A DNA stretch of 64,000 nucleotides from a virus: the IMG/VR virus record IMGVR_UViG_3300031851_000004, positions 35,271 through 99,270 of that record; one strand, given 5' to 3'. Within the stretch, counting starts at the first letter, position 1. Each line of letters begins with the position of its first letter. Both the position numbers and the translations under genes were made by a program. The notes beneath the pieces were generated by a model that worked only from the letters and a program-made list of their open reading frames with translations, did no database searches and was not told the DNA's origin. Positions 1 to 64,000 of this stretch are shown one piece after another.

Positions 1-1
1 A

Positions 2-400
2 ACGCTTCACGGAAATTTAAAAAGAGTCGCAAAGATAAGAAAATATATAATTGACTGGGAGGCTAAAAGCAAAAGTAAAATACAATTCAGCACAAAGCAA
101 TTTCTTAAAAAATATTGGGAAAACCATGTGGTATTTGAAGAGTTTCCTGTCGCAGGAACTAGACTTAGCTTAGATTTTTATAATGCGACAAAGAAAATAT
201 CTATAGAAGTTCAGGGAGCTCAACACAGGAGATATGTTAAATTTTTTCACGGAGGTCATAAAATGAATTATATGGATCAGCTAAGAAGGGATCAGCAGAA
301 ACGAGAGTTTTGTGAATTAAATGATATTAAGTTGGTCGAAGTTTATGACAACGACACTCTAAGCGAATCTCTTTTTGAAAAGTTTGGAATTAATTTATAG
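2..400 (+). CDS. Vsr/EDxHD-like homing-type endonuclease, 5' end cut by window
   Basis: The frame is open from the left edge of the window, so the start lies outside; a GTG at 128 is internal. The C-terminal part reads LDFYNATKKISIEVQG followed by AQH and ends with KLVEVYDND. This pattern, an Asp on one strand, then a Glu-x-Gln-Gly-x-Gln-His strand, is typical of the Vsr-like fold of PD-(D/E)XK nucleases (DUF559, I-Bth0305I-type homing enzymes). Role: likely a free-standing DNA nuclease that promotes its own spread. The family call is from motif pattern only. Confidence 0.6.
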   Translation, partial: TLHGNLKRVAKIRKYIIDWEAKSKSKIQFSTKQFLKKYWENHVVFEEFPVAGTRLSLDFYNATKKISIEVQGAQHRRYVKFFHGGHKMNYMDQLRRDQQKREFCELNDIKLVEVYDNDTLSESLFEKFGINL

Positions 401-425
401 TGTATATATTATATAACACTATACA

Positions 426-689
426 ATGAAAGATTCATTCAATCCAGAAAGCGAGTTTAAATTCCAAATCCCTAAAGAATTTCTTGATAAATTATATGAA
501 TTTACAGGAGGTGCGGAAGGAAACTCTGGTTTTGTTTTAAGTTATGTAGACGATCAAGGTAAGGCTATGGTATATTGCAGGGCTAGTTCTCAAATAATAG
601 AAATGGGATTAAGAAAAAGTCTTGAAAAGTATTTAATACAGATGGAAGAAGGTGAAACTTCTTTAGACATCTCAGAAAACCAAGATTGA
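426..689 (+). CDS. Hypothetical protein, 87 aa
   Basis: A short soluble protein with an acidic tail (EEGETSLDISENQD) that I do not recognise. It lies 25 bp after the nuclease gene and just upstream of the helicase promoter. The intergenic stretch 399-420 is a near-palindrome (AGTGT...ACACT) that could be an operator or a weak terminator. Confidence 0.6.
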   Translation: MKDSFNPESEFKFQIPKEFLDKLYEFTGGAEGNSGFVLSYVDDQGKAMVYCRASSQIIEMGLRKSLEKYLIQMEEGETSLDISENQD

Positions 690-691
690 AC

Positions 692-720
692 TTGACTTTT
701 AAGTTCTTATATGTTAGCAT
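692..720 (+). promoter_or_regulatory. Promoter of helicase gene, leaderless
   Basis: TTGACT (692-697), 17 bp spacer with TG two bases upstream of the -10, TAGCAT (715-720), then exactly 6 nt to the ATG at 727. Transcription should start at the A of the start codon. Confidence 0.7.
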
Positions 721-726
721 TAATGA

Positions 727-2247
727 ATGCGATTATATAATTACGACTTAGAAGCACACTTGCTCAGTGGATTAATACAATTTCCAGATATTTTTTTTGA
801 AATATCTGCATTTGTCTCTGAAAAAGATTTTTACTCAGAATATAGTAGTGTTAATAAATCTATATTTTTAATAACAAAGTCTTTCATAGAGGAAGGTAAA
901 CCTTTGGACGAGGTCTTGATAGCGGAAAAAATAAAACTATTGGGAATTAAATTCGAAGAGGGTCTTGACTGCCTTGAATATATACAAGGTCTCGTTATGA
1001 GAAAGATCGGTCAAAAATCAATAATACAAACGGCAAAAGAGCTAAAACTCCTTACTGTTAGAAGAGGCATTTGTGATGTTGGCAAGGATTTAAATAAATC
1101 CATGCAGTCAAGTAATGCCGATTCATATCAAGAGATAGTAGAAATTGCAGACAAAATTTACCACGACAATATTAATGTTTATGAATCAGGAGAAGGTGCT
1201 CCTCAAAACATTTACGAAACAATGGAGGAGATAATTGAAGAAAGGGGAGATAACCCAATTGATGACTTTGGTCTTGAAGGGCCTCACCAAAGACTTCATG
1301 AGATTTATGGATCCTTACTTAGGCCAGGAAATATAACTGTGATTGTCGCTAGATCTGGTATAGGCAAAACTCAATTTTGCATGGATTTCTGCACTAAAGT
1401 CTCAGCTATGAATGATCATGTTCCTGTGCTCCATTTTGATAATGGAGAAATGAGCCTTGAGGAATTAACCATGAGGCAGTGTGCAGCTTTATCTGGAGTT
1501 CAATTAAGCTTGCTTGAAACTGGAAGGTGGAGGCAGGCTGGAGATGAGGTTGTTAATAAAATAAGAAAAGTCTGGAAAACAATAAAATCTATGCAATTTT
1601 ATTATTATAATTGCGGTGGTTTATCAACAGAAGAAATGGTGAATGTAATAAAAAGGTTTTACTATTCAAAAGTCGGAAGAGGAAATCAGATGGTTTTTAG
1701 TTTTGATTACATAAAAACAACTTTCGAAAAACAGTCTAATAAAAACGAATGGCAAATCGTTGGCGAAATGGTAGATAGGTTTAAAAAACTTATATCAAAA
1801 GAGATACTGCAAGACAGCAAGCCTTTAATATCAATGATAACAAGTGTTCAGATGAATAGGACAGGAACAAGTAGAAATAGAAGCTCAGATAACATAGTAG
1901 AGGATGAGACGGTAGTTTCCTTGTCAGATAGAATAACTCAATTCTGTTCTCACATGTTCTTGTTAAGAGGCAAAGAGCCAGCAGAAATAGCTGAACATAG
2001 TAATTTCGGAACACACAAATTGACGAATATAAAATCTAGGCATTTAGGGCAAGACCCAATGGGAGAGATTCAACCAGTTCGAATGGCTGATGGTGGCTTA
2101 AGAAGGAATTATGTAAATTTTGATTTTAATAACTTCAACATAACGGAAAGAGGGGATTTGAGAGATTTGGTTGAGCATTTAAGAGTTGAAGGAATCAGCC
2201 CAGAAGAAGATGGAGAAGATTCCTTACCTTCTTTATTTAACGACTAG
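727..2247 (+). CDS. dnaB: DnaB-type replicative DNA helicase
   Basis: A hexameric 5'-3' helicase that unwinds DNA at the phage fork. The N-terminal part (about residues 5-105) resembles the DnaB N-domain (YDLEAHLLSGLIQFPD). The RecA-like C-domain begins near residue 180 and has a Walker A ARSGIGKT at 208-215 and a Walker B-like VFSFDYIK. Total length of 506 aa is in the usual DnaB range of 450-520. The ATG is preceded by its own leaderless-type promoter. The primase gene follows after 8 bp, so the two are probably co-transcribed. The family call is firm; the partner proteins are not seen in this window. Confidence 0.9.
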   Translation: MRLYNYDLEAHLLSGLIQFPDIFFEISAFVSEKDFYSEYSSVNKSIFLITKSFIEEGKPLDEVLIAEKIKLLGIKFEEGLDCLEYIQGLVMRKIGQKSIIQTAKELKLLTVRRGICDVGKDLNKSMQSSNADSYQEIVEIADKIYHDNINVYESGEGAPQNIYETMEEIIEERGDNPIDDFGLEGPHQRLHEIYGSLLRPGNITVIVARSGIGKTQFCMDFCTKVSAMNDHVPVLHFDNGEMSLEELTMRQCAALSGVQLSLLETGRWRQAGDEVVNKIRKVWKTIKSMQFYYYNCGGLSTEEMVNVIKRFYYSKVGRGNQMVFSFDYIKTTFEKQSNKNEWQIVGEMVDRFKKLISKEILQDSKPLISMITSVQMNRTGTSRNRSSDNIVEDETVVSLSDRITQFCSHMFLLRGKEPAEIAEHSNFGTHKLTNIKSRHLGQDPMGEIQPVRMADGGLRRNYVNFDFNNFNITERGDLRDLVEHLRVEGISPEEDGEDSLPSLFND

Positions 2248-2255
2248 GAATACTC

Positions 2256-3293
2256 ATGCTTGATATTGAAAACACCCTCTTATCTTTGGGGTATAAACTT
2301 AACGATAGAGGTCCATACTGGCAGACTAATGCGGTATTCAGGCAAGGGGACAATCAAACAGCAATACAAATTTATAAAAATAGCGGGGTTTGGAAAGATT
2401 ATGTAAATCAAACACCATATATGCCTTTTAAGAAGCTTATTCAATTAACAGTGGGCACAAATGATGATGATATAGCGTCTGGATATATAAAAGAAATTAA
2501 TCAATTGGATTTTTCCTCCTACAATCCCCTAAAAGAAAGAGTTACAATGGAAAAAACATATAATAAAGATTGCTTAAATAGGCTTTTACCCCATTATGAT
2601 TTTTATGAGAAGCGCGGCATCTCTAGTAAAACTTTATCTACCTTTCAAGCAGGGTTATGTACTGAGGGGAAAATGTACCAGAGGTTTGTTTTTCCAATAT
2701 ACAACAAGCAGAATAAAATACATGGTTTTTCTGGTAGATACATGGGCGTTAGTGAAAACTCGCCTAAATGGAAACACATGGGAATAAAGAGTAAATGGTT
2801 ATACCCTCATCATATTAGTCAAAAATTCATAACAGACTCGAAAGAAGTTATTCTTGTTGAGAGTATAGGGGATGTTTTATCTTTATATGAGAACGATTAC
2901 AAGAATACGTTATGCTGTTTTGGTGCAGATATATCTCCATCCCTCTGCTCGTACCTTGTTCAATGTAATCCTTCTAAAATTTTCATAAGCTTAAACAATG
3001 ACAATTCTAAAGATTTCAATGTGGGTCTTTTTGGTGCTGTAAAAATATTCTTCAAACTCTTTACTATGTTTGATTATGATAAAATTTTTATATGCTTGCC
3101 AGACAAAAATGATTTTGGAGATATGTCTATGTCCGACTTTGCTTCTTGGGATAAGAAAAGATATAGTATTAAAGGAAGTTCGCATTATAATAACATAGTA
3201 AGGCAAGCGGAAAAATTCTGCGAATCTAGAGATCAACCAGAAAGTTTTATTAAAAAAATTAAAAAATTTAAAAAGGAAATTAATAATGAGTGA
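2256..3293 (+). CDS. TOPRIM-type DNA primase
   Basis: Probably makes RNA primers for the adjacent helicase. The middle and C-terminal part shows a DnaG-like core: YEKRGISSKTLSTFQAG, then FPIYNKQNKIHGFSGRYMG, then a TOPRIM Glu in ILVESIGDVLSLYE. The second acidic TOPRIM motif, normally DxD, reads LNNDNSKDFN, so the first Asp is Asn. No CxxC zinc-finger is visible in the N-terminal 90 residues, unlike bacterial DnaG; that region (GPYWQTNAVFRQGDNQTAIQIYK) looks like a degenerate zinc-ribbon domain. Overlaps the following nuclease gene by 8 bp. Confidence 0.8.
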   Translation: MLDIENTLLSLGYKLNDRGPYWQTNAVFRQGDNQTAIQIYKNSGVWKDYVNQTPYMPFKKLIQLTVGTNDDDIASGYIKEINQLDFSSYNPLKERVTMEKTYNKDCLNRLLPHYDFYEKRGISSKTLSTFQAGLCTEGKMYQRFVFPIYNKQNKIHGFSGRYMGVSENSPKWKHMGIKSKWLYPHHISQKFITDSKEVILVESIGDVLSLYENDYKNTLCCFGADISPSLCSYLVQCNPSKIFISLNNDNSKDFNVGLFGAVKIFFKLFTMFDYDKIFICLPDKNDFGDMSMSDFASWDKKRYSIKGSSHYNNIVRQAEKFCESRDQPESFIKKIKKFKKEINNE

Positions 3294-4350
3294 TTTATTC
3301 TTATCAGCTAGTAAAATAAAAACAGCACAGGGCTGCTCTTGGAAGTATTGGGCCAATTATGTATTAAAGTTGCCTCAAACTGGGAACGAAGGATCAAGCA
3401 GGGGGTGGATTTGCCATTTGATTTTTGAGCTATTAGGAGAGAAGAAGCACAAAAAACATTATAATGCAATAATAAAATCTGGAAGCATTAATTCGTCTAA
3501 AGCTGTTTATAGATTAATCAAGTACCATGCTAAAAAATTATTGGTTGCTGATGATGAAAACATGGAGTTGATGGATATGATGATACTGAAAGGTCTTTTG
3601 TATGATTTTTTTGGTGCAAAGAATAAAAAACCGACAAAAGGAATTTCAGAAGAATCTTTTGAGCTTAAAATATCGGAAGGGGGAAAGTCTTATAAGACTA
3701 GGGGTTTCATAGATAAGCTTTTTCTTTATGATAGAGGCAAGAAGGCTGTAATTAGGGATTTTAAAACCAGTAAGCAATTATTTAAAGGAAAAGAAATAAC
3801 TGATAACTTGCAAAACTTAATGTATTGCTTGGCGGTAAGAAAACTTTATCCAAAAGTAAAAGAAATAGAGGTGGAGTTTTTATTTTTAAAATTCAATTTA
3901 GAGGAAGACTTGCTAGGAGTCCCAGGTCCTGGGGTTGTAAAAATGGAAAGAATTTCTGAGCAAGAATTAGAGGGTTTTGAATATCAACTTTCAACAATAC
4001 AAAATTACTTAGAAAATTTTGACGAAAATGATGCAATGGGAGATTATGCAGCTAACCAAGAATACCCTTCCGATAAAACATTCGGAGGGCCTTTGATGTG
4101 CGGCAGAGAGGGGTTCAAGAAATCAAAAGGAGAATATGTGCTTACTGCAGATGGAAGCAAGATTCCTAGTTATATATGCGAACACAGGTTGCCTTTTAAA
4201 TATTATGCAGTTTTGGACTCGGAAAACGAAATATTAAAAACATACAAAACCAAAAGCGATATAAAACTTAAAGAAGGTCAATCTATTGAAGAGAGGGATT
4301 ACGAAGGCTGCCCCCATTTTAACAAAAGCAAACAAAGTTTTTTGGTGTAA
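3286..4350 (+). CDS. RecB/Cas4-like PD-(D/E)XK nuclease
   Basis: Starts with the typical LSASKIKTAQGCSWKYWANY box of RecB-like nucleases. The active-site strand pair is seen as GFIDKLFLYDRGKKAVIRDFKTSK: Asp, then D-x-K. QLFKGKEITDNLQNLMYCLAVRKL fits the conserved Gln-rich helix (QLxxY). Likely processes DNA ends in replication or recombination. Cysteines at position 17 and near the C-terminus (MCGRE, YICEH, GCPHF) invite comparison with Fe-S RecB-family nucleases, but the spacing differs from Cas4/AddB, so a cluster is doubtful. It follows helicase and primase in one operon. Confidence 0.75.
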   Translation: MSDLFLSASKIKTAQGCSWKYWANYVLKLPQTGNEGSSRGWICHLIFELLGEKKHKKHYNAIIKSGSINSSKAVYRLIKYHAKKLLVADDENMELMDMMILKGLLYDFFGAKNKKPTKGISEESFELKISEGGKSYKTRGFIDKLFLYDRGKKAVIRDFKTSKQLFKGKEITDNLQNLMYCLAVRKLYPKVKEIEVEFLFLKFNLEEDLLGVPGPGVVKMERISEQELEGFEYQLSTIQNYLENFDENDAMGDYAANQEYPSDKTFGGPLMCGREGFKKSKGEYVLTADGSKIPSYICEHRLPFKYYAVLDSENEILKTYKTKSDIKLKEGQSIEERDYEGCPHFNKSKQSFLV

Positions 4351-4358
4351 TTTAATTC

Positions 4359-4466
4359 ATGGCGACTTTAAAAGATAAGGATAGCAATAATTTAATTTTT
4401 GTAAAAGGACATTTGCTTTTAAAAAAGAAAAGTAATAAAATAAAATTTAAAACAGTAAAGGTTTAA
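4359..4466 (+). CDS. Small basic protein, 35 aa
   Basis: ATG at 4359, stop at 4464-4466, filling the gap between the nuclease gene and the next start at 4468. The peptide is Lys-rich (MATLKDKDSNNLIF... ending KIKFKTVKV). It is supported only by tight packing; no homology is recognised. Confidence 0.45.
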   Translation: MATLKDKDSNNLIFVKGHLLLKKKSNKIKFKTVKV

Positions 4467-4467
4467 T

Positions 4468-6330
4468 ATGGGAGCTGGAATTAGACGGAATTTTGGAAGC
4501 AGGCAAGTTGGCAAAATAGGAAATACTACACCTAAAGTATTTTTCTCCAATCCTGCGGGTGAAAATTCGTTTGCTTCAGAGACTTACACAAATAAGTATG
4601 GTCAAAATACATTGCCCGAAAGTTTAAGAAGGCACGGGTATCCTGTTATAAAGAACGAATTAGCTCCCAAGCCTTTTTATGAAAAACAGGAAGTTAGATA
4701 TCCAGCTAAAGACTTCCATGATCTGGGGTTTTTTAACGGATTTCCGTTTTTATTATCTAAAGAAATGGATCATTTGCATTGCCCCATGGATGAAGTTCAA
4801 ATTGGTAGCGATTTTTCCTTTCTCCCAAGCGGTATTTCACAAAGAAACGCAACAAATGTTGTTGTTGATGTGTCTGACAATAATTCAAAGGTCTTGGGTG
4901 GTGGGTTTGACCTAGCTCCAGCAATTAATACTTTCACCCCAGAAACACACCCTAGGGTTGTTGCTAGTAATCATTATTGGAATCTTGCTTGTATAGAAAC
5001 TGATTGGGCTATACATACAACAAATGCTCCAGCGACCTATGAGACAGGTTATTGTTATAATCCAGATGGCACATCAAGTAGCGGCATTCAGCTAGTGACC
5101 CAAGATTTTGAAGTTGTTGAGAGCTACAACGAAGAGAGTTTCCCCCCTCATATGAGGCAATATCTTGACCCAACTGGATCACGTCAAACTCAAAGCATTG
5201 ATGAAGACGGTTTAATAGTTGGTTCTGGCCAGTCTTTTTCTTCTTGTTTTTTTCTTGGAGATAACACGGGTAATTATGCTAATGTTTTCTTCCCGTTAAC
5301 AATACAGCCAGAAAACACAGGAGCTTTTGTTATTACTTTAGACGAGGGTGTGGCTGAGTATTTTGACGGTCACTCAGATTATTCATCAAAAAAAGCTTTT
5401 AATTGTAACATGATGTTTGATTTCAACATTCAAAGTAGAGACGAAGAAGGTTTTGAAAGAAACGCTATTGAATATCACTCATTCCCTACAAAAGCCTATA
5501 TAATACCAGCAGCAGGATGGGACTTTGAAGTTATTTGTTCGAAAGTAAAAGGGATTTATTATCAATATGATTTTAATCCAGCAAAAAGATATGTTGGTGA
5601 CCAAGCTAGTTATCGTAATTATAGACCAAAATCAGATGGGGATTTAAAATTAATACACCCAAGAACTACGACTAGAGATCGTGGGCACAATGACATCATT
5701 TATAATGGAACAAGTTACACACACATGCCTTTTGAGCCTGCTCCTTCTTGGGCTTCAAATGCATCTGATTTTATTTATGGAAATTATTTTAAATTAGAAA
5801 AAGATAAAACTTATTTAGATCCCAAGCAGGGTGAAGATGGAGATGATTCTATATATAGACAATCATTTACAGTATCAGGCTCTTACTCTACAGAAGGTAG
5901 TTACAATCAAACAAAACCTTTTGATGTTGTAACGGCAGAAGGAGCTACTAGAGAAAGGGATACTATTGTTATAGACGATAATGTAATAGTATCTCATTAC
6001 GATAAAGAAAAAGAAATTCCAGTGATGCCTACTGTCTTTAAAATTGTTCCAGCGACTCATTTTACTAATACTCCCTATAAAGGCACTACTCCAAATTCTT
6101 ATCCCAAAGGAGTTAATCCAAGGAAGTTAAAAGATAAGATGGGTAGACTGATAGAGGAGGAGGGGATAACATCGAGCAGAACTCTTAATGTTAAAATAGG
6201 AGATTTGGTAGTTCAAAAAGTTAGTAAAAACCCACAAGTAGGATGTGGTATAAGGAAGGCGGTTCCAGTGTCTGATAGTTTTCCAGGTTTCCAATCGACA
6301 TCGCTTCCTTTTAAACGTCTAATCCGTTAA
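4468..6330 (+). CDS. Large hypothetical protein, probable virion component
   Basis: A 620-aa protein rich in Asn, Ser, Thr, Tyr, Gly and Pro, with no signal peptide or membrane segment and no enzyme motif that I can see. This composition is usual for phage structural or fibre-type proteins, but that is inference. It begins MGAGIRRNFGSRQVGKIGN and ends with a basic tail (LPFKRLIR). It is followed by two further unassigned proteins, so 4.4-7.2 kb may be a small virion-protein cluster inserted between replication genes. Confidence 0.6.
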   Translation: MGAGIRRNFGSRQVGKIGNTTPKVFFSNPAGENSFASETYTNKYGQNTLPESLRRHGYPVIKNELAPKPFYEKQEVRYPAKDFHDLGFFNGFPFLLSKEMDHLHCPMDEVQIGSDFSFLPSGISQRNATNVVVDVSDNNSKVLGGGFDLAPAINTFTPETHPRVVASNHYWNLACIETDWAIHTTNAPATYETGYCYNPDGTSSSGIQLVTQDFEVVESYNEESFPPHMRQYLDPTGSRQTQSIDEDGLIVGSGQSFSSCFFLGDNTGNYANVFFPLTIQPENTGAFVITLDEGVAEYFDGHSDYSSKKAFNCNMMFDFNIQSRDEEGFERNAIEYHSFPTKAYIIPAAGWDFEVICSKVKGIYYQYDFNPAKRYVGDQASYRNYRPKSDGDLKLIHPRTTTRDRGHNDIIYNGTSYTHMPFEPAPSWASNASDFIYGNYFKLEKDKTYLDPKQGEDGDDSIYRQSFTVSGSYSTEGSYNQTKPFDVVTAEGATRERDTIVIDDNVIVSHYDKEKEIPVMPTVFKIVPATHFTNTPYKGTTPNSYPKGVNPRKLKDKMGRLIEEEGITSSRTLNVKIGDLVVQKVSKNPQVGCGIRKAVPVSDSFPGFQSTSLPFKRLIR

Positions 6331-6364
6331 TCAGATGAAAATAATAAATCAAATTTTAATCAAT

Positions 6365-6370
6365 AGGAGG
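6365..6370 (+). promoter_or_regulatory. Strong Shine-Dalgarno site
   Basis: A perfect AGGAGG lies 8 nt before the ATG at 6379. It is one of very few good Shine-Dalgarno sequences in the window, where most starts are leaderless or overlap a stop codon. It indicates that the host ribosome has a normal anti-SD. Confidence 0.75.
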
Positions 6371-6378
6371 GGTAAATA

Positions 6379-6927
6379 ATGCCCCCACCACCAGGAGGAC
6401 CAGGAACAGGAGGAGGAGGAGCGGACGCCGCTCCAGAGGACGACGGCAAGGCGCCGTACTACGTGCCATTGCTCATACCCCCAGCCCCCACAACAGCGTC
6501 AGGCGGAGCGGTTCCCGCTTCTTCTGACCAAGACGATGCTACTGGAGATCAATCTGGAAGCTCTACCACCAGCAGTCCAATCTACCAGATTACCCCAACG
6601 CTTAAATTCGGCTCGATGAATCCGAATAACAGTAGAGGTTTTGGAATGAGTCTCGCGTTAATGAAACAAAAACAAATGACCTATAATTGGCAATCATGTA
6701 GTGCTAATAATGCTGGAAACAGAGGTGGCTCTAGCTATACTTACAATAGTCAGACCAGCAGAAAAAGCAACTATGGTATCTGTATTGGTGTTCAATATAG
6801 TTGGGACGATGCAGCTAGGGATATTGACGTAACTCTTTACGGAGAGGTTACCTTAATGCAAGATGAATTCGCGGACCTTGGCTTTGATGTTCCTGCTTTT
6901 GAGGTAGGCGTTGCCATCGGTTTTTAA
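6379..6927 (+). CDS. Hypothetical Pro/Gly-rich secreted or virion protein
   Basis: 182 aa. The first 40 residues are a Pro/Gly/Ala-rich linker (PPPPGGPGTGGGGADAAP) encoded by unusually GC-rich DNA (6379-6530) compared with the rest of the window. The C-terminal domain has alternating beta-type sequence and ends in Phe (FEVGVAIGF). A perfect Shine-Dalgarno precedes it, which suggests high expression. A structural role is plausible but unproven. Confidence 0.55.
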   Translation: MPPPPGGPGTGGGGADAAPEDDGKAPYYVPLLIPPAPTTASGGAVPASSDQDDATGDQSGSSTTSSPIYQITPTLKFGSMNPNNSRGFGMSLALMKQKQMTYNWQSCSANNAGNRGGSSYTYNSQTSRKSNYGICIGVQYSWDDAARDIDVTLYGEVTLMQDEFADLGFDVPAFEVGVAIGF

Positions 6928-6976
6928 TTCTTAGCCATTACTTTAAAATCTAAAGCTCCGATATATTATATAATAT

Positions 6977-7234
6977 ATGCCAGCACCTATAATTAGTGAA
7001 GATGGAACATTTGAAAAAAGCAGCTCTTCTGCAACTCGCGCCAAATCCGTAGAAGATCCGATTGAACCTCCGCCAGTTATCTTTTTTCCAGACAGGGCTA
7101 TAGAAAAATTAAAACAAACTTCTGATCATAGCGAAGGTTTAACCAACCCAACCTTTCATCAAACAGTAATGAGAAGTAAGTATCATAAAGAAACATATGG
7201 GCCTGATACATCACTTATAGTTCCAGAAGAATGA
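6977..7234 (+). CDS. Hypothetical protein, 85 aa
   Basis: Small, polar, Pro-rich protein ([18 protein letters not shown]). Its stop overlaps the start of the membrane protein by the ATGA junction at 7231, so the two are translationally coupled. A TATTAT box at 6964-6969 lies 7 nt before the ATG but lacks a clear -35. Confidence 0.6.
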
Positions 7235-8769
7235 CATACGCCTTACTACTCTCAGCTCTTTCCTTGTCAGCAATAGCTGCCTATTTTAGTATAATAGGTC
7301 TTTCTAATATATTTCCAGGGTCTATATATTCGATAATTACAATGGCTGTCGCTCTTGAGGTAGCAAAAATAATAGTTGCAGTCTGGGCTCATAGAAACTG
7401 GAAATCTATATCTATATTAACTAAATTTTATTTATGTTTCTCTGTTGTAACTCTAATGGGGATAACTAGTACTGGAATCTTCGGTTTCTTAAGTAAGTCT
7501 CATGTAGAGCATGGTGCTAGTTCTAAATTCATAAAACAAGAAATTTCAGAAATAGAAAGAAAGACTGCTCTCGAAGAAGAAAAGATAACGCGAGAAAGAG
7601 AATCTATTATCAAAAAAAATTCCTCTAAAGAAGAGGATTCAGAAACAAGATTAGAAATTAAAAAAACCTTAACTTCTGATATATCTTTAATATACTCAAG
7701 GTTAGATTTAGAGATAAATAATAACGCACTTGAATTAGAAAAACTAAGAGAAAGATTAAAAGGGTTAGACGGTTCTATGGATGACTTAAGAAATCAAAAA
7801 CAAGGTTTCTTTTCTAGTAGTTCAAAAAAAATACAAGCACTTGAGCTTTCTCAAAAAGAGGAGAGAGATTTTATCTCTAGTGAAATTAAAAAAATAAGTG
7901 AAAGAAATTCTAAATCTAAAGAATCTGCCAATGCTAAAGTGGATTCTTTAAGGTTAAAAATTTCTGAGGCTCAAAACTCAAGACCCGAAACAAGCACTTC
8001 GGATTTAAACTTAATAGCAATTCATGAGAAAAATATAAAAGATGCTCTTTCGGCTATAGAATCCTTAAGTGTCCTTAAGTTTGATTTAGAATCAAAAAAC
8101 ATGGCAATAGAGAATGAGCTTGGCCCAATAAAATATATAGCGGAATTGATAGTTGAATTTGGAGGTCCAGAAGTAGGAACAGATAGGTCGATAAGAATTG
8201 TAATACTTTTAATAGTTCTAGTATTTGATCCTTTAGCTATTGTTATGATTATCTGTGCGTCTTCGGGTTTTATTACAAAGACTCCTAATCCCAAACCTAA
8301 ACCAGAGCCTAAACCAGAGCCTAAGCCTAAACCAGAGCCTAAACCAGAGCCTAAACCAGAGCCTAAACCAGAGCCTAAACCAGAGCCTAAGCCTAAACCT
8401 AAGCCTAAACCAGAGCCTAAGCCTAAACCAAAGCCTAGGCCAGAGCCTAAACCAGAGCCAAAGCCTAAGCCCAAACCAGAGCCTGATCTAGTTTGGATTT
8501 CAAACAGGGATCTTATCATAAAAGCTATCAAGGACAATAGCTACTCAAACGAACAGCTTCAATGGTTCTACAGGTGGGTTTATTCAGGCAAACCAGACAC
8601 TCATAAAAACATGATAAGTGTTAAAAAGTTTAACTCTTTCACGGAAGAAGAAAAGCGAAAAATAATACTTGAATGCAAAGCTGCTATTCTAAAAAATGTT
8701 TATAGGCATAAAGATGGATATCAATATTTGGAAAAAATAATCGTCCCAAATATTGATTTTGACAAATAG
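7231..8769 (+). CDS. Membrane protein with coiled coil and Pro-Lys-Pro-Glu repeat
   Basis: 512 aa. Three membrane segments lie near the N-terminus (about residues 3-24, 30-52, 60-87). A long charged coiled coil follows (about 95-310, rich in E, K, S, L). Another membrane segment is at about 322-347 ([20 protein letters not shown]). Then come some 65 residues of tandem PKPE/PKPK and a small C-terminal domain with a conserved-looking [15 protein letters not shown] start. Pro-rich rods of this kind, as in TonB, can span the periplasm. The layout resembles DUF4407-type membrane proteins, but I cannot confirm this. Role unknown; membrane anchoring is likely. Confidence 0.65.
8287..8484 (+). repeat. 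12-bp tandem repeat region (CCTAAACCAGAG)
   Basis: Imperfect tandem copies of CCTAAACCAGAG and CCTAAGCCTAAA encode the PKPEPKPK rod of the membrane protein. All steps are multiples of 6 bp and keep the frame, so the array can change length by slippage without a frameshift. Confidence 0.9.
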
Positions 8770-8771
8770 GC

Positions 8772-8801
8772 TTGACTTTTATATAGGTTCCATGCTATGA
8801 T
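8772..8801 (+). promoter_or_regulatory. Promoter of split polymerase operon, leaderless
   Basis: TTGACT (8772-8777), 18 bp spacer, extended TGC-TATGAT (-10 at 8796-8801), then 6 nt to the ATG at 8808. It sits directly after the stop of the membrane protein gene. Confidence 0.7.
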
Positions 8802-8807
8802 ATATAC

Positions 8808-9551
8808 ATGTTACCTTTATTTAAATCTGATTTTTCTATAGGGAAAAGTATACTTCGCTTGGATTTAAAATCAATTTCCGAAAAACCAGATTCCAGCATT
8901 TTCAATATTTTATCCGAAAACAGTTTATCAAAACTAGTATTGGTTGAAGACTCCATGATCGGATTTATGGAAGCTTTTAGTAACTGCAAAGAGTTAGGTA
9001 TTGATTTAATATATGGCATCAAAATAACCGTGGCAGAAAATTTAGATCCTAAAACATCTCATAAAATTATAATTTTTGCTAAAAACGAATTCGGATGTAA
9101 GTCTTTAAGTAAAATTTATACTTATTCTCAGGTTGATGGTGGAGGTTTTATAGATTATAAAAATTTAAAAAAACTTTGGAGTGATAACCTTTTTTTAGCT
9201 ATACCGTTTTATGATTCTTTTATATTTAATAACATTATGTATTTCAATGAATGTATTCCTGAGTTTTCTTTTGTTGAGCCAACCTTCTTTATAGAGTCGA
9301 ACAATCTTCCTTTTGATGATTTAATAAAGACTCATGTTCTCAATTATTGTGAAGTTAATAAATTTAAAACAAACGATGTTAAAAGTATTTATTATAATAA
9401 AAGATCAGATTTTTCCGCCTATCAGACTTATAAATGTTTGTGCAACAGAGGTCCATCCACAAGATCGCTTAGCTTGGAAACCCCTAATTTGAACCACTGC
9501 TCTAGTGATGAGTTTTGCTTTGAAAGTTATTTAGATCATGAAAGCTCTTAA
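8808..9551 (+). CDS. dnaE: PHP-like N-terminal fragment of DNA polymerase III alpha
   Basis: A 247-aa stand-alone version of the N-terminal PHP domain of DnaE. Features are the opening LFKSDFSIGKSILRLD, corresponding to the LR-x-HS-x-YSLLxG start of the family, and LVLVEDSMIGFMEAFSNCKELGIDLIYGIKI, matching the family's 'D..n..g..ef...ak..gik.i.G.e..' core. The metal-binding His residues of active PHP domains are missing at the start, so catalysis is unlikely. The remainder of the polymerase is encoded from 11292. The stop overlaps the next gene by 14 bp. The identification rests on pattern plus context. Confidence 0.65.
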   Translation: MLPLFKSDFSIGKSILRLDLKSISEKPDSSIFNILSENSLSKLVLVEDSMIGFMEAFSNCKELGIDLIYGIKITVAENLDPKTSHKIIIFAKNEFGCKSLSKIYTYSQVDGGGFIDYKNLKKLWSDNLFLAIPFYDSFIFNNIMYFNECIPEFSFVEPTFFIESNNLPFDDLIKTHVLNYCEVNKFKTNDVKSIYYNKRSDFSAYQTYKCLCNRGPSTRSLSLETPNLNHCSSDEFCFESYLDHESS

Positions 9552-10506
9552 ATACTCAGATATATGCTTAATACCTAATTACAGTGAGGTTCATAGTAGA
9601 GCTGACTGCGATACTTCCATAGATTTATTTGGTAAAAAATATTTACTACCAATTATCCCTGCAAATATGAAATCGGTAATAGATATGAACATTTCTAAGT
9701 GGATGAGTTCTCATGGTTATTTTTATATTATGCATAGATTTGATAGCAACTTGTCGGACGATGTAGCCTTAGCAAATTCTGAAGGCTGGGATACAATATC
9801 TTTTAGTGTTGGTGTAAAACTCAAAGATAAGCTTGAAATAACCAAAATCTCAAAGTGTTCTAATTTAAGAGTTGACTTTATCACTATAGATATAGCTCAT
9901 GGTTATTGTCAAAGAATGAAAGGGATGATTAATCACATAAAAAAACATTTACCTAAGACAAGAATTATTGCTGGTAATGTGGCTAGCTCATGTGCGGTTA
10001 AAGAGTTGGCTAATTGGGGGGCAGACATAGTTAAAGTCGGAATAGGTCAGGGCTCTCCATGTACTACTAAAGATAAAACTGGATTTACTATGCCTATGTT
10101 TACATGCGTTCAAGAATGCTCTAATGTTATATCAGATAATAGAACATTTGTTCCAATAATTGCTGATGGAGGAATAAAATGCAACGGAGATATAGCAAAG
10201 TCTCTAGTTGCTGGAGCTAGGATGGCTATGGCTGGAGGTTTATTTGCCGCTTGTACAGATAGCCCAGCAGTTACAAGTACTATTAATGATGTCCCTCACA
10301 AAGCATACTTTGGTTCTGCGAGTGCAGAAAACAAAGGTCACAGTAATAATATAGAAGGAAGATTAACAAACATTACTTGCAATAGCATGACTATAGGCGA
10401 AAAGTTTGGCGAAATAACTCAAGACTTACAAAGTTCCATAAGTTATGCTGGTGGAAGCTCTTTGAAATCATTAAAAGAAGGGGTTAAATACAGAGAAATA
10501 TTATGA
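9538..10506 (+). CDS. guaC: GMP reductase (IMPDH/GMPR family)
   Basis: Reduces GMP to IMP with NADPH in purine salvage. The 322-aa length fits GMP reductase and there is no CBS insert as in IMP dehydrogenase. The active-site loop is VGIGQGSPCTTKDKTG with catalytic Cys175; the KTG following is more like GMPR. The phosphate loop is ADGGIKCNGDIAKSLVAGA. N-terminal YSDICLIPNYSEVHSR matches the 'fDDvLl.P..s...sR' opening of the family. It lies inside the split polymerase operon, which suggests a link to nucleotide supply or to base balance during replication. A specialised phage substrate cannot be ruled out. Confidence 0.85.
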   Translation: MKALKYSDICLIPNYSEVHSRADCDTSIDLFGKKYLLPIIPANMKSVIDMNISKWMSSHGYFYIMHRFDSNLSDDVALANSEGWDTISFSVGVKLKDKLEITKISKCSNLRVDFITIDIAHGYCQRMKGMINHIKKHLPKTRIIAGNVASSCAVKELANWGADIVKVGIGQGSPCTTKDKTGFTMPMFTCVQECSNVISDNRTFVPIIADGGIKCNGDIAKSLVAGARMAMAGGLFAACTDSPAVTSTINDVPHKAYFGSASAENKGHSNNIEGRLTNITCNSMTIGEKFGEITQDLQSSISYAGGSSLKSLKEGVKYREIL

Positions 10507-10676
10507 ATAAGCAAAAAGTATCACAAATAAAAAAGATAATTAACTACGACCCTTCTATAAAAGAACATAAAAGGATGCTAAGAAGACTTAAAAAAGAATA
10601 TCAAAAACTTCCTAAAGGAAGCAAGGTTAATTTAATAGAAGACTTAAAGAAAACTTTTAAAACAGAAGATGAATGA
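10503..10676 (+). CDS. Small basic protein, 57 aa
   Basis: ATG at 10503 overlaps the guaC stop (ATGA); the stop at 10674-10676 overlaps the exonuclease start by 8 bp. It is Lys-rich with helical sequence (KRMLRRLKKEYQKLPKGSK). Both overlaps argue strongly that it is real. Function unknown. Confidence 0.7.
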   Translation: MNKQKVSQIKKIINYDPSIKEHKRMLRRLKKEYQKLPKGSKVNLIEDLKKTFKTEDE

Positions 10677-11310
10677 AGAATTATTAAGATTTAAAAAGAA
10701 TCAAAAGTATTTAATATTTGATTATGAAACATGTAATTTGAACCTTAATCATTACAGTAATAAGCCTTGGCAGTTAGGGTTCATTATTGCAAAGGGCAGT
10801 AAGGTAATAAACAAGTATGATTTCTACTTAAGTTGGGATGATTTAAAAATGTCTAAAGAAGCAGAAAGAATAACTCAATTTTCTAAATCCAAATACGACA
10901 AACTAAAGCAAGACTCAAAAAAATGTTTAAATGAATTTGAAAAATATTTATATGATGAAGAGTATTTAATTGTAGGCCACAATATTCTTGGGTTTGATGT
11001 TTATATGCATAACATACATAGAGCGTTGCTTGGGTTAAAATCAGACTACTCTTATATAAATAGAATTTTAGATACTAATTGTTTGGCTAGAGGCATAAAA
11101 AATGATATTGCTTTCTCTAAAAACGACAGTATAATAAGCTATCAATACAAACTTCATCACTTGAGAACTAGAGGTATAAAAACTAATTTAAAACAACTTT
11201 GCAAAGATTACTCGTTAGAGTTTGATGATAAAAAACTTCACGAAGCTCTTTATGATGTTGAAAAAACTTTTGAAGTATTGAATAAGATATTATGGCAGCT
11301 AGAGATTTAA
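10669..11310 (+). CDS. DnaQ-like DEDDh 3'-5' exonuclease
   Basis: 213 aa. Exo I motif is YLIFDYETCNL (D-x-E), Exo II is VGHNILGFD (second Asp), and Exo III is KLHEALYDVEKTFEVL (His and Asp), so all four acidic residues and the His are present. Likely supplies 3'-5' proofreading for the polymerase subunit encoded immediately downstream, with which it overlaps by 19 bp, as epsilon does for DnaE in bacteria. Confidence 0.85.
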   Translation: MNEELLRFKKNQKYLIFDYETCNLNLNHYSNKPWQLGFIIAKGSKVINKYDFYLSWDDLKMSKEAERITQFSKSKYDKLKQDSKKCLNEFEKYLYDEEYLIVGHNILGFDVYMHNIHRALLGLKSDYSYINRILDTNCLARGIKNDIAFSKNDSIISYQYKLHHLRTRGIKTNLKQLCKDYSLEFDDKKLHEALYDVEKTFEVLNKILWQLEI

Positions 11311-13859
11311 ACAATAAATTTTACGAAAACTTCTCTTCGTATGAAGGTTGTATTCCTCCAGGAGTTAGATTGCCAGAAATCATAATAGATGATAAGTACT
11401 ATAATGATTTAAAAATAAAACCTAAATCAATATCCAACTTCAATTTTTTAAAAAAAATATGTACAGAAGGTTTTAAGTTAAAAAATATAGATGAAAATAA
11501 TAATATTTATTTAAATAGGCTAAACTCAGAGCTTAATACGTTAAAATCTCTTGGTTTTATAGATTACATCTTACTCAACTGGGATATAATAAATTATTGT
11601 CATATTGAGGGTATTCCAACAGGCCCTGGAAGGGGCTCCGCAGCAGGCTCTCTAGTTTTATTCTTAATAGGTGTAACAAAAGTAGACCCAATTAAGTATG
11701 AACTTTTCTTTGAAAGGTTTGTCTCAAAAAGCAGGGCAAAAAAGACAGAAAAAGATGGAATTGTTTATTTGGATGGAAGCTTGCTGGCTGATATAGATAA
11801 TGACATTGCTTATGAGCATAGGCAAAAAGTTATTGAATATATAGAAAAAAAATACCCATCAAGAACTGCTAAAATTTTAACACTTAATACTCTTAGCGGA
11901 AAGCTTTGCGTTAAAGAATGCGGGAAAATTGCTGGGCAAATGTCTGAACAAGAGGTTAATGTAATTAGCGACATGATCCCTAAAGAGTATGGAGTAGTAA
12001 TGAAGCTAGGTAAAGCGATTAACGAAAGTGAAAAATTTAAAGAATTCTCTCAGAAAAATGAAGCAATATACGATATTTGTTTAAAGATAGAAGGTTTAAA
12101 GAAAAACGTGGGAGTGCATCCTTCTGGAATAGCTATATCCTATGATAAGATTTCGGAAATATGTCCGTTACAAAAAACGAATGATGGCTCCCTCGTTAGC
12201 GGTTATGACATGAATTGGGTCTCTGAGTTAATGGTGAAGTTTGATATATTAGGCTTACGTACTTTATCCGCAATTCATCACACTTGCCGATCTATAAACA
12301 TAGAACCTGGCGATATAGACTTATCTTCCGATAAAATATTTGCTCACTTATCTAAGTTAGAAAATCCTCATGGATTGTTTCAGATAGAAGCTAGTGCAAA
12401 CTATATGGTTTGTAAAAAAATAAAACCAAGGAGCTTGGAAGAGCTTAGCGCTGTAATTGCTATAGCGAGACCAGGAGCTATGGATTTTGTTGACCATTAC
12501 CAGAGATATGTAGAGACTGGTAACTCACAAAGTATTCATCCCTTCTTTGATGATGTTCTGGGCTATACAGGAGGAATACCTCTATACCAAGAGCAGTTGA
12601 TGAAAATGGCTGTAAAAGTCGGCTTCAGTCTGGAAGAGTCAGAAGAATTGAGGCGTATAGTTGGAAAGAAAAAGGTAGATCAAATGCCTAAATGGAAGAA
12701 AAAGATAGATAAAAAAGTAAAAGAAAAAAATCTTGATCAATCTGTGTCTGATATTTTATGGAAGGTAGCTGAAGATAGTGCTAACTATTCATTTAATAAA
12801 AGCCACTCAATATCTTATTCTTTTTTGGCGGCTTGGACTTGTTATTTAAAATTTAATTTCCCACAAGAGTTCTTTTTAAGCTTACTTAGGATGACTAAAT
12901 ACGAACCCAGTCCTCAAGAAGAGATAAGTAAAATAAGCCAAGAGTTATCCTTCTTTGGGATAGAGTTGCTTCCTCCAGATCTAGCTTTATCGGACATGGA
13001 CTTCTCTAAAGAGGGAAAAAACATTAGGTTTGGGCTGAATAGTATAAAAGGCATAAGTGAGAAATCTTTATCTTATTTGAAAGACTTTAGATCATCAAAT
13101 CAACCTAATAAATATGAAACTTTTATGTCGGCAAAAGATTCTGGTTTAAATATAGGAGTTCTTTCTGCGTTGATACAAGCAGGAGCTTTGTCTTCTTTTA
13201 AAACCAATAGACCTAGGTTAGTTCTTGAAGCACAGGTTTTTAACCTTTTAACCGACAGAGAAAAAAGAAATTTCACTTCGATTGGCGATGAGTATAGTTT
13301 TGATATATTAAGCTCTATTGATGTTGCCGTAAAAAATCAAAAGGTAGGTGATGACGGCAAACCTATAATTAAACCTTCAAGATTTGAGACTTTGAAGAAA
13401 AAATACCAGTCTTACAAAAAAATATATGAGCAAAATAAAAAATATGAAGACTTTGCTAATTGGTATTTTGAAAAATCTTTACTTGGATTTAGTTATAGTA
13501 ATGAGTTAAGAAACTGTTTTGGTAATAATAAAAATTTAAAAAATTCGCTAGATGTTTACTCGGCAAGCAAGGGTGATAAGATAAAATGTATAGCTGTTGT
13601 TGAAGATTCCTTTTCTAGAAAAAGTAAAAATGGAAATGATTACTTAAAACTAACATTAAGTGATGAATTCGGGAGGTATGATGCTATATTGGTTGACGGT
13701 AGGTTTAAAAATTTTACTAAATTTAAAAATAAATCTAAGATGCCAGAAAAAACAAGTATAGTTATATTTTTAGGCTCAAAAGGAGAAGATATTATCTTCT
13801 TAGAAGAACTTTCTATTGTCGATGAAAAAATTTATATGAAACTGTCCGATTTAAGATAA
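11292..13859 (+). CDS. dnaE: DNA polymerase III alpha, polymerase part (lacks PHP domain)
   Basis: 855 aa, about 300 residues shorter than bacterial DnaE because the PHP domain is encoded separately at 8808. It has the C-family signature IPTGPGRGSAAGSLVLFL (108-125), the palm acids in LADIDND (Asp167, Asp169) and KFDILGLRTL (Asp318), and the fingers signature NYSFNKSHSISYS. A helix-hairpin-helix stretch (FGLNSIKGISEKSL) and a C-terminal OB-like domain (IKCIAVVEDSFSRKSKNGNDYLKLTL) follow. All catalytic residues are present, so it should be active. It overlaps the exonuclease gene by 19 bp. Confidence 0.93.
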   Translation: MAARDLNNKFYENFSSYEGCIPPGVRLPEIIIDDKYYNDLKIKPKSISNFNFLKKICTEGFKLKNIDENNNIYLNRLNSELNTLKSLGFIDYILLNWDIINYCHIEGIPTGPGRGSAAGSLVLFLIGVTKVDPIKYELFFERFVSKSRAKKTEKDGIVYLDGSLLADIDNDIAYEHRQKVIEYIEKKYPSRTAKILTLNTLSGKLCVKECGKIAGQMSEQEVNVISDMIPKEYGVVMKLGKAINESEKFKEFSQKNEAIYDICLKIEGLKKNVGVHPSGIAISYDKISEICPLQKTNDGSLVSGYDMNWVSELMVKFDILGLRTLSAIHHTCRSINIEPGDIDLSSDKIFAHLSKLENPHGLFQIEASANYMVCKKIKPRSLEELSAVIAIARPGAMDFVDHYQRYVETGNSQSIHPFFDDVLGYTGGIPLYQEQLMKMAVKVGFSLEESEELRRIVGKKKVDQMPKWKKKIDKKVKEKNLDQSVSDILWKVAEDSANYSFNKSHSISYSFLAAWTCYLKFNFPQEFFLSLLRMTKYEPSPQEEISKISQELSFFGIELLPPDLALSDMDFSKEGKNIRFGLNSIKGISEKSLSYLKDFRSSNQPNKYETFMSAKDSGLNIGVLSALIQAGALSSFKTNRPRLVLEAQVFNLLTDREKRNFTSIGDEYSFDILSSIDVAVKNQKVGDDGKPIIKPSRFETLKKKYQSYKKIYEQNKKYEDFANWYFEKSLLGFSYSNELRNCFGNNKNLKNSLDVYSASKGDKIKCIAVVEDSFSRKSKNGNDYLKLTLSDEFGRYDAILVDGRFKNFTKFKNKSKMPEKTSIVIFLGSKGEDIIFLEELSIVDEKIYMKLSDLR

Positions 13860-16271
13860 ATGAATAAATTCAACTTAACCCCTAGGGTTCAAAAAATAAT
13901 CAACCTGTCCAGAGAAACTTCTCTGAATTTAAACTCAACAAATATTTGTTTAAACCATCTCCTTCATTCTATTTTGGATACGGATCAATCAACTATACTT
14001 AACTTTTTTCAAGATTTAAATATACCACTAGAAGATTTTAAAATTTTTGTATACAACGAAATTGATAATGATTTCGAAGACACCGCTGCTGCAGATAAAA
14101 AACCTTCTGTTTTTTGTTCTGACTTTAAGGAGGTTTTTACTTCAGCTAAGGATTTCTCTGAAGAGTTAGATCACAACTATATAGGGGTTGAACATTTATT
14201 TTATGTCCTACTTACCTTTGATGCTTCTCCTCTACCTGGCTTCTTAAAAACTTTTGATGTTGACCTAAAGAAAGCGATTAAAAAGTTGAGGAATTTTTTC
14301 TCCACTGGGGAGTGGAAACAGAACAGGATTCCTAAAAACTTCGAATCCACCCCTCAAACAAAAGACCCATCCAGTTCAACAAATTTAGAACTTTATGCTA
14401 AAAATTATAATATATTAGCACAACAAGGTGCTTTTGATAAAGTAATAAGTAAGGAACAAGAGATAGAAAAAATATCTGAAATATTATGCAGAAGAAATAA
14501 AAATAATCCCATATTAGTAGGACCTCCAGGTACTGGAAAAACTTCTCTTGTAGAGGGGCTTGCTCAATCAATAGTAAATGGAAGTTGTACTAATTTTTTG
14601 GGAAATAAAACCATTTACGAAATTGATCTTGCTGGAATAATAGCTGGGACAAAATATCGTGGTCAATTTGAAGAAAGAATAAAAGGTATTATCCAAGAGG
14701 TCGAATCAAACCAGAATATTATTTTATTTATAGATGAAATACATACAATAATAGGTGCTGGTGCTGCTGAAGGAAGTATGGATGCTGCAAATATACTTAA
14801 ACCAGCTTTAGCTAGAAGCAGAATAAAGTGCATTGGAGCTACCACCCCTAAAGAATACAAAAAATTTACTACAAAAGACTCTGCCTTAGAAAGAAGGTTT
14901 GAAAGAATAGAGATAAACCAGCCATCACAGACTCAAACATACAAAATTATTAATGGAATCATCGAGCAATATGAAAAATTCCATCATGTTTCTTATAGAA
15001 AAAATTCTATAAAATTAGCTGTTGATATGTCGGTCAGATATATACCAGATAGACAGCTCCCAGATAAAGCTATAGATATAATAGATCAAGCGGGAGCAAA
15101 AGTTAAAATGAAAAACTTCACAAAACCTCAGTCGGCAAAAGATCTAGAGGAACAAATAGAGTTGTTGATGCTGGAGGAGGATAATGCAGAAAGTACTGAT
15201 AATAAATTTGCAATGAAGCAGGATAAGTTGATAGAGAAATATAAATCTGTTTTAGATAAATGGGCTAGTAAATACGAAAAAACAAGATTCTTTGTTACTA
15301 AAGAGGATATCTTTGATGTGATCTCTTCTAGAACTGGAATCCCCGTAGGAAACTTAACCCAAAAAGACTCTGAAAAACTCATAAATTTAAGCAAATCTTT
15401 AAACAAAACAGTCTTCTCTCAGGAAGAAGCTGTGCTAACAATTTCAGATTGCTTAATTAGATCAAAAAGTGGTCTTTCTGATGAGAATAAACCAATGGGT
15501 TCCTTTTTGTTTTTGGGTCGAACAGGTGTAGGTAAAACATATTTAGCAAAAACAATCGCTAAAGAATATTTTGGGAGCGAAGATAATTTAATACATATAG
15601 ATATGTCAGAATACTCTGAAAAGATAAACATATCAAGGCTCATAGGGTCAGCTCCTGGATACGTTGGTTACGATGATGGAGGGCAACTTACAGACAAGAT
15701 AAAATTAAAACCTTACTCAGTTTTATTATTTGATGAGGTTGAAAAAGCTCACCCTGAAGTTTTAAATATATTGCTTCAGTTGCTTGAAGAAGGTAGGTTG
15801 ACTGACAACTTCGGAAGGCTATCTGATTTTAGTAATTGTATAGTTATAATGACTGGAAATATTGGAGCCCTCAACTTATCAAAAGGGGGGTCCTTCGGCT
15901 TCAACCAGACCTCAAGCTCAGATGGAATAAGGTTAAAAATTAGAGAAGAGGCTGAAAAAACATTAACACCAGAGCTTATAAACCGACTAGATGAAATTGT
16001 AGTTTTTAATGATTTCGACAAAGATCAATTAAAGAATGTTTTAAAATTAAAAGTAAAAGCCTTGCAATTAAAACTAAAACAGAGTAAGATAGAATTGATT
16101 GTATCGGAAGAGGCTATGGATTACATGACAGACCTTGCTCTTAAAGAAGAATTAGGAGCCAGACCAGTAAAAAGAATATTGCAAAAAAAAGTTGAAAACA
16201 TAGCATCTAGATGGATTATAATCAATAAAACTGGCACATTAAAAATAAACAAAGAAGATATAAATGACTGA
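13860..16271 (+). CDS. clpC: ClpC-type AAA+ unfoldase
   Basis: 803 aa with the full Clp layout: N-domain repeats (about 1-145), first AAA+ with Walker A GPPGTGKT at 221-228 and Walker B FIDE near 290-293, a short middle domain (about 425-470) as in ClpC rather than ClpB, and a second AAA+ with GRTGVGKT (553-560) and LLFDEVEK (622-629). The segment NIGALNLSKGGSFGFN aligns with the ClpP-docking loop of ClpC (NVGASELKRNKYVGFN in Bacillus subtilis), giving an FGF tripeptide at 679-681. It can therefore probably dock a host ClpP. It starts one base after the polymerase stop, so the two are co-expressed. ClpC-like genes are unusual in phages. Confidence 0.9.
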   Translation: MNKFNLTPRVQKIINLSRETSLNLNSTNICLNHLLHSILDTDQSTILNFFQDLNIPLEDFKIFVYNEIDNDFEDTAAADKKPSVFCSDFKEVFTSAKDFSEELDHNYIGVEHLFYVLLTFDASPLPGFLKTFDVDLKKAIKKLRNFFSTGEWKQNRIPKNFESTPQTKDPSSSTNLELYAKNYNILAQQGAFDKVISKEQEIEKISEILCRRNKNNPILVGPPGTGKTSLVEGLAQSIVNGSCTNFLGNKTIYEIDLAGIIAGTKYRGQFEERIKGIIQEVESNQNIILFIDEIHTIIGAGAAEGSMDAANILKPALARSRIKCIGATTPKEYKKFTTKDSALERRFERIEINQPSQTQTYKIINGIIEQYEKFHHVSYRKNSIKLAVDMSVRYIPDRQLPDKAIDIIDQAGAKVKMKNFTKPQSAKDLEEQIELLMLEEDNAESTDNKFAMKQDKLIEKYKSVLDKWASKYEKTRFFVTKEDIFDVISSRTGIPVGNLTQKDSEKLINLSKSLNKTVFSQEEAVLTISDCLIRSKSGLSDENKPMGSFLFLGRTGVGKTYLAKTIAKEYFGSEDNLIHIDMSEYSEKINISRLIGSAPGYVGYDDGGQLTDKIKLKPYSVLLFDEVEKAHPEVLNILLQLLEEGRLTDNFGRLSDFSNCIVIMTGNIGALNLSKGGSFGFNQTSSSDGIRLKIREEAEKTLTPELINRLDEIVVFNDFDKDQLKNVLKLKVKALQLKLKQSKIELIVSEEAMDYMTDLALKEELGARPVKRILQKKVENIASRWIIINKTGTLKINKEDIND

Positions 16272-16791
16272 AGAAATCAAACAAAATGTAACTGAAAAGT
16301 ATCAACTATCAATTCTTAAAGACCGAATTGTTGAGTATAATAAAATTGACGATTCCTATGTAGCTAGAGAATGGGACATTCATTCAGATGTTGAGAGTCT
16401 TTGTAAATTCCTTAAAAAAAATAAGGTAACTGGCTTTTCGGAATCGAAAATAAGCACTGTAATTCAAAAAGGTAGTAATAAACTGGTTCAACTTGTGTTG
16501 GTTCCAAATTATGCGGATCCTCTGGAGGAGCTTCTTTTTAATTCTCGTAAAGAGGTAGAGGATTACATTAAATCTAAGGGCTTAAAGCCTAGCTCTAGCA
16601 TTGCTCCAGACGAATACAAAGAGCAGTTAAGTAATTTCTTCGAAGGCAAAGAGTGCTTTTTTTCTGGAGCAAAAGATTTGCGTCTTAAGTTTGAGGAGGA
16701 AGCTTCTGAAATAGAACCAGCAGAAGAAGCTCAATTTAACTTGCAAAAAAAGTACGAACATATTATACTAGATATACTTTATAACCTATAA
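16264..16791 (+). CDS. Hypothetical protein, 175 aa
   Basis: Acidic, mostly helical protein with no recognised domain. It overlaps the clpC-like gene by 8 bp and precedes the SSB-like gene, so it belongs to the replication operon; a helicase-loader or other replication accessory role is possible but there is no motif to support it. Confidence 0.65.
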   Translation: MTEEIKQNVTEKYQLSILKDRIVEYNKIDDSYVAREWDIHSDVESLCKFLKKNKVTGFSESKISTVIQKGSNKLVQLVLVPNYADPLEELLFNSRKEVEDYIKSKGLKPSSSIAPDEYKEQLSNFFEGKECFFSGAKDLRLKFEEEASEIEPAEEAQFNLQKKYEHIILDILYNL

Positions 16792-16796
16792 TTAAA

Positions 16797-17420
16797 ATGT
16801 CACTACAAATATATAAACCTAATAGTAAAAATACTGGATCAGCTTTCACTTTCCAAAAATCAACAGACAAAAAAAGCGGTGCTCCTGTTTTTTACATCAG
16901 CGCAATATCTCAATTTTCATGGGATGATTCAAAAAAGACAGGGTCTTTTTCGGGAAATGCAAAAAACCCGCAAAAAACTATTAATGTAAAAATTAGTGAA
17001 ACTGAAGCTGGCTCTTTTGTTAGTGCCTTCAATTCTAGATATGAGTATACTGCTTTTCATTCCTTTGATGGCAACAGTACGACAATAAAATTTACTCCAT
17101 GGGATAAATCTACAAAAGTTTCTAAATACAACCCTTCCTCAAAGACGTATGAAGAGGATTTTATTAATGTTCCAGCTTTTGGAATTACCCTCTCAAAAGG
17201 AAAAGGCAACTCTATTAAAATTGCTCTGGATCCTGGAGAAGTGGAGGTCGTAAAAAACCTTTTTGAAATTTTCATAAAGAGTTCTTTGGAGAATAAAATA
17301 CAGGAAGCCGCTAATAGTTATGCGGCCTCTAGGCTCAACCCGCCAGAAGCTAAAAGCAAAAAGGAAAAAACTCCCGAAGCTTCCGAAGCTTCCGAAGAAT
17401 TTGAAGATGTACCGTTCTAA
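16797..17420 (+). CDS. Candidate ssDNA-binding protein with SSB-like acidic tip
   Basis: 207 aa. The N-terminal 160 residues are beta-rich with many aromatic and basic residues (FTFQKSTDKKSGAPVFYISA, SRYEYTAFHSF). A flexible Glu/Ala/Ser linker follows, encoded by a 9-bp direct repeat (GAAGCTTCC), and the extreme C-terminus is EEFEDVPF. This closely matches the acidic-hydrophobic tip of bacterial SSB (DFDDDIPF) that recruits repair proteins. Position in the replication operon supports an SSB role. The fold is not the classical OB sequence, so this is a functional inference. Confidence 0.6.
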   Translation: MSLQIYKPNSKNTGSAFTFQKSTDKKSGAPVFYISAISQFSWDDSKKTGSFSGNAKNPQKTINVKISETEAGSFVSAFNSRYEYTAFHSFDGNSTTIKFTPWDKSTKVSKYNPSSKTYEEDFINVPAFGITLSKGKGNSIKIALDPGEVEVVKNLFEIFIKSSLENKIQEAANSYAASRLNPPEAKSKKEKTPEASEASEEFEDVPF

Positions 17421-19330
17421 TGGGAAAAAAGAAAGTTTTATACCATAGTAATTTTTCTAAAATTTTAAGCGGTTTTGGGAAAAATGCAAAAAATATATTA
17501 AAATATCTTCAGTCAACTGGTAAGTATGATTTAATTGAAGTTAGTAATGGTGTGTCTGAAAACCATAAAGACTTAAAAAAATTACCATGGAAAGCTATAG
17601 GTGGAGTCCCTGAAGATCAAAGTCTTGTAGACAAAATAAATAAAGATCCTAATTTAGCTCGTAGTGCCCAGTATGGTTTTCTTAATATTGATAAAATAGT
17701 AAAAGAAGAAAAGCCAGATGTTTATTTGGGTGTTGAAGATATATGGGGCATATCTCCTTTGACTAAAAAACCTTGGTGGAATAAGATAAACTGTATGGCT
17801 TGGACTACTTTAGATAGTTTGCCGATACTTGCTGACGCAGTAAAATCCGCTCCTAAAATAAAAAATTATTACGTCTGGGCTAGTTTTGCGGAAAAATCTA
17901 TGAAAAAAGATCATGGACTCGATCACATAAAAACTCTGCATGGAGCTGTCGATACTAAAAACTTTTCCAACCTAGGCGATGAAGCAAAAAGCTCGTTAAG
18001 ATCAAAGTTTAATATTGACCCTGAATCATTCATTATAGGTTTTGTTTTTAGAAATCAACTAAGAAAAAGTGTTCCAAATTTAATTGAAGGTTTTAAGCTT
18101 TTTAAAAAAGAGTTTCCTCAAAGCAAAGCCAAACTACTTCTTCATACTAATTTTTCAGAAGGTTGGAGTATACCGTCGTTAGTAGAAGAGAAGGGTATTG
18201 ACCCGTCAGACATTCTTTGTACGTACTATTGCCCTAAGTGCAAGAATTATGAAGTTAAACCCTTTTCTGGTCAAAATCTTACATGCCCATTCTGTAAATC
18301 TGAAAAATCTCAAAACACAGTTTCTATAACTGCAGGAGTAAATGAGACTCAGTTAAATGAAGTGTATAATTTAATGGATGTTTATTGTCATCCGTTTACA
18401 TCTGGAGGTCAAGAGATTCCAATTCAAGAAGCAAAACTTTGCGAGCTTATAACTTTAGTTACAAATTACTCTTGTGGCGAAGATTGTTCTACTTCTGAAA
18501 GCGGCGGGATGCCCTTAGATTGGTCTGAGTATAGAGAGCCAGGAACCCAATTCATAAAGGCTAGCACATATGCTTCTAGCATTTCCAAAAACCTTAAAAA
18601 AGTTTTTAAAATGGATTTGCTTAAAAGAAGCTCTATAGGTAAAAAAGCTAGAGATTTCGTAATAAATAATTATTCAATCGAAGTTATTGGTAAGAAGCTA
18701 GAAGACATAATAGATGCCTTCCCACAAGTTGATTATGATTTCAAATTTGAGCAAGAAAAAAGGAATGAAAATTACAATCCGCCAGAGATAAAAGATGACT
18801 CTTCATGGCTTATTGATATATATAAAGGTGTCCTTAAGGTGGATCTGGACCACAACGATGAAGGGCATAAACATTGGATGTCTTCAATTAAGAATGGTGC
18901 AAAAAGATTGGATATTTTAAATCATTTTAAATCGGTAGCTGTTGGTGAAAATTCTAAAATTGATTCTAGCAAATCTTCTGCTCCAGTTGATTTTAGTGCG
19001 ATCCTAAAAACTTCAAACAAGAAAAAAGCTTTGTTTTGCATAAACTCTGACCCAGAAGACGTCCTACTAGTGACTTCTTTGCTGGGTGATTTTAATAAAA
19101 AAAACCCAGACTTTGATATCTTTTTCGCAACAGATCCTAAGTTCTTTCAAATGGTCTCAACAAATCCTAATATATTTAAGGTAATCCCTTTTCAACCAGA
19201 GATGAACGATGAAAAAATTATGCTTGGTGCGGGGTTAGAAGATAATTACTTTGATGCTTGTTACAACTTCAACAATGTATTATCTAACTATTTAGCTATA
19301 GAAAATAAATCTTTTACTACCTATGAATAA
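17420..19330 (+). CDS. Glycosyltransferase (GT4-like) with zinc ribbon and GT9-like start
   Basis: 636 aa. Residues 1-420 look like a GT-B glycosyltransferase: GFVFRNQLRKSVPNLIEGF, then MDVYCHPFTSGGQEIPIQEAKLC, the nucleotide-sugar helix with Glu332 and Glu338. An unusual zinc ribbon is inserted (Cys271, 274, 289, 292). The last 110 residues (ALFCINSDPEDVLLVTSLLG) resemble the first beta-alpha units of heptosyltransferase-type GT9 enzymes, and the next gene looks like the rest of such a domain. Start is in a TAATG overlap with the preceding gene. Likely decorates a glycan or protein. Confidence 0.75.
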   Translation: MGKKKVLYHSNFSKILSGFGKNAKNILKYLQSTGKYDLIEVSNGVSENHKDLKKLPWKAIGGVPEDQSLVDKINKDPNLARSAQYGFLNIDKIVKEEKPDVYLGVEDIWGISPLTKKPWWNKINCMAWTTLDSLPILADAVKSAPKIKNYYVWASFAEKSMKKDHGLDHIKTLHGAVDTKNFSNLGDEAKSSLRSKFNIDPESFIIGFVFRNQLRKSVPNLIEGFKLFKKEFPQSKAKLLLHTNFSEGWSIPSLVEEKGIDPSDILCTYYCPKCKNYEVKPFSGQNLTCPFCKSEKSQNTVSITAGVNETQLNEVYNLMDVYCHPFTSGGQEIPIQEAKLCELITLVTNYSCGEDCSTSESGGMPLDWSEYREPGTQFIKASTYASSISKNLKKVFKMDLLKRSSIGKKARDFVINNYSIEVIGKKLEDIIDAFPQVDYDFKFEQEKRNENYNPPEIKDDSSWLIDIYKGVLKVDLDHNDEGHKHWMSSIKNGAKRLDILNHFKSVAVGENSKIDSSKSSAPVDFSAILKTSNKKKALFCINSDPEDVLLVTSLLGDFNKKNPDFDIFFATDPKFFQMVSTNPNIFKVIPFQPEMNDEKIMLGAGLEDNYFDACYNFNNVLSNYLAIENKSFTTYE

Positions 19331-20501
19331 ACTTGAAAGGTTTAGTTTGCACTCAGCTCTTAAAGCTGGAAAACCATTTTTTAATGAGTGTTTTTTTCCC
19401 ATCACTTATGATAAATATATAACCTTTGAGGCTTCAGCTTTAACCCCAGCATTAGATTATAAAAATTGGCAGGAAGTTATTGATTTCATGAAGCCTTTCC
19501 TAGATAGAGCTGGCATAAAAATTATAAGATTAGGTCACGCCAAAAGCCCAGAAATAACTGGAGTCATTGATCATAGAGGAAAAGGGTTCAATCAAGACGC
19601 TTATATTATTAGCAAATCTTCGTTGCACTTAGGTTCAGAAAGGACTCTCTCTCTAACCGCTTATCATTTCAACGTGAAACAAGTCTGCCTTTTTTCCTCT
19701 TTTGAATCTAAACTTTATCCATTTAAGAAAAATAAATCTGATAAATTTATAGACTCAGATAAGAAGGGTAGGTTGCCTAGTTATTCTGAAATGGACACAG
19801 GGGAAACTGTAAACAACATATCGCCTTGTGTAATAGCCGAAAGAACTCTAAGTTCTCTTAAAATAAAAAATGACTTAGGAGAATTAAACCATATTTTCGC
19901 AGGAAAACTTTGTAATACAAAAACCATAGAGTTGGTTCCTGATTTCTCTCCAGATCCTAATTTTCTAAAAGGATCTTTGGTTAATTTGCGAGCTGATTTA
20001 GCCTTTGATGAGCAAAACATTTTTCAGTTTTCGCAGGGCAGGAGGCTGGGAATAATAACAGACAAAACCCTTTCAGTAGAACTTCTTAATGCCATAAAAG
20101 GCTCCGTTTCTAGAGTGTCGATAAATGCAGATGCTGGAATAGAAGAAAGTTTTATAAAAAATCTTAATGATTTGAATATAGCTTACGAAATTTTTGTAAG
20201 TAAAAAGGATATACTCTCTGAAATTAGGCTAAAATTTATAGATGAGATTATCGAGTACTATCCTAAGACAACTAAAAAAGACGTTGATTTTTCTATTGAT
20301 TCGAGTTACTCTAATTTAATCAATTCATCCAAAATATTAATATCTAAGGGAAAAAACTATGCAAGTAAAGCTCACTGGATTACAGGTAAAGAAATTAAAC
20401 CTGGCTTGCAAGAGTTTATAGATACTTCTGATTTTTGGGAAGACATTGATTTTATGAATATATACTCAATAAAACAAAATAATGGAAGTAAAAATAAGTA
20501 A
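19323..20501 (+). CDS. GT9-like glycosyltransferase C-terminal half
   Basis: 392 aa. The segment KIIRLGHAKSPEITGVIDHRG, followed by AYIISKSSLHLGSERT, fits the donor-binding half of ADP-heptose-type GT9 transferases. The matching N-terminal half appears at the end of the preceding protein, whose gene overlaps this one by 8 bp, so the pair may form one GT-B enzyme from two polypeptides. The last 170 residues are not recognised. Confidence 0.6.
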   Translation: MNKLERFSLHSALKAGKPFFNECFFPITYDKYITFEASALTPALDYKNWQEVIDFMKPFLDRAGIKIIRLGHAKSPEITGVIDHRGKGFNQDAYIISKSSLHLGSERTLSLTAYHFNVKQVCLFSSFESKLYPFKKNKSDKFIDSDKKGRLPSYSEMDTGETVNNISPCVIAERTLSSLKIKNDLGELNHIFAGKLCNTKTIELVPDFSPDPNFLKGSLVNLRADLAFDEQNIFQFSQGRRLGIITDKTLSVELLNAIKGSVSRVSINADAGIEESFIKNLNDLNIAYEIFVSKKDILSEIRLKFIDEIIEYYPKTTKKDVDFSIDSSYSNLINSSKILISKGKNYASKAHWITGKEIKPGLQEFIDTSDFWEDIDFMNIYSIKQNNGSKNK

Positions 20502-21300
20502 AGATATTGAAGCTTCAATGAAAGAAGCTGTCGTAAAAATAAAAAGAAAAGTTAAGGGTTCTGGAGTTGGTCCAGATTTATACAAAAGAGACGAAAACGG
20601 CTTATTAGAAAATGTAGATTACATTTTTAATGATGACGGATCTGTTGATTGGAGGTCAATGATAAAAGATGAACACCTTTTCCCTAACAAAGGTTGGTTT
20701 GAGTCTAGAAAAAAATCAGTACCAAGATCGGTTGAGGGTTTAAAAGATTATCAATTGTTGATAAAATTAAGTGGAATAAAAGAGTTGGCTAGGTTAAGGG
20801 GTTTTGAAAGCGTTAGTTATTATTCTGACAAATGTGAACTCAATCATGTCGCTGTTTGTTGTACCATGACCTTTATAGGTAATTACGAAACAGGTGGCGG
20901 ATCTATTGTTTTTCAAGACATGGCTAATGCAACTCTAGAAAACACAAGCAGTTTTGCTACAAAATTCCTAGAGACAATCGCTTGCAATAGAGCATTCGTT
21001 AGATGCGTTAGAAATTTTCTTAATATACATATTGTTGGAGATGACGAGATAGATAAATCAGATTCGCTTCAGCCTGTGAAATTTGGATCAGAGTCTTTGT
21101 CGCCGCAGGGCATACTCAAAAACGAAGCCGCTTTGTCTGGTATTTCTAATTTTGAATCTTTCATAAATACATTAAGAGGTTGGCATCGTGATGAGGTTTT
21201 TAAGGTTCCTTCTTCGATTGATCCTTCGTCTTGGTCTGGTTATACCGACATACCGCCAAAGTATGCTAGAGAATTTTTAAAAATTTTAAAAAATAATTAA
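20482..21300 (+). CDS. Hypothetical protein, possible ssDNA-annealing protein
   Basis: 272 aa. The central part contains LARLRGFESVSYYSDKCELN, then a beta strand, then FLETIACNRAFVRCVRNFL. The last pattern, a Glu-Thr-Ala-x-x-Arg-Ala-x-x-Arg helix following a beta sheet, is reminiscent of Rad52/Erf-type annealing proteins, where such a helix follows the sheet. This is a weak structural impression only. Overlaps the preceding gene by 20 bp. Confidence 0.5.
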   Translation: MEVKISKDIEASMKEAVVKIKRKVKGSGVGPDLYKRDENGLLENVDYIFNDDGSVDWRSMIKDEHLFPNKGWFESRKKSVPRSVEGLKDYQLLIKLSGIKELARLRGFESVSYYSDKCELNHVAVCCTMTFIGNYETGGGSIVFQDMANATLENTSSFATKFLETIACNRAFVRCVRNFLNIHIVGDDEIDKSDSLQPVKFGSESLSPQGILKNEAALSGISNFESFINTLRGWHRDEVFKVPSSIDPSSWSGYTDIPPKYAREFLKILKNN

Positions 21301-21303
21301 TAC

Positions 21304-21867
21304 ATGTCTAATAATAAGTGTGGAAAAGGTTTTAATTTGTTAAAAAAAACCAAGACCTACTTAGTAGGTCACATGCAATACAAAAGCGGTAGGGATTGGA
21401 GGTCTGAAGTAACTAAAAGCCTTAACCCTATAGGAGTTACTTGCTTTGATCCGTATAAAAAACCATTTGTAAAAGACGTTGAAGAAGATGAAGATTCGAG
21501 GCGAGAGATGGAAATATGGATGGATACAAAACAATACGACAGGGTTTCTGATAAAATGAAAACCGTGAGATCTTATGATCTTAACTTAGTTGACAGATCT
21601 GATTTTATAATAGCTCATTTGGTTCCAGAAGTGGCTTCGTGGGGTTCCGCAGAAGAAATAGTGACTGCGGTTAAGATGAAAAAACCTATTTTCATAAGCA
21701 TGGAGGGTGGAAAATCAAAAACACCTCTTTGGATGCTTGGAATGCTACCGCATAAGTATATCTATAACAGCATAGATGAAATTGTAAAAATGCTTTTCGC
21801 TATAAATGAAGGTAGTAAGCCTATTGATTCTGACCGTTGGAGGTTATTGAGGGCAGAGTATAGATAG
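21304..21867 (+). CDS. Nucleoside 2-deoxyribosyltransferase-like protein
   Basis: 187 aa. It starts TYLVGHMQYKSGRDWRSEV and has LVDRSDFIIAHL followed by SWGSAEEIVTAVKMKKPIF. This is the pattern of the nucleoside deoxyribosyltransferase family (Asp near D-F-I-I-A, catalytic Glu in GSAEEI). Such enzymes move or hydrolyse the base of nucleotides; in a phage this could serve salvage or removal of unusual nucleotides. Convergent with the minus-strand gene at its 3' end (24 bp overlap). Confidence 0.7.
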   Translation: MSNNKCGKGFNLLKKTKTYLVGHMQYKSGRDWRSEVTKSLNPIGVTCFDPYKKPFVKDVEEDEDSRREMEIWMDTKQYDRVSDKMKTVRSYDLNLVDRSDFIIAHLVPEVASWGSAEEIVTAVKMKKPIFISMEGGKSKTPLWMLGMLPHKYIYNSIDEIVKMLFAINEGSKPIDSDRWRLLRAEYR

Positions 21868-22158
21868 CCTACTGATTATATCATTTAAATTATTATAATT
21901 TATAGATTCTATTCGTATGTTTGCTATTTCTTTTTTGGTTCTTATAGATATTCCGTATTCTGATTTGGGTTTTATGAAATCATATACAAAATCATAAGCT
22001 CCTGTATTTTTCAACCACTTATAATAGAAGTCTCTATATTCTTTTTTGCATTCCAAGAGCACTTGGCGACCCAATAAACAATTTGAATATAGAGTAATGT
22101 CTCTAAACAAGACCACCTCGCTAGGCGGTTCGCAAAGCTCTGCTTCTATTATTAACAA
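21844..22158 (-). CDS. Hypothetical protein, minus strand, 104 aa
   Basis: One of the few minus-strand genes. No recognised domain; contains YRDFYYKWLKNTGAYDFVYDF. It is 3 bp downstream of another minus-strand gene, forming a two-gene unit that reads toward the deoxyribosyltransferase gene. Confidence 0.55.
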   Translation of the reverse strand: MLIIEAELCEPPSEVVLFRDITLYSNCLLGRQVLLECKKEYRDFYYKWLKNTGAYDFVYDFIKPKSEYGISIRTKKEIANIRIESINYNNLNDIISRLSILCPQ

Positions 22159-22161
22159 AAT

Positions 22162-22359
22162 TTAAACTTTTTGCCAGGTATTGTTTTCTTTCTTGAAATA
22201 TACAGCTTTTAATTCTGCATTTTCGCCTGTTAACGACCCCGAATCACATGTTGCTTTGAACATTTCTATCGCAGTCTCAGGGTTTAAGGCTTTATAATAT
22301 CTGGAGCTATGGGTTATTGATTTTTTGTTTTCTAATAGATAATCTACTTTATACGTCAT
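22162..22359 (-). CDS. Small alpha/beta protein, minus strand, 65 aa
   Basis: Sequence begins TYKVDYLLENKKSITHSSRYYKALNPETAIEMFKA: a beta hairpin then a helix with A-x-x-M-F-K. This resembles the small 'beta-beta-x-A-x-EEA-helix' proteins (DpnD/PcfM-like) found repeatedly later in the window. A TATAAT on the minus strand lies 5 nt before its ATG, so it may also be leaderless. Confidence 0.55.
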   Translation of the reverse strand: MTYKVDYLLENKKSITHSSRYYKALNPETAIEMFKATCDSGSLTGENAELKAVYFKKENNTWQKV

Positions 22360-22401
22360 TATTAATTATATTACACTTCTTATCGTCTTTTAAAAAACTT
22401 A

Positions 22402-22428
22402 TTGCTTTTTTTTAAAACTACTGTAATC
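22402..22428 (+). promoter_or_regulatory. Candidate promoter of the tmRNA gene
   Basis: TTGCTT at 22402-22407, 16 bp spacer and TAATCT at 22424-22429 lie about 23 nt upstream of the mature tmRNA 5' end. The match is weaker than other promoters here. Confidence 0.35.
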
Positions 22429-22452
22429 TATATTAGATCTTTGAAAATTTAT

Positions 22453-22873
22453 GGGGGTGTTCTGGATTCGACTAAAGTTAGATTCTTGCACCGCAAGTCG
22501 GAGACGCACTTGGCTCCGCAAAAAAGTGCAACTTGTACATGGCAAGACTAAAAATCGTGTTAGAGCTTTAAGTTTCAAGAGCCGCATCGCTTCCAAGCGT
22601 GTTGGTTTTAGAAGCCGCAAGCTCGCCTTAGCAGCTTAATCTGCTAACCTCTTACCTTTTGACGCAGATATTAAGGATAAGGGGTCATCAATCTGCAAAA
22701 ACAGAAAAAGTTTACCTGTTAATAAACTGTAGTCCGCTGAGTATTCGGAGGCAAATAATTGTAATAGGAAGTTGGATGTTAATATCACAACTTTAAAAAA
22801 AATTAACTAAACTTGTAGACGTGTCTGATTGAAGGCTATTAGGACGCGGGTTCAAATCCCGCCACCTCCACCA
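22453..22873 (+). ncRNA. ssrA: Transfer-messenger RNA (tmRNA)
   Basis: A complete one-piece tmRNA of about 421 nt with encoded CCA (22871-22873). The acceptor stem GGGGGUG pairs with CACCUCC and has the G3-U pair that specifies alanine charging. The T arm is GCGGG-TTCAAAT-CCCGC. Pseudoknot 1 is intact: GGAG (22500-22503) with CTCC (22514-22517), and GCACTT (22506-22511) with AAGTGC (22524-22529). Eleven nt later, as in E. coli, a GGC codon (22541) opens a 32-codon frame that ends ...KLALAA and stop at 22637-22639. The stop sits in a hairpin TTAGCAG/CTGCTAA (22628-22647), the usual helix 5. The tag is long and strongly basic, unlike the 10-15 residue acidic/neutral tags usual in bacteria. Confidence 0.93.
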
Positions 22874-22877
22874 TTTA

Positions 22878-22947
22878 AAGCAACCAAAAAACAAAACTGA
22901 TAAAAAATTCGGGATTTCTCGTTGAAGTTTCTTGGTTGCTTTTTTGT
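22878..22947 (+). terminator. Rho-independent terminator after tmRNA
   Basis: The inverted repeat AAGCAACCAA ... TTGGTTGCTT followed by a T tract lies directly after the tmRNA CCA end. The loop is long (about 45 nt). Confidence 0.6.
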
Positions 22948-22969
22948 TGCATAATACATATATATAATA

Positions 22970-23149
22970 GTGAAAAATTTTGACAAAAAGTATTTGCTAA
23001 AGATGGCTGAAGAGCTTATAGAACTTGCTTGTAGAATACTACAGCATGTAAATAAAACAAAAGACTATTCTGAAAAAATTTTGGAAGAGGTTGATGATGT
23101 CAAGTTCAGAATTTCCGAATTTGAAAAAAAAATTTCCGAATCAAAGTAA
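22970..23149 (+). CDS. Small coiled-coil protein, 59 aa, GTG start
   Basis: GTG start at 22970 (an in-frame ATG lies at 23003). The peptide is helical and charged (KMAEELIELACRILQHV, EKILEEVDDVKFRISEFEKK) with heptad spacing. It sits between the tmRNA terminator and a glycosyltransferase gene. Function unknown. Confidence 0.5.
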   Translation: MKNFDKKYLLKMAEELIELACRILQHVNKTKDYSEKILEEVDDVKFRISEFEKKISESK

Positions 23150-23167
23150 ACATAAGTTCGAATCTTC

Positions 23168-24040
23168 ATGACGCACCATAACAGTTCTATAACTATAGCT
23201 ATATGTACGCGCGATAACCCAGAGTACATAAAACATTTGGTTGAAGATTTAAAAAACCAATCAGATAAAGATTTCGAACTAATCATTCAAAATAATGGCT
23301 TAAAGATAGATGTGGATTTGTCTGGATTCAATAATGCAATTTTTTTAAATAAAAAGTGTTTTGGTCTTTCTGAATCAAGGAATTTATGTGTTAATTCGTG
23401 CAAGACAGAATATATTCATTTTCTTGACGATGATTTAACGATTAAAAAAGATTTCACAAGCTCATTAAAAGGCTTTGTGGCGAAAAATCCCAATGTTTCT
23501 GCTGCGGGGGGAAAGGTTCTACCAGATTGGACTTATGTTGATCGACCAAGTTGGGTAACTAATAATTGTTTGGTTTTGCTTTCTATGCTTGATTTTGGTC
23601 CTGAAAAAAAACGCTTAGGAAGCGAGGTGTCTTGGCTTGTTGGAGCTAATCTATTAATAAAAACAAAAAAAATAATAGATTATGGTTTTTTTAAGCCTTA
23701 CTTGGGTAGAATAGGAGGCAACGAATCTCTTCTCGGCTCAGAAGAGAACGAGCTTCTTCATAGAATAGCTAAGGATGAAGACGTGTTTTACTGCCCAGAC
23801 TTCACGGTGCATCATTATGTCTCGCCTAATCAATTAAACAGAAAATGGTTTGTGAAAAGGGTTGCTTGGCAAGCTGTTTCAGACATGTTATCAAATCAAA
23901 ATTGGCTGTCATCTCTTCCAGATCAAGAAGAAAGGTTTTTAAGATCTATAAATTGTATAAAAAATGATAACTCTAATATAGATGAACTTCTACACTCTGT
24001 ACATTTCTTAACTCATAATCTTTTAAAAGGCGATGGTTAA
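23168..24040 (+). CDS. Family 2 glycosyltransferase
   Basis: 290 aa, GT-A fold. Opening SITIAICTRDNPEYIKHLVEDLKNQ is the standard GT2 start. The metal/nucleotide motif is YIHFLDDDLTIKKDF. Then NEF-like SEENELLHRIAKDEDVFYCPDF. Transfers a sugar from a nucleotide donor, target unknown. First gene of a run of surface-glycan genes; overlaps the next by 8 bp. Confidence 0.88.
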   Translation: MTHHNSSITIAICTRDNPEYIKHLVEDLKNQSDKDFELIIQNNGLKIDVDLSGFNNAIFLNKKCFGLSESRNLCVNSCKTEYIHFLDDDLTIKKDFTSSLKGFVAKNPNVSAAGGKVLPDWTYVDRPSWVTNNCLVLLSMLDFGPEKKRLGSEVSWLVGANLLIKTKKIIDYGFFKPYLGRIGGNESLLGSEENELLHRIAKDEDVFYCPDFTVHHYVSPNQLNRKWFVKRVAWQAVSDMLSNQNWLSSLPDQEERFLRSINCIKNDNSNIDELLHSVHFLTHNLLKGDG

Positions 24041-24929
24041 AAATTTAATTTTATGTTTTAGGCATGAGGCTTTAGTTAATGGAAGCTTACAGCCCACTTT
24101 TTGTGGCATGGGGGATATTATAAGAGGGTTCGTGCATTGCTTTCTCTTATGCGAGAGTTTGGGGATAAAATTTCATATAAATTTTGACGATCACTCGTTA
24201 AGCAAATTCATGAATCCATCTTGTTTTTCTTTTGAGGGTATTGTCCCTGATGAAATTCTTTTTGTGGAGGGGTCTGAATTAAACACTTTAGTACATAATT
24301 CAACCGAAAAAAACTTATATTTAATGACTAATGGGGATTTTTCATTAAAATTTATAGCAAAAGATAGCCTCTCCTCTGCATTTGAATATATATTTCTTTC
24401 AGACTGTAATGTTTTAAATTTTGTAAAATCTAATTTCAATTTCTCTGGAAAAACCCTTCATGCTAGGTTCGGAGACGGAATGATGGTCGATAGTAAATTT
24501 ATTGACGACTTTTATTTGAAATACTCCACCCACCCTTTTTCGCCTTCTTCTTGGTTTAAAATATTGCCAGATTCAAGCAAATATAAAATAGTTTACAAAG
24601 GTTTTGAGGGTTCAATTTCTAGTTTCGACTTTGTTTCTTCGGATCATTTGAGTTTTAAATATTTTTTAAAAAATAAAATCGATATAGACTTTATAGATTC
24701 ACCGCCTTGTCACTTGGGCATGCAGAACTTAGATCAAGCTGATATTTTTTACACATTATGTGATTTTTATTTAATTTACTATTCTAAAATAGTTGTTAGT
24801 GTCGGGTCATATCCATTTGGAAATAGACCATCTGGCTTCGCTTTTTGGTGCCACTTTTTTAATAAAAACGACTGTTCTTTTTACTCTTTTGACTCCTTCA
24901 GGTCTGAAATAAAGCTTTTAGAACTTTAA
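24033..24929 (+). CDS. Hypothetical glycan-related protein, 298 aa
   Basis: Begins with a GMGDIIRGFVHCFLLCESLGIKFHINF pattern and later LHARFGDGMM. A Gly-Asp near the start and an H-x-R-x-GD strand are features seen in fucosyltransferase-type GT-B enzymes. The match is loose, so I assign it only to glycan metabolism by context between a GT2 and a sulfotransferase. Confidence 0.5.
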   Translation: MVKNLILCFRHEALVNGSLQPTFCGMGDIIRGFVHCFLLCESLGIKFHINFDDHSLSKFMNPSCFSFEGIVPDEILFVEGSELNTLVHNSTEKNLYLMTNGDFSLKFIAKDSLSSAFEYIFLSDCNVLNFVKSNFNFSGKTLHARFGDGMMVDSKFIDDFYLKYSTHPFSPSSWFKILPDSSKYKIVYKGFEGSISSFDFVSSDHLSFKYFLKNKIDIDFIDSPPCHLGMQNLDQADIFYTLCDFYLIYYSKIVVSVGSYPFGNRPSGFAFWCHFFNKNDCSFYSFDSFRSEIKLLEL

Positions 24930-24951
24930 TGGTTATGTCTTATTATATATA

Positions 24952-25560
24952 ATGTTTGACGAAGGGAAGAAATATATATTTACGCACCCCCCGAAGTGCG
25001 CTGGAGCTAGCATTGCAATAGGGATAGGTTTATGGAAGCATCAGGGTGGTGAAATGTTTAAAAGATATAAAAACTTATTACATAGATCTTTGACTGAAAA
25101 TATAATTGAAATAGAAAAGTTAAACCTAAATTATGAAGATTTTTTTAAGTTTAGTTTGGTTAGAAATCCGTGGGATCGATTCGTTTCTCGATATTTCTTT
25201 GAATTAACTCATAATTTAGATTTTTATAAAAAAAATAATTTAGATACTTTTGATGAATTTGTTAAATCACAGTATGATAAGTTTAAATCTAAAGGCGACA
25301 GGGGTTTTCTAAAAATAGAACCATTCTATTATCATAATGGTAAATATTGCATGGATTTCATAGTGAAACAAGAAAATTTTGAGAATGATTTCCTTCATGT
25401 TTGCGGCAAAATAGATATTAAAGACCCAGAAATAACTCGTTATGATCAGGGAACGAAACGAATTAGCCGTGATTACAAAAACATGTATAATCTGGAAACA
25501 AAAAAAATGATTGAAGACATGGGTTCAGATTCAATAGAGATGTTTGAGTACTCTTTTTAA
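24952..25560 (+). CDS. Sulfotransferase, PAPS-dependent (family 2 type)
   Basis: 202 aa. The 5'-phosphosulfate loop reads FTHPPKCAGASI and the 3'-phosphate site FSLVRNPWDRFVSRY, the two hallmarks of carbohydrate sulfotransferases. It should transfer sulfate from PAPS to a glycan. Related in layout to the second sulfotransferase at 31030. The stop and next start share the TAATG at 25558-25562. Confidence 0.85.
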   Translation: MFDEGKKYIFTHPPKCAGASIAIGIGLWKHQGGEMFKRYKNLLHRSLTENIIEIEKLNLNYEDFFKFSLVRNPWDRFVSRYFFELTHNLDFYKKNNLDTFDEFVKSQYDKFKSKGDRGFLKIEPFYYHNGKYCMDFIVKQENFENDFLHVCGKIDIKDPEITRYDQGTKRISRDYKNMYNLETKKMIEDMGSDSIEMFEYSF

Positions 25561-26414
25561 TGAAAAATATACTTTTTTACGGGAATTGTCAATTAGGAAT
25601 ATTGTGCGAAAGATATTTACTCAAAAACGAAGAGTTTAAATCTAAATATAATGTATTAAAGCCTGAAAGTTTCGGGATTAATCTTGATTATGACTGGGAG
25701 AGATTTCAATTCTTTCCAGAAACAGTATTTAAAAGTAATTTAGTTAATTTTAAGAAGGCTTTAGACTCTTCTGATATTATTATATTTCATGAAATTAAAT
25801 CAGATAATTTTCCAAGAGAGTTGTGTACGGAAAATATTGTTAATGAACATAATAAGAAAAGCTTATGTCTTACTAACTTTTGGTTTGATCCGTACAATCA
25901 AGCCAACGAAATCATAGAACATCTATACGATAATAAAATAGCCGAAACCCCAAGCTCTATATTAGATTTCCTATATAATGGTTTTGATCTTTTTGTTGAA
26001 GACCTCGTGAAAGAAGAGTATAAAAAATCAATAGAAGAGTTAAAAAATAGAGAATCTCGCCAAAACTTTGTATATTCAAAAATTTTAAGTTCTGTAAAAT
26101 TTATTGAGAACAACTGGAAAAAACTTTTATTAACCGAAAATAATTTCCCGCATCCCTCTTTCGAGTATTTTAACAATTTATCTTTATTGGTGTTAAATGA
26201 GTTGGGGATAAACTCTTTTAAACAGCTTCAAGACCCCAGACCTCTTGGTCACAAAAGATGGAATCCATTTAATCTTTATGATTTAAATTATTTCAAAAAA
26301 CTCTTTCCTGATATAAAAAAACATAATAGAATAGATGCCTATAAAGAAGATGTTATCCTTGATTATATATCAAAACAGATTAAAAAAGAGTGGAAACCAA
26401 AAGCTTTTAATTAA
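25560..26414 (+). CDS. WcbI-like polysaccharide biosynthesis protein
   Basis: 284 aa. It starts NILFYGNCQLGILCERYL, the GNCQ signature of WcbI-like proteins (SGNH-like enzymes acting on capsular polysaccharide), followed by DIIIFHEIKSDN and LTNFWFDPYN. Its neighbours, a sulfotransferase and glycosyltransferases, agree with a role in glycan modification. The precise reaction is unknown. Confidence 0.65.
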   Translation: MKNILFYGNCQLGILCERYLLKNEEFKSKYNVLKPESFGINLDYDWERFQFFPETVFKSNLVNFKKALDSSDIIIFHEIKSDNFPRELCTENIVNEHNKKSLCLTNFWFDPYNQANEIIEHLYDNKIAETPSSILDFLYNGFDLFVEDLVKEEYKKSIEELKNRESRQNFVYSKILSSVKFIENNWKKLLLTENNFPHPSFEYFNNLSLLVLNELGINSFKQLQDPRPLGHKRWNPFNLYDLNYFKKLFPDIKKHNRIDAYKEDVILDYISKQIKKEWKPKAFN

Positions 26415-26419
26415 AAACG

Positions 26420-26447
26420 TTGCTTTATTTAATATTTTTTTTATACT
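26420..26447 (+). promoter_or_regulatory. Promoter, leaderless type
   Basis: TTGCTT (26420-26425), 16 bp, TATACT (26442-26447), then 7 nt to the ATG at 26455. Confidence 0.5.
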
Positions 26448-26454
26448 GAAATAA

Positions 26455-26964
26455 ATGTTTACCCATAAATACGACAAAAGGAATGCAGCTTCGATTGGGA
26501 ACAAGGCTGAGAGGATATTTATATGCCTAGCGGGCAACAGGGGATATAGGGTAAAACCATCCACAATACATGAAAATAAAATAAAAAGAGTAGATTATTA
26601 TTTAGAAAAAGATTCTCAAACAAAAGGTTTTGATGTAAAGTCCAGAAAGAAAGTATGCGCATATGATAAAGATTATAACGACGAATGGACTTGGGTTGAA
26701 TTTAAAACTGCTGATGGGTTTCATGGGTGGATGTACGGAGAGTCAGACTACATTGCATTTGAGAAAAAAGATTACTTCCTTGTTGTCAACACAATCTCCT
26801 TGCGTAATTTAGCCGAACACCTTATAGATAGAAATAAAGAATATGTCGGATCTTGCAAATATGCTAAATATAGAATATACCAGCGAAGAGATAATGAAGA
26901 AATATCTTTGATAAAAACTTCCGATATTAAAAAATTAAAAAGAACAGCTATTTGGAAAAAGTAA
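26455..26964 (+). CDS. PD-(D/E)XK nuclease-like protein
   Basis: 169 aa. KRVDYYLEKDSQTKGFDVKSRKK gives the Asp ... Asp-x-Lys arrangement of a PD-(D/E)XK core, and a Glu lies upstream (NKAERIF). YIAFEKKDYFLVVNT follows as in many phage restriction-like nucleases. A second protein of similar layout is encoded at 54042. Substrate unknown. Confidence 0.55.
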   Translation: MFTHKYDKRNAASIGNKAERIFICLAGNRGYRVKPSTIHENKIKRVDYYLEKDSQTKGFDVKSRKKVCAYDKDYNDEWTWVEFKTADGFHGWMYGESDYIAFEKKDYFLVVNTISLRNLAEHLIDRNKEYVGSCKYAKYRIYQRRDNEEISLIKTSDIKKLKRTAIWKK

Positions 26965-27188
26965 TGGATTTTAACGAACAAACAGATGCATTTAGGTTTG
27001 ATTTAGACGATCTTACCAGAAGATATTTAGAAGAGTTTGATATTAACACTTTTACTTTGGTTGGAGCTTTGGAAGAAAAAAAACTAGAAATTCTTAATAT
27101 AATAAACATTATAGAGGACAAAAAGTCAGAATTATTAGGAGAAGACTGCGATTTTGAAGTAGATGACAATTTTTTTGACGAAGAATAA
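26964..27188 (+). CDS. Small acidic coiled-coil protein, 74 aa
   Basis: I choose the ATG at 26964, which overlaps the preceding stop as TAATG, the usual junction in this genome; an upstream ATG at 26952 is possible. The product is acidic and helical (LEEKKLEILNIINIIEDKKSELL). The promoter for the next gene begins inside its last codons. Confidence 0.6.
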   Translation: MDFNEQTDAFRFDLDDLTRRYLEEFDINTFTLVGALEEKKLEILNIINIIEDKKSELLGEDCDFEVDDNFFDEE

Positions 27189-27204
27189 TTTTTAATTACA
27201 TAAT
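27175..27204 (+). promoter_or_regulatory. Promoter of barrel-protein gene, leaderless
   Basis: TTGACG (27175-27180), 18 bp, CATAAT (27199-27204), 6 nt, ATG at 27211. The -35 overlaps the coding end of the upstream gene. Confidence 0.65.
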
Positions 27205-27210
27205 TAAATC

Positions 27211-27858
27211 ATGAAAACAAAAACATACATTACGGCACTTTTGTGTCTAATTTCTAACGTCGCAATAGCAGGTTCTACCTCTATTGGCTATACATCTGAT
27301 TTTTTCAGAAGAGGGGCAATCCTTTCGGGTGAAGCTGTTCAAGCGTCAGCATCAGTCGGAGCAGATGTCGCTGGTTTTGATGCCTCCGTTGGAGCATCAA
27401 CAAACCAATCAGTCTCAGGAGGTTCTGATGCATATACCATTGAATTTGGTGCTTCTAAGCAATTAGGAGAGCTATTAAATGTTTATGTAGGTCTAGAGCA
27501 TTTTGAAGAACCAGCAGGGAATTCAGTTCTTGATGCAAGAGTTTCTCTTGGACTCGATACTGTTTTGTCTCCATCCGCAACTGTTTATAGGAATACTAGC
27601 GATGACCTATATACTTTTGAGTTGTCTGTAAAACACGGTTTAGATCTTGAGATTGCTGACATTTGTGTCCATGGTTTGTATGGCAACACAGATTCAAGTA
27701 CTTCTGTTAATGAAGATTATTACGGAATTGGGGCGATTGCCTCAAGATCTGTTTCTGAAAATGCAGAACTTTCCTTGTCTTACGATTATTATGATTCTGA
27801 TTTGATTGCCGATGGCGATGAATCTGTTGTGGGAATTTCTTTATCGGTTTCTTTCTAA
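27211..27858 (+). CDS. Outer-membrane-type beta-barrel protein with signal peptide
   Basis: 215 aa. Residues 1-20 form a Sec signal peptide (MKTKTYITALLCLISNVAIA, cleavage before GSTS). The mature part consists of alternating polar/hydrophobic strands with Gly-rich turns and ends in Phe (VVGISLSVSF), the BAM recognition signature of outer-membrane barrels. It should insert in the host outer membrane. This suggests a Gram-negative host and a role in superinfection exclusion, permeability or surface change. Its own leaderless promoter and the downstream terminator make it part of a compact cassette. Confidence 0.75.
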   Translation: MKTKTYITALLCLISNVAIAGSTSIGYTSDFFRRGAILSGEAVQASASVGADVAGFDASVGASTNQSVSGGSDAYTIEFGASKQLGELLNVYVGLEHFEEPAGNSVLDARVSLGLDTVLSPSATVYRNTSDDLYTFELSVKHGLDLEIADICVHGLYGNTDSSTSVNEDYYGIGAIASRSVSENAELSLSYDYYDSDLIADGDESVVGISLSVSF

Positions 27859-27891
27859 TTGATAGAAACTTTAACATAAAAATAAAACAAA

Positions 27892-28143
27892 ATGAACGAA
27901 GTAGTAAATAAAATTAAGTGTGCCGTTTGTGGCATTAGCGCCGTACTGGTTTCCGTAATTGGACTCCTGGTACTATCCCAAGTTGTCTTTGGAGCAGGTT
28001 CAGGTATCGATATAATCGGCAATCTCCAGGCGATTGTTGCTGGATTCGTAGGTCCAGGAGCGAGCCTCGCAGGTATCGTTACCCTTGTCTTGCTTGTTTC
28101 CGTTTTAGGAAAACAGGTTGATGGAAACTGCTCCAAGAAGTAG
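27892..28143 (+). CDS. Small two-helix membrane protein, 83 aa
   Basis: Two hydrophobic segments (about 14-34, CGISAVLVSVIGLLVLSQVVF, and 47-73) separated by a Gly-rich loop, with Cys near both ends. Its DNA is GC-richer than its neighbours. Size and topology would suit a holin, but no lysis genes are nearby, and the similarity to bacterial inner-membrane proteins is only topological. A strong terminator follows, suggesting high expression. Confidence 0.6.
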   Translation: MNEVVNKIKCAVCGISAVLVSVIGLLVLSQVVFGAGSGIDIIGNLQAIVAGFVGPGASLAGIVTLVLLVSVLGKQVDGNCSKK

Positions 28144-28202
28144 AATTTCCTGTCGCAAGGTTGAAGGTTAATAGACTTTCTTATGTTCTATTAGCCATCT
28201 AA

Positions 28203-28227
28203 CCCCCCTCGAAAGAGGGGGGTTTTT
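28203..28227 (+). terminator. Strong rho-independent terminator
   Basis: A perfect 8-bp GC-rich stem CCCCCCTC/GAGGGGGG with a GAAA tetraloop followed by TTTTT. It ends the barrel/membrane-protein cassette. Confidence 0.92.
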
Positions 28228-28234
28228 GTTTGGG

Positions 28235-28263
28235 TTGATTTTTGGCTGTTTTATTGTCATAAT
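28235..28263 (+). promoter_or_regulatory. Promoter, leaderless type
   Basis: TTGATT (28235-28240), 17 bp, CATAAT (28258-28263), 7 nt to the ATG at 28271. Confidence 0.6.
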
Positions 28264-28270
28264 ATAGTAT

Positions 28271-28789
28271 ATGAAAAAAGACAAAGATTATTTGTTCATA
28301 ATCTATTTTAGTGTAACTATAGACAAGAAACGCTTTTATAAATCATTAATAAATACAGATTCAAAATCAAAGTCTAAAGAAATTTTTTTAAAAAAAATAA
28401 AAAAAGACCTAAAAGGGTTTTTGATAAAAAACATAAGAATTGAAACAATAAAAAAGTCAAAATATAGAGGGAGAAAAATCACAGACAAACAATGGGAAAG
28501 GCTTTTGGGTCTATCCTACCCCAACACCAGACACAAACTTAGTAAAATCCCCAAAAACCAGTGGTTTAAACCGAAAAAACACAAAAGAAGAAATTTCAAT
28601 GGAACCTTCAAAAAAGGTTTCGTTCCTTGGAATAAAGGTTTAAAGCTAAAAGTTTTCAAGAAAGATGAAAACGGGAGATTCATTAGCAGCAGAGATACAC
28701 TTGGAAGGTTCACCAAAGGTATTCAAGTAGCTACTATTGGAGCTAAGTTCACGATAAATGATGAAAAGCTTAAAACTATTAACGAATAA
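28271..28789 (+). CDS. Basic DNA-binding protein with NUMOD3 motif
   Basis: 172 aa, about a quarter Lys/Arg. FKKGFVPWNKGLK is the NUMOD3 motif found in the DNA-binding tails of homing endonucleases, and ENGRFISSRDTLGRF resembles a further NUMOD-type repeat. No nuclease domain is visible, so this may be a remnant or a helper of the neighbouring HNH enzyme. Confidence 0.6.
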   Translation: MKKDKDYLFIIYFSVTIDKKRFYKSLINTDSKSKSKEIFLKKIKKDLKGFLIKNIRIETIKKSKYRGRKITDKQWERLLGLSYPNTRHKLSKIPKNQWFKPKKHKRRNFNGTFKKGFVPWNKGLKLKVFKKDENGRFISSRDTLGRFTKGIQVATIGAKFTINDEKLKTINE

Positions 28790-29150
28790 ATTCAGTTACA
28801 ATTCTATTTTTAATTCCATATATAAAAATTTTCTAAAACATGATTTTAAAAGCTCCAGTATATCTAATATTTCAGTATTTTTCTTAGAAAAATATGAAGT
28901 CATTAAATCGAGCAAGATTAACAATACAGATTCAGAAGACCATTTGTTAGTTTTTAGAGATGATGAAGGTATATTTCAAATAGGAGTATTCAATTCTGAA
29001 TCTAAAGAAATATGCAGAAATGATATAAATATTGAATATTTAGCAAGTTTAAATATTATAAATAGACACAAGCTATCTGAGAAAAATTTAATATCTTTTG
29101 TGTTTTGGGAACTTTTTAAAAATAATATTGAATGTGAGGAAGCAGAATAA
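28758..29150 (+). CDS. Hypothetical protein, 130 aa
   Basis: Begins at tandem ATGs (28758/28761) inside the end of the preceding gene. Mixed alpha/beta sequence (HLLVFRDDEGIFQIGVFN) and no recognised domain. Overlaps the HNH gene start. Confidence 0.55.
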   Translation: MMKSLKLLTNKFSYNSIFNSIYKNFLKHDFKSSSISNISVFFLEKYEVIKSSKINNTDSEDHLLVFRDDEGIFQIGVFNSESKEICRNDINIEYLASLNIINRHKLSEKNLISFVFWELFKNNIECEEAE

Positions 29151-29697
29151 TCAGCCCAGAAAGCAAGATATCCTTAAATTAAGAAAGGAAGGGCGGACTT
29201 ACAAAGAAATACAGGACGAGCTTGGTTGTTCTAAGTCGGTCATATCATATCACTGTGGAGAAGGTAAGACAGAACAAAAAAGAGTTAAAAAAAGGAATGC
29301 TTCTGAAGGTCATAAGTTATCAAGAAAAGTAAGCGCTTTTAAATGTAGAGCCTCTAAAGATTTGTTTAGGGGAAAATTGAAAACTTTTAAAAGGAGAAAT
29401 CCTAAAAATAGAACTCATACTATAGTTAATAATTTATCTAAAAACTTTACAACGCAAGATGTTTTAGATAAATTTGGAAAAAATCCTGCTTGTTACTTAA
29501 CTGGAACCCCTATAGACTTAAGCAAACCTGAAACATATCACTTTGACCACATCATTCCCGCGTCAAAGGGAGGTACAAATGATTTATCTAATTTACAAAT
29601 TTGTTTAAAAGAAGCAAATAACGCAAAAAGCGATTTAAGTTTAAAAGATCTTTATGATTTGTGTGAAAAAATATTAAAACATAAAAATTCTGCTTGA
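29134..29697 (+). CDS. HNH endonuclease with N-terminal HTH
   Basis: I place the start at GTG 29134 (overlap of 17 bp with the preceding gene); an ATG at 29098 would add 12 unlikely residues. The N-terminal part has a helix-turn-helix (GRTYKEIQDELGCSKSVISYH). The C-terminal HNH core is CYLTGTPIDL, then YHFDHIIPASKGGTNDLSNLQ. Likely a free-standing homing endonuclease. Confidence 0.85.
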   Translation: MRKQNNQPRKQDILKLRKEGRTYKEIQDELGCSKSVISYHCGEGKTEQKRVKKRNASEGHKLSRKVSAFKCRASKDLFRGKLKTFKRRNPKNRTHTIVNNLSKNFTTQDVLDKFGKNPACYLTGTPIDLSKPETYHFDHIIPASKGGTNDLSNLQICLKEANNAKSDLSLKDLYDLCEKILKHKNSA

Positions 29698-29722
29698 CAA
29701 ATAGTCTATTTCGCCTTATTAT
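29694..29722 (+). promoter_or_regulatory. Promoter of methyltransferase gene, leaderless type
   Basis: TTGACA (29694-29699), 17 bp, TATTAT (29717-29722), 8 nt to the ATG at 29731. It overlaps the stop of the HNH gene. Confidence 0.7.
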
Positions 29723-29730
29723 ATAAGGCT

Positions 29731-30792
29731 ATGAAAGCTCTTTCTTTATTCTCTAATGTAGGTATAGGTGAAATTTATCTTAACAACATAGGGGTAGATT
29801 TAGTTGTAGCGAATGAGCTGCATGAAGATAGGTGCAATTTATACAGAGAAATGCATCCAGAATGCAGTGTTATTTGTGGCGATATAACAAAGGAAGAGGT
29901 TAAGGAAGAGATTTACAACGCGTGTCCTAATGCGGTAGTTGGTGAGGGAATAGATTTAATTATAGCAACCCCTCCGTGCCAAGGCATGAGTGTCGCTAAT
30001 GCAAAAAGATTGCCAGACGATTGTAGGAATTCATTAATAGTGCATGCGATGGATGTTTTTAACGAATTATTACCCGACTACATGTTAATAGAAAATGTTT
30101 CTGGCATGGCTAATACTTTTATCAATAACAACGGAGAGATAGTTAATATAATAAAATATATTGAATCTCAAATCCCAGAACCTTGGGTTTTAAATTGGGA
30201 CATTTTAAATGCGAAAGACTACAACACTCCTCAATCAAGAAAAAGGTTTATAGGTTTAATATCTAGAGATGGCAGATGGAAACATCCAAAACCTAAAGAA
30301 AAAAATATCAGTGTAAGAGATGCAATTGGTCACTTACCTTCGTTGGAGTCTGGTAGATCAAGCGATCACCCTTGGCATTACGCAAAAAAACATAATTCCA
30401 ACCATGTGATTTGGATGAAAAATACTCCAACAGGTCAAACTGCATTTAACAATAAGATTCATTATCCAAAAAAAGATGGGAGAAGAATAAAGGGCTTTAT
30501 GACTACATACAAGAGGATAGATTGGGATAAGCCATCACCTACTGTAACCATGTGCAATGGGGCAATATCAAGCCAAAACAATGTTCACCCTGGAAGGCTA
30601 TTGTCAGATGGAACTTATTCTGATGCGAGGGTTTTATCGGTCATGGAGTTGGCTATTTTATGCGGAATTCCATGTGATTTATTAAATAAATTTAAAAATA
30701 AATATTCAGAAGGGTTTATTAGAAAAGTCCTAGGAGAATGTTTTCCACCTAGAATGTGTTTTGAGATAATAAAAAGTATTAATGAAGATTAG
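29731..30792 (+). CDS. DNA cytosine-5 methyltransferase
   Basis: 353 aa with the C5-MTase motifs in order: motif I LSLFSNVGIGEIYL, motif IV ATPPCQGMS with catalytic Cys83, motif VI MLIENV, motif VIII QSRKRFIGL, and a C-terminal motif IX/X region (GRLLSDGTYSDARVLSVMELAILCG). The target recognition region lies between 185 and 290; its sequence specificity cannot be read from here. It probably protects phage DNA from restriction. No cognate nuclease gene is adjacent, so it is an orphan methylase. Confidence 0.92.
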   Translation: MKALSLFSNVGIGEIYLNNIGVDLVVANELHEDRCNLYREMHPECSVICGDITKEEVKEEIYNACPNAVVGEGIDLIIATPPCQGMSVANAKRLPDDCRNSLIVHAMDVFNELLPDYMLIENVSGMANTFINNNGEIVNIIKYIESQIPEPWVLNWDILNAKDYNTPQSRKRFIGLISRDGRWKHPKPKEKNISVRDAIGHLPSLESGRSSDHPWHYAKKHNSNHVIWMKNTPTGQTAFNNKIHYPKKDGRRIKGFMTTYKRIDWDKPSPTVTMCNGAISSQNNVHPGRLLSDGTYSDARVLSVMELAILCGIPCDLLNKFKNKYSEGFIRKVLGECFPPRMCFEIIKSINED

Positions 30793-31021
30793 GAAAAAAT
30801 TAAAAAATGCAGAGTTTGAATACGATGAAGAAACCAAAATTTTTACAATTATGGAAGAGGATGGGTTTCATGGTCATATTCAATTAAATAAAGTATATGC
30901 TTTTGCTTTTGTGCGTTTTGTTGTTCGTATGGCTCAAAGAAATTGGTTAAGAAATAAAAAACAACTTGACAAAGACAGTGAAGACGTGTTAGAATGTAGC
31001 GATCAATTAGAAATGTTTTAA
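30782..31021 (+). CDS. Hypothetical protein, 79 aa
   Basis: Overlaps the methyltransferase gene by 11 bp. Charged protein with EEDGFHGHIQLNKVYAFAFVRF. No recognised function. Confidence 0.6.
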   Translation: MKIRKKLKNAEFEYDEETKIFTIMEEDGFHGHIQLNKVYAFAFVRFVVRMAQRNWLRNKKQLDKDSEDVLECSDQLEMF

Positions 31022-31029
31022 ATTAGCCC

Positions 31030-31623
31030 ATGATCTGTCACAAGCACAAATGTATTTTTATACACATTCCTAGAACAGCAGGAACATCAATAGAGCAGTC
31101 CATTAAGCCCGATTGGAGGTTTGGTAACTTTAAAGATGAAAAACATGTTTTAGCAAGCACTGCGAAACATTTATACAAAGATTATTGGAACGATTATTTT
31201 AAATTCTCTTTCGTGAGAAATCCTTGGAGTAGAATGCTATCAATGTCACAATATAAAAACTTTTATGGCTGTATAATAAAAGGCGGAAAGATCGATGTTA
31301 GTAAATATATTCAGCAATATTCAAGCATAGAAGTAGACCCTAGATCAAAAGGTAATATAGAGAACATTAAGCCAATTAAAAATGCAGTTTATTTAAATAT
31401 TCTAAATGAAGAGCTTAATTTTATTGGACGCTTTGAAAACTTACAGGAGGATTACGGCAAAGTCTGTGCGATCATCAACTGCAAAAACAAGCTATTGCAC
31501 AAAGAGGCTCGTAAGGAAAAAAATAAACACTATACTGAATATTACGATGATGAAACAAAGCAAATCGTTGCAGAGCGATATGCAAAAGACATAGAGCATT
31601 TCGGCTATGAATTTGGAGGGTAA
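31030..31623 (+). CDS. Sulfotransferase, PAPS-dependent (second copy)
   Basis: 197 aa. IFIHIPRTAGTSIE is the 5'-phosphosulfate-binding loop and FSFVRNPWSRMLSM the 3'-phosphate site; the C-terminal DFGYEF-like end (IEHFGYEFGG) is also typical of the family. It is more distant from the 24952 protein than a recent duplicate would be. Confidence 0.85.
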   Translation: MICHKHKCIFIHIPRTAGTSIEQSIKPDWRFGNFKDEKHVLASTAKHLYKDYWNDYFKFSFVRNPWSRMLSMSQYKNFYGCIIKGGKIDVSKYIQQYSSIEVDPRSKGNIENIKPIKNAVYLNILNEELNFIGRFENLQEDYGKVCAIINCKNKLLHKEARKEKNKHYTEYYDDETKQIVAERYAKDIEHFGYEFGG

Positions 31624-31655
31624 CATATTCATAAAAATAAAAAGAAAAAAAAGTC

Positions 31656-31684
31656 TTGACAAATATTGAAAAAATTGGTAAGAT
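31656..31684 (+). promoter_or_regulatory. Promoter of sigma-like cassette array, with leader
   Basis: TTGACA (31656-31661), 17 bp, TTGG-TAAGAT (-10 at 31679-31684). Unlike most, it leaves a leader of about 19-25 nt before the ATG at 31710, containing GAAAGC (31700-31705) just before the start. Confidence 0.65.
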
Positions 31685-31709
31685 GATTTAATAACAAAAG
31701 AAAGCAAAT

Positions 31710-31919
31710 ATGAATAAAGAAATAAAATTATGTGAATTGGTAAAATCTTCAGAGTATGAAGAATTTTACTACTCTGACTCCGACTTGCCCGTAGAAGAAG
31801 GTGATCCCGTTGGCGTGGATTTAGAATCAGGAGAGGAAGTTAAATTTATATTATTTAACGGAATATATTGGGGGGAAGAAAATGAAGAGAGAGTCTTATC
31901 CAAAACTTTACGAGTATAG
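31710..31919 (+). CDS. Hypothetical acidic protein, 69 aa
   Basis: Acidic (SSEYEEFYYSDSDLPVEEGDPV) first gene of the 31.7-36.8 kb operon. Overlaps the next gene by 38 bp. Unknown role; the acidity would suit a DNA-mimic or anti-sigma type protein, but that is speculation. Confidence 0.55.
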   Translation: MNKEIKLCELVKSSEYEEFYYSDSDLPVEEGDPVGVDLESGEEVKFILFNGIYWGEENEERVLSKTLRV

Positions 31920-32136
31920 AATAAAATATAATGCTACAGCCGACACTATAGCTAATGACAGCTACCATTACTTTATGTCTAAGAACGCAGAAGAAGCATT
32001 CGACTACCATTTAACAATGTTAAAAAATAAAGGTTTAATAACTCAAGACATATCAATAGAAAAATTTAATCCATATTCAAATAAATGGGAAGATGAGACA
32101 TTCTTTAATGCAGGTAGTGAAAATACAACAAATTGA
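31882..32136 (+). CDS. Small alpha/beta partner protein, cassette 1
   Basis: 84 aa. YEYRIKYNATADTIANDSYH, then AEEAFDYHLTMLKNKG, then ISIEKFNPYSNKW. This order (beta hairpin, EEA helix, beta strand) resembles the N-terminal parts of the proteins at 32873 and 33941. Immediately followed, with overlap, by a sigma-like gene, as in the two later cassettes. Confidence 0.55.
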   Translation: MKRESYPKLYEYRIKYNATADTIANDSYHYFMSKNAEEAFDYHLTMLKNKGLITQDISIEKFNPYSNKWEDETFFNAGSENTTN

Positions 32137-32647
32137 CAGAGCTGAATCTTACGACAGCAAGCTAACATTAATTAGCCCTCACTTATTAAAATTTTGCAAA
32201 AGTAGAATATATAACGAGCAAGATGCTGAAGATGTTTGTCAAAAATCAATTTACATTTTGATAGAAAAAAATAAAGAATATAATAAAAATAAAAGTTTTT
32301 GGAGTTGGGCTTGGAAGATTACAAGATTTCAAATAATGGCTTATTTAACTCGAAGAAAAAGAAATAGAGAAGATGTATCAGGGGATTCGTTTTTACATAG
32401 TTTAGAAAAAACTGATCAAAAAATGCCTTTTTCTGATGTTTTAAAATTAGAATTAAAAAAAGAACGTGATGATCTAGTAAAGAAAGCATTTAAAACACTA
32501 TCATTAAAACAACAACATTTTCTTTCATTATCAATGAGCGGTAAAAGTAAAAATTTTATAATGAGACATATGAACATAACAAATGTTAATTATTATTCCC
32601 TCAAAAGGAGGATGTTAAAAAAACTAAAACAACAAATAAACACATGA
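32093..32647 (+). CDS. ECF-type sigma factor-like protein
   Basis: 184 aa. The region 2 signature is NEQDAEDVCQKSIYILIEKN followed by FWSWAWKITRFQIMAYLTRRKRN; region 4 is KKAFKTLSLKQQHFLSLSMSGKSKNFIMRHMNITNVNYYSLKRRM. This fits an extracytoplasmic-function-like sigma70 protein. Start could be ATG 32093 or GTG 32117. It may redirect host RNA polymerase to a class of phage promoters. Confidence 0.75.
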   Translation: MRHSLMQVVKIQQIDRAESYDSKLTLISPHLLKFCKSRIYNEQDAEDVCQKSIYILIEKNKEYNKNKSFWSWAWKITRFQIMAYLTRRKRNREDVSGDSFLHSLEKTDQKMPFSDVLKLELKKERDDLVKKAFKTLSLKQQHFLSLSMSGKSKNFIMRHMNITNVNYYSLKRRMLKKLKQQINT

Positions 32648-32880
32648 AAGAAGTAGACGCGGCAGCTATAGAATATATCATGAATAAGTTTTTACCTTAT
32701 TCAATCGTATTTATATTATTATTTACTATTCTAGAATTAACTGATTTTAGGTTTTGGGTTATAAGCCTTTCAGTAATATTTATAGATAAGTATTCATTTA
32801 AGATAGGTAGATCTGTCGGTGAGTACGAAAACAATCCAGCATTTAGAAACTCTGTTGACGAAACTTTAGACGATGAATAA
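32644..32880 (+). CDS. Small membrane protein, 78 aa
   Basis: Two adjacent hydrophobic segments (about 16-31 and 35-48, YSIVFILLFTILELT and FWVISLSVIFI), acidic C-tail. Starts in an ATGA overlap with the sigma-like gene and overlaps the next gene by 8 bp, so it is part of the same operon. Confidence 0.6.
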   Translation: MKEVDAAAIEYIMNKFLPYSIVFILLFTILELTDFRFWVISLSVIFIDKYSFKIGRSVGEYENNPAFRNSVDETLDDE

Positions 32881-33283
32881 TTCCAAATTACAATCAAAAT
32901 TTAGGTTAAAAAGGTTTTCATGCGACCAATATTGGAAATTTACCTATACTATATTTAAAAACAAATCAGCCGAAGATATTTTTGTTTCTGTTGTTAAGGC
33001 AAGGTCTTATGATTTCGCTAAATCGATATTAACTCAAAAATTAAAAGAGGACGATCCAAATATAAACGTGAAGAATATTAATGGGTGGATGTTTCATTCA
33101 AATTTTAATTTTAATAGATCTGCAAATAAAAATTTAAATTTAATTAATATAAAAGATTGGCAAGATATAAGAAAATGCAGTTTTCCAAATGAAAATAATT
33201 ATTTATTTAAGTTTCATATTCAGTATATAACGCCTCAAGAAATAATTAAAAGAAACAAAACCAAGATAGAAAATTTTGTATAA
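32873..33283 (+). CDS. Small alpha/beta partner protein, cassette 2
   Basis: 136 aa. Shares with the first 110 residues of the 33941 protein: F-x-x-DQYW, then KARSYDFAK (KANSYKNAK in the other), NGWMFHSNF (QGFMLHGNY), and SFPNENNYLFK (SFPNENNFLFK). These are clear paralogues. The stop overlaps the following sigma-like gene as TAATG. Confidence 0.65.
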   Translation: MNNSKLQSKFRLKRFSCDQYWKFTYTIFKNKSAEDIFVSVVKARSYDFAKSILTQKLKEDDPNINVKNINGWMFHSNFNFNRSANKNLNLINIKDWQDIRKCSFPNENNYLFKFHIQYITPQEIIKRNKTKIENFV

Positions 33284-33963
33284 TGACTGAATCAGAAGAA
33301 AAAAAATTTTATGAATATTTGGCTTTATTCCAGCCAGATATAAAGAAGATAATAGCCTCAAAGAGAAGGAACACGCACCTTATGTCTCTAGATGAAATTG
33401 TTAGTGACTTCAACTATAATTTAATAAGAAAAGACAAGGAGAAGGTGGTTAACTATAGAGACGAAAGATTTGTTGAATTTTCTTTTGAATCTTTTAAATT
33501 TGTAATTTGTTCTTTTATAAAAAATGCAGTTGGCTGGTATCAGTGCAGAAAAGCGCAAGAAAAATATTTAGTAAGGAGGGATAACTCTGAAGTAAAAACA
33601 GAAGAAGGATACAAGAGTACCTTTGAGATGCTTGAAATAACCAAAGGGGTTGAAGACAAGGGTTTTACTTTTGACGACGATCACAAGCATAAATATTTTT
33701 TAAAATTAATTAAAAATTACAGTGACCACTTAACTCCAAACGATGTTGAATTAATACATTTACTATTGAAAGGGTATAATCAAACTACAATAGCTGACGT
33801 TATGAATGTAACACATCAAGCTATAAGTTTTAATGTTATTCAGTTAGAAAAAAAATTAAGGTGCAGAGTCAAGGAAGATTACTTAAAAGATGAATCTTGG
33901 CATAAAATCCCAGAAGGGAAAGAGGCAATAATGAACCTTTTTGAACATGAGAAAAAAACGTAA
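33283..33963 (+). CDS. Sigma70-like protein, cassette 2
   Basis: 226 aa. N-terminal helices resemble region 2 (LMSLDEIVSDFNYNLIRKDKEKV ... FESFKFVICSFIKNAVGWYQ). The C-terminal region 4-like HTH is LTPNDVELIHLLLKGYNQTT followed by IADVMNVTHQAISFNVIQLEKK. It ends WHKIPEGKEAIMNLF, matched by YDKISKGKEAVDQFF in the 34975 protein, so the two are paralogous. Confidence 0.7.
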   Translation: MTESEEKKFYEYLALFQPDIKKIIASKRRNTHLMSLDEIVSDFNYNLIRKDKEKVVNYRDERFVEFSFESFKFVICSFIKNAVGWYQCRKAQEKYLVRRDNSEVKTEEGYKSTFEMLEITKGVEDKGFTFDDDHKHKYFLKLIKNYSDHLTPNDVELIHLLLKGYNQTTIADVMNVTHQAISFNVIQLEKKLRCRVKEDYLKDESWHKIPEGKEAIMNLFEHEKKT

Positions 33964-34978
33964 AAAAGTTAATTGTCAAAAGGTCTACAGGAGTACTCTT
34001 TTTGATTTTGATCAATATTGGAATATAAATTATACAGAATGCTATAAAGATGGTTCTGAAAAAGACTTCAAAACCATTATAAAAGCAAATTCTTATAAAA
34101 ATGCCAAAAAGTTTTTAGCAAAAAGATTAGCTGAAGACTCTGTAAAAATAAAGGCGGTACAAGGCTTCATGCTACATGGAAACTATAAAGGCAATAACAA
34201 CAGAAAATTGACCACCAAATCTTGGGAACTAATAAAAGATGCATCATTTCCAAATGAAAATAATTTTTTATTTAAAAAAGAAATAAAGAGAGAAAAGTGG
34301 AAGAGTAATAGGTTTAATGCTACCAATTACAAACACCTCAAAACAATAGGCTTTAAAAGCGGATCTGAAAGCTACTCAACCATACATAGAAAAGGCAAGC
34401 ATTTACCCCTAAGCGAAAGGGTTGGAAAAAAGTGGACGGGAGCAAAATGGGTTAAATGGGACGAAGACGAAATGAGGGAAACAAAAACTCGAATAAGTTC
34501 AGCGCTTATGGCTTGTGATAATAACAGATTTCACACGGCAAAATATTTAAACATAGGAAGAGGTAATTTGTACAAAATGATGAAAAGAATAGAGGGATTG
34601 GAGTGGTGGAACAAGCACTACCCAATAAAAAGACACCCGCCTCCTAGAGTATCTAAAGAAGAAAGGTCTAAGACTCAATCTAGGGTGATGAAGGAATTAA
34701 TGTCCAAAGGTCATGTTCCCTTTTCTAGCTTATCTTCTTCGCAACAAAAAAAAAGATATGAAAATATGTGTGCAACAAAAAGGCAAAAAAAAGAAATAAG
34801 ACTTGCTTTCTGGAAGCCCAAAATAATTAATGCATTAAAATTATGCGAAAATAGCAGAGTAAATGCCGCTTTTTATTTGGGAATAAAAACCTCGCATCTA
34901 AAAAAATTAATGGTAGAAACTAAACCTGATGTTAATTGGGCTAAAGAATTTCCTACAAAATATTTCAAAGTAAAATGA
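33941..34978 (+). CDS. Partner protein with two Fis-like HTH repeats, cassette 3
   Basis: 345 aa. Residues 1-110 are paralogous to the 32873 protein. After that come two similar helix-turn-helix units, SSALMACDNNRFHTAKYLNI followed by GRGNLYKMM, and INALKLCENSRVNAAFYLGI followed by KTSHLKKLM, which match the Fis/NtrC C-terminal HTH pattern (AL...N...AA..LGI....L...). Likely DNA-binding and thus a candidate transcription regulator that works with the adjacent sigma-like protein. Confidence 0.65.
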   Translation: MNMRKKRKKVNCQKVYRSTLFDFDQYWNINYTECYKDGSEKDFKTIIKANSYKNAKKFLAKRLAEDSVKIKAVQGFMLHGNYKGNNNRKLTTKSWELIKDASFPNENNFLFKKEIKREKWKSNRFNATNYKHLKTIGFKSGSESYSTIHRKGKHLPLSERVGKKWTGAKWVKWDEDEMRETKTRISSALMACDNNRFHTAKYLNIGRGNLYKMMKRIEGLEWWNKHYPIKRHPPPRVSKEERSKTQSRVMKELMSKGHVPFSSLSSSQQKKRYENMCATKRQKKEIRLAFWKPKIINALKLCENSRVNAAFYLGIKTSHLKKLMVETKPDVNWAKEFPTKYFKVK

Positions 34979-36123
34979 AGCTTGAAACATCATACGCACC
35001 AGGAACTCTTCATGAATATTTCGACTTAAACGGAACGCCTAAACCAAACAAAGTAAAAAAATCGAAAGAAGAACTCGGTAATGAAAAAATAGAAACTTCT
35101 TTTGAACCCTCTAATGAACAGGTAAATTGTTTTAATAATTGGTTGGAAGATTACCAAGAAGACTTGAAAAAAATTATAGGCAAATATAGATTCACAATCC
35201 ATTCGCTTACTGCCGAAGAGCTTACTAGTGAAATAAACCTTTCTTTGCTTAAAAAAAGGTCAAAATTAATTGAATATATTTCAAATAAAGGGTTTAATCA
35301 GTCTAATTTCAAACATTCTGCTTTTGTTTATGCTAGAAATTTAATTAAGTGGAGTCATTATTCTATAATAAATAAACCCTACCATAAAAGAAGACAAGAT
35401 GGTTATTTCTATGACGGAGAAGAGTGGAAAACTTCTTTTGATGTTGCGGTCGAATCTGAGGGAGAAGTGGATAAAGAAGTTGAAGAGTCTGATGCTAACG
35501 AAAAGCAAGAATATTTATTAAAAATAATAAAAGAGTATTCAAATGTTTTAACCGATAAAGAAAAGTTAGTTTTCTTATATCTAGAGAAAGGTTTAACACA
35601 CATAGAGATTGCTGAAAAACTAAAAGTGACACATCAAATGATATCAATAATTTATATTGAAATTAAAAACAAAATTAAAAATCACTTTGGCAAAATGTCA
35701 TTAAAAGACAATTCTTATGATAAAATATCAAAAGGCAAAGAGGCGGTTGATCAGTTTTTTACAACTTCAAAAGACTCAATAACAGATAAAGACAGAGAAG
35801 ATTTAAAAAAAATACTACACCTTCATCCTTATCAATTTACATCAAAAGCGGTTGCTGAAATCTTTTTCAAAAACAAATATACTTATAGGCAAATAGTATC
35901 TTCTTCGATTCGATTGGGCATTAGTTCTTTTTTAAGAAAAGAACGCCCTGCAAGCCAAAAATTCAACAGAAAAACTGAGGATTTAATACTTGAAATGTTC
36001 TTGAAGGGTTTCTCTTGTGAGGAGGTCTCTAGAAAAACTAATATATCTATTGGGGCGATAAGATCAAAAAGAGGACATCTTGTCAATAAAAATATATTAA
36101 CGAGAATATCGCGTGAAAAATGA
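34975..36123 (+). CDS. Sigma70-like protein with extra C-terminal HTH, cassette 3
   Basis: 382 aa. Region 2-like part (about 55-130, LTAEELTSEINLSLLKKRSK) and region 4 HTH (LTDKEKLVFLYLEKGLTHIE followed by IAEKLKVTHQMISIIYIEI). The paralogous tail YDKISKGKEAVDQFF is followed by about 130 residues not present in cassette 2, with another HTH (MFLKGFSCEEVSRKTNISIG followed by AIRSKR). ATGA overlap with the partner gene. Confidence 0.7.
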   Translation: MKLETSYAPGTLHEYFDLNGTPKPNKVKKSKEELGNEKIETSFEPSNEQVNCFNNWLEDYQEDLKKIIGKYRFTIHSLTAEELTSEINLSLLKKRSKLIEYISNKGFNQSNFKHSAFVYARNLIKWSHYSIINKPYHKRRQDGYFYDGEEWKTSFDVAVESEGEVDKEVEESDANEKQEYLLKIIKEYSNVLTDKEKLVFLYLEKGLTHIEIAEKLKVTHQMISIIYIEIKNKIKNHFGKMSLKDNSYDKISKGKEAVDQFFTTSKDSITDKDREDLKKILHLHPYQFTSKAVAEIFFKNKYTYRQIVSSSIRLGISSFLRKERPASQKFNRKTEDLILEMFLKGFSCEEVSRKTNISIGAIRSKRGHLVNKNILTRISREK

Positions 36124-36800
36124 TAGAAAAAGTAAAAATCTTAAAGTCTAATTGTCACTACAGAATAGGTGATATAGTTTTCAGACAAGGCTTCCGATGG
36201 GCGGATGATACTGAGTCTATATTATTAAGCCCTAAATATAGAAAAAGTATTTTATTCAAATACCTCAACCATTTCGATCATCCATCTTTAGATCCTTTTA
36301 AAAACGTTGAATTACCCCATCCAAGAGGTATTTTAAATATTAATGTATTAAGGAATTGCGTAAACATGGATTGTAATCCAAAAAACGACACTCTTTATGT
36401 TACGATAAGATGCGGTGATATTGTACAATTACCAGCAGAAGATAGAAGTAATTTTTGGTTATTTAATAAAGACTCTTTGATATCATGCATAAAAAACAAA
36501 TTAAAAAAGAGCCAAATAAGTAAAGTTGAATTTGTATGCACTATGCACTTTGGAGACTTTAAAGAAAAAAAACTTTTTTTATATTCAGAAAAAGACGTAA
36601 ATGAAAATATAAATTTATTAAATAATATATTTTTAAATGTAAAAAAAATAATTGATTGTGATATTGTTAGTAACAAGGCTGATGAAATAGAAAATATAGA
36701 CCATCATTTTTCAACTTTGATAAAAGCTAAAAACGTCATCCTCGATCAAGGAGGATTTTCTAGTGTGGTATCAATTTTAAGATCCCCCTTCCTAACTTGA
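36120..36800 (+). CDS. Hypothetical glycosyltransferase-like protein
   Basis: 226 aa. YRIGDIVFRQGF near the start, then LYVTIRCGDIVQLP, the x-I-R-x-GD strand seen in fucosyltransferase-like proteins, and a final KAKNVILDQGGFSSVVSILR, similar to the 'a...I...SsFs' helix of those enzymes. It is somewhat reminiscent of the 24033 protein. Tentative. Confidence 0.45.
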   Translation: MIEKVKILKSNCHYRIGDIVFRQGFRWADDTESILLSPKYRKSILFKYLNHFDHPSLDPFKNVELPHPRGILNINVLRNCVNMDCNPKNDTLYVTIRCGDIVQLPAEDRSNFWLFNKDSLISCIKNKLKKSQISKVEFVCTMHFGDFKEKKLFLYSEKDVNENINLLNNIFLNVKKIIDCDIVSNKADEIENIDHHFSTLIKAKNVILDQGGFSSVVSILRSPFLT

Positions 36801-36989
36801 AGCAGGTCGCCAATTAACACACCATTTATAACTCTGAACGCCTATTATAGATTCTTTCTTGTTTTCATCTAATTGAGAAACGGCACTTCTTAAATTGGTT
36901 TGCAAAGTATCAATCAGCACTTTAAGCTCAGAATTTTCATTCTCCAACTTTTTGATTTGCATATTTAATTTTTTTTCTTCTTGGTTCAT
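36792..36989 (-). CDS. Small coiled-coil protein, minus strand, 65 aa
   Basis: Heptad-rich (MNQEEKKLNMQIKKLENENS), a leucine-zipper-like coiled coil with a Trp/Cys tail. Convergent with the previous gene (9 bp overlap). Its promoter (TTGAAG, 16 bp, TAATAT on the minus strand, 36995-37022) is interleaved with that of the plus-strand gene at 37043. Confidence 0.6.
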   Translation of the reverse strand: MNQEEKKLNMQIKKLENENSELKVLIDTLQTNLRSAVSQLDENKKESIIGVQSYKWCVNWRPASS

Positions 36990-36994
36990 TTTCT

Positions 36995-37022
36995 ATATTA
37001 AATTTACCTTGCAAAACTTCAA
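36995..37022 (-). promoter_or_regulatory. Minus-strand promoter, overlapping divergent promoter
   Basis: On the minus strand TTGAAG (37017-37022), 16 bp, TAATAT (36995-37000), 5 nt to the ATG at 36989. It shares sequence with the plus-strand promoter at 37009-37036, so the two may exclude each other. Confidence 0.4.
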
Positions 37023-37036
37023 AAAATATTTATAAT
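37009..37036 (+). promoter_or_regulatory. Promoter, leaderless
   Basis: TTGCAA (37009-37014), 16 bp, TATAAT (37031-37036), 6 nt to the ATG at 37043. Confidence 0.6.
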
Positions 37037-37042
37037 AAAACT

Positions 37043-37336
37043 ATGGATAATACACACAGCACAGAAACTAAGCCAACGTCCGAATGGAGGAAACGAGAAA
37101 TGGGAGCTTTGTGGAAAAAAGAAGGCAAATCCCAACAATTCTATTCAGGATTTTTAAAAATCAATAAAGACACAGATGAAGAGAAAGAAATTAGGGTAGT
37201 AGTCTTCTTAAATAAGATGAAGTCTAATGAAAAGTCTCCCGATCTAATCATGTATGAATCAACTGAGCAAAGTAGTGCTACTTTTATATCTCACGATGAT
37301 GATAACGACAAGATACCCGATAGCTTTATAGATTAA
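37043..37336 (+). CDS. Hypothetical protein, 97 aa
   Basis: MDNTHSTETKPTSEWRKREM, then beta-strand-like DTDEEKEIRVVVFLNKM, NEKSPDLIMYES. This pattern (WR...GALWKKE...FSG.....) is common in small proteins of unknown function in phages and bacteria. No function assigned. Confidence 0.65.
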   Translation: MDNTHSTETKPTSEWRKREMGALWKKEGKSQQFYSGFLKINKDTDEEKEIRVVVFLNKMKSNEKSPDLIMYESTEQSSATFISHDDDNDKIPDSFID

Positions 37337-37360
37337 TTTTTTTTATTTTTTAAAAAAAAC

Positions 37361-37389
37361 TTGACCTCTATTGCGTTTTATGCGATAGT
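37361..37389 (+). promoter_or_regulatory. Promoter, leaderless
   Basis: TTGACC (37361-37366), 17 bp ending TGC, GATAGT (37384-37389), 6 nt to the ATG at 37396. Confidence 0.65.
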
Positions 37390-37395
37390 ATTGTC

Positions 37396-37689
37396 ATGAA
37401 GAATAAAAAACAAACATATAACAAAGATGGATCTACTAGAAAATCTGGTAGTGGTAGAAAGAGTGGAGCGACTTCCTTTGTTAGGGTCACTTTCGATGAG
37501 TTAAGCGGTTTCATAGGGTCAAAGACTCCTATGTTAGTTAGTAGGGTTTGGTTAGAAAATTTAGGTTTAAATAACTTGGGAGAATCTCAAGACCCCATAT
37601 CAAAACAAAAACCTAAATTAGACTTGACTAAAGAAGATGAGTCTGATAAGATTCTATTTTCACTTAACAAATTCAACGATGAGGAATAA
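37396..37689 (+). CDS. Small basic protein, possible DNA binding, 97 aa
   Basis: Basic N-terminus rich in Lys, Gly, Ser (STRKSGSGRKSGATSFVRV) with an acidic C-terminus. Precedes the RuvB-like ATPase gene by 1 bp, so the two are probably coupled. Unknown function. Confidence 0.6.
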   Translation: MKNKKQTYNKDGSTRKSGSGRKSGATSFVRVTFDELSGFIGSKTPMLVSRVWLENLGLNNLGESQDPISKQKPKLDLTKEDESDKILFSLNKFNDEE

Positions 37690-37690
37690 T

Positions 37691-38620
37691 ATGACAGATC
37701 CATTTAAAAATCTAGTAGGACAAAAAAATGTAAAGAAAAAGCTTAATTTTTATTTAAAAGCTTTTCGTAAAACAAGAATGAATCCATTTCTTGGGTTCTT
37801 TGGAGCAAAAGGGTTAGGCAAGACTGAGTTTGCGAATGCTTATGCTAGAAATTTAACTAATATAGATGGAAGCAAAAGAACCATCATGGAAATTAATTGT
37901 TCTACCATTAAGAATAACGATAGTTTTTTCGATCAAATATTTATTCCTTATATTTTAAATAATGAAGTAACTGTTTTGTTCGATGAAGCTCATGCGTTGC
38001 CAAATGACTTAACAATGGCTTTACTATCCATATTAGACACTAGACACTCTCATCTTAGAGATTTTACTTGGAAGGATACAGTCTTCCCATTTAATTTTAA
38101 ACATCAAAGTTTTATTTTTGCGACTACAGAAAGTGATAAATTGTTTCCTCCATTAAAAGACAGACTAACTTCTGTTGATTTTGATTCTTATTCTCCTAAA
38201 GAATTAGGCGAGATTTTATCATTGTCTATTGAGTGTGATGTAAATAAAGATGTTTTAACTCAACTTAGTAGTGTGGTGAGGGGTAATGCTAGAAATGCGA
38301 TCATGAAAGCTAAAGATATAAATCTTTATATAGCTTCTGAAAATGTTAAAAAATTCACAATGTATCATTATAATAAATTTTGTGAGATATTGGGTGTTTT
38401 ACCTTTTGGAATTAGTTGCACAGAGAAACAAATACTTGAAGTTTTAAAGGAAAAAGGTGCTTGCACTTTGTCTATGCTCGCAGCAAAAACAGGATTGAGC
38501 GCTACATCGTTAAGATGCGATCACGAAAAATATCTTTTAAGACAAAACTTAATGGAGATAGATGTAAAAAGAAAGATAACTCCATTAGGTAGGGAAGTTA
38601 TGAAAAAAGTTCCTGCTTAA
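37691..38620 (+). CDS. RuvB-like AAA+ ATPase
   Basis: Start at ATG 37691, which gives TDPFKNLVGQKNVKKKL, the classical AAA+ N-terminus; an upstream in-frame ATG (37637) lies inside the previous gene. Walker A-like FGAKGLGKTEFA and Walker B VLFDEAHAL are present; sensor 1 IFATTESDKL; a C-terminal winged helix (CTLSMLAAKTGLSATSLRCD). 309 aa, similar to RuvB (about 340). It may act as a branch migration motor or clamp-loader-like factor. RuvA and RuvC partners are not seen here. Confidence 0.8.
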   Translation: MTDPFKNLVGQKNVKKKLNFYLKAFRKTRMNPFLGFFGAKGLGKTEFANAYARNLTNIDGSKRTIMEINCSTIKNNDSFFDQIFIPYILNNEVTVLFDEAHALPNDLTMALLSILDTRHSHLRDFTWKDTVFPFNFKHQSFIFATTESDKLFPPLKDRLTSVDFDSYSPKELGEILSLSIECDVNKDVLTQLSSVVRGNARNAIMKAKDINLYIASENVKKFTMYHYNKFCEILGVLPFGISCTEKQILEVLKEKGACTLSMLAAKTGLSATSLRCDHEKYLLRQNLMEIDVKRKITPLGREVMKKVPA

Positions 38621-38862
38621 TTTTTGTTGTTTAATTTTTCAAATATTTTAATTACATCTTCTCTTCTGTCTTCTAGAAGTCTTTGTGTTTGAATCCACCT
38701 CTCGCAGTCTCTAGCTCCATTTTCAGCTAAAGCGATTTCAATGCGTCTTAATTTTTCAGCGATTCTTTCTATTCTAGCGTTCTCTCTTTTCAAGAAAAAA
38801 GCTACAATAGAAATTGTTCCGCCTAAAATAATAAAAATAATATTAGATAACTCTACTTCCAT
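38617..38862 (-). CDS. Small membrane-anchored coiled-coil protein, minus strand
   Basis: 81 aa if started at the ATG at 38862, which lies exactly 6 nt after a minus-strand TATAAT (38869-38874); another ATG lies at 38877, beyond that box. One membrane segment (IIFIILGGTISIVAFFL), then a charged helix (RIERIAEKLRRIEIALAENG). Convergent with the AAA+ gene with a 4-bp overlap. Confidence 0.65.
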   Translation of the reverse strand: MEVELSNIIFIILGGTISIVAFFLKRENARIERIAEKLRRIEIALAENGARDCERWIQTQRLLEDRREDVIKIFEKLNNKN

Positions 38863-38884
38863 AACTATATTATACACTTTTTTC

Positions 38885-38913
38885 TTGACAACCCTTTGTG
38901 ATTAAAGTATAAT
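38885..38913 (+). promoter_or_regulatory. Promoter of UV endonuclease gene
   Basis: TTGACA (38885-38890), 17 bp, TATAAT (38908-38913), 9 nt to the ATG at 38923. The best consensus match in the window. Confidence 0.75.
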
Positions 38914-38922
38914 TCTACAATT

Positions 38923-39972
38923 ATGACAAATACAATATTAGGCTTAACCTGTATCAGTGAAGAACTTAAAGAAAAAGATAAGGCAAAATATTCTTTTAAA
39001 ACTATGACCCGCAAACGTTTTAATGATTTGTGTAATACAATAGGTAGGAATGAAGCTCTTAGTCAATTATCTGAAAGAATTTTGCATAATGTTGTTGTTA
39101 CTCAATATATTATCAATCATTGTGCTAGGACAAATATTAGGCATTATCGTGTTAGTTCTTCTCTTTTCCCTCTCGTTACCGATGAAAGTTTGGAAATATC
39201 TCTTGAAGACCTCTCTGATTACCCTAGGATTAAAGAAGAGTTAAGGCTTGCGGGTTTAATGGCTTTATCATTTAAAATATCAATAAGCACTCATCCCGAT
39301 CAATTTAACGTTCTCGCCTCTACTAATCAAAAATCCGTAGAAAGAACGATAAAGGAATTAAATTTTCAATCTAGTATATTAGATAAGCTAGGTTTACCCC
39401 AAGATCACACTTCCCCTATAAACATTCATCTCAATTGTGGTGTAGGCACTCCAAAAAAACTAGAGATAGATGCCGAATCTCTTAATAATTTTGTTATATC
39501 AGAAGTTGCAGATAGATTTTATAAAAATTTAATGAGATGTGATCAAGGATTAATAAAACGACTAACATTAGAAAATGAAGATAGGGGTCATTGGAATGTA
39601 GATAATATTTTAAAATTTAGTGAATATTTATTTAATAAATATGATTTAAATATACCTATATGTTATGATAATTTGCATGATAATTGCAATCCATCTGAGG
39701 TTCTTAACATAAAATGGCAAGCTGAAAGATGTGCTTATACATGGGTCAAGCAAGGAAATTTAGATTTAATAGAAGGCTCTCATTTTATAGCTCCTGTTTT
39801 TCATTGGTCTGAGGGTAGGAACGATGGGAGTAATAACCCTCGCGCTCATGGAGATTACTTTAGCTTTAAGAATTATCCTCCAATAATCGCTATTGATCCA
39901 AATAATGAAGCTAAGTGGGAATGCGAAGTGAAAGCTAAAGACCTAGCAATTAGAAAATTGATAAATGATTAA
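38923..39972 (+). CDS. uvsE: UV damage endonuclease (UvdE family)
   Basis: 349 aa, TIM-barrel repair nuclease that nicks 5' to UV photoproducts and some other lesions. Family signatures: LGLTCISEELKEKDKAKYSFKT is broken here by length but opens as usual; YRVSSSLFPL; ISTHPDQFNVL; INIHLNCGVG; LTLENEDRG; ICYDNLHDNC; FHWSEGRND. The metal-binding His and Glu residues are present. It may protect phage genomes exposed to sunlight, which fits an aquatic setting. Confidence 0.9.
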   Translation: MTNTILGLTCISEELKEKDKAKYSFKTMTRKRFNDLCNTIGRNEALSQLSERILHNVVVTQYIINHCARTNIRHYRVSSSLFPLVTDESLEISLEDLSDYPRIKEELRLAGLMALSFKISISTHPDQFNVLASTNQKSVERTIKELNFQSSILDKLGLPQDHTSPINIHLNCGVGTPKKLEIDAESLNNFVISEVADRFYKNLMRCDQGLIKRLTLENEDRGHWNVDNILKFSEYLFNKYDLNIPICYDNLHDNCNPSEVLNIKWQAERCAYTWVKQGNLDLIEGSHFIAPVFHWSEGRNDGSNNPRAHGDYFSFKNYPPIIAIDPNNEAKWECEVKAKDLAIRKLIND

Positions 39973-41750
39973 TGTTTCATCAAACAAATTTTAATTTTAT
40001 TTCTCCACTTGGCTTGGATGAATATAAAAGTAATAATGAATTACCTTTGTTATCAAGAGAAACATATAAATTTAACAAAAGGGTAAAAGATAAGTTAGAG
40101 ATTGATCCCCTACGAGAGGTATTGCTTTTTCATAATCATTTATTTAGCCTTAAAGGTCATGAATATGCAAATAATAAATCAAATATTATTAATAATTTCA
40201 TAAATTGGATAAAATCTAAAAAAAATTTTAATAAAGAAACTTATATATTAGAGCAAATAACTAAAGAAGATTTAAACTCGTATTCCTCTTACCTTACGAG
40301 AAAAAAATTATCTAATCACCTTATCTATATATATTTCTCTGCGGTTAAGAATTTTTTTTACTATTGTTATTCAAATAAACTTATAAGTACAAAAAGTGTA
40401 TTTTTTGAGCAATTTGATTTTTCGGGAGATAGTGTTATTCAGAATGAGTCGGTTGGTATAATATATAAAATATCTAATCAAATAAGATTTGATCCCACAC
40501 ATCCTTTGTACAAATCCCTAAAGCCTTGGGATACCGATTATGTAGGTCAATCCTCGCAACCGCTTGACAAAAGATACCCCGAAGGCATAGAAGAAACACA
40601 TAATAAGTATTTAAGGGAGTCTATTGAAAAGTTTGGACTAGAAAATTTCTCAATAGAGGAAATACAGACCGAAGTAATTTTAAAAGAGTTAAATAGAGAA
40701 GAATCTAAATGGGTGAATCTGAATGATTGTATATACCCTAGAGGTTATAATATAAATATTCCATCGTTTGACGATTGGAAACCTATTTCTCGCAACGAAA
40801 GATGGATAAGAAATATGGAGACAGGTAAAGTTTTTTCAGTAAATAATTTAAAAACTTTTTGTAAAAATCCACATTTTTATGATCAAGGCTTGAGCAAACC
40901 AAAAGATTATAAAATAAATTATACTCAAATGTCAAATTGCTTGACAGGATACATATCACCAACAGACAGACAAAATGGTATAAATCTTCCCCACAAAGTT
41001 TTTGTTGATATATATTGTCCTGCTAGATATACTACATCTGACCTTGATTCTTTTGCAAATTTTAGGTACAAGAAAAGTGTAATTGATTTTTGTGAGACTT
41101 TAAAGTTTCCAATCGAGCTTGTTAACGCAAGACTTGTGGAGGATTTTGTAATTGATAGCCAGGAAGATGTAATTGATATTATTTGCGAAAAAAAGTTTTG
41201 TCGCTTAGGTGAATTTAAAAAATTATTTCAATGTTATGAATCAAATGAAAAATATCCTTTGGCTTTTCCCATCGCAAGAATAAATGAAAACTACTTTGTC
41301 CACAAAGATAATTTCAAAAATTATTATGCTTGGTGGATGTATGATCTTGAAGGAAAAGAAATTTTACTAAAAATAAATCATCCCAAAATAGGTGATATAG
41401 AATTTTATTGGAATGACTTGGGTAAATTAGCATTAGAATTAAATAAAAACGAAGTGTTTAAGGGGACTAATATACCACAAAATAAAGATATAATTCACTC
41501 AACAATAGGCAGAAGTCTTAGGGGCATAGTCACAGGAAGGAATAGAACTGCTTATGGGATTAAATTCAATCCTTGTGGAGATCATTTCAAACTAGACATA
41601 AAAAGATTTCTTAAAAATAAATATGTTGAAAAAGTTTTAAATCAAGGTTATGATGTCTTATTCCCCATCAACAAATACAAAAAAGAAGAACAATTAATTA
41701 TTAAAAAAATATTTAAATTATTAGAATGTGAATCATATTTGCGAGAGTAG
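39972..41750 (+). CDS. Fusion of integrase SAM-like domain and GIY-YIG nuclease
   Basis: 592 aa. Residues 68-140 (NIINNFINWIKSKKNFNKET ... LSNHLIYIYFSAVKNFFYYCY) look like the core-binding (SAM-like) N-domain of tyrosine recombinases, but no recombinase catalytic domain follows. Instead residues 162-260 form a GIY-YIG nuclease: GIIYKI, DYVGQSSQPLDKRY with Arg201, and a Glu in LNREESKWV. The remaining 330 residues are unassigned. The stop codon (41748-41750) lies inside the tRNA-Arg gene, so the gene ends on the tRNA. Probably a mobile homing-type gene. Confidence 0.7.
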   Translation: MFHQTNFNFISPLGLDEYKSNNELPLLSRETYKFNKRVKDKLEIDPLREVLLFHNHLFSLKGHEYANNKSNIINNFINWIKSKKNFNKETYILEQITKEDLNSYSSYLTRKKLSNHLIYIYFSAVKNFFYYCYSNKLISTKSVFFEQFDFSGDSVIQNESVGIIYKISNQIRFDPTHPLYKSLKPWDTDYVGQSSQPLDKRYPEGIEETHNKYLRESIEKFGLENFSIEEIQTEVILKELNREESKWVNLNDCIYPRGYNINIPSFDDWKPISRNERWIRNMETGKVFSVNNLKTFCKNPHFYDQGLSKPKDYKINYTQMSNCLTGYISPTDRQNGINLPHKVFVDIYCPARYTTSDLDSFANFRYKKSVIDFCETLKFPIELVNARLVEDFVIDSQEDVIDIICEKKFCRLGEFKKLFQCYESNEKYPLAFPIARINENYFVHKDNFKNYYAWWMYDLEGKEILLKINHPKIGDIEFYWNDLGKLALELNKNEVFKGTNIPQNKDIIHSTIGRSLRGIVTGRNRTAYGIKFNPCGDHFKLDIKRFLKNKYVEKVLNQGYDVLFPINKYKKEEQLIIKKIFKLLECESYLRE

Positions 41751-41817
41751 CTCAGTTGGATAGAGCATCTGCCTTCTAAGCAGAATGTCGTGAGTTCAAG
41801 TCTCACCTCTCGCGCCA
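41741..41817 (+). tRNA. tRNA-Arg (anticodon TCT)
   Basis: Full cloverleaf: acceptor GCGAGAG/CTCTCGC, D arm GCTC-AGTTGGATA-GAGC, anticodon stem TCTGC/GCAGA with loop CTTCTAA (anticodon TCT), T arm GTGAG-TTCAAGT-CTCAC, and encoded CCA. Reads AGA, which is heavily used in this AT-rich DNA. Its first 10 nt overlap the 3' end of the GIY-YIG fusion gene. Confidence 0.95.
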
Positions 41818-41824
41818 TTTTTAA

Positions 41825-41853
41825 TTGAATAAACGTTAGCTACAATTTATTAT
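41825..41853 (+). promoter_or_regulatory. Candidate promoter, leaderless type
   Basis: TTGAAT (41825-41830), 17 bp, TATTAT (41848-41853), 5 nt to the ATG at 41859 or 8 nt to the ATG at 41862. Confidence 0.5.
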
Positions 41854-41858
41854 ATATA

Positions 41859-42053
41859 ATGATGAAAAAAATATGGTTAATATGGGCGCGCACCTTAGAT
41901 CACCGAGTAGGCAGAACTGATGATGATGAACCCGACATTCCAATCCTCTCCTTAAAAGATGCACAAATAAGTTTGTTAATAAGAACTATTATAATCTTAA
42001 TAAATATTATAACTTGTGGTTTTATAATAGCGAACATAATTAAAAATTGGTAA
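41859..42053 (+). CDS. Small membrane protein, 64 aa
   Basis: C-terminal membrane segment (IRTIIILINIITCGFIIANI) preceded by a polar part (ARTLDHRVGRTDDDEPDIP). Separated by 1 bp from the cupin gene. Function unknown. Confidence 0.6.
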   Translation: MMKKIWLIWARTLDHRVGRTDDDEPDIPILSLKDAQISLLIRTIIILINIITCGFIIANIIKNW

Positions 42054-42054
42054 C

Positions 42055-42417
42055 ATGAATACTAAAACTAAATTTGTAGAAAAAAGATGGGGGCATGAAA
42101 TATGGTTCGCAAACAATGAAGAAGAAAATTATTGTGGTAAAGAATTATTTATTAAGGAAGAATGTCATACATCTATGCACTTTCACCTTAAAAAGCATGA
42201 AGTGTTTTATATATTAGAGGGTCAGCTTGCACTTGAATTAATTTGCACAAAAATCGGTCAATCAACCCAAATCATCTTAAATAAAGGCGATAAATACGAA
42301 ATAGAGCAAGGTCAACCCCATCAACTTATTGCTCACAATGGATCAGTAAGACTAATTGAAGCAAGCACATTTCATAAAAATTCAGACTCATATAGAGTCT
42401 ATGACGAATTAAGGTAA
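42055..42417 (+). CDS. Cupin-domain protein
   Basis: 120 aa, single beta-barrel cupin like the metal-binding domain of mannose-6-phosphate isomerase / mannose-1-phosphate guanylyltransferase. Motif 1: CHTSMHFHLKKHEVFYILEG with the two His and Glu ligands; motif 2: GDKYEIEQGQPHQLIA. The opening VEKRWGHEIWFAN is typical of that enzyme class. Sugar isomerase or sensor roles are possible. Confidence 0.75.
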   Translation: MNTKTKFVEKRWGHEIWFANNEEENYCGKELFIKEECHTSMHFHLKKHEVFYILEGQLALELICTKIGQSTQIILNKGDKYEIEQGQPHQLIAHNGSVRLIEASTFHKNSDSYRVYDELR

Positions 42418-42641
42418 TGAGTGATAGCTTTAATAAATTTAAAAAAACTATAGAAGAAGAAATAATATTTTTAGAAGATGAAAAAATTTGTGAATATGAC
42501 CCTAGATATGAAAAAAATATGAATTTATTACCTTTAAGCAAGTGGGGCAGGGCAATCTCAGAGCAAGAAGCAAAGATTGATGTCTTAAAAAAAATATTAA
42601 TTAAATTAAAAGAAAATGAGGAAAAAAAATCTGCCCGATAG
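42417..42641 (+). CDS. Hypothetical protein, 74 aa
   Basis: Helical charged protein (FKKTIEEEIIFLEDEKICEYD) starting in a TAATG overlap with the cupin gene and overlapping the next gene by 26 bp. No function recognised. Confidence 0.6.
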   Translation: MSDSFNKFKKTIEEEIIFLEDEKICEYDPRYEKNMNLLPLSKWGRAISEQEAKIDVLKKILIKLKENEEKKSAR

Positions 42642-43005
42642 TTATGTTCCAAATGCTTATGCCTTACCCTACGGAAGTAATTTATCTGCCCCCGTAATTA
42701 AACCCGATCATAGTCTTGGTGGATGGAAAGTTGGTGCAGTACACTCTGCAAATAAACATTATGAAGATCGATTTAATAAATTAAAAAAAGAATTAGAAGA
42801 ATTAGTGGAAGATGTTAAGTGGAACGAAATAATATTTAATGCAGAAATGAGAATGAAACCTGTCATTGGAAATATATATCACCTTTACAAAAAAGGCAAT
42901 CAAAAGAATTTCATGAGCTTGTTTGCTCCGAATGAATGTTCTTGGGGGGAAACTCATATCGGGAGCTTTAGGTTAAATTACGATAATCGTTGGGAAAAGA
43001 CTTGA
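42616..43005 (+). CDS. DUF2452-like protein
   Basis: 129 aa. LPYGSNLSAPVIKPDHSLGGWK, then ANKHYEDRFNKLKKELEELV, WNEIIFNAEMRMKPVIG, IYHLYKK and a final SFRLNYDNRWEK. This is the pattern of the DUF2452 family, widespread but of unknown function. The following promoter begins at its stop codon. Confidence 0.7.
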   Translation: MRKKNLPDSYVPNAYALPYGSNLSAPVIKPDHSLGGWKVGAVHSANKHYEDRFNKLKKELEELVEDVKWNEIIFNAEMRMKPVIGNIYHLYKKGNQKNFMSLFAPNECSWGETHIGSFRLNYDNRWEKT

Positions 43006-43030
43006 CCGCCTTCTAGTCTTGTGCTACTAT
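43002..43030 (+). promoter_or_regulatory. Promoter of macro-domain gene, leaderless
   Basis: TTGACC (43002-43007), 17 bp ending TGC, TACTAT (43025-43030), 6 nt to the ATG at 43037. It decides the start: an in-frame ATG at 43019 lies inside the spacer. Confidence 0.7.
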
Positions 43031-43036
43031 GTAGCG

Positions 43037-43522
43037 ATGAATATAGAAATAATTGATGGCAACTTGTTAAAGATGCACTTTCATGGGTTGGATTACATTG
43101 CTCATTCTTGCAACACAAATAATGTAATGGGCGCAGGTATCGCTCTTGATATAAAACATACTTACCCCCAAGCATATAGTGCCGATTGCCATGCGATGAT
43201 GGAAGGTGAAAATGTTTTGGGTAATTATAGTTTTGCATGGACTGATGCTACTCAAAGCAAAGGCATCTATAATATGTATACTCAAGATAAGGTTGGGGGC
43301 GAAAGAGCAGTTAATTATGAAGCATTTTATGTTGCACTAGAAAATGTCGCAGATCACATTGAATGGCAAAGTAAGCATGATGAAGAAGAAAAGGTTTTAG
43401 GTTTACCCTACGGCATCTCTTGTGGACTTGCGGGAGGCAGTTGGGGTGTTATTTTTTCTATGATAAATAATATTTTAGTTGACAGAAGTTTTAAAACCTA
43501 TATGATTAGATACCATGAATAG
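43037..43522 (+). CDS. Macro-domain protein (ADP-ribose binding)
   Basis: 161 aa. MNIEIIDGNLLKM, then DYIAHSCNTNNVMGAGIALD, then YPQAY, and LPYGISCGLAGGSWGVIFSMI. This is the macro domain in its Poa1p/ALC1-like form, binding or hydrolysing ADP-ribose derivatives (N24-type Asn of the 'CN' motif present). In a phage it could reverse ADP-ribosylation or remove NAD-derived signals used in host defence; that is inference. Confidence 0.8.
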   Translation: MNIEIIDGNLLKMHFHGLDYIAHSCNTNNVMGAGIALDIKHTYPQAYSADCHAMMEGENVLGNYSFAWTDATQSKGIYNMYTQDKVGGERAVNYEAFYVALENVADHIEWQSKHDEEEKVLGLPYGISCGLAGGSWGVIFSMINNILVDRSFKTYMIRYHE

Positions 43523-43766
43523 ATTTGAACTAGAAGACGCGATGAGTGACTTGCACCAAATAGGTGAAGACATAGAAACAATAATATATGCTATTGGAGA
43601 CTCTCCTGTCAAGCATACCGAAGACCAACTATTAAATATGTTGATCGGAATGAAACAACTACATAATACTCGCTATCAAAAAATGTGGAATATATTTGAG
43701 GAATTAATTAAACATAAAATTATATCAGATGAAAATATCAGTTTTCCATCAAACAACAAAAGTTAA
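43515..43766 (+). CDS. Hypothetical protein, 83 aa
   Basis: Helical protein (FELEDAMSDLHQIGEDIETIIYAIG) with 8-bp overlap with the macro-domain gene, so co-translated. Not recognised. Confidence 0.6.
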   Translation: MNRFELEDAMSDLHQIGEDIETIIYAIGDSPVKHTEDQLLNMLIGMKQLHNTRYQKMWNIFEELIKHKIISDENISFPSNNKS

Positions 43767-43771
43767 ATAAT

Positions 43772-44032
43772 ATGGATATATCTACCATTGAAATGAGGAT
43801 GTATAATCCCGAAGCTAAAGTTCAATTAATAGATTCAGAAACTCCGTTTGTGTTAAAAAACTCAAATTCTCTTATGGTTGAGGGGGTTTACGATTCATCT
43901 TTTAAGCTCACCCCTTGGGGTGCTGATATGGTTATTTCTGTTACTGACCCATTTGTGATATTAGAGAATGGGGAAAGGCTTATTGCGATAGAATTGTATG
44001 CAAAGCATAGGGACTTTAAATTAATTAGATAA
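43772..44032 (+). CDS. Small protein of the 'PWGA...TDP' family, 86 aa
   Basis: Contains LTPWGADMVISVTDPFVILENGERLIAI. The same layout, LNPWGANVIVKITDPNQVDKYG, occurs in the protein at 45044, so these are paralogues. Beta-rich, function unknown. Confidence 0.6.
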   Translation: MDISTIEMRMYNPEAKVQLIDSETPFVLKNSNSLMVEGVYDSSFKLTPWGADMVISVTDPFVILENGERLIAIELYAKHRDFKLIR

Positions 44033-44061
44033 TAAATAGTTATTATTTTTTTATTTATTTC

Positions 44062-44090
44062 TTGACATACTTATTAATTTTTGGTAATAT
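44062..44090 (+). promoter_or_regulatory. Promoter, leaderless type
   Basis: TTGACA (44062-44067), 17 bp ending TTGG, TAATAT (44085-44090), 7 nt to the ATG at 44098. Confidence 0.75.
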
Positions 44091-44097
44091 TTTAATT

Positions 44098-44676
44098 ATG
44101 AGCGGAGAAGGACACACAACAAGTTTCAAAAGAACGACACAGACTAGCAAGTCTAACGAACAACTCTTAGAGGAGTTTAAACGTTTAGTTTATTCTAGCA
44201 AAAAGGTTATGTCTCATATGAAATGGTACGGCAAGGAGCATAGTGTTGAACTTGTAGAGCATGGAGATGAAGAGCAACCAAAATGGAGGCAAGAAAGTGT
44301 TGCAATTAAAGATACTTTTGAATTTTATATTAGCACTTATGAATCTTGGGGTAAGGATTCAAATTATTACGAATGCCATAAAACAGAGGGAAGTTTCGTT
44401 TCTCTTGCTAGGGAATTCGCACATAATAATAAATTAATGTATTTCCCCGATGGTTTTCCTGCTGAATGGATTGAGCAAGAAATAATTGATGGAGAAAAAA
44501 ATTGGAATCATTTTATTGTAAAACCCGATGATAAAAACATTGACAGAATTTGCGAAGTTTGGTATGATTATGGAATACAAAAGTTAAAAGATGATTCCAA
44601 AGAACTTTGGTATCAAGTTAGAGATAAAATCAAGCAATTAATGGAGAATAGATATGAATGTGAATGCACAAGATAG
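44098..44676 (+). CDS. Hypothetical protein, 192 aa
   Basis: The promoter places the start at ATG 44098 (MSGEGHTTSFKRTTQTSK). A longer frame from 44062 would begin within the -35 box and is rejected. Acidic with several Trp (AEWIEQEIIDGEKNWNHFIV). Not recognised. Confidence 0.65.
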   Translation: MSGEGHTTSFKRTTQTSKSNEQLLEEFKRLVYSSKKVMSHMKWYGKEHSVELVEHGDEEQPKWRQESVAIKDTFEFYISTYESWGKDSNYYECHKTEGSFVSLAREFAHNNKLMYFPDGFPAEWIEQEIIDGEKNWNHFIVKPDDKNIDRICEVWYDYGIQKLKDDSKELWYQVRDKIKQLMENRYECECTR

Positions 44677-44860
44677 TAAAATGAATATAGTTCCTAGTAA
44701 TGATCAAGGAGAAGATTTTGAAATGACTAGTCACTTTGCTTGGCTTAAAGTCGGAGATTACTCTCTTCAGATCGTAGACGATGCTGATGAGTTAAGGGTA
44801 AGAGTTTACCCTTATGGAGATGAGCTTGAAGAAATTGACACCTTATACATTGCTAAATGA
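44654..44860 (+). CDS. Hypothetical acidic protein, 68 aa
   Basis: 23-bp overlap with the preceding gene and 4-bp overlap with the next. FAWLKVGDYSLQIVDDADEL suggests a small beta domain. Unknown. Confidence 0.55.
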   Translation: MNVNAQDSKMNIVPSNDQGEDFEMTSHFAWLKVGDYSLQIVDDADELRVRVYPYGDELEEIDTLYIAK

Positions 44861-45042
44861 GCTTTATATCTTACATTGCAGTTGATTGGAATAAAGCGAA
44901 TCCAATTTTACCACAAAGACCAATTCTAATGACGAAGACAGAAGCATTTAAATTAAATAAACAATTGCTTTTAAATGGTGAAAAGAAAAGATATATCAGA
45001 GAAGAACTAGGTTTAAGTTTAAACAATACAAATAAAAAATAA
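44857..45042 (+). CDS. Hypothetical basic protein, 61 aa
   Basis: ATGA overlap with the previous gene. A C-terminal helix-turn-helix-like stretch (EAFKLNKQLLLNGEKKRYIR followed by EELGLSL) may be DNA binding. Confidence 0.55.
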   Translation: MSFISYIAVDWNKANPILPQRPILMTKTEAFKLNKQLLLNGEKKRYIREELGLSLNNTNKK

Positions 45043-45043
45043 T

Positions 45044-45322
45044 ATGAGCGTAAAAGATAGTCATTTAACAATTAGAGAAGATTTAGTCGAAGAGGGTTTG
45101 TCTGTACCTGTTTGGTTTCTTGATTACAAAGAAGATATTCATGTAGAAGATACTCCTACATTGAATATTGATTGTGATTACTCTACTGATGGAGAAGAAT
45201 TAAATCCTTGGGGAGCAAATGTCATAGTAAAAATTACCGATCCTAATCAAGTTGATAAATATGGTAAACCTTGGAAAGATAGGTTAGCCTTTGCAATATC
45301 AGCAGATTTTGATTGGAACTAG
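45044..45322 (+). CDS. Small protein of the 'PWGA...TDP' family, 92 aa
   Basis: Paralogue of the 43772 protein (shared PWGAN, TDP and AISADFDW-like end). One base after the previous stop. Function unknown. Confidence 0.6.
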   Translation: MSVKDSHLTIREDLVEEGLSVPVWFLDYKEDIHVEDTPTLNIDCDYSTDGEELNPWGANVIVKITDPNQVDKYGKPWKDRLAFAISADFDWN

Positions 45323-45332
45323 GTATTGAGTT

Positions 45333-45623
45333 ATGTGGAATTATAGAATAATTAAAAATAAAGACAAGTCTTATGGGTTGTATGAAGTAATATATAATGA
45401 TGATGGGCAAATTTCAGCACATTCGGAAAATTCAGAAATTATAGGAGAAAGCCCCGAAGATATAATGCAAACATTAAGATTAATGCTTGACGATGCAAAT
45501 AAAAGTTATTACAATGTACTAGAGTATGATAAAATAAAATTTGCTCCTCTTTGCGATGAGAGTGAAAAATCTGAAGCAATAACCTTGGACGAATTATATG
45601 GGCATGAAGGAGAAATCAAATAA
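45333..45623 (+). CDS. Hypothetical protein, 96 aa
   Basis: MWNYRIIKNKDKSYGLYEVIYND then ISAHSENSEIIGESPEDIMQTLRLMLDDA. The W-x-Y-R-I-I...Y-G-L-x-E-V-Y-Y opening is common in small conserved phage proteins. Function unknown. Confidence 0.65.
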   Translation: MWNYRIIKNKDKSYGLYEVIYNDDGQISAHSENSEIIGESPEDIMQTLRLMLDDANKSYYNVLEYDKIKFAPLCDESEKSEAITLDELYGHEGEIK

Positions 45624-45741
45624 AAAAGTTAAAAAAACAAAATCTAAGCCAAAACACAGAAATGGAAAAGGAGATTCTCCTAGAAATATATCTGAAGATT
45701 TTAAGAAAAATTACGAACAAATAAATTGGAAAAAAAAATGA
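45604..45741 (+). CDS. Small very basic protein, 45 aa
   Basis: ATG at 45604 inside the end of the previous gene; stop 45739-45741 overlaps the next ATG (ATGA). Lys-rich, with KPKHRNGKGDSPRNISEDF. Both junctions support it as a real gene; nucleic-acid binding is likely from charge alone. Confidence 0.7.
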   Translation: MKEKSNKKVKKTKSKPKHRNGKGDSPRNISEDFKKNYEQINWKKK

Positions 45742-46031
45742 TTAATTGGATTAAAATCGAAGATAAAGTTCCCGAAGAGGGAAAGAGATTGCTTTACTTC
45801 TTTGAAGGCACAGGAGTATGGACAGGTTTTTATTATGGTAGAGACGAAGACTACCCCGATTCAAATAACCATGTGTTTGGTAGCAATGCAGGATTCTTAA
45901 CGGGAGATGTCACTCATTATTGCTACATTGATTATCCCGAAGGTGAAGATGCAGAGTGGAGAGTTGACGCAGATAGAGAATTTTTTGAAGAAACTAAATT
46001 TCAAATAAAATCCCGTAGAATCTTTAGATAA
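45738..46031 (+). CDS. DUF551-like protein
   Basis: 97 aa from ATG 45738. MINWIKIEDKVPEEGKRLLYFF, then VWTGFYYG, GDVTHYCYIDYPEG. The W-I...P-x-x-G-x-x-V/L-L...VTHW pattern is that of DUF551, frequent in phages, function unknown. Confidence 0.7.
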   Translation: MINWIKIEDKVPEEGKRLLYFFEGTGVWTGFYYGRDEDYPDSNNHVFGSNAGFLTGDVTHYCYIDYPEGEDAEWRVDADREFFEETKFQIKSRRIFR

Positions 46032-46324
46032 TGAAAACATTACATAATACTAGAAATTGCAATTACAGAAAATTCTTGCACAAGAAATTAAAGCATGGAA
46101 AAATAAGTGGTAAATTTTATAAGTTTCTTTGTAGGAACTTTCCTTATCGAGTTAATGCAAGAGAGGTGACAATTTGTGTCACTATGGTTCTTGATGGCAG
46201 AATGACAGAAAATAAAGCTATCTCTACCCTACAAGGAGCAGGGAATGAACTTAGGCGACAAAAAGAATTATACAAATCAAATGTGGAGTGCAGAAAGAGA
46301 ACAGGATCGAAACAAATAAATTAA
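46031..46324 (+). CDS. Hypothetical basic protein, 97 aa
   Basis: Shares one base with the previous stop (TAATG). Basic, helical, with several Arg/Lys (NYRKFLHKKLKHGKISGKFY). Possible nucleic-acid binder. Confidence 0.6.
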   Translation: MKTLHNTRNCNYRKFLHKKLKHGKISGKFYKFLCRNFPYRVNAREVTICVTMVLDGRMTENKAISTLQGAGNELRRQKELYKSNVECRKRTGSKQIN

Positions 46325-46329
46325 ATATT

Positions 46330-46548
46330 ATGAATACTAAATTATACAATATGTTAAAATCTGATATTGAAGCTAGAAAGTGCAAGGCTTTATTAACCTT
46401 ACATCTTATGGATGAGAAATCTGTCGGGATAGGAGATCATTCGACTGATGATTTTTATAACAATGCCAAAGATGCCATTTCTGAGCTTGCAACTGCAAAT
46501 GATGAACTTGATGCGTTAAATCAATACGTTGAAGAAGGTATTTCGTAA
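46330..46548 (+). CDS. Hypothetical protein, 72 aa
   Basis: Start at ATG 46330 (MNTKLYNMLKSDIEARKC); a longer frame from 46288 would overlap the previous gene by 37 bp. Helical with an acidic C-terminus (ELATANDELDALNQYVEEG). Confidence 0.6.
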   Translation: MNTKLYNMLKSDIEARKCKALLTLHLMDEKSVGIGDHSTDDFYNNAKDAISELATANDELDALNQYVEEGIS

Positions 46549-46553
46549 ATTAA

Positions 46554-46733
46554 ATGATCACAATAGAAGATACAAATAACGAAAAATATTACATTAACCC
46601 TTCTCATGTTATTTATGTAAAGAGAAGACCAAATTTGTCTTTGCCTCAATACAAAATACTATTATCTAATGGTGAAATCATTATGACTGATAATAAAGAA
46701 GGTGCTATGGCTATTGTAATGTCAATGAAATGA
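46554..46733 (+). CDS. Small protein, 59 aa
   Basis: MITIEDTNNEKYYINPSHVI, then LPQYKILLSNGEIIMTDNKE. Beta-rich, possibly an SH3-like or LytTR-like mini domain. The stop overlaps the next start (ATGA). Confidence 0.6.
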   Translation: MITIEDTNNEKYYINPSHVIYVKRRPNLSLPQYKILLSNGEIIMTDNKEGAMAIVMSMK

Positions 46734-46894
46734 GAATACTTTTAAGTAAATTACTTTATTATATGGGGCATTTAGTTAGTGTCTTTCTGTATTGTGATTG
46801 GCTTTGTTTTTTATATCCTGTTTATAAGAAATTAATGGTTTGGAGTTCTGCCCTTGACAAAGATGGGAAAGTATGGGATACTACGAATAAATGA
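46730..46894 (+). CDS. Tiny membrane protein, 54 aa
   Basis: ATGA overlaps on both sides (46730 and 46891). Hydrophobic stretch LLYYMGHLVSVFLYCDWLCF followed by LYPVYKKLM; single membrane segment. Function unknown. Confidence 0.6.
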   Translation: MRILLSKLLYYMGHLVSVFLYCDWLCFLYPVYKKLMVWSSALDKDGKVWDTTNK

Positions 46895-47151
46895 ACAACC
46901 AAAAAGAAAGGGTTAATTTTATATTAAGTAATTATAGTAATATTAATTACACTAAGCAAATAAAAGGAAAAAGCCTTGAGGGAACTCACAATATATGGGA
47001 TAACAATGGAACATGGTGGATTCACTTCTTTGCGGATAGCACAATTCATTATACATTTAATAAAGAAAGAGTCCGCGTTTCATTAAAAACTAAAAACATT
47101 AAAGAAGCAAAAACAATAAGGAACGAACTATTTAATCAGTTACAAAAATGA
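46891..47151 (+). CDS. Integrase arm/AP2-like DNA-binding small protein
   Basis: 86 aa. GTWWIHFFADSTIHYTFNKE, then VRVSLKTKNIKEAKTIRNEL. The last phrase is the typical end of AP2-like or arm-type DNA-binding domains of phage integrases (SLKTKDxxEAKxxR). No recombinase domain. Possibly a DNA-binding regulator. Confidence 0.5.
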   Translation: MNNQKERVNFILSNYSNINYTKQIKGKSLEGTHNIWDNNGTWWIHFFADSTIHYTFNKERVRVSLKTKNIKEAKTIRNELFNQLQK

Positions 47152-47339
47152 CAGAGAATATTAATTATACAAAAGGTTATGATAAAGGTTGGGAAGATGC
47201 ACAAGAATATCTAGCTAAAAAGTTTGAGAAAGTTTTGAGTAAAAATTCTAATCAATCATATGATAAGGGTTTTCGAGAGGGGGCAAATCAAAAAAACAAC
47301 AAACCTTGTGTTTGCGGGTTTTGGGGGGATAAGAAATGA
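47148..47339 (+). CDS. Hypothetical protein, 63 aa
   Basis: ATGA overlaps both neighbours. Repeats of the YTKGYDKGWEDA / YDKGFREGA type, as in cell-wall-binding or small adaptor helices, and a Cys pair near the end (CVCGFWGDKK). Confidence 0.6.
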   Translation: MTENINYTKGYDKGWEDAQEYLAKKFEKVLSKNSNQSYDKGFREGANQKNNKPCVCGFWGDKK

Positions 47340-47560
47340 TTTCTAATAATGAATCAAAATTAGTCGAAGGGATAATCAACTTTTCAGAACACATAATTAG
47401 TTATGGAACTGAGGAAAAAATCAGAGAAGTTCACGAAAGACTTTCTTTTTGCATAGAGGACTTTTCTTTTTGGCATGAAATAAATAGAAAAGAAAGGTCT
47501 GTAGAATCTTTAAAAAATTTATTACGTTGGTTGGTTGACACCGCTGAAAATGATTTTTAA
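47336..47560 (+). CDS. Hypothetical protein, 74 aa
   Basis: Helical acidic protein (LVEGIINFSEHIISYGTEEK). ATGA overlap with the previous gene. A promoter follows. Confidence 0.6.
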   Translation: MISNNESKLVEGIINFSEHIISYGTEEKIREVHERLSFCIEDFSFWHEINRKERSVESLKNLLRWLVDTAENDF

Positions 47561-47570
47561 AAAAAAAGAA

Positions 47571-47599
47571 TTGACAATAAATATCAACAATGATAAAGT
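47571..47599 (+). promoter_or_regulatory. Promoter, leaderless type
   Basis: TTGACA (47571-47576), 17 bp, TAAAGT (47594-47599), 8 nt to the ATG at 47608. Supports the existence of the small gene that follows. Confidence 0.7.
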
Positions 47600-47607
47600 A
47601 ATATATT

Positions 47608-47724
47608 ATGAATGAAATAAAAGAATTATGGGACTTGTCATGGTCAGATGGCTTTACTTTAACATTTATATTGATGGGGCTTTATACTTATAAAGTTTGG
47701 ATAGATAATAAATTTAAAAAATGA
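47608..47724 (+). CDS. Tiny membrane protein, 38 aa
   Basis: MNEIKELWDLSWSDGFTLTF, then ILMGLYTYKVW; one membrane segment. Promoter directly upstream and ATGA overlap with the next gene support it. Confidence 0.65.
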   Translation: MNEIKELWDLSWSDGFTLTFILMGLYTYKVWIDNKFKK

Positions 47725-47822
47725 TAAAATTTATTAATTGTTTCAATGTAATATGTCTCCTCTTGTGCGGCGCTTGGTACTTCACTTGGGCGTATCAAAT
47801 ATTAAAATATATAATCAAATGA
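47721..47822 (+). CDS. Tiny membrane protein, 33 aa
   Basis: MIKFINCFNVICLLLCGAWY then FTWAYQILKYIIK; one Cys-rich membrane segment. ATGA overlaps at both ends (47721, 47819). Confidence 0.6.
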   Translation: MIKFINCFNVICLLLCGAWYFTWAYQILKYIIK

Positions 47823-48079
47823 AAATACAATTAGGATTACGAGGAAGTACAGATGCCTTCAACCATGTCATCGTTAAAATAGATGACCTCATGCTTATGA
47901 ATACTGAGAATTTATTTTTGGGTGGGCAAGAATATAGAACCAAGACAGGAACAAGTTTGGTTCAATTATTAGATTCTCTATCAAAAGATCACGAAATATC
48001 AATTGGCGAGAAAGTCGCCAAGGAAGTAGAGAGTGAGTTGCATATTGAAGAAGGAACTTTAATTAAATTAAATAATTAA
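47819..48079 (+). CDS. Hypothetical protein, 86 aa
   Basis: Start at ATG 47819 in an ATGA overlap; an in-frame upstream ATG at 47738 would run inside the previous gene. MKIQLGLRGSTDAFNHVIVK then beta-rich sequence. Unknown. Confidence 0.6.
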   Translation: MKIQLGLRGSTDAFNHVIVKIDDLMLMNTENLFLGGQEYRTKTGTSLVQLLDSLSKDHEISIGEKVAKEVESELHIEEGTLIKLNN

Positions 48080-48081
48080 AT

Positions 48082-48294
48082 ATGGCACACGATGAATTTA
48101 ATAGTGGGGCAAGGCATGGATTCAGCATGGCATTGTATGCGGTAAGAGATATTGACAGGCAAATAGAATATCCCGATGAGAGAGGAAAAGAAGACTATAT
48201 AAAATATAATGCTCAGAAAGATTTACTATATAAAATATATGAAGCAATAAAAAAACAAGAAGAGGAAAATACAAATGAAAATAACAATAACTAA
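48082..48294 (+). CDS. Hypothetical protein, 70 aa
   Basis: FNSGARHGFSMALYAVRDID and an Asn-rich end (ENTNENNNN). Overlaps the next gene by 20 bp. Confidence 0.6.
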   Translation: MAHDEFNSGARHGFSMALYAVRDIDRQIEYPDERGKEDYIKYNAQKDLLYKIYEAIKKQEEENTNENNNN

Positions 48295-48631
48295 TCATAA
48301 TAAAACTTATAGTGTGGAGACTGATGAAGATGTAGATGCGGAAAGTTTAGCGGATATGTTTAAAGGTTTGATGGTGGGTATGGGATATCATCCAAGTAAT
48401 GTAGACGAATTATTTAATACAGAATATACATGGTTCACTCAAGAAGAAAGAGAAGAGAATATGCAAGGTCATTTAAAAGAAGAGGACTTATCTGTTAGCT
48501 CAAGAGCTTTTGAAACACACAAACAAACGGATGAAGAAAGATTAGAACGTTTATGTAGGGATAGAAAAGTTCAAGAGTTTCAAGATAATATGTACAAACA
48601 AAGCGATATAGAAAATGATATTTTCGCTTAA
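48275..48631 (+). CDS. Hypothetical protein, 118 aa
   Basis: KITITNHNKTYSVETDEDVD then AESLADMFKGLMVGMGYHPS, VDELFN. This 'beta hairpin plus L-x-x-x-F-x-x-L-M-x-x-x-G' order is common in small conserved phage proteins; function unknown. C-terminal half highly charged. Confidence 0.6.
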   Translation: MKITITNHNKTYSVETDEDVDAESLADMFKGLMVGMGYHPSNVDELFNTEYTWFTQEEREENMQGHLKEEDLSVSSRAFETHKQTDEERLERLCRDRKVQEFQDNMYKQSDIENDIFA

Positions 48632-48643
48632 AAAATATTTACC

Positions 48644-48967
48644 ATGATTTGTTTAAATTCAAAAGAATTACCATCATTAGAAGAGTTAAGAAAATTAAGA
48701 GCAATTACATTAGAAGATATGAATAAAGAAGAATTAAAAGAAACCATTGGAGAACACAACCCTAAAGCATTATTTGCCGATGGGCATGATGACGCAATCA
48801 TGGGGTATTCTAGTGATGGTAGAGTTATTTATTCTGTTAATCAGATTGTGAAAACTCTTGTTGAAAGAGATGGCATGACTCCCGATGAATCAATAGAGTA
48901 TTTTAATTTTAATATTGAATGCGCTTATCTTGGAGAGTATACCCCAATTTATATGTACGAGGAATAA
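48644..48967 (+). CDS. Hypothetical protein, 107 aa
   Basis: AKFADGHDDAIMGYSSDGRV-like core (ALFADGHDDAIMGY ... VIYSVNQIV) followed by DESIEYFNFNIECAYLG. This pattern of a D-G-x-D-x-A-I-x-G segment and a final 'EAxEyfxfNixgayxg' is common to a widespread phage family with no known function. Confidence 0.65.
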   Translation: MICLNSKELPSLEELRKLRAITLEDMNKEELKETIGEHNPKALFADGHDDAIMGYSSDGRVIYSVNQIVKTLVERDGMTPDESIEYFNFNIECAYLGEYTPIYMYEE

Positions 48968-48993
48968 AATTTCAAAAAAGTTTTAAAAAAATC

Positions 48994-49022
48994 TTGACAA
49001 TGCCCAAAAAATATGCGAATAT
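48994..49022 (+). promoter_or_regulatory. Promoter, leaderless
   Basis: TTGACA (48994-48999), 17 bp ending ATGC, GAATAT (49017-49022), 6 nt to the ATG at 49029. Confidence 0.7.
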
Positions 49023-49028
49023 AAGGGC

Positions 49029-49313
49029 ATGGTAAATAAAATAGAAAAACAAATCGTCTGGTCTAAAGGTAGAAAAAAGACAGAGAGGGCAAAGCAAACA
49101 TCTTGGTCTAGCTCAAAAGATTGGAGCGGGCTTAGTGGGCTTGAAATTATGGCTTATGACTTTAATGAGTTTGTTGCTTGTACTGCAATTACGAGTCAAG
49201 GAAGAAGTAATAATAAGTTTTTTCAGATTCCTGTTGACAAGATTGAAGAGTTCTGTCATGCTTTAATGGATGCTAAAAAAATAATGGAAAGTAAAAATAA
49301 TGAAAAAATATAG
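49029..49313 (+). CDS. Hypothetical protein, 94 aa
   Basis: Basic start (MVNKIEKQIVWSKGRKKTER) and Trp/Ser-rich middle. Overlaps the next gene by 14 bp. Contains one of only two CCAG/CTGG tetramers of the 37.45-64 kb region (49058). Confidence 0.6.
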   Translation: MVNKIEKQIVWSKGRKKTERAKQTSWSSSKDWSGLSGLEIMAYDFNEFVACTAITSQGRSNNKFFQIPVDKIEEFCHALMDAKKIMESKNNEKI

Positions 49314-49509
49314 ATTATCAGTAACAGAAGAAATTGGTGGATACATTGTAGTTGAAGCTAAGAATGAAGAGGAAGCAGAAGAAATTGCAGAAGAATTACT
49401 TAATGAACATGGTTGTCAAGATCTTTTTTACAATCATGATTTAACCAAATATCAAGGCGATCATACTCATGGAGATAGAGAAGTTTTAACTTGCGAGAAA
49501 ATAAAATGA
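49300..49509 (+). CDS. DpnD/PcfM-like small protein A
   Basis: 69 aa. KKYRLSVTEEIGGYIVVEAK then NEEEAEEIAEELLNEHG: beta hairpin, V-x-A-x-N-E-E-E-A helix. Same plan as the proteins at 49506, 54559 and 55709. Function unknown. Confidence 0.65.
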   Translation: MKKYRLSVTEEIGGYIVVEAKNEEEAEEIAEELLNEHGCQDLFYNHDLTKYQGDHTHGDREVLTCEKIK

Positions 49510-49745
49510 AAACATTTGAAATAGAAATAGCAAGCACAACTTATCGCACTTATTTTATTGATTCAGAATCGAAAGATGATGCAGTCAGCAGAGCTTTTGA
49601 TGAAATGGAAGCTGATTGGGAGATAAGTAAAGCATGGAAACAGAATGCTGAAGTTAATTTCGCAGAAGAGAGAGAAAAAGAATCCAAAGAAGATTCAATG
49701 GAATTAAATGATTCTGATCTTGACAAGCTAAACCAAGACCTATAA
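49506..49745 (+). CDS. DpnD/PcfM-like small protein B
   Basis: 79 aa from ATG 49506 (ATGA overlap; an ATG at 49491 is less likely). KTFEIEIASTTYRTYFIDSE then SKDDAVSRAFDEMEADWEIS. Same plan as 49300. Confidence 0.6.
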   Translation: MKTFEIEIASTTYRTYFIDSESKDDAVSRAFDEMEADWEISKAWKQNAEVNFAEEREKESKEDSMELNDSDLDKLNQDL

Positions 49746-49754
49746 GGTAAAGAT

Positions 49755-50048
49755 ATGAAAGTCACAGAATTAGAGATAAAAGAAAGTTTTGATGGTGAAT
49801 TATATTTTCGTCTACCCGATGATCTTTTAGATAGATTAGGTTGGAAAGAAGGGGATGATTTAAAATTCATACCACAAGACGAAGCATTTATTATTAAAAA
49901 AGTAAAATATGAAACGATTGAGCTTGACTTTGATGACCAAGAGTTGTTAAAGTATATGCAGTTCGCACATGAAAAAAATATTACATTTAATGAACTCTGC
50001 GAGGAAGCAATAAAAGAAAGACTAAAAGAAAATAATTATGACAAATAA
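49755..50048 (+). CDS. AbrB/MazE-like transcription factor
   Basis: 97 aa. ESFDGELYFRLPDDLLDRLG followed by WKEGDDLKFIPQDEAFIIKK is the SpoVT-AbrB swapped-hairpin DNA-binding domain as in MazE antitoxins. The C-terminal part is helical (ITFNELCEEAIKERLKE). No toxin gene of a known type is adjacent; the next gene encodes a small membrane protein. Could be a regulator of this region or an anti-toxin acting on host toxins. Confidence 0.7.
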   Translation: MKVTELEIKESFDGELYFRLPDDLLDRLGWKEGDDLKFIPQDEAFIIKKVKYETIELDFDDQELLKYMQFAHEKNITFNELCEEAIKERLKENNYDK

Positions 50049-50214
50049 ACAAGTAGCGCAAACATGGTTGGTAACATTAGTTGCCATATTTTTCACGGCA
50101 TTCTTCGGGCAACTAATGGGTATTGCAACAGGGGGGGCAATGACTCTTCTAAGTTTCATATCCCTTGGCGTACAATTTTGGGGAATATCTAGATTATGGA
50201 AATCAAAAGAATAA
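50038..50214 (+). CDS. Small two-helix membrane protein, 58 aa
   Basis: ATG at 50038 overlaps the AbrB-like gene by 11 bp. Segments WLVTLVAIFFTAFFGQLMGI and AMTLLSFISLGVQFWGI. It could be a toxin-like membrane peptide paired with the AbrB-like protein or simply a small phage membrane protein; not resolvable here. Confidence 0.65.
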   Translation: MTNKQVAQTWLVTLVAIFFTAFFGQLMGIATGGAMTLLSFISLGVQFWGISRLWKSKE

Positions 50215-50220
50215 AATAAA

Positions 50221-50463
50221 ATGAATAAAACAGAAGAAGCACGCAAAATAGATAGTTTATTTGAAGTTGAAAGTGGACTAGACACTCGCCTTTTCGAGTT
50301 AGCAGGTTATCCCCTCATTGACGACTTAGTAAATGAGATGTTTGAATTAAAAGAGAGAATGAACAAAAGATTAAATAAAAGAATTAAAGAACTTGAATTA
50401 ATCGGAGAGTTCGGGGTCAAGCCTATTGGTACTTCTCACATGAACTTTGAAGGAAATGCATAA
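50221..50463 (+). CDS. Hypothetical protein, 80 aa
   Basis: Charged helical protein (LVNEMFELKERMNKRLNKRI). Not recognised. Confidence 0.6.
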   Translation: MNKTEEARKIDSLFEVESGLDTRLFELAGYPLIDDLVNEMFELKERMNKRLNKRIKELELIGEFGVKPIGTSHMNFEGNA

Positions 50464-50465
50464 AA

Positions 50466-50912
50466 ATGATTGATATAATAAAAACTTGGCAAGCGCCTAA
50501 AAAAGTTGCATTAGCAATTATTGATTTAGCTTTAGAGCATATTGAAAAGGTTAAAGCTAATCCCGAAGTTAAAACTGAAGGAGATAATTTCGACTATTGG
50601 AATAGCTATGATTTAAGAGATGGCAATTATGTAGATTATAATATTCATTGTGGTGATGAATGGTGCATACTTAAAGAAGATGGTGCAGGAGAGTATGAAT
50701 ATACTGATCCTAAAACATGGTCTTGGGATGTTTGTGCTTATGCAGTTGACCCGCCAAATGAAGAAAATAAGTATCATCAGATGGATACAGATAGAATGCA
50801 ATATTTATTTAGCTATAATAAGAGTTATGGCGAATTTGAAGTAAATTTTGAAGAAATGAGTATTCACCGACTAATGCAAAACAAAATAGGAGAAAAAATA
50901 TTATGGGATTAG
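50466..50912 (+). CDS. Hypothetical Trp-rich protein, 148 aa
   Basis: FDYWNSYDLRDGNYVDYNIH, GDEWCILKEDG, DPKTWSWDVCAYAVDPP. Rich in aromatic and acidic residues. Overlaps the next gene by 10 bp. Confidence 0.6.
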   Translation: MIDIIKTWQAPKKVALAIIDLALEHIEKVKANPEVKTEGDNFDYWNSYDLRDGNYVDYNIHCGDEWCILKEDGAGEYEYTDPKTWSWDVCAYAVDPPNEENKYHQMDTDRMQYLFSYNKSYGEFEVNFEEMSIHRLMQNKIGEKILWD

Positions 50913-51310
50913 ATATGTATGCTTATGCTCGTCCACCTCGTAAGAGGAATAGTGATGACGATGTACAAATTGGAGAATGGCGCAAACACAATCGTTTGCA
51001 AGGTTGGATGCAACAATTATGGGAATCTAAAGGATGCCCAAATGCTAATGAAGATGGTGATTTTAATTGCGCTGAATTGCAACTTGCCGAAGAAGACATC
51101 AATGCTCTTGAGGATGACATTCTTACGATGACTATGCCCGAATCTAATGGTTTCTTTTGGGGTAGCGATTCTTTCTTTTGGACAGACGAAGATGGTAAGG
51201 ATTATCCCGAAAATAGTTATTATTATTTAGAGAGAGATTTACAATTCATAACGGATGCGAGAAAAATGCTCGATAAGAAACATAGAATTTTTTATTCGTC
51301 TTGGTATTAA
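50903..51310 (+). CDS. Conserved phage hypothetical protein (MGLDMY family)
   Basis: 135 aa. GLDMYAYARPP, WRKHNRLQGWMQQLWESKG, FNCAELQLAEEDINALEDDI, FFWGSDSFFW, YYLERDLQFITDARKML, YSSWY. The order of these motifs is seen in a widespread small phage family (often with no reliable function). I assign no function. Confidence 0.7.
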   Translation: MGLDMYAYARPPRKRNSDDDVQIGEWRKHNRLQGWMQQLWESKGCPNANEDGDFNCAELQLAEEDINALEDDILTMTMPESNGFFWGSDSFFWTDEDGKDYPENSYYYLERDLQFITDARKMLDKKHRIFYSSWY

Positions 51311-51346
51311 TTTAATTAAATTATTAAAAGTTTTTTAAAATTTTTA

Positions 51347-51375
51347 TTGACAAACAGAAAGGAATATGCGAATAT
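51347..51375 (+). promoter_or_regulatory. Promoter, leaderless
   Basis: TTGACA (51347-51352), 17 bp ending ATGC, GAATAT (51370-51375), 6 nt to the ATG at 51382. Near copy of the promoter at 48994. Confidence 0.7.
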
Positions 51376-51381
51376 ATAATT

Positions 51382-51627
51382 ATGAACACATTAGAAGCAT
51401 TTAAAGATAGCATCAAACAATCAATTGCAAACGCAGAAAAGATTGCAAATTCAATACCCAAAAAGGGTCTTAATATTTATTTAGATAAATCAACTATGGT
51501 CATGCAGACTTTTAGTGATCCAAGTGCATTTGAGTATGCCAAGCAAGCAACTGCTCGTAAGGGGCAATCAAGCATTCTTAGGATGCAAATGGATGGGGCG
51601 GGTAGAACACAGGCAAAAGCATTATAA
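51382..51627 (+). CDS. Hypothetical protein, 81 aa
   Basis: FKDSIKQSIANAEKIANSIP, then a basic Gln/Arg-rich C-terminus (QATARKGQSSILRMQMDG). Single-gene unit followed by a 190-bp gap. Confidence 0.6.
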   Translation: MNTLEAFKDSIKQSIANAEKIANSIPKKGLNIYLDKSTMVMQTFSDPSAFEYAKQATARKGQSSILRMQMDGAGRTQAKAL

Positions 51628-51715
51628 AAGATGCAAAATATCAGTTTAACTATATAAATACTAACTTTTTGCCAATATCACAATAAAATGCTTGACATAT
51701 CATGCAATTTCAGTT

Positions 51716-51802
51716 TTAATTTTTTTTGAATAAAAAAATAATTGCCATACAAATAAAAACTGCTATCGTTAAAAAAATATCCCAAATCATTAAAAAATCC
51801 AT
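51716..51802 (-). CDS. Possible tiny membrane peptide, minus strand, 28 aa
   Basis: In the gap 51628-51817, the minus strand encodes MDFLMIWDIFLTIAVFICMA then IIFLFKKN: one clean membrane segment with a basic end. A TATCTT box lies 6 nt before its ATG on the minus strand but no -35 is evident. Low support. Confidence 0.3.
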   Translation of the reverse strand: MDFLMIWDIFLTIAVFICMAIIFLFKKN

Positions 51803-51817
51803 AAAAACAAGATACAC

Positions 51818-52081
51818 ATGAAACAACCAATATACGATGGCACAAATGAAGATGAGTGCGAATATTATGACAATGTAATTATGGAATTACCAACATACGA
51901 ACAATATATAAAAGATATGTCTTTGGCAGATCAAATAAAATTCTATTTTGATGTTGACATTGACAACTATTTAGGTGATCCTTGGGAAATACTCGCAGAA
52001 TGTGCAGTTGATCCACATTGGTTAGAAGAGTTTAAAGTTAATTTTAAAGAATACTTGCAAGAAAGGGAATACATAAAATGA
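51818..52081 (+). CDS. Hypothetical acidic protein, 87 aa
   Basis: DECEYYDNVIMELPTYEQYI, DIDNYLGDPWEILAECAVDP. Acidic. ATGA overlap with the next gene. Confidence 0.6.
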   Translation: MKQPIYDGTNEDECEYYDNVIMELPTYEQYIKDMSLADQIKFYFDVDIDNYLGDPWEILAECAVDPHWLEEFKVNFKEYLQEREYIK

Positions 52082-52308
52082 AAGAATTAAAAGAAAAATT
52101 AAAAACAAATATCAAATACCATATAGATAGAATAGCTGAAACAGGTTCATCATCATTTTCTACTTGTGATTATAGTGGATGGGATAAAGATATTTGGAGG
52201 CATAGACATTCTATCATGGACAAATTGACTGATGAAGGTTATCGTGTTGAAAGTGCAGTTAATCATGGAGTGCTAGATGTAACAATAACCGCAAATTTAG
52301 AACTATGA
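52078..52308 (+). CDS. Hypothetical protein, 76 aa
   Basis: Helical N-terminus, then SSFSTCDYSGWDKDIWRHRH. ATGA overlaps at both ends. Not recognised. Confidence 0.6.
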   Translation: MKELKEKLKTNIKYHIDRIAETGSSSFSTCDYSGWDKDIWRHRHSIMDKLTDEGYRVESAVNHGVLDVTITANLEL

Positions 52309-52505
52309 GTGGAGTAGTAGATACAGAACAATTAAAATGTCAAATATCTAACTTCTTATATGGCATTACCAATGATGAAAATTATAGTGACGAAGTAATA
52401 TTATCGGATGAAGACATTTCAAAATTAACGGACAGAATAGTTTTTAGAAACACAGAATTAAGAGAAATATTAAATAATGAAAGTAACAAAAATAAGATAT
52501 TTTAA
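52305..52505 (+). CDS. Hypothetical acidic protein, 66 aa
   Basis: Acidic helical protein (VILSDEDISKLTDRIVFRNT). The next gene starts 29 bp before its end. Confidence 0.55.
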   Translation: MSGVVDTEQLKCQISNFLYGITNDENYSDEVILSDEDISKLTDRIVFRNTELREILNNESNKNKIF

Positions 52506-52692
52506 TACATTAAATGGAGTTGGTTACGAATGCCACACAAATATAGATGGAGTAAGAATTTGCAATCATGGAACAGGGGGAGCAACCTTTATTGATGGCG
52601 CATTTAAAGATACAAAAAATTTTAGAGAGTTATCCGAATGGGACTTGGAAGATTTAATTGACCAATACGAAAATAAACTCTTGACACAATAA
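52477..52692 (+). CDS. Hypothetical protein, 71 aa
   Basis: KVTKIRYFNTLNGVGYECHT, IDGVRICNHGTGGATFIDG: beta-rich small domain. The next promoter's -35 (52681) lies in its last codons. Confidence 0.6.
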   Translation: MKVTKIRYFNTLNGVGYECHTNIDGVRICNHGTGGATFIDGAFKDTKNFRELSEWDLEDLIDQYENKLLTQ

Positions 52693-52709
52693 CAAAACTA
52701 CTATAAGGT
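52681..52709 (+). promoter_or_regulatory. Promoter, leaderless type
   Basis: TTGACA (52681-52686), 17 bp, TAAGGT (52704-52709), 7 nt to the ATG at 52717. Confidence 0.7.
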
Positions 52710-52716
52710 TTTAAGT

Positions 52717-52881
52717 ATGAACATAAATTACATATACGAAGACAATACTATCGAAGAAAAATTTTACTACGATAATTTCACAGGCACTTATTTCTTGCAT
52801 GATGAAGAATGGGAAGAACCTATGGAGTTTACAGAAAGCGAGTTAGAGCAAGAAGGAATTTACTTAACAAACAATTCGTAA
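52717..52881 (+). CDS. Small acidic protein, 54 aa
   Basis: MNINYIYEDNTIEEKFYYDN then EEWEEPMEFTESELEQEG: strongly acidic, as in host-takeover or DNA-mimic proteins, though that is inference. Promoter upstream and TAATG overlap with the next gene support it. Confidence 0.65.
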   Translation: MNINYIYEDNTIEEKFYYDNFTGTYFLHDEEWEEPMEFTESELEQEGIYLTNNS

Positions 52882-53216
52882 TGAAGTATAATGATAAAAA
52901 ATTTCTAGGAGCAAAAATAATCAATATACGAGAGATGACTATTGCCGAATATAATGCTCATTATTGGTCTAAGCATGACCCTGTTTATGTTATCGAATTA
53001 GATAATGGAATATCTATTTATCCAAGTAAAGATGCGGAAGGAAATAGTGGTGGAGTGTTCTTCGGTGTTGATGCTAATTCAAATAAATGTTTTACTATGT
53101 CAAATAGGGAAGAAATAGACACATCAAATTTAAGCAATGATGACTTTGGTGCATATATTAGAGGAGAGATTAGTGTTGATGGCAAGAAAATAAAAACCCC
53201 TTTGACCAATGACTGA
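52881..53216 (+). CDS. Hypothetical protein, 111 aa
   Basis: Start at ATG 52881 (MKYNDKKFLGAKIINIREMT) in TAATG overlap; a longer frame from 52809 would lie within the previous gene. MTIAEYNAHYWSKHDPVYVI then LDNGISIYPSKDAEGN resembles small conserved phage proteins of unknown function. Confidence 0.65.
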   Translation: MKYNDKKFLGAKIINIREMTIAEYNAHYWSKHDPVYVIELDNGISIYPSKDAEGNSGGVFFGVDANSNKCFTMSNREEIDTSNLSNDDFGAYIRGEISVDGKKIKTPLTND

Positions 53217-53358
53217 TTTTTTAAATGATGAAGAAAAAATGTATGACTTTGACAGGTTGACTAAAGAAGAGTTTTTATTTAGTTATTCCTATTTAAGTGA
53301 AGAAGAATATAATTTAACAAGAATTGCACAAAAAGTCTTGACAGAGATAAAAAAATAG
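53209..53358 (+). CDS. Small acidic protein, 49 aa
   Basis: ATG at 53209 overlaps the previous stop by 8 bp. DFLNDEEKMYDFDRLTKEEF then SYLSEEEYNLTRIAQK. Its last codons contain the -35 of the next promoter. Confidence 0.6.
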   Translation: MTDFLNDEEKMYDFDRLTKEEFLFSYSYLSEEEYNLTRIAQKVLTEIKK

Positions 53359-53366
53359 ATTAAGAT
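53338..53366 (+). promoter_or_regulatory. Promoter, leaderless; decides between two ATGs
   Basis: TTGACA (53338-53343), 17 bp, TAAGAT (53361-53366). ATG codons lie 0 nt (53367) and 6 nt (53373) downstream; by the 6-nt rule seen elsewhere the second is the true start. Confidence 0.7.
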
Positions 53367-53372
53367 ATGAAC

Positions 53373-53822
53373 ATGAAAGAAATTATAGGAGACGATTACC
53401 CAACTTACGAAGATTCAGTCAACATGACTTTAGCTGAAAGAAAAAATAAACCAAGTCATACTTACATGACAGAAGTAGAGCATGAAGTAAATAAACAAAA
53501 TGTCGAAAGATTAATGATGGAAAATCTTCAACTTAGACATCGCTTGGCTTGCATCAAGGATGATATTGAAATTATTGATAGGCATATTTCGTCTTACAAA
53601 AAGTGTCGCAAATGGTTCAAGCAACCAAGTCTCAATAAAGATGGAAGCATTTATGCTGACGAAGCTATTCATAATCTCACCAACATAGAAATTGCTTGTG
53701 ATTTATCTGACGAATCAGTCGATGATTGGGGTTCTGATATGGCAGAAGAATATAGACAACAACACATAAAACACATGGAAGCAGAAGCTGATTTTTTAAA
53801 TAAATATAAAGCAAAAAAATGA
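53373..53822 (+). CDS. Hypothetical protein, 149 aa
   Basis: Start at ATG 53373 from promoter spacing (53367 would lie upstream of the predicted mRNA 5' end). Long helical segment (MTEVEHEVNKQNVERLMMEN). ATGA overlap with the next gene. Confidence 0.6.
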   Translation: MKEIIGDDYPTYEDSVNMTLAERKNKPSHTYMTEVEHEVNKQNVERLMMENLQLRHRLACIKDDIEIIDRHISSYKKCRKWFKQPSLNKDGSIYADEAIHNLTNIEIACDLSDESVDDWGSDMAEEYRQQHIKHMEAEADFLNKYKAKK

Positions 53823-54037
53823 ATATTGACTACGAGCTTTTAAAAGAACAAAGAGATCACTTGTTATCCATCTTATGGCATGATGACAAAGGGGAAGGTG
53901 TTCATGGACTACTTGACGAAGAAATGGGTTGGGGTATTGTTCATTTACTAGATTCTCTTTTAGACAAAGACTATTACGAACAAAATCTTTCTATGCGAGA
54001 TAAATGTTCCAAGAAGAGGGAGAATCGAACAATTTAA
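53819..54037 (+). CDS. Hypothetical protein, 72 aa
   Basis: Acidic helical (YELLKEQRDHLLSILWHDDK) with WGIVHLLDSLLDKDYY. Not recognised. Confidence 0.6.
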   Translation: MNIDYELLKEQRDHLLSILWHDDKGEGVHGLLDEEMGWGIVHLLDSLLDKDYYEQNLSMRDKCSKKRENRTI

Positions 54038-54041
54038 ATAA

Positions 54042-54557
54042 ATGATCGAAGTAAAAGTCTCAGAACATATTCTTGAAGAAGCTAAAATCCGTAATAAACA
54101 ATTTTTTGAAAAATTTGGTGATAATGGGACTCACAGAAAAAATAAAGAACAAAGGATGACAGGATATATAGCAGAGGCTTGCATCCAAAAAACATTTAGC
54201 ATTTTTAAATATAGCGAATCTATTGATGTTGACTTTACTTTAGATAGTCTTACCATTGACTCTAAAGCCCAAGGTTGTAACTCAAAACCTCTCAATAATT
54301 ATAGCGCAACATTATATGAAGACCAAAAAGAAAGAGACACAAATTATTATATTTTCAGTAGGGTAAAAAAAGACTTTACAATAGCATGGATATGTGGTAT
54401 CATTTCAAAGAAAAAGTTTTTAAAAATAGCTAAATTACAACCGAAGGGTACGATAACAAAAAATTTCACATACGATCAATCAAGATACGAAGTACGATAC
54501 AAAGATTTAGCAGATATAAATATTTTCTTAAATTGGTATCATCAAAACAAAAAATAA
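54042..54557 (+). CDS. PD-(D/E)XK nuclease-like protein
   Basis: 171 aa. GYIAEACIQKTFSIF (helix with Glu), then VDFTLDSLTIDSKAQGCNSK, giving Asp ... Asp-x-Lys, then TNYYIFSRVKKDFTIAWICG. Layout like the 26455 protein and other restriction-like nucleases. Possible host-DNA degradation enzyme. Confidence 0.5.
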   Translation: MIEVKVSEHILEEAKIRNKQFFEKFGDNGTHRKNKEQRMTGYIAEACIQKTFSIFKYSESIDVDFTLDSLTIDSKAQGCNSKPLNNYSATLYEDQKERDTNYYIFSRVKKDFTIAWICGIISKKKFLKIAKLQPKGTITKNFTYDQSRYEVRYKDLADINIFLNWYHQNKK

Positions 54558-54558
54558 A

Positions 54559-54792
54559 ATGAAAAAAGAATATTGTGTTGGGGTTAAAATAATTAATTGT
54601 TTTTATGTCGAGGCAGAAGATCGAGAGGAAGCAGAACAAATAGTGCGCGAGTATGATCCATATAAAACTCTTGATGATTGTGATTTTAGTATCGAATATG
54701 CTGATCCTACAAATGGAGAAATCGCATGGAAGATAAAAGCGGATGAAGTTAATTGGACTGATTTGCACAACAAGCACGACCAATGGAAATAA
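54559..54792 (+). CDS. DpnD/PcfM-like small protein C
   Basis: 77 aa. KEYCVGVKIINCFYVEAEDR then EEAEQIVREYDPYKTLDDCD: beta hairpin, VEAE-DREEAE helix. Same plan as 49300, 49506 and 55709. Confidence 0.65.
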   Translation: MKKEYCVGVKIINCFYVEAEDREEAEQIVREYDPYKTLDDCDFSIEYADPTNGEIAWKIKADEVNWTDLHNKHDQWK

Positions 54793-55064
54793 GTGGTAAA
54801 AATTTAAAGTTTAAATACTTAACTGAAGAAGAAACAAATCAAATGAATAAAAAAGCTATGGAAGGTTTGAAAAAAGAAGAAAGTTTATTAAGCGAAATAT
54901 ACGATACAAAAAAGTCTATTAGGCATCTTGAGATTGAGTTAGATTATGAAGATTCTCGAAAAGGAAATGATTATAAATATATAAAATCGCTAGAAGCACA
55001 GATAGATGAGCAATACATTAAATTAGATAGATTATATGAAATTAACAAAATATCAGAAAGCTAG
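54783..55064 (+). CDS. Coiled-coil protein, 93 aa
   Basis: Charged heptad-rich sequence (KKEESLLSEIYDTKKSIRHL, SLEAQIDEQYIKLDRLYEIN). Overlaps both neighbours (10 and 29 bp). Confidence 0.6.
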   Translation: MEISGKNLKFKYLTEEETNQMNKKAMEGLKKEESLLSEIYDTKKSIRHLEIELDYEDSRKGNDYKYIKSLEAQIDEQYIKLDRLYEINKISES

Positions 55065-55239
55065 ATTGCTTGAACACGAATGGGATATAATCCAATCTAA
55101 AGATGAGGGAAATACATCTTGGATTGCCATTCAACCCGAAGATGGTGAAGTTTACCAAGTTGCACTTGATGTTTTTAACTTGACAGACACAGGAAATGAT
55201 ATTAAGCTACTCGTAATTGGAACACAAAACGAAGGATAA
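55036..55239 (+). CDS. Hypothetical protein, 67 aa
   Basis: LTKYQKARLLEHEWDIIQSK then SWIAIQPEDGEVYQVALDVF. The 'ar-x-l-x-x-x-x-w-x-i-i' helix plus beta strands resemble small host-modifying proteins but no match is claimed. Confidence 0.55.
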   Translation: MKLTKYQKARLLEHEWDIIQSKDEGNTSWIAIQPEDGEVYQVALDVFNLTDTGNDIKLLVIGTQNEG

Positions 55240-55244
55240 TAAAT

Positions 55245-55442
55245 ATGAGAACAACGGAAAGACAAACAAGAGAAACAGAACCAACAATAGATGAAATGAG
55301 GTATGATCTTGCTGAAGCAGAAGCAATGAATATGCCTGTCAGTCAGATTATAGAATTACTTATTGAAGGATTTGAAGGGTTAGATAATATTGCTGACATC
55401 GAAATAAGAGAAGAATGGGAAAAAATCTTTGGGGAAAATTAA
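55245..55442 (+). CDS. Hypothetical acidic protein, 65 aa
   Basis: Acidic helical protein (TIDEMRYDLAEAEAMNMPVS, IADIEIREEWEKIFGEN). A promoter follows. Confidence 0.6.
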   Translation: MRTTERQTRETEPTIDEMRYDLAEAEAMNMPVSQIIELLIEGFEGLDNIADIEIREEWEKIFGEN

Positions 55443-55449
55443 AAAAATC

Positions 55450-55478
55450 TTGACAGGTTTAAATATATTTGCTAAAGT
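55450..55478 (+). promoter_or_regulatory. Promoter, leaderless
   Basis: TTGACA (55450-55455), 17 bp ending TTTGC, TAAAGT (55473-55478), 6 nt to the ATG at 55485. Confidence 0.75.
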
Positions 55479-55484
55479 GCTATT

Positions 55485-55709
55485 ATGAAAGTAGAAAAAA
55501 TTTGGAATATTGAGCCACAAAAAATGTTAGATTACATTCTTGAGGCAGACAAGTCAAATGGAAGAGGTTCAGAGGAATATATGCCTACCTTTTATATTGG
55601 CAAGGATGTGGAGTACATTCGTGAAGTTTATGAAGATTACAATGGTCTTGATAGTCTTACCGAAGTAGAGCAAATAGAGAATGGATATTATAGATTGGAG
55701 ATAGCATAA
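55485..55709 (+). CDS. Hypothetical protein, 74 aa
   Basis: KVEKIWNIEPQKMLDYILEA then FYIGKDVEYIREVYEDYNGL. Leaderless promoter upstream; TAATG overlap with the next gene. Confidence 0.6.
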   Translation: MKVEKIWNIEPQKMLDYILEADKSNGRGSEEYMPTFYIGKDVEYIREVYEDYNGLDSLTEVEQIENGYYRLEIA

Positions 55710-55921
55710 TGAAAAAAGCATATAGAGTGCCATGTTCATGGCAAGTTTATGCCCAAGTAGAAGTTGAAGCAGAATCTTGGGAAGAAGCAATTACTAAAGT
55801 CGAAAGTAATAGTGTTCCATTACCAACAGACCCCAATTATGTAGATGCTTCTCTCGAAGTTGATATGGAAATAATTGAAGAGGAGATGGAAAATCCAAAT
55901 ACTTTTGATTTGGTTGATTAA
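55709..55921 (+). CDS. DpnD/PcfM-like small protein D
   Basis: 70 aa. KKAYRVPCSWQVYAQVEVEA then ESWEEAITKVESN: beta hairpin, VEAESWEEA helix, beta strand ASLEVDMEIIEEE. Same plan as the other three. Confidence 0.65.
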   Translation: MKKAYRVPCSWQVYAQVEVEAESWEEAITKVESNSVPLPTDPNYVDASLEVDMEIIEEEMENPNTFDLVD

Positions 55922-55925
55922 TTAC

Positions 55926-55954
55926 TTGACATATAAAAATATATTTGCTAAAGT
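55926..55954 (+). promoter_or_regulatory. Promoter, leaderless
   Basis: TTGACA (55926-55931), 17 bp ending TTTGC, TAAAGT (55949-55954), 6 nt to the ATG at 55961. Near-identical to the promoter 480 bp upstream. Confidence 0.75.
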
Positions 55955-55960
55955 ACGATT

Positions 55961-56161
55961 ATGAAAGTCACAGAAGAGTTACAAATAATTATTGACGAAG
56001 CAGAAGTCTCTGCTATGGGAGAAAGCACAGATGAAAACAAAAGAGTTTTAGAGGCTTGCAAAAAAGTTCAGAATTGGCTTGACTCTTTCCCCGAATTGTT
56101 AGATAGTATAAGCGAATTACATTCTCAATCATTAGAGAAAACAAAAATAAACAAAATATAA
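55961..56161 (+). CDS. Hypothetical protein, 66 aa
   Basis: Helical acidic protein (TEELQIIIDEAEVSAMGEST). Own leaderless promoter. Not recognised. Confidence 0.6.
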   Translation: MKVTEELQIIIDEAEVSAMGESTDENKRVLEACKKVQNWLDSFPELLDSISELHSQSLEKTKINKI

Positions 56162-56174
56162 AAAGCGAAAAGTT

Positions 56175-56840
56175 ATGAAAAATTATTTCACAGATGTAAG
56201 AGTAGAGCATAAAGGTATAGGTCATTATCCAATTAGATGGAATCGTTGGAGTCCCGACTCAATCATATTTAAGAGTAATAGATTAGTTAAGAAAGTTATG
56301 CCCGAAGATAATATTCTTAGTTATAAAAGTAAAAGTGATCGCAATATAAAAACTTGCGAGAAGTTAGATTGCACAATTCTTTCTCAAAATAGCTATAATG
56401 GTACACCCCATACATATCGTTCTCACGACAAATATAGTGCAGTTCATGTTCAATTAAAAAATACAAATGATGAGTTTGTCGGAGCAAATGTTGACTTTAT
56501 TGATATGAGGGCAGAAATGAATGTCGATAGTTGTGGAAACCAATTAGGTTGCGTCGATATTCTTACTTATATAAATAGTATGCACAATCCTCGTAGTCAT
56601 CATTATTGCCAAAAAACTCAACAATGGGTAAAAGACCCTAATTCAAAACCTGCTCCTCTTGAAGAAGGTTATCGCATGGCGTATGGTGGACAAGGTGAAG
56701 GAAATATGTTGAGCATGAATGATTGGGATGAGTATCTTGATATATGCAAAGCAATTAGAATGTTTTTATATGAAGTTATAGTTCCCGCAAAAAAAGGTGA
56801 ATTTGATTACGATCAACTAGAAGAATTAATGGTAGCATGA
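56175..56840 (+). CDS. Hypothetical protein, 221 aa
   Basis: One of the larger proteins of the small-gene region. Beta-rich with His, Trp, Arg (GHYPIRWNRWSPDSIIFKSN) and Ser/Asn loops; no enzyme motif recognised. The leader AAAAAGCGAAAAGTT resembles the GAAAGC element before rIIA and rIIB. ATGA overlap with the next gene. Confidence 0.6.
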   Translation: MKNYFTDVRVEHKGIGHYPIRWNRWSPDSIIFKSNRLVKKVMPEDNILSYKSKSDRNIKTCEKLDCTILSQNSYNGTPHTYRSHDKYSAVHVQLKNTNDEFVGANVDFIDMRAEMNVDSCGNQLGCVDILTYINSMHNPRSHHYCQKTQQWVKDPNSKPAPLEEGYRMAYGGQGEGNMLSMNDWDEYLDICKAIRMFLYEVIVPAKKGEFDYDQLEELMVA

Positions 56841-57187
56841 TTCGATGCTTTATAGATAAATATTCATTACTATGTGCTAGTGATGAGAGTAGTATTAAAA
56901 ATGCAATAGATAAAAAAATGAAAGAAACAAATAAAGAAGATGATTCGCTAGAAGAAACTACATTAAAAGGAATTATTAGTTCTTGCGAGAATTTGCTTGA
57001 CGATCTTGAGGAAGGTGCTAATATCGAAGAGAAAGATATGCAAGATTTAGTTTATGCAGATAATGTTTTACTAGACATTCAACAAAGGCTTGCATCAAGT
57101 TTTTCTCCAACTAATATTGAATGTGGACATTACCCTGTAATGATTGATAGAGTTTATTCGGATGACGAACATGGAAATAGTTTATGA
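56837..57187 (+). CDS. Hypothetical acidic protein, 116 aa
   Basis: Helical, acidic (KETNKEDDSLEETTLKGIIS, LDDLEEGANIEEKDMQDL). ATGA overlaps on both sides. Confidence 0.6.
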   Translation: MIRCFIDKYSLLCASDESSIKNAIDKKMKETNKEDDSLEETTLKGIISSCENLLDDLEEGANIEEKDMQDLVYADNVLLDIQQRLASSFSPTNIECGHYPVMIDRVYSDDEHGNSL

Positions 57188-57369
57188 CAAATGAAGATAT
57201 AGAATTTATAATTAAACAAACTTTAATTGAGGCGTCTTTGCATCACGAAGAAGATAGTAGGCAAAGGTATTATAATGGAATACTTGAATTAGTTAATCAG
57301 TATAAATCTCTCCAACATATGATGAGGCAGATAATGGATGCTAGGTATAATAGCAGACCAAACGAGTAA
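57184..57369 (+). CDS. Hypothetical protein, 61 aa
   Basis: Helical (EDIEFIIKQTLIEASLHHEE). ATGA overlap with the previous gene. Confidence 0.6.
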   Translation: MTNEDIEFIIKQTLIEASLHHEEDSRQRYYNGILELVNQYKSLQHMMRQIMDARYNSRPNE

Positions 57370-57381
57370 AAAAAGATTCAC

Positions 57382-57591
57382 GTGAAATATCATATTTCTC
57401 ACAAAAAAAATAGAAACGAAGAATTTATAGTCTTTACATCTAAATTAAAAATGTTAGAGTATTTAAATGAGAACAAAAGTAAATTAAACAAACTTGAAAA
57501 TGTTTATCTCCATTTTGATCAAATTAAAATTTCATTAAGTTCATCATCATGGAGAATAAAAAATAAAAAAAAGATTGACAAACAAAATTAG
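57382..57591 (+). CDS. Hypothetical basic protein, 69 aa, GTG start
   Basis: GTG at 57382. Basic (YHISHKKNRNEEFIVFTSKL) with many Lys. Its 3' end overlaps the rIIA promoter -35. Confidence 0.55.
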   Translation: MKYHISHKKNRNEEFIVFTSKLKMLEYLNENKSKLNKLENVYLHFDQIKISLSSSSWRIKNKKKIDKQN

Positions 57592-57603
57592 TTATAGTAA
57601 GGT
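57575..57603 (+). promoter_or_regulatory. Promoter of rIIA gene, with leader
   Basis: TTGACA (57575-57580), 17 bp, TAAGGT (57598-57603). The mRNA would carry about 41 nt of leader including GAAAGC (57639-57644) 6 nt before the ATG at 57651. Confidence 0.65.
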
Positions 57604-57650
57604 ATGGGCATAGTTTAAATCTTATCACATAAAAAAAAGAAAGCGAAAAA

Positions 57651-59981
57651 ATGATTATCACAAAAGAAAAAAGTAAAGAAGTAGTACAGAGTCACGATTT
57701 TGAATCTGTAAATTGCACAATAGATGCGGAAGATATGAGGTATGTTGCATCTCTACTTCGCAACAACTATTCTAACACTCGTCTTGCAGTTGTTAGAGAG
57801 ATTACCGCAAATGCACTTGATGCAAATGCAGAAGCAAATGCTTCTCGTCCTATCGAAGTAAAGTTGCCAACCAACATGAATCCAACTTTTGCAGTTCGTG
57901 ATTTCGGTGGGGGTCTTAGCCAAGAAGATGTGTTTGGTCTTTACTCAAAGTATGGCAAGTCAACCAAGAGAGAGTCAAACAATTATATCGGCGCTTTCGG
58001 TATCGGTAAGTTTGCTCCATTGTCTTATGGTGAAAACTTTACCTGTGTCTCTTATCATGGTGGAGTAAAAAAGACTTACAACGTTTTCGTCAATGACGAT
58101 GATGATACCAAGATTGCAATGATTGGTGAAGCAGAACCAACTAACGAACCAACAGGTTTATCTATCGAAGTTGCAGTATCTGATTCAGATGTATCAGAGT
58201 TTAAAGAAATTGTACAGAAGTTTTTCGAGTTCTTTTCTGACGAAGAAATGCCAAAATTCATTGGTGCTGAAGATGATTTCATTGCTAAGAGAGAGAGAAT
58301 CTTAGAAAGCGATAATGATGATTGGTTCTTTGTTAAAGAGAGTGATAGTTCCAAGTATGGTTACAGACATAGTAGCAATCGTTCTCATGTTCTCATGGGT
58401 AGAGTAAAGTACCCTATTGATTCTGATGCTATTAATTTAGTTAATTTCGTTGAAGACGAAAAGCTCAGAGATATTTGCAGAAACCTTTTACAACAAGATA
58501 ATTTTTATCTTAGAGTTCCATTGGGTGCAGTAAAGTTGCATCATAGTAGAGAGTCGTTGGAGTATAACAAATCCACTCAGAAAACTATTGCAAAGTATTT
58601 AGTTGTTGCATCTAAAGGTGTTCAAGAGATTGCCAAGAGAAAACTCGCAGACTCAACTGATTTGTTTGATGCTAAAATGAATTATGCAAAAGTTGTTAAT
58701 GCTATGCCATATAATATGAGAAGTATCTTTGAAAATTCTTTTCAATGGAATGGAATTGAAATTAATTCATTTTATTTCAATCGCAAGCATGATTATACTG
58801 ATAGTTTGATTATTACTCAAACTGATAAAAATGGAGATGTTGATGCAAGGGATGGATACAAAGTTCAATCTTGCAAAGTAAATAGAGTACATTGCGACAA
58901 AGGTGTTTTGTTTGCAATTCAAGATATAGAATCTGCTCATGGCAATAATCTTCGTGCTAGAACATTGTTCGATAAAGATGATAGTCTCAATACCATCTAT
59001 TTCATTAATCCAATTACTGATGGTGCGCAAGAGTACATGAAGGATGAATGGCATTTCGATCAAGTCGATGCTAGTCATATTGTTCATACATCAGAAGTAG
59101 AAAAGCAAAAGCCAATCAAGAGAGGTATTCGTCAAGCAAATGGCAATAGTCGCGCTAATATCCCTTTGTTTGTATTAAAGACTAACAAGGGTTATGCTAG
59201 TCGCATGGCAGACTTTTGGGATAATTTTCAAGAGCAAATCAATGATGTCGATGACGTATCAGAAATTGATGGTTCTGTCAATGGTAAATTAGTTTATGTT
59301 CCAATTAGAAATTATAATGTATCGGGAGATGATTATGATATTGAATTGGATGCTTTGTATCGCAAAATGAGTCAGATTCGTATACAAGCAGAAGATAATA
59401 CTGAAAACAAAAATGTCATGTTGTTTGGTGTTAGAGTCGGAGATGTAAAGAAATTAGATAATGATCTTTGGATTTCTTACAACGATTTCTATACTCAATA
59501 CTGCAAGGATAAAGTTTTAGCAGATGTAGAAAATGCAACTCTTGCACATCAAATGTTTGTTTTTCAATCAGAGGATGTTCCAAGTAAATTATCCAATTAC
59601 GGATATACTTTAAATAGATTGTTTACTAATTCTAGTTTTAAATTAGATGGTTTAGATTCAGATCACTTGGTGAATAAAGTTGCGACTGATTGGAATACTC
59701 TTGAAGATGGTGGAATAGATCACATTAGAGTTGCAATGATGCACTTGTACAAAAAGGAAAAGCAATGGGTAGAGAAAACTTTTCCTATCGCAAAGTCTAG
59801 CGCAAAAGCCTTTACTGATAATGTAGACTCTCTTGTAGAGAAGTACCCTCTTATGGTTTACATTTCTCAATCATGCAACTCATGGGGGAGTTTAAATGCA
59901 AAGGATTCGGGTGGACTTCATCTCTTGGATGAAACTGAAAAGTACATTCAAATAGTTGATAATCAAAGAGTTGGGGAGTGA
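57651..59981 (+). CDS. rIIA: rIIA-like protein with GHKL ATPase domain
   Basis: 776 aa, close to T4 rIIA (725). The N-terminal GHKL ATPase domain shows the N-box VREITANALDANAEA (Glu50, Asn54, Asp57), the G1 box DFGGGLS (84-90) and the G2 box GAFGIGKFAPL (114-124). In T4, rIIA with rIIB prevents early lysis and lambda Rex exclusion and is membrane-associated; that function is known for T4 and only inferred here. The downstream rIIB gene supports the call. Leadered, probably strong early expression. Confidence 0.88.
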   Translation: MIITKEKSKEVVQSHDFESVNCTIDAEDMRYVASLLRNNYSNTRLAVVREITANALDANAEANASRPIEVKLPTNMNPTFAVRDFGGGLSQEDVFGLYSKYGKSTKRESNNYIGAFGIGKFAPLSYGENFTCVSYHGGVKKTYNVFVNDDDDTKIAMIGEAEPTNEPTGLSIEVAVSDSDVSEFKEIVQKFFEFFSDEEMPKFIGAEDDFIAKRERILESDNDDWFFVKESDSSKYGYRHSSNRSHVLMGRVKYPIDSDAINLVNFVEDEKLRDICRNLLQQDNFYLRVPLGAVKLHHSRESLEYNKSTQKTIAKYLVVASKGVQEIAKRKLADSTDLFDAKMNYAKVVNAMPYNMRSIFENSFQWNGIEINSFYFNRKHDYTDSLIITQTDKNGDVDARDGYKVQSCKVNRVHCDKGVLFAIQDIESAHGNNLRARTLFDKDDSLNTIYFINPITDGAQEYMKDEWHFDQVDASHIVHTSEVEKQKPIKRGIRQANGNSRANIPLFVLKTNKGYASRMADFWDNFQEQINDVDDVSEIDGSVNGKLVYVPIRNYNVSGDDYDIELDALYRKMSQIRIQAEDNTENKNVMLFGVRVGDVKKLDNDLWISYNDFYTQYCKDKVLADVENATLAHQMFVFQSEDVPSKLSNYGYTLNRLFTNSSFKLDGLDSDHLVNKVATDWNTLEDGGIDHIRVAMMHLYKKEKQWVEKTFPIAKSSAKAFTDNVDSLVEKYPLMVYISQSCNSWGSLNAKDSGGLHLLDETEKYIQIVDNQRVGE

Positions 59982-60014
59982 TAATCCCAACTCTAAATTT
60001 TATAAAAAAAATAC

Positions 60015-60043
60015 TTGACGAAAACAATTAATCCTGTTATAGT
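60015..60043 (+). promoter_or_regulatory. Promoter of rIIB gene, with leader
   Basis: TTGACG (60015-60020), 17 bp ending TGT, TATAGT (60038-60043). Leader of about 44 nt containing GAAAGC (60080-60085) 8 nt before the ATG at 60094. Confidence 0.65.
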
Positions 60044-60093
60044 TATATTATTGAAACGAAAAAATAAGTTAAAAAAATAGAAAGCAAAAAATT

Positions 60094-61266
60094 ATGAATA
60101 AAGTGCCATATATGTATAGCGAAGATGTAATAACCATTTTTTGGGAAGGCAAGCCTTATAGTCTTCGCAAAGATCATCCAAATTTTCAGAATGCAAAGAA
60201 TGCAATTCTTGAAGGTGATTATGAATCTCTTGGGGGGTTAATTGACATTACAAAATCAGTTGAAGATTTTATCGAAGGTGACATTGAAGTTCGTGAAGAA
60301 GTAGTTTACTACAAGAATCATCGTCTTCATGGTGTTGTTGTTGAAAAGTTATTGGAAATGCTTCGTTCGGGCATGAAAGATAATGCTCCTCTAGTTAATT
60401 TTATTACTAGGTTGCAATCCAACCCATCTGCTAATTCTGTAAACGAATTGTATAGTTTCTTGAGTTACAAATCATTACCAACCACTCCCGAAGGTAAAGT
60501 ATTGGGTTATAAAGGTGTTAAGGGTGACTTTTATTCTAGCACAGGCAATGCTGATACTATTGTAGTTCAAGGCGAGGTAAACGATTCGCATCAAATTCTT
60601 AATGAAGTTGGTGCAACGATTGAAGTTGCGCGTCGTTGTGTAGACGATAATAAGGATAATCATTGTTCTTATGGTCTTCATGTCGGTTCTTACGATTATG
60701 CAAATAGTTGGGCAGGTTCAGATGGTCGATTGTTGGTTGTAGAGTTTGATCCCGAAGATGCAGTATCAGTTCCGACTGATTGCAATTTTCAAAAATTAAG
60801 AGTCTCGAAGTACAAGGTAGTGAATGACATTACTGATGATCGCAAAGAGTACGATAAGCCTGTCTACGAGGCAAATAAGCCTATCTATGATGAAGTCGAA
60901 GATGATTATGATGATGATGATGATTATGTAGATGATGCAGAGGAATCTGATCTTGCACAAGATGAATTGGATTTAAATGTTAATTCGTTTGACCATCCAT
61001 ATGAAGAAGAATTCAACATGAGAGGTGTTCAATCTGAAGGTGATGAAGTCGATGAATATCTTCGTAATTATGTTGATACAAAACATTCAATGGGTCTTTA
61101 TCCTAAAGTTTCTTCAATTGCGGGTTGCAGATTTTGTAAAGATCATAGCATCAAATGCTCAGAAATAGTCGTAAGATTTAAAGATATGTGCAAAGATGGT
61201 TGGAATTATTGGGTGAAAGATGGTAATGGTGATAGTAATGCAGTAATCTTTGACCAACCTTTTTAA
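60094..61266 (+). CDS. rIIB: rIIB-like protein with acidic insert
   Basis: 390 aa (T4 rIIB is 312). It begins with a beta-rich domain (YMYSEDVITIFWEGKPYSLR) and then FLSYKSLPTTPEGKVLGYKG, the segment that characterises rIIB-type proteins (L-P-x-T-x-x-G-x-x-x-x-Y-K). CSYGLHVGSYDYANSWAGSD is also typical. After about residue 265 it has an Asp/Glu-rich stretch (VEDDYDDDDDYVDDAEESD) and a unique C-terminal domain with Cys residues (GCRFCKDHSIKC). Partner of rIIA. Confidence 0.85.
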   Translation: MNKVPYMYSEDVITIFWEGKPYSLRKDHPNFQNAKNAILEGDYESLGGLIDITKSVEDFIEGDIEVREEVVYYKNHRLHGVVVEKLLEMLRSGMKDNAPLVNFITRLQSNPSANSVNELYSFLSYKSLPTTPEGKVLGYKGVKGDFYSSTGNADTIVVQGEVNDSHQILNEVGATIEVARRCVDDNKDNHCSYGLHVGSYDYANSWAGSDGRLLVVEFDPEDAVSVPTDCNFQKLRVSKYKVVNDITDDRKEYDKPVYEANKPIYDEVEDDYDDDDDYVDDAEESDLAQDELDLNVNSFDHPYEEEFNMRGVQSEGDEVDEYLRNYVDTKHSMGLYPKVSSIAGCRFCKDHSIKCSEIVVRFKDMCKDGWNYWVKDGNGDSNAVIFDQPF

Positions 61267-61270
61267 GATA

Positions 61271-61519
61271 ATGAAAGATACAAAATTACTAAAAATTGTA
61301 AAGAAAACAGATGATGTCGAAGCAGATGCTATATGGGCAATTCTTAAATATAAAAACATTGGAATACTCAGAAAGGTAATGTGCATTTGTAAGGTGTTAG
61401 ATATAGACACACAAGATGTTTTAGCAACTTTACCTAAAGATGAAAATGGGAGATACTTGGATAAGCCAACTCGAAAGTTAATCCATGATGCCTTAATAAT
61501 AAGACAAGCAAAAAAATGA
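61271..61519 (+). CDS. Hypothetical protein, 82 aa
   Basis: Start at ATG 61271; an ATG at 61250 would overlap rIIB. Contains VEADAIWAILKYKNIGILRK. ATGA overlap with the next gene. Confidence 0.6.
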   Translation: MKDTKLLKIVKKTDDVEADAIWAILKYKNIGILRKVMCICKVLDIDTQDVLATLPKDENGRYLDKPTRKLIHDALIIRQAKK

Positions 61520-61728
61520 ACCAAACAAGACTATTAGAAAAAAACTTATATTCACTAATACAATTGGAAGTGGAACTAAAACAACAATACGATGACGAGG
61601 AATTATTTAATGAAATTAATTTTTATAAAAAAAGTTTATCATTTTTCTTAGAATCAAAAGATTACAAGAGATCATTATATGAAAGTAACAAACTAGTTTC
61701 TTTTATTGTCTCATACTTAACAGATTAA
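61516..61728 (+). CDS. Hypothetical helical protein, 70 aa
   Basis: Helical, charged (LEKNLYSLIQLEVELKQQYD). Two bases before the next start. Confidence 0.6.
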   Translation: MNQTRLLEKNLYSLIQLEVELKQQYDDEELFNEINFYKKSLSFFLESKDYKRSLYESNKLVSFIVSYLTD

Positions 61729-61730
61729 TT

Positions 61731-61796
61731 ATGGAATTAATATTAATTATGTTGGCGGTAGGTTATTTAGCATACATGATGGATAAAGATATTTAA
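61731..61796 (+). CDS. Tiny membrane peptide, 21 aa
   Basis: MELILIMLAVGYLAYMMDKD then I: one membrane segment. It sits 2 bp after the previous stop. Support is position and the hydrophobic pattern only. Confidence 0.45.
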   Translation: MELILIMLAVGYLAYMMDKDI

Positions 61797-61814
61797 AAAA
61801 ATTTTAAAAAATAG

Positions 61815-61843
61815 TTGACAAGCGAAAAAAAAATTGGTAAGGT
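61815..61843 (+). promoter_or_regulatory. Promoter of protease gene, leaderless
   Basis: TTGACA (61815-61820), 17 bp ending TTGG, TAAGGT (61838-61843), 6 nt to the ATG at 61850. Confidence 0.75.
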
Positions 61844-61849
61844 TGTTTC

Positions 61850-62356
61850 ATGGACAAAAATTATGCAGGATTCTTAGTTATTAGTAATTTATCTAAACAT
61901 GGATTACTTGAACATGGGTGGAAATTCAGATGGCACAATAAAAAAGTTGCTCTAGGGACTTGCAGTTACAATAGGAAATTGATTTATCTAGCAGAATGGT
62001 ATGTTAAGCTTAATGACAAAGATGAAGTCATGGATACCATTTTGCATGAGATTGCTCATGCTCTAGCTTATCATCGTCATGGAAGCGCAGGTCGTGGACA
62101 TGGTAGATTATGGAAGTCTGTTTGCAGAGAAATAGGAGCAAAGCCCGAAAGGTGCAGTAAGGATAAATTAAATAAACCAAAAAATCATCATAAATATGTT
62201 GACAAGTGTTGCGGAACAGAGTATAAAAGACATAGATTAAGAAAGAATGCTAGATATTCTTGCCCAAAATGCCATGTCGTTTTATACAAAGGAGAGAAAG
62301 CGAAAATGGCAGATCGTTCTGCGAAAGAATTATTAGATAGTATAATGAGTTCTTGA
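61850..62356 (+). CDS. SprT-like zinc metalloprotease
   Basis: 168 aa. Zinc motif TILHEIAHALAYHR (His66, Glu67, His70) and third ligand GRGHGRLWKSVCRE (His84), then a C-terminal zinc ribbon (Cys120/121, YSCPKCHVVLY). This is the full SprT/Spartan layout; eukaryotic members digest DNA-protein crosslinks. In a phage it might remove protein roadblocks from DNA; inference. The next promoter begins at its stop codon. Confidence 0.88.
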   Translation: MDKNYAGFLVISNLSKHGLLEHGWKFRWHNKKVALGTCSYNRKLIYLAEWYVKLNDKDEVMDTILHEIAHALAYHRHGSAGRGHGRLWKSVCREIGAKPERCSKDKLNKPKNHHKYVDKCCGTEYKRHRLRKNARYSCPKCHVVLYKGEKAKMADRSAKELLDSIMSS

Positions 62357-62381
62357 CAAGTTAAACAAATTAAAGTAAGGT
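62353..62381 (+). promoter_or_regulatory. Promoter, leaderless
   Basis: TTGACA (62353-62358), 17 bp, TAAGGT (62376-62381), 6 nt to the ATG at 62388. Confidence 0.75.
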
Positions 62382-62387
62382 TGCGAA

Positions 62388-62825
62388 ATGGAAATTGAAA
62401 AAGAGTTTGAATTAGATGAGTTTGAGTTTGATAGTAAGCAGAAATACATGGGTGTTGTGCCTGTTAGAAAGTATTATGCTAGTTTACAAGGTGATGCTCA
62501 ATGGAGTGTAGAAAACGATTCTTTTGATTATGCGGGAACACATTGCACTTGGGGTCAAAGCGGAACACATTATTTGCCCGACTATGCAAACATTGATGAT
62601 TTTTCTTTAGATGAAGTTCATGTATTTTTTGAAATTTATGATGGAGAAATAGGAGCATGGTTTCAATCAGAGAGAAAGTTTATTTGGAAGCACAAAAAGG
62701 ATAGAGCATTCATAAAAAGATTTGAATCAGATTATAGAGAAGAAATTATGCAAATGCTTCAAGATCAAGAAGATGAGTATGAGTCAGTAATTGAATCATT
62801 ACCAACAAAAGCAGATTACGTTTAA
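62388..62825 (+). CDS. Hypothetical acidic protein, 145 aa
   Basis: Acidic N-terminus (EIEKEFELDEFEFDSKQKYM), then aromatic-rich core (WSVENDSFDYAGTHCTWGQS). Not recognised. Single-gene unit with its own promoter. Confidence 0.6.
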   Translation: MEIEKEFELDEFEFDSKQKYMGVVPVRKYYASLQGDAQWSVENDSFDYAGTHCTWGQSGTHYLPDYANIDDFSLDEVHVFFEIYDGEIGAWFQSERKFIWKHKKDRAFIKRFESDYREEIMQMLQDQEDEYESVIESLPTKADYV

Positions 62826-62841
62826 TTTTTTTAAAAAAATG

Positions 62842-62870
62842 TTGACATAGAGTAAAAAAAGGTTTATTGT
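62842..62870 (+). promoter_or_regulatory. Promoter with leader and Shine-Dalgarno
   Basis: TTGACA (62842-62847), 17 bp, TATTGT (62865-62870), leader of about 40 nt with AAAGGAG about 10 nt before the ATG at 62917. Confidence 0.6.
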
Positions 62871-62916
62871 ATCGACATATTATTAAAACACGTTTATAAA
62901 AGGAGAAAAAATCGAC

Positions 62917-63243
62917 ATGAAAACATTAAGATCAGACGAGGTAAATCAAAAAGCAAATGGAACTTATTATATAGATTGGACAACTACAAGTTATTTTAAT
63001 TTAATTAATTCGTTTGGATTGCCAACTTATGGCAAATCTGCTGACAACAAGGTTCTATGCGAATGGGTTCTTGAATCTGACAATGGATCAATCGCTACTA
63101 TTTATGATTATAAATCAGATACAAACGATCCCGAATTCGTAACTCGTTGGCACTTAGGAGGTAACGAACATTCTTATGATTTCATTCAAGAAATTAAAGA
63201 AAAAATTAGAAAAAGTATTGACGCTCGTAATCTTGTATGCTAA
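62917..63243 (+). CDS. Hypothetical protein, 108 aa
   Basis: YYIDWTTTSYFNLINSFGLP then YGKSADNKVLCEWVLESDNG and EFVTRWHLGGNEHSYDFIQE. This pattern is that of a conserved phage family without known function. Leadered and with an AGGAG, so probably well expressed. Confidence 0.65.
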   Translation: MKTLRSDEVNQKANGTYYIDWTTTSYFNLINSFGLPTYGKSADNKVLCEWVLESDNGSIATIYDYKSDTNDPEFVTRWHLGGNEHSYDFIQEIKEKIRKSIDARNLVC

Positions 63244-63252
63244 GGTGTCGAT

Positions 63253-63483
63253 ATGAATTACGAAACAGAACCAATTACCTTTCAAGTTCCATCAAATGGT
63301 GGATATAATTATAGATTTAATGAATGTGTAGATCAAATTGCACAATTAATTGATCGTTATTTTGATACTCATGTAGAAGATGTAGAAAGAATTAATAATT
63401 TAGTTGACCAAGAAGTTGTTGATGCAATGAGAAGGCAAGAGAAAGAAAACGAATTAGATAATGTAAATGGGGGAAGTAAATAA
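63253..63483 (+). CDS. Hypothetical protein, 76 aa
   Basis: YETEPITFQVPSNGGYNYRF then helical, acidic. Overlaps the next ATG by one base (TAATG). Confidence 0.6.
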   Translation: MNYETEPITFQVPSNGGYNYRFNECVDQIAQLIDRYFDTHVEDVERINNLVDQEVVDAMRRQEKENELDNVNGGSK

Positions 63484-63710
63484 TGAATGTAAGCGAAGTT
63501 AAAGAATTAATACAAGAAGCGAGAGATAAATTTGTTATGGAGGAAGTAAATGAATCTCTTCCATATAATTCTAATGTTGAAGATATTATAATTAAAGCAT
63601 TAGAAATCAAAGGATATGGTTTTGATGGGGGTGGATATGACTTCCAAAACAAAAAACGTGATTTATTCTTTGTCGCAGAGAATGGCGAATGTCTTAAAAT
63701 AACAATTTAA
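63483..63710 (+). CDS. Hypothetical protein, 75 aa
   Basis: NVSEVKELIQEARDKFVMEE then VEDIIIKALEIKGYGFDGGG. Not recognised. Confidence 0.6.
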   Translation: MNVSEVKELIQEARDKFVMEEVNESLPYNSNVEDIIIKALEIKGYGFDGGGYDFQNKKRDLFFVAENGECLKITI

Positions 63711-63714
63711 AATA

Positions 63715-63894
63715 ATGAGACATACAATTCAAATACATAAGGATAATGATTATCCACAACACGATAAGATTTTAGTTCCTGTTCTTTTTTCCTTGACAGA
63801 TGATGGTAAGAGAGTTTATGATGAACAACTTATGCACGATATACTTAAAGATCATATTGAATCAATAGAAAGACATGAAAGAAATTACGAATAA
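63715..63894 (+). CDS. Small protein, 59 aa
   Basis: ATG at 63715, stop 63892-63894. RHTIQIHKDNDYPQHDKILV then PVLFSLTDDGKRVYDEQ. Followed immediately by a promoter. Confidence 0.55.
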   Translation: MRHTIQIHKDNDYPQHDKILVPVLFSLTDDGKRVYDEQLMHDILKDHIESIERHERNYE

Positions 63895-63897
63895 GTG

Positions 63898-63926
63898 TTG
63901 ACATATAAATTTAATCATGTTATTGT
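63898..63926 (+). promoter_or_regulatory. Promoter with leader
   Basis: TTGACA (63898-63903), 17 bp, TATTGT (63921-63926); leader of about 44 nt with AAAGGA and AGCGAA before the ATG at 63977. Confidence 0.6.
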
Positions 63927-63976
63927 TAATTATTATCAAAAAGAATTATTAATCTAAAAAAAAAGGAAATAGCGAA

Positions 63977-64000
63977 ATGAGTAAAGCTATTAGATCAACT
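63977..64000 (+). CDS. Start of a gene cut by the right window edge
   Basis: Only the first eight codons (MSKAIRST) are inside the window. Promoter and AAGGA-like site upstream support the start. Confidence 0.5.

What the first reader, a model, noticed from the sequence alone, without database searches (positions are those of the whole stretch)
31882..36123. Three tandem cassettes of partner protein plus sigma-like factor
31882/32093, 32873/33283 and 33941/34975 each pair a small alpha/beta protein with a sigma70-like protein. The second and third pairs are clearly paralogous (DQYW, SFPNENNxLFK in the partners; K-I-x-x-GKEA in the sigma proteins). The partner of the third has gained two Fis-like HTH units and its sigma an extra HTH. 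One operon from a single promoter encodes all. This looks like an expanding transcription-switch module in which the partner is a co-regulator or anti-sigma; I know of no described system with this layout.
Basis: partly seen in the sequence, partly recalled or inferred. Interest (0 to 1): 0.72.

Follow-up and report, generated by a model that had tools for sequence, protein, structure and literature searches.

The report
Phage sigma factors with dedicated DNA-binding partners

Summary
The ORFs are real. Pairs 2 and 3 (P2-S2 at 32873-33963, P3-S3 at 33947-36123) are true paralogous cassettes (partners E 7e-21, sigmas E 3e-26). I found 22 such pairs in 15 records, always partner first, same strand, nearly always overlapping or within 26 bp. 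S1 and S3 match Sigma70 models; a model of S3 gives only sigma factors and RNA polymerase models among its 50 best structural matches. S3's tail belongs to the T5 D5 family, annotated as required for late transcription. P3 carries two Fis-type HTH units behind a conserved alpha/beta domain.

Corrections. Pair 1 is not a third cassette: P1 is unrelated to P2/P3 by profile comparison, and S1 is usually found without it. The HTH units were more probably lost by P2/S2 than gained by P3/S3. The partner family also has a member beside an HNH endonuclease (28271-28789). Nothing supports anti-sigma activity.

Most likely: a host-type promoter makes S3 and P3 early; S3 joins host RNA polymerase, and P3 binds DNA at target promoters and helps it. 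P2-S2 is a reduced duplicate. Function is inferred. A new variant of a known kind (phage sigma plus co-activator).

The parts
31656..31684 (+). host-type promoter TTGACA-17-TAAGAT (TG before the second hexamer) ahead of the operon
   Evidence: consensus match only; such sites are no commoner here than in shuffled DNA, but this one lies in the 86 bp gap before the operon
31882..32136 (+). P1, small protein; not a relative of P2/P3 by profile; direct neighbour of S1 in 3 records only
32093..32647 (+). S1, small ECF-size sigma-like protein (regions 2 and 4)
   Evidence: Sigma70_r2 E 5e-9; profile match to S2/S3 E 6e-5 over 156 columns
32644..32880 (+). TM, small hydrophobic protein ahead of P2-S2, conserved in relatives
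32873..33283 (+). P2, partner protein, N-terminal domain only
   Evidence: E 7e-21 to P3; 5-row P2 clade
33283..33963 (+). S2, sigma-like protein without the D5-like tail
   Evidence: E 3e-26 to S3
33947..34978 (+). P3, partner protein: alpha/beta domain, FK-x-G-x(2)-N-W type linker, two Fis-type HTH units
34490..34588 (+). first Fis-type HTH of P3
   Evidence: PF02954 E 2.1e-7, over cut-off
34736..34948 (+). second HTH region of P3 (long helix plus HTH)
   Evidence: structure model, confidence over 90; PF02954 with two stretches in relatives
34975..36123 (+). S3, sigma-like protein with D5-like tail
35113..35370 (+). sigma region 2 of S3 (residues 47-132)
   Evidence: structure model and alignment; Pfam r2 only weak, E 0.04
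35545..35685 (+). sigma region 4 of S3 (residues 191-237)
   Evidence: PF04545 E 2e-6
35770..36090 (+). T5 D5-like DNA-binding tail of S3 (residues 266-372)
   Evidence: phrog_323 E 9e-7, 5e-13 in L014; T5 D5 itself matches phrog_323 with E 1e-71
28271..28789 (+). PH, third member of the partner family, beside an HNH gene
   Evidence: found by the partner profile, E 1.9e-38 (PH rows are in that profile); BLAST hits between PH and P2/P3 in relatives
29119..29697 (+). HTH-HNH endonuclease near PH
   Evidence: phrog_6050 E 1e-32

Best explanation
P3-S3 is a phage transcription-switch pair. Host RNA polymerase with its own sigma reads the operon from the promoter at 31656 early in infection. S3 then docks on the host core enzyme through sigma regions 2 and 4, and its D5-like tail and the two Fis-type HTH units of P3 bind DNA around the chosen promoters; P3 acts as the dedicated co-activator of S3. 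P2-S2 is a tandem duplicate that lost the DNA-binding extensions of both partners and probably reads a different or overlapping promoter set, or modulates the first pair. Shown here: the homologies, the domain make-up, the invariant order and closeness of partner and sigma, the duplication. Inferred: that S2/S3 bind host RNA polymerase, that P touches S, that P activates, and the timing.
For: 22 partner-sigma pairs in 15 records, always partner first on the same strand; in the 16 measured, gap -50 to +26 bp. Sigma regions 2 and 4 in S3, in G012's short S (Sigma70_r4 E 7e-7, r2 E 0.008) and by fold: the 50 best PDB matches are all sigma factors or RNA polymerase/sigma models (E-values weak, best 0.002). 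Fis HTH_8 above cut-off in P3 relatives. T5 D5 family in the S3 tail; T5 D5 is annotated 'DNA-binding protein; required for DNA replication and late transcription'. A host-type promoter precedes the operon. Related genomes also carry a non-host, single-element promoter, GTGTATAATA, 4-8 nt before ATG (6 exact copies in G002, 0.1 expected), so some phage factor must redirect the polymerase.
Against: No experiment and no co-folding; contact between P and S is inferred from gene order alone. A separate sigma beside the terminase gene is found in all 20 clade records examined and is the better candidate for the late promoter. Only 2 of those 20 records carry P-S, though many are fragments. PH has no sigma beside it. 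No promoter motif could be tied to S2 or S3.
Confidence: 0.6

Rival explanations
1. The partner is an anti-sigma or a sigma-specific chaperone: its alpha/beta domain holds the sigma inactive until a signal, and the HTH units of P3 are a secondary feature.
For: Constant partner-first order with overlapping genes is typical of co-translated binding pairs; P2 is only the alpha/beta domain, without any HTH.
Against: No similarity to any described anti-sigma family in Pfam or PHROGs; P3-type partners carry Fis-type DNA-binding domains, unusual for an anti-sigma; a family member (PH) sits with an endonuclease, not a sigma.
Confidence: 0.15
2. P and S are DNA-binding proteins of homing or mobile modules, kept near HNH genes, and S no longer works as a sigma factor.
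For: PH stands close to an HTH-HNH endonuclease in five records; PH and P3 share an FKKG-type linker reminiscent of NUMOD-type DNA-binding motifs (recalled, not a Pfam hit); several S hits are generic HTH families.
Against: P-S pairs have no nuclease; S keeps regions 2 and 4 together, in order, over its whole length; the P-S locus keeps its neighbours in many records.
Confidence: 0.1
3. The genes are merely neighbours in an early regulatory operon and act separately.
For: P1 and S1 show that neighbours in this operon can drift apart; other small genes share the same run.
Against: 22 of 22 pairs adjacent, including a second pair in G012 too divergent to be a recent copy.
Confidence: 0.12

Closest known systems
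T4 late transcription factors gp55 (sigma) and gp33 (co-activator)
   Same: Phage sigma plus a small phage partner acting with host RNA polymerase (PMC2988020).
   Different: gp33 has 112 residues, binds the beta flap as a region 4 mimic and does not recognise DNA sequence; S3 has its own region 4, and P3 is larger with an alpha/beta domain and Fis-type HTH units.
phiEco32 sigma gp36 and activator gp79
   Same: Phage sigma read from a single-element promoter and helped by a small middle-gene protein (PMC8948821).
   Different: gp36 lacks region 4 homology. I did not compare gp79 with P by sequence; a tblastn of P and S against 50,697 phage records found nothing.
T5 D5 protein (phrog_323)
   Same: S3's tail belongs to the D5 family; D5 is annotated as a DNA-binding protein required for late transcription.
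   Different: In T5, D5 stands alone; here the D5-like region is fused behind a sigma factor.
Fis / NtrC-type DNA-binding domain (PF02954)
   Same: HTH units of P3.
   Different: Two units per chain behind an unrelated alpha/beta domain; no AAA+ domain.
ECF-size sigma factors
   Same: Sigma regions 2 and 4 only; S1 most of all.
   Different: S2 and S3 are very divergent in region 2, and S3 carries an extra tail.

Membership tests
sigma70 family | region 2 (core binding, -10 recognition) | tested here: met
   S1 Sigma70_r2 E 5e-9, above cut-off; S2/S3 below Pfam cut-off but aligned through the whole region with S1 (E 6e-5), S3 sigma-like by fold
sigma70 family | region 4 HTH | tested here: met
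   S3 PF04545 27.6 bits, cut-off 24.1; G012 short S 29.1 bits; S2 only sub-threshold GerE
sigma70 family | binds core RNA polymerase and directs promoter-specific initiation | not testable with these tools
   needs biochemistry or co-folding
T4 gp33 co-activator | small region 4 mimic that binds the beta flap and does not recognise DNA | tested here: not met
   P3 has an alpha/beta domain and two DNA-binding HTH units; no family match to gp33; flap binding itself not tested
T4 gp55-type sigma | no region 4 of its own (gp33 supplies it) | tested here: not met
   region 4 is the best-matched part of S3
anti-sigma factors | sequence or fold of a known anti-sigma family | tested here: not met
   no Pfam or PHROG match; model matches L18a/LX-like ribosomal proteins weakly and Fis
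T5 D5 family (phrog_323) | profile match in the DNA-binding region | tested here: met
   S3 tail E 9e-7 in the window, 5e-13 in L014, 3e-11 in L009; direct BLAST to T5 D5 not significant
Fis-type HTH (PF02954) | score above the curated cut-off | tested here: met
   31 bits in P3, 45.5 and 59.5 bits in G012, cut-off 22
ribosomal L18a/LX-like fold (partner N-domain) | structural match | tested here: inconclusive
   several archaeal and eukaryotic ribosomal chains among the matches, but E 0.3 or worse

The most novel reading that the evidence does not exclude
An uncultured phage lineage has evolved an activator-dependent sigma70-family system in which each sigma has its own co-encoded Fis-type DNA-binding activator, and has duplicated it in place so that two successive or competing phage holoenzymes run a transcription cascade; the sigma is a natural fusion of a phage sigma with the T5 D5 late factor.
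Probability: 0.25. Interest if true: 0.72.

Novelty: new variant of a known kind. Interest (0 to 1): 0.52.

Why it matters
Phage sigma factors with co-activators are known from a few cultured phages. Here is a new partner family, fixed beside a new type of sigma factor, in an uncultured phage group with no close relative among 50,697 phage records (terminase at most about 26% identical). The sigma-D5 fusion suggests that sigma factors and T5 D5-type proteins work in the same step, a link that can be tested directly.

Tried and rejected
Tried: single-protein scans with S1 and S3 (no relatives), alignment scans that were too divergent, tblastn of P and S against cultured phages (none), PDB search with P profiles (none), Rfam on 27500-39000 (none). 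Rejected: pair 1 as a third cassette; gain of HTH units by P3/S3 (and the L010 remnant); P as gp33-like or as a known anti-sigma. The promoter GTGTATAATA could not be assigned to S2/S3: the terminase-side sigma is as likely or likelier, and with one mismatch the motif is not enriched in the window's own genome. Taxonomic placement beyond 'tailed phage with terminase, DnaE-like polymerase and RIIA/RIIB' was not resolved; the record is incomplete (no terminase match).

Full report
What was checked. The window is bases 35271-99270 of a 99,270 bp virus record, a fragment of a tailed phage: DnaB-like helicase, primase, DnaE-like DNA polymerase, clamp loader, RIIA and RIIB. All ORFs named in the finding exist. 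I call them P1-S1, P2-S2 and P3-S3 in order.

The two real cassettes. P2 and P3 share 38% identity over 111 residues (E 7e-21); S2 and S3 share 31% over 217 (E 3e-26). Scans of the viral collection with P3 profiles gave relatives, and the gene maps show P followed by S every time: the window (2 pairs), L007, L008, L009, L012 (1 each), L010 (1 visible; the contig ends in P3), L011, L013, L014 (2 each), then G009 (1) and G012 (2), then L140 (2), L142 (1), L145 (2) and L151 (1). That is 22 pairs in 15 records. For the 16 pairs measured, the distance from partner stop to sigma start is -50 to +26 bp; in L145 the P3 is shortened and S3 lies about 214 bp further on.

The first pair is different. P1 has no similarity to P2, and its family profile shows none to the partner-domain profile (E 0.42 over 15 columns). 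P1 and S1 are adjacent and overlapping in the window, L140 and L145. In L010, L011 and L014, S1 stands between S2 and P3; in L011 and L014 the P1 homologue lies elsewhere. L013 has P1 but no S1 beside its cassettes. In G006 they are a few genes apart, and G002 and G003 have S1 without a P1 beside it. So pair 1 is a separate small sigma with an occasional neighbour. S1 itself is a good sigma (Sigma70_r2 E 5e-9) and a remote relative of S2/S3 (profile E 6e-5 over 156 columns, regions 2 and 4 in register).

What the proteins are. S3: region 4 above cut-off (E 2e-6), region 2 weak (E 0.04), PHROG sigma families E 5e-13 and 7e-9. An AlphaFold model (mean pLDDT 70; regions 2 and 4 better; pTM low because the domains are loosely linked) gives sigma factors or RNA polymerase/sigma models for all of the 50 best PDB matches, though with weak E-values (best 0.002). 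The tail of S3 matches phrog_323, 'D5-like': E 9e-7 in the window, 5e-13 in L014, 3e-11 in L009. T5 D5 itself matches that family at 1e-71, and its GenBank note reads 'DNA-binding protein; required for DNA replication and late transcription'. In L011, L013 and L014 the S3 tail is longer, with more HTH units. P3: a confident model (mean pLDDT 86) with an alpha/beta domain, a poorly ordered linker and two HTH units; Fis-type PF02954 above cut-off in the window and in relatives. The alpha/beta domain resembles archaeal and eukaryotic L18a/LX ribosomal proteins, but too weakly to count (E 0.3 or worse).

Direction of change. Every P3-type partner that is complete, including the very divergent pair in G012, has the HTH part; only P2 (one clade, support 100/99) and PH lack it. 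In the tree that includes PH, P2 falls inside the P3 rows (88/94). The S2 of L010 still has a stretch that aligns with S3's tail. P3-S3 is found without P2-S2 in L007, L008, L009 and L012, never the reverse. Loss in P2-S2 is therefore likelier than gain in P3-S3. Support is moderate, since the deepest rows have long branches. G012's first pair combines a full-length P with a short S, so the two losses need not go together.

A third home for the partner family. PH (28271-28789) belongs to the same family by profile (E 1.9e-38, where PH rows were part of the profile; independent BLAST hits between PH and P2/P3 in relatives) and stands close to an HTH-HNH endonuclease in five records, directly adjacent in three. 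This weakens 'anti-sigma' and points to DNA binding as the common theme.

Mechanism. The operon starts behind TTGACA-17-TAAGAT. Similar host-type sites stand before 13 of 41, 18 of 76 and 18 of 86 upstream regions in G000, G002 and G001. G002 also has six exact copies of GTGTATAATA (0.1 expected from order-2 models); all eight copies in the three genomes lie 4-8 nt before an ATG, among them the gene directly after the terminase in both G002 and G001. This resembles single-element phage promoters such as that of phiEco32, where transcripts start 6-8 bp downstream. It shows that a phage factor redirects the polymerase in this group, but not which one: a terminase-side sigma is present in 20 of 20 clade records, whereas P-S is present in only 2 of those 20 (many are fragments). 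I therefore place S3-P3 as an additional, lineage-specific switch, perhaps for middle genes, with P3 as DNA-bound co-activator. Confidence 0.6 for 'sigma plus dedicated co-activator'.

Novelty. tblastn of P and S (including divergent members) against 50,697 phage records gives nothing, and paper searches returned no such module. The principle (phage sigma plus partner) is known from T4 and phiEco32; the partner family, the sigma-D5 fusion and the tandem reduced copy appear new. Hence 'new variant of a known kind'.

Noticed in passing
L035-L040 (G002 coordinates 11479, 33701, 59680, 90573(-), 96936, 99023); G001 42600; window about 38868(-): Single-element promoter GTGTATAATA, always 4-8 nt before ATG; six exact copies in G002 against 0.1 expected. 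Probably the late promoter of this phage group, with nearly leaderless messages.
   Followed up: partly
L029:3318-4016, L030:3311-4030, L034:6033-6752(-), L135:3501-4280: A further sigma-like gene just upstream of the terminase gene; all 20 terminase-selected records have a sigma region 2 match. It is followed by a 350-aa protein that in G017 matches the S3 tail profile: sigma and D5-like part side by side.
   Followed up: partly
L050-L129: At least 564 viral contig stretches encode a terminase of this group, while the best cultured phage match is about 26% identical: a large uncultured phage clade.
   Followed up: no
L151 (PBIO01000024.1): A P-S pair on a contig binned as Halobacteriovorax sp.; a possible host hint, or a binning error.
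   Followed up: no
L008:11148-15517 and L009:11144-15565: Five sulfotransferase-like genes in about 4.4 kb; the window has one at 31030-31623.
   Followed up: no
window:28271-29697: Partner-family member PH close to an HTH-HNH endonuclease; it shares an FKKG-type linker motif with P3.
   Followed up: partly
L005:3689-4261(-): 190-aa protein with a sub-threshold sigma region 2 match and a phrog_36 regulator match, in a minus-strand run near an SSB-like gene.
   Followed up: no

What the first reader, a model, noticed from the sequence alone, without database searches (positions are those of the whole stretch)
37450..64000. CCAG/CTGG almost absent from the small-gene half of the window
Reading every line, I found CCAG or CTGG only at 41159 and 49058 between about 37.45 kb and 64 kb. 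In the first 2.5 kb alone I count 15, and they stay common up to 37444. CCAA, CCAT, CCAC, CTGA and CTGC remain frequent in the depleted part, so it is not a general loss of C/G. Pro-Glu and Pro-Asp switch from mostly CCA-GA to CCC-GA, i.e. synonymous choice is bent to avoid the motif. Both complementary forms are missing although nearly all genes are on one strand, which points to selection on DNA rather than on mRNA. A parallel in established knowledge: the first-step-transfer DNA of phage T5 avoids EcoRI sites. Inference: this region enters first, or is exposed before methylation by the phage C5 methyltransferase (29731-30792), and must escape a host enzyme recognising CCAG.
Basis: partly seen in the sequence, partly recalled or inferred. 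Interest (0 to 1): 0.87.

Follow-up and report, generated by a model that had tools for sequence, protein, structure and literature searches.

The report
Phage early region purged of restriction sites
A family of large, uncultured and mostly marine phages has erased nearly all recognition sites for bacterial DNA-cutting enzymes from one 30-50 kb early-gene stretch, but not from the rest of the genome, which suggests that this stretch meets the host's defences first and that its position can be read from sequence alone.

Summary
The count is right. CCAG/CTGG occur twice in 37446-64000 against about 59 expected, and 211 times before that. CCAG is only one symptom. The window is the right end of a 99-kb contig from a clade of about 180-211-kb phages with no close cultured relative in the collection searched. 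In all 16 genomes profiled, and across 46 independent copies of the sector, one region centred on rIIA/rIIB lacks CCAG, GGCC, and usually CCGG, ACGT, CGCG, GGWCC, GCNGC, CASTG and most GC-containing 6-bp palindromes. Palindromic 6-mers have median O/E 0.16 inside and 0.96 outside; non-palindromic 6-mers stay at 1.0. The avoided set differs between lineages. The same gene families carry the expected number of sites outside the trough (0.98) and 17% of expected in its core, so position decides, not gene content. The trough is V-shaped, about 20-25 kb per arm, and coincides with small genes behind consensus sigma-70 promoters. T5 first-step-transfer DNA shows the same trend far more weakly. Best explanation: this sector is exposed first and alone to host restriction enzymes, most likely because it enters first. 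A single CCAG enzyme is too narrow, and the C5-methyltransferase idea fails (present in 6 of 17 genomes). Order of entry is inferred, not shown.

The parts
44701..64000 (.). Core of the purged sector (left part and centre of the trough; the right arm lies beyond the contig end)
   Evidence: 1.6 sites/kb of the avoided-word set against 17.7/kb in 1-30000; one CCAG/CTGG; local O/E mostly 0.05-0.25
30001..44700 (.). Left slope of the trough
   Evidence: 8.7 sites/kb at 30-37.4 kb, 3.2 at 37.4-44.7 kb; O/E 0.95 to 0.13
41159..41162 (.). Residual CCAG, inside a homing-endonuclease-like ORF that only one of 15 relatives shares (perhaps a recent arrival)
49058..49061 (.). Residual CTGG, inside an ORF shared with G013 only
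57651..59981 (+). rIIA; the trough minimum of every relative lies around it
   Evidence: phrog_612 E 1.9e-90, HATPase_c_3; profile centred on it
60094..61266 (+). rIIB
   Evidence: phrog_609 E 9.9e-62; found in all 15 relatives at +2 kb
56175..56840 (+). 221-aa protein of unknown function, within about 8 kb of rIIA in all 15 relatives; confident model, no similar fold found
   Evidence: pLDDT 88.6; no PDB or viral match at E<=0.001
43001..63926 (+). Cluster of (C)TTGACA-N16-18-TAnnnT promoters on the + strand (about 25 sites), the host-type early promoters
   Evidence: CTTGAC 37 against 1.2 expected in intergenic DNA of the sector; + strand TTGACA promoters 0.88/kb at -5..0 kb of rIIA against about 0.02-0.07/kb outside
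38923..39972 (+). UvdE-like UV endonuclease on the slope; its distance from rIIA varies between genomes
   Evidence: PF03851 E 5e-31; positions
37637..38620 (+). AAA ATPase, clamp-loader/RuvB-like; between -35 and -4 kb from rIIA in relatives
29731..30792 (+). C5-cytosine methyltransferase, outside the core, not conserved in the clade
   Evidence: PF00145 E 1.3e-45; 6 of 17 genomes

Best explanation
The sector is the part of the genome that host restriction enzymes see unprotected at the start of infection; the rest is not cut because it is exposed later or is shielded by then. Over evolution nearly every cut site of the Type II enzymes met by a lineage has been removed there by selection, mostly at synonymous positions, in proportion to how early the DNA is exposed. 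Shown: the purge, its restriction-like word spectrum, lineage-specific sets, dependence on position rather than gene, and coincidence with host-sigma-70-type early promoters. Inferred: that the order of exposure is the order of entry into the cell, i.e. the leading end(s) of virion DNA fall in this sector. A two-sided slope would follow if ends are spread around a packaging start (headful series) or if either end can enter first. The early genes would then disarm restriction before the rest arrives (inferred).
For: Pooled over 46 non-redundant sector loci (571 kb): GGCC 2/310, CCGG 16/185, CCAG 131/1331, ACGT 109/750, GGWCC 1/147, GCWGC 5/216, CASTG 18/255, ACATGT 0/89, GCATGC 0/79, CTGCAG 1/111, against O/E mostly 0.6-1.1 outside. 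6-mers: palindromes median 0.16 inside, 30/46 below 0.3; of 1557 words with 2-3 mismatched pairs only 4 below 0.3. All ten least frequent non-palindromic 6-mers (O/E <0.1) differ from a palindrome at one symmetric pair; most fit degenerate sites such as GGYRCC, CYCGRG, RCATGY, GWGCWC, RGATCY, GGNNCC, GCNNGC. V-shaped profile in 16 genomes: 56 palindromes not chosen from the data fall 0.90 to 0.20 to 0.90 while shuffled-letter control words stay at 0.87-1.03. Same gene families: outside 146/148.6, slope 284/671, core 21/125. Sets differ by lineage: GATC lost in about 6, ACGT kept in the G000 group, CCAG kept in L055/L060/L065. Early promoters peak in the trough. T5 first-step DNA shows the same sign.
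Against: No virion ends, infection time course or host is known. The slope is two-sided, whereas a simple single-end entry predicts a cliff on one side; only some genomes show a sharp right edge, e.g. G020 at +4.2 kb and G027 at +7.7 kb. Contig ends cluster at rIIA (21 within 5 kb against 8.3 expected) but at scattered positions, so poor assembly of a variable region explains them as well. No anti-restriction gene was recognised among the sector proteins scanned and no homologues of the T5 first-step genes tested, A1 and A2 included, were found.
Confidence: 0.62

Rival explanations
1. The whole genome enters at once, but DNA outside the sector is shielded (co-injected proteins, compartment or base modification) and only the early-transcribed locus stays naked for host RNA polymerase; shielding rises with distance from it.
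For: Explains a symmetric V and the match with host-type promoters. Outside, palindromes are barely avoided (O/E 0.8-0.95), as expected of shielded DNA. A sugar-nucleotide/glycosyltransferase gene set exists in the contig.
Against: No thymidylate-synthase-family, QueC, N6/N4 or D12 methylase genes in 17 genomes; a base modification would cover the sector too. The right arm is rich in early promoters yet only partly purged (O/E 0.5-0.7).
Confidence: 0.22
2. Cuts anywhere are possible, but far cuts are tolerated (ligation, recombination) while cuts within about 25 kb of the early core are lethal because host exonucleases run from the break into the core before early proteins are made.
For: Slope length of 20-25 kb is in the range of RecBCD-type processivity (own knowledge); the genome has a UvsX-like recombinase.
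Against: Outside the sector there are on the order of a hundred sites for a single 4-bp enzyme, e.g. GGCC 116 in 153 kb of G015, too many breaks to mend.
Confidence: 0.07
3. A host enzyme specific for CCAG alone selects on this region.
For: CCAG is among the most depleted tetramers.
Against: Dozens of other restriction-type words are equally missing at the same place; some lineages keep CCAG and lose others.
Confidence: 0.03
4. Composition, codon usage or mutation bias of small early genes.
For: The sector is richer in small genes and slightly lower in GC.
Against: Local Markov expectations, codon-resampled expectations, flat control words and the same gene families in different positions all rule it out.
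Confidence: 0.01

Closest known systems
Phage T5 first-step-transfer (FST) DNA (Demerecviridae, Markadamsvirinae)
   Same: An early region read by host sigma-70 RNA polymerase, poor in palindromes; the annotated FST (1-10219, 'enters host cell first') has no EcoRI, EcoRV, HindIII, BamHI or PstI site; absence of EcoRI sites from a pre-early region is noted for the T5-like phage Bas29 in PMC13250531.
   Different: T5 effect is small (pal6 0.45-0.53 against about 0.7; avoided-word set 0.83 against about 0.93) and 10 kb long; here it is about ten-fold, 30-50 kb, graded on both sides and clade-wide; no homologues of the T5 FST proteins tested; genomes are about 180-211 kb with Pol III-alpha and rIIAB.
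Genome-wide restriction-site/palindrome avoidance in phages (e.g. near-absence of EcoRI/EcoRV sites in T7-like phages, PMC8594841)
   Same: Loss of Type II sites under restriction pressure.
   Different: Confined here to one sector; outside it site frequency is near chance. CCGG alone is also absent genome-wide in some members.
Marine jumbo phages with DNA polymerase III alpha (PGC_A of PMC9123017)
   Same: Large, mostly marine phages, PF07733-type polymerase.
   Different: Membership not tested here; the text of that paper does not hold the word restriction.

Membership tests
T5-type first-step-transfer region | Restriction sites missing from the early region but present in the rest of the genome | tested here: met
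   stronger than in T5 itself
T5-type first-step-transfer region | Carries early genes with promoters for host sigma-70 RNA polymerase | tested here: met
   TTGACA-type promoters strongly enriched (more than ten-fold) on the coding strand; expression itself not measured
T5-type first-step-transfer region | Lies at a physical end, in a terminal repeat | tested here: inconclusive
   Contig ends cluster near rIIA but at scattered positions; G013 ends overlap 470 bp at 87% only
T5-type first-step-transfer region | Enters first and entry pauses until its genes are expressed | not testable with these tools
   needs infection experiments
T5-type first-step-transfer region | Homologues of the T5 pre-early proteins A1, A2, Dmp | tested here: not met
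   8 T5 FST proteins by tblastn: nothing significant
Genome-wide restriction-site avoidance | Depletion over the whole genome | tested here: not met
   outside O/E near 0.95; only CCGG is genome-wide in G000, G013, G015, G026

The most novel reading that the evidence does not exclude
The two-sided, graded purge is a sequence-recorded clock of DNA exposure: in this clade the genome becomes accessible from a fixed locus (rIIA/rIIB) outwards in both directions, a delivery or shielding mode not known to me for any phage, and the list of purged words, including asymmetric ones with no enzyme known to me (CCAG, CCTGA), records the restriction enzymes of the natural hosts.
Probability: 0.3. Interest if true: 0.93.

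Novelty: new variant of a known kind. Interest (0 to 1): 0.86.

Why it matters
If right, the early-exposed part of an uncultured phage genome can be located from sequence alone, with a resolution of a few kb, and the enzymes its hosts use can be read from the words that are missing there. It would extend the single textbook case (T5) to a widespread phage clade, show how strong restriction selection is in nature, and give a direct way to ask how DNA is ordered on entry in phages nobody has grown. It also marks the core genes, including a conserved 221-aa protein with no recognised fold, as first candidates for broad anti-restriction functions.

Tried and rejected
Single CCAG enzyme: rejected by the many other missing words. 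RNA-level avoidance: CCAG and CTGG are equally depleted on the coding strand. Composition or codon bias: rejected by local and codon-resampled expectations, control words and the gene-family position test. Protection by the C5-methyltransferase: present in 6 of 17 genomes. Hypermodified bases of T4/SPO1 or 7-deazaguanine type: no PF00303 or QueC match. General trait of rIIA-bearing phages: the 50 kb of Ruegeria phage V10 around rIIA shows no trough. Closely related cultured phage with known host: none found. Function of the conserved 221-aa core protein: no family or fold match. Terminal repeats: the available contigs do not settle where the ends are. Literature searches found no report of a sector-restricted broad purge, within a library that lacks most subscription papers.

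Full report
What was checked. The count is exact: CCAG/CTGG occur 211 times in 1-37445 and twice (41159, 49058) in 37446-64000, against a Markov-2 expectation of 59 for the second part. The window is positions 35271-99270 of a 99,270-bp viral contig. The left 35 kb, fetched separately, has normal CCAG, so the depletion is confined to the right end. The transition is a slope starting near 30 kb of the window rather than a step.

It is not about CCAG alone. In the same region GGCC is absent as well. Relatives found through rIIA (50 loci) let me pool 46 non-redundant copies of the sector, 571 kb. There GGCC is 2/310, CCGG 16/185, CCAG 131/1331, ACGT 109/750, CGCG 116/417; GGWCC 1/147, GCWGC 5/216, CASTG 18/255, ACWGT 53/450, CGWCG 35/194; ACATGT 0/89, GCATGC 0/79, GTGCAC 0/61, CTGCAG 1/111, CCATGG 4/133. 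In the rest of the fetched genomes most of these words are near expectation. Over all 6-mers free of the shorter missing words, palindromes have median O/E 0.16 inside (30 of 46 below 0.3) and 0.96 outside, while words with two or three mismatched symmetric pairs have median 1.00 and only 4 of 1557 fall below 0.3. All ten rarest non-palindromes (O/E below 0.1) differ from a palindrome at one symmetric pair and most correspond to degenerate Type II sites (GGYRCC, CYCGRG, GRGCYC, GGNNCC, RCATGY, GWGCWC, RGATCY, GCNNGC; enzyme correspondence from my own knowledge). This is a restriction-site spectrum.

The sets are lineage-specific. GGCC is missing in all but one of 46 (L070 has 2), CCAG is strongly depleted in all but four or five. 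ACGT is missing in most but not in the group of the window phage; GATC only in about six; L055, L060 and L065 keep CCAG. A generic structural cause would not switch words on and off by lineage; a changing set of host enzymes would. CCAG and CCTGA are asymmetric, and I know no Type II enzyme with exactly these sites. This is a prediction of unknown enzymes or of several overlapping ones, not a result.

Position decides. With 16 genomes aligned on rIIA, O/E of the avoided-word set is about 0.95 outside, falls over about 20-25 kb to about 0.1 around rIIA/rIIB, and rises again. The avoided-word set was itself chosen from the pooled sector data, so the stronger test is the one that was not: 56 GC-containing 6-bp palindromes show the same V (0.90 to 0.20 to 0.90), while shuffled-letter control words stay at 0.87-1.03. 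Early genes shuffle within the region, which gives a natural experiment: in nine gene families with members both in the core and outside, the site count is 146 of 148.6 expected outside, 284 of 671 on the slopes and 21 of 125 in the core, with expectation by codon resampling. The two residual CCAG/CTGG in the window lie in ORFs with little conservation, one homing-endonuclease-like, which fits recent arrival (inference).

What the sector is. Genes are small (median about 90 aa against about 200 outside), nearly all on one strand. CTTGAC is the most enriched hexamer of its intergenic DNA, 37 against 1.2 expected, followed by TTGACA and correctly spaced -10 elements. Such promoters reach 0.88 per kb on the coding strand beside rIIA and about 0.02-0.07 per kb elsewhere. 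So this is the region that host RNA polymerase can read at once. The most conserved members are rIIA, rIIB and a 221-aa protein close to them; the last has a confident predicted structure and no match by sequence or fold.

Mechanism. Broad loss of Type II sites in one place and near-normal frequency elsewhere means that only this place is regularly exposed to the enzymes. The simplest reason is order of entry, as in T5, whose record states that the terminal repeat contains the first-step-transfer DNA and enters first. Measured with the same code, T5 shows the same sign, much weaker, and its first 10 kb are not the only palindrome-poor stretch. The difference is the two-sided slope: a single fixed end predicts one cliff. 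Some genomes have a sharp right edge (G020 at +4.2 kb, G027 at +7.7 kb) followed by a half-purged arm. Ends spread around a packaging start, or ejection by either end (reported in vitro for lambda, PMC10287942, abstract), would give two slopes; neither is shown here. Contig ends do cluster near rIIA (21 within 5 kb against 8.3), but at scattered points, so assembly failure in a variable region is an equal explanation. The main rival is that everything else is shielded. T4- or SPO1-type hypermodification is unlikely (no PF00303), 7-deazaguanine synthesis was not found (no QueC), and amino-methylases were not found. The C5-methyltransferase is in 6 of 17 genomes only, so it cannot be the general reason.

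Verdict on the finding. Observation confirmed; reading 'restriction escape of an early-exposed region, like T5' supported in kind; 'one CCAG enzyme' and 'phage C5-methylase protects the rest' not supported. The phenomenon is known in principle from T5, but its breadth, strength, gradient and clade-wide conservation appear to be new; literature searches here found no such report, in a library that lacks most subscription papers.

Noticed in passing
whole contig; also G013, G015, G026: CCGG is absent from the entire genome in these phages (0 in 99 kb; 0 in 118 kb and 153 kb of G013 and G015 outside the trough) but present outside the trough in G016, G017, G021: a second, genome-wide avoidance that differs by lineage.
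   Followed up: partly
window 22453-22873: A full-length tmRNA gene (Rfam E 6.4e-52) with an odd 32-residue tag peptide; an 85% identical copy lies in the Halobacteriovorax MAG that also carries an rIIB relative of this clade.
   Followed up: partly
L208 (PBIO01000012.1): The only genome-collection hit for rIIB is a contig binned in a Halobacteriovorax MAG; it shows the same purge, O/E 0.06-0.22 around rIIB. A weak host lead.
   Followed up: partly
contig 5.7-33.8 kb (L019, L020) and window 17420-19330: Genes for nucleotide-sugar epimerases, aminotransferase and glycosyltransferases: glycan or DNA-modifying sugar pathway?
   Followed up: no
window 8302-8476: CCAG recurs every 12 bp or multiples of 6 within ORF 7231-8769, a repetitive peptide.
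   Followed up: no
sector core in 46 loci: CAGC is depleted asymmetrically on the coding strand (CAGC 0.33, GCTG 0.74), unlike most of the other words.
   Followed up: no
whole clade: CTTA/TAAG is under-represented inside and outside the trough (0.67 and 0.76).
   Followed up: no
window 43019-43522 and 49755-50048: Early genes for a macro-domain-like protein (weak Pfam match, phrog_335) and, by eye, an AbrB-like small protein.
   Followed up: no
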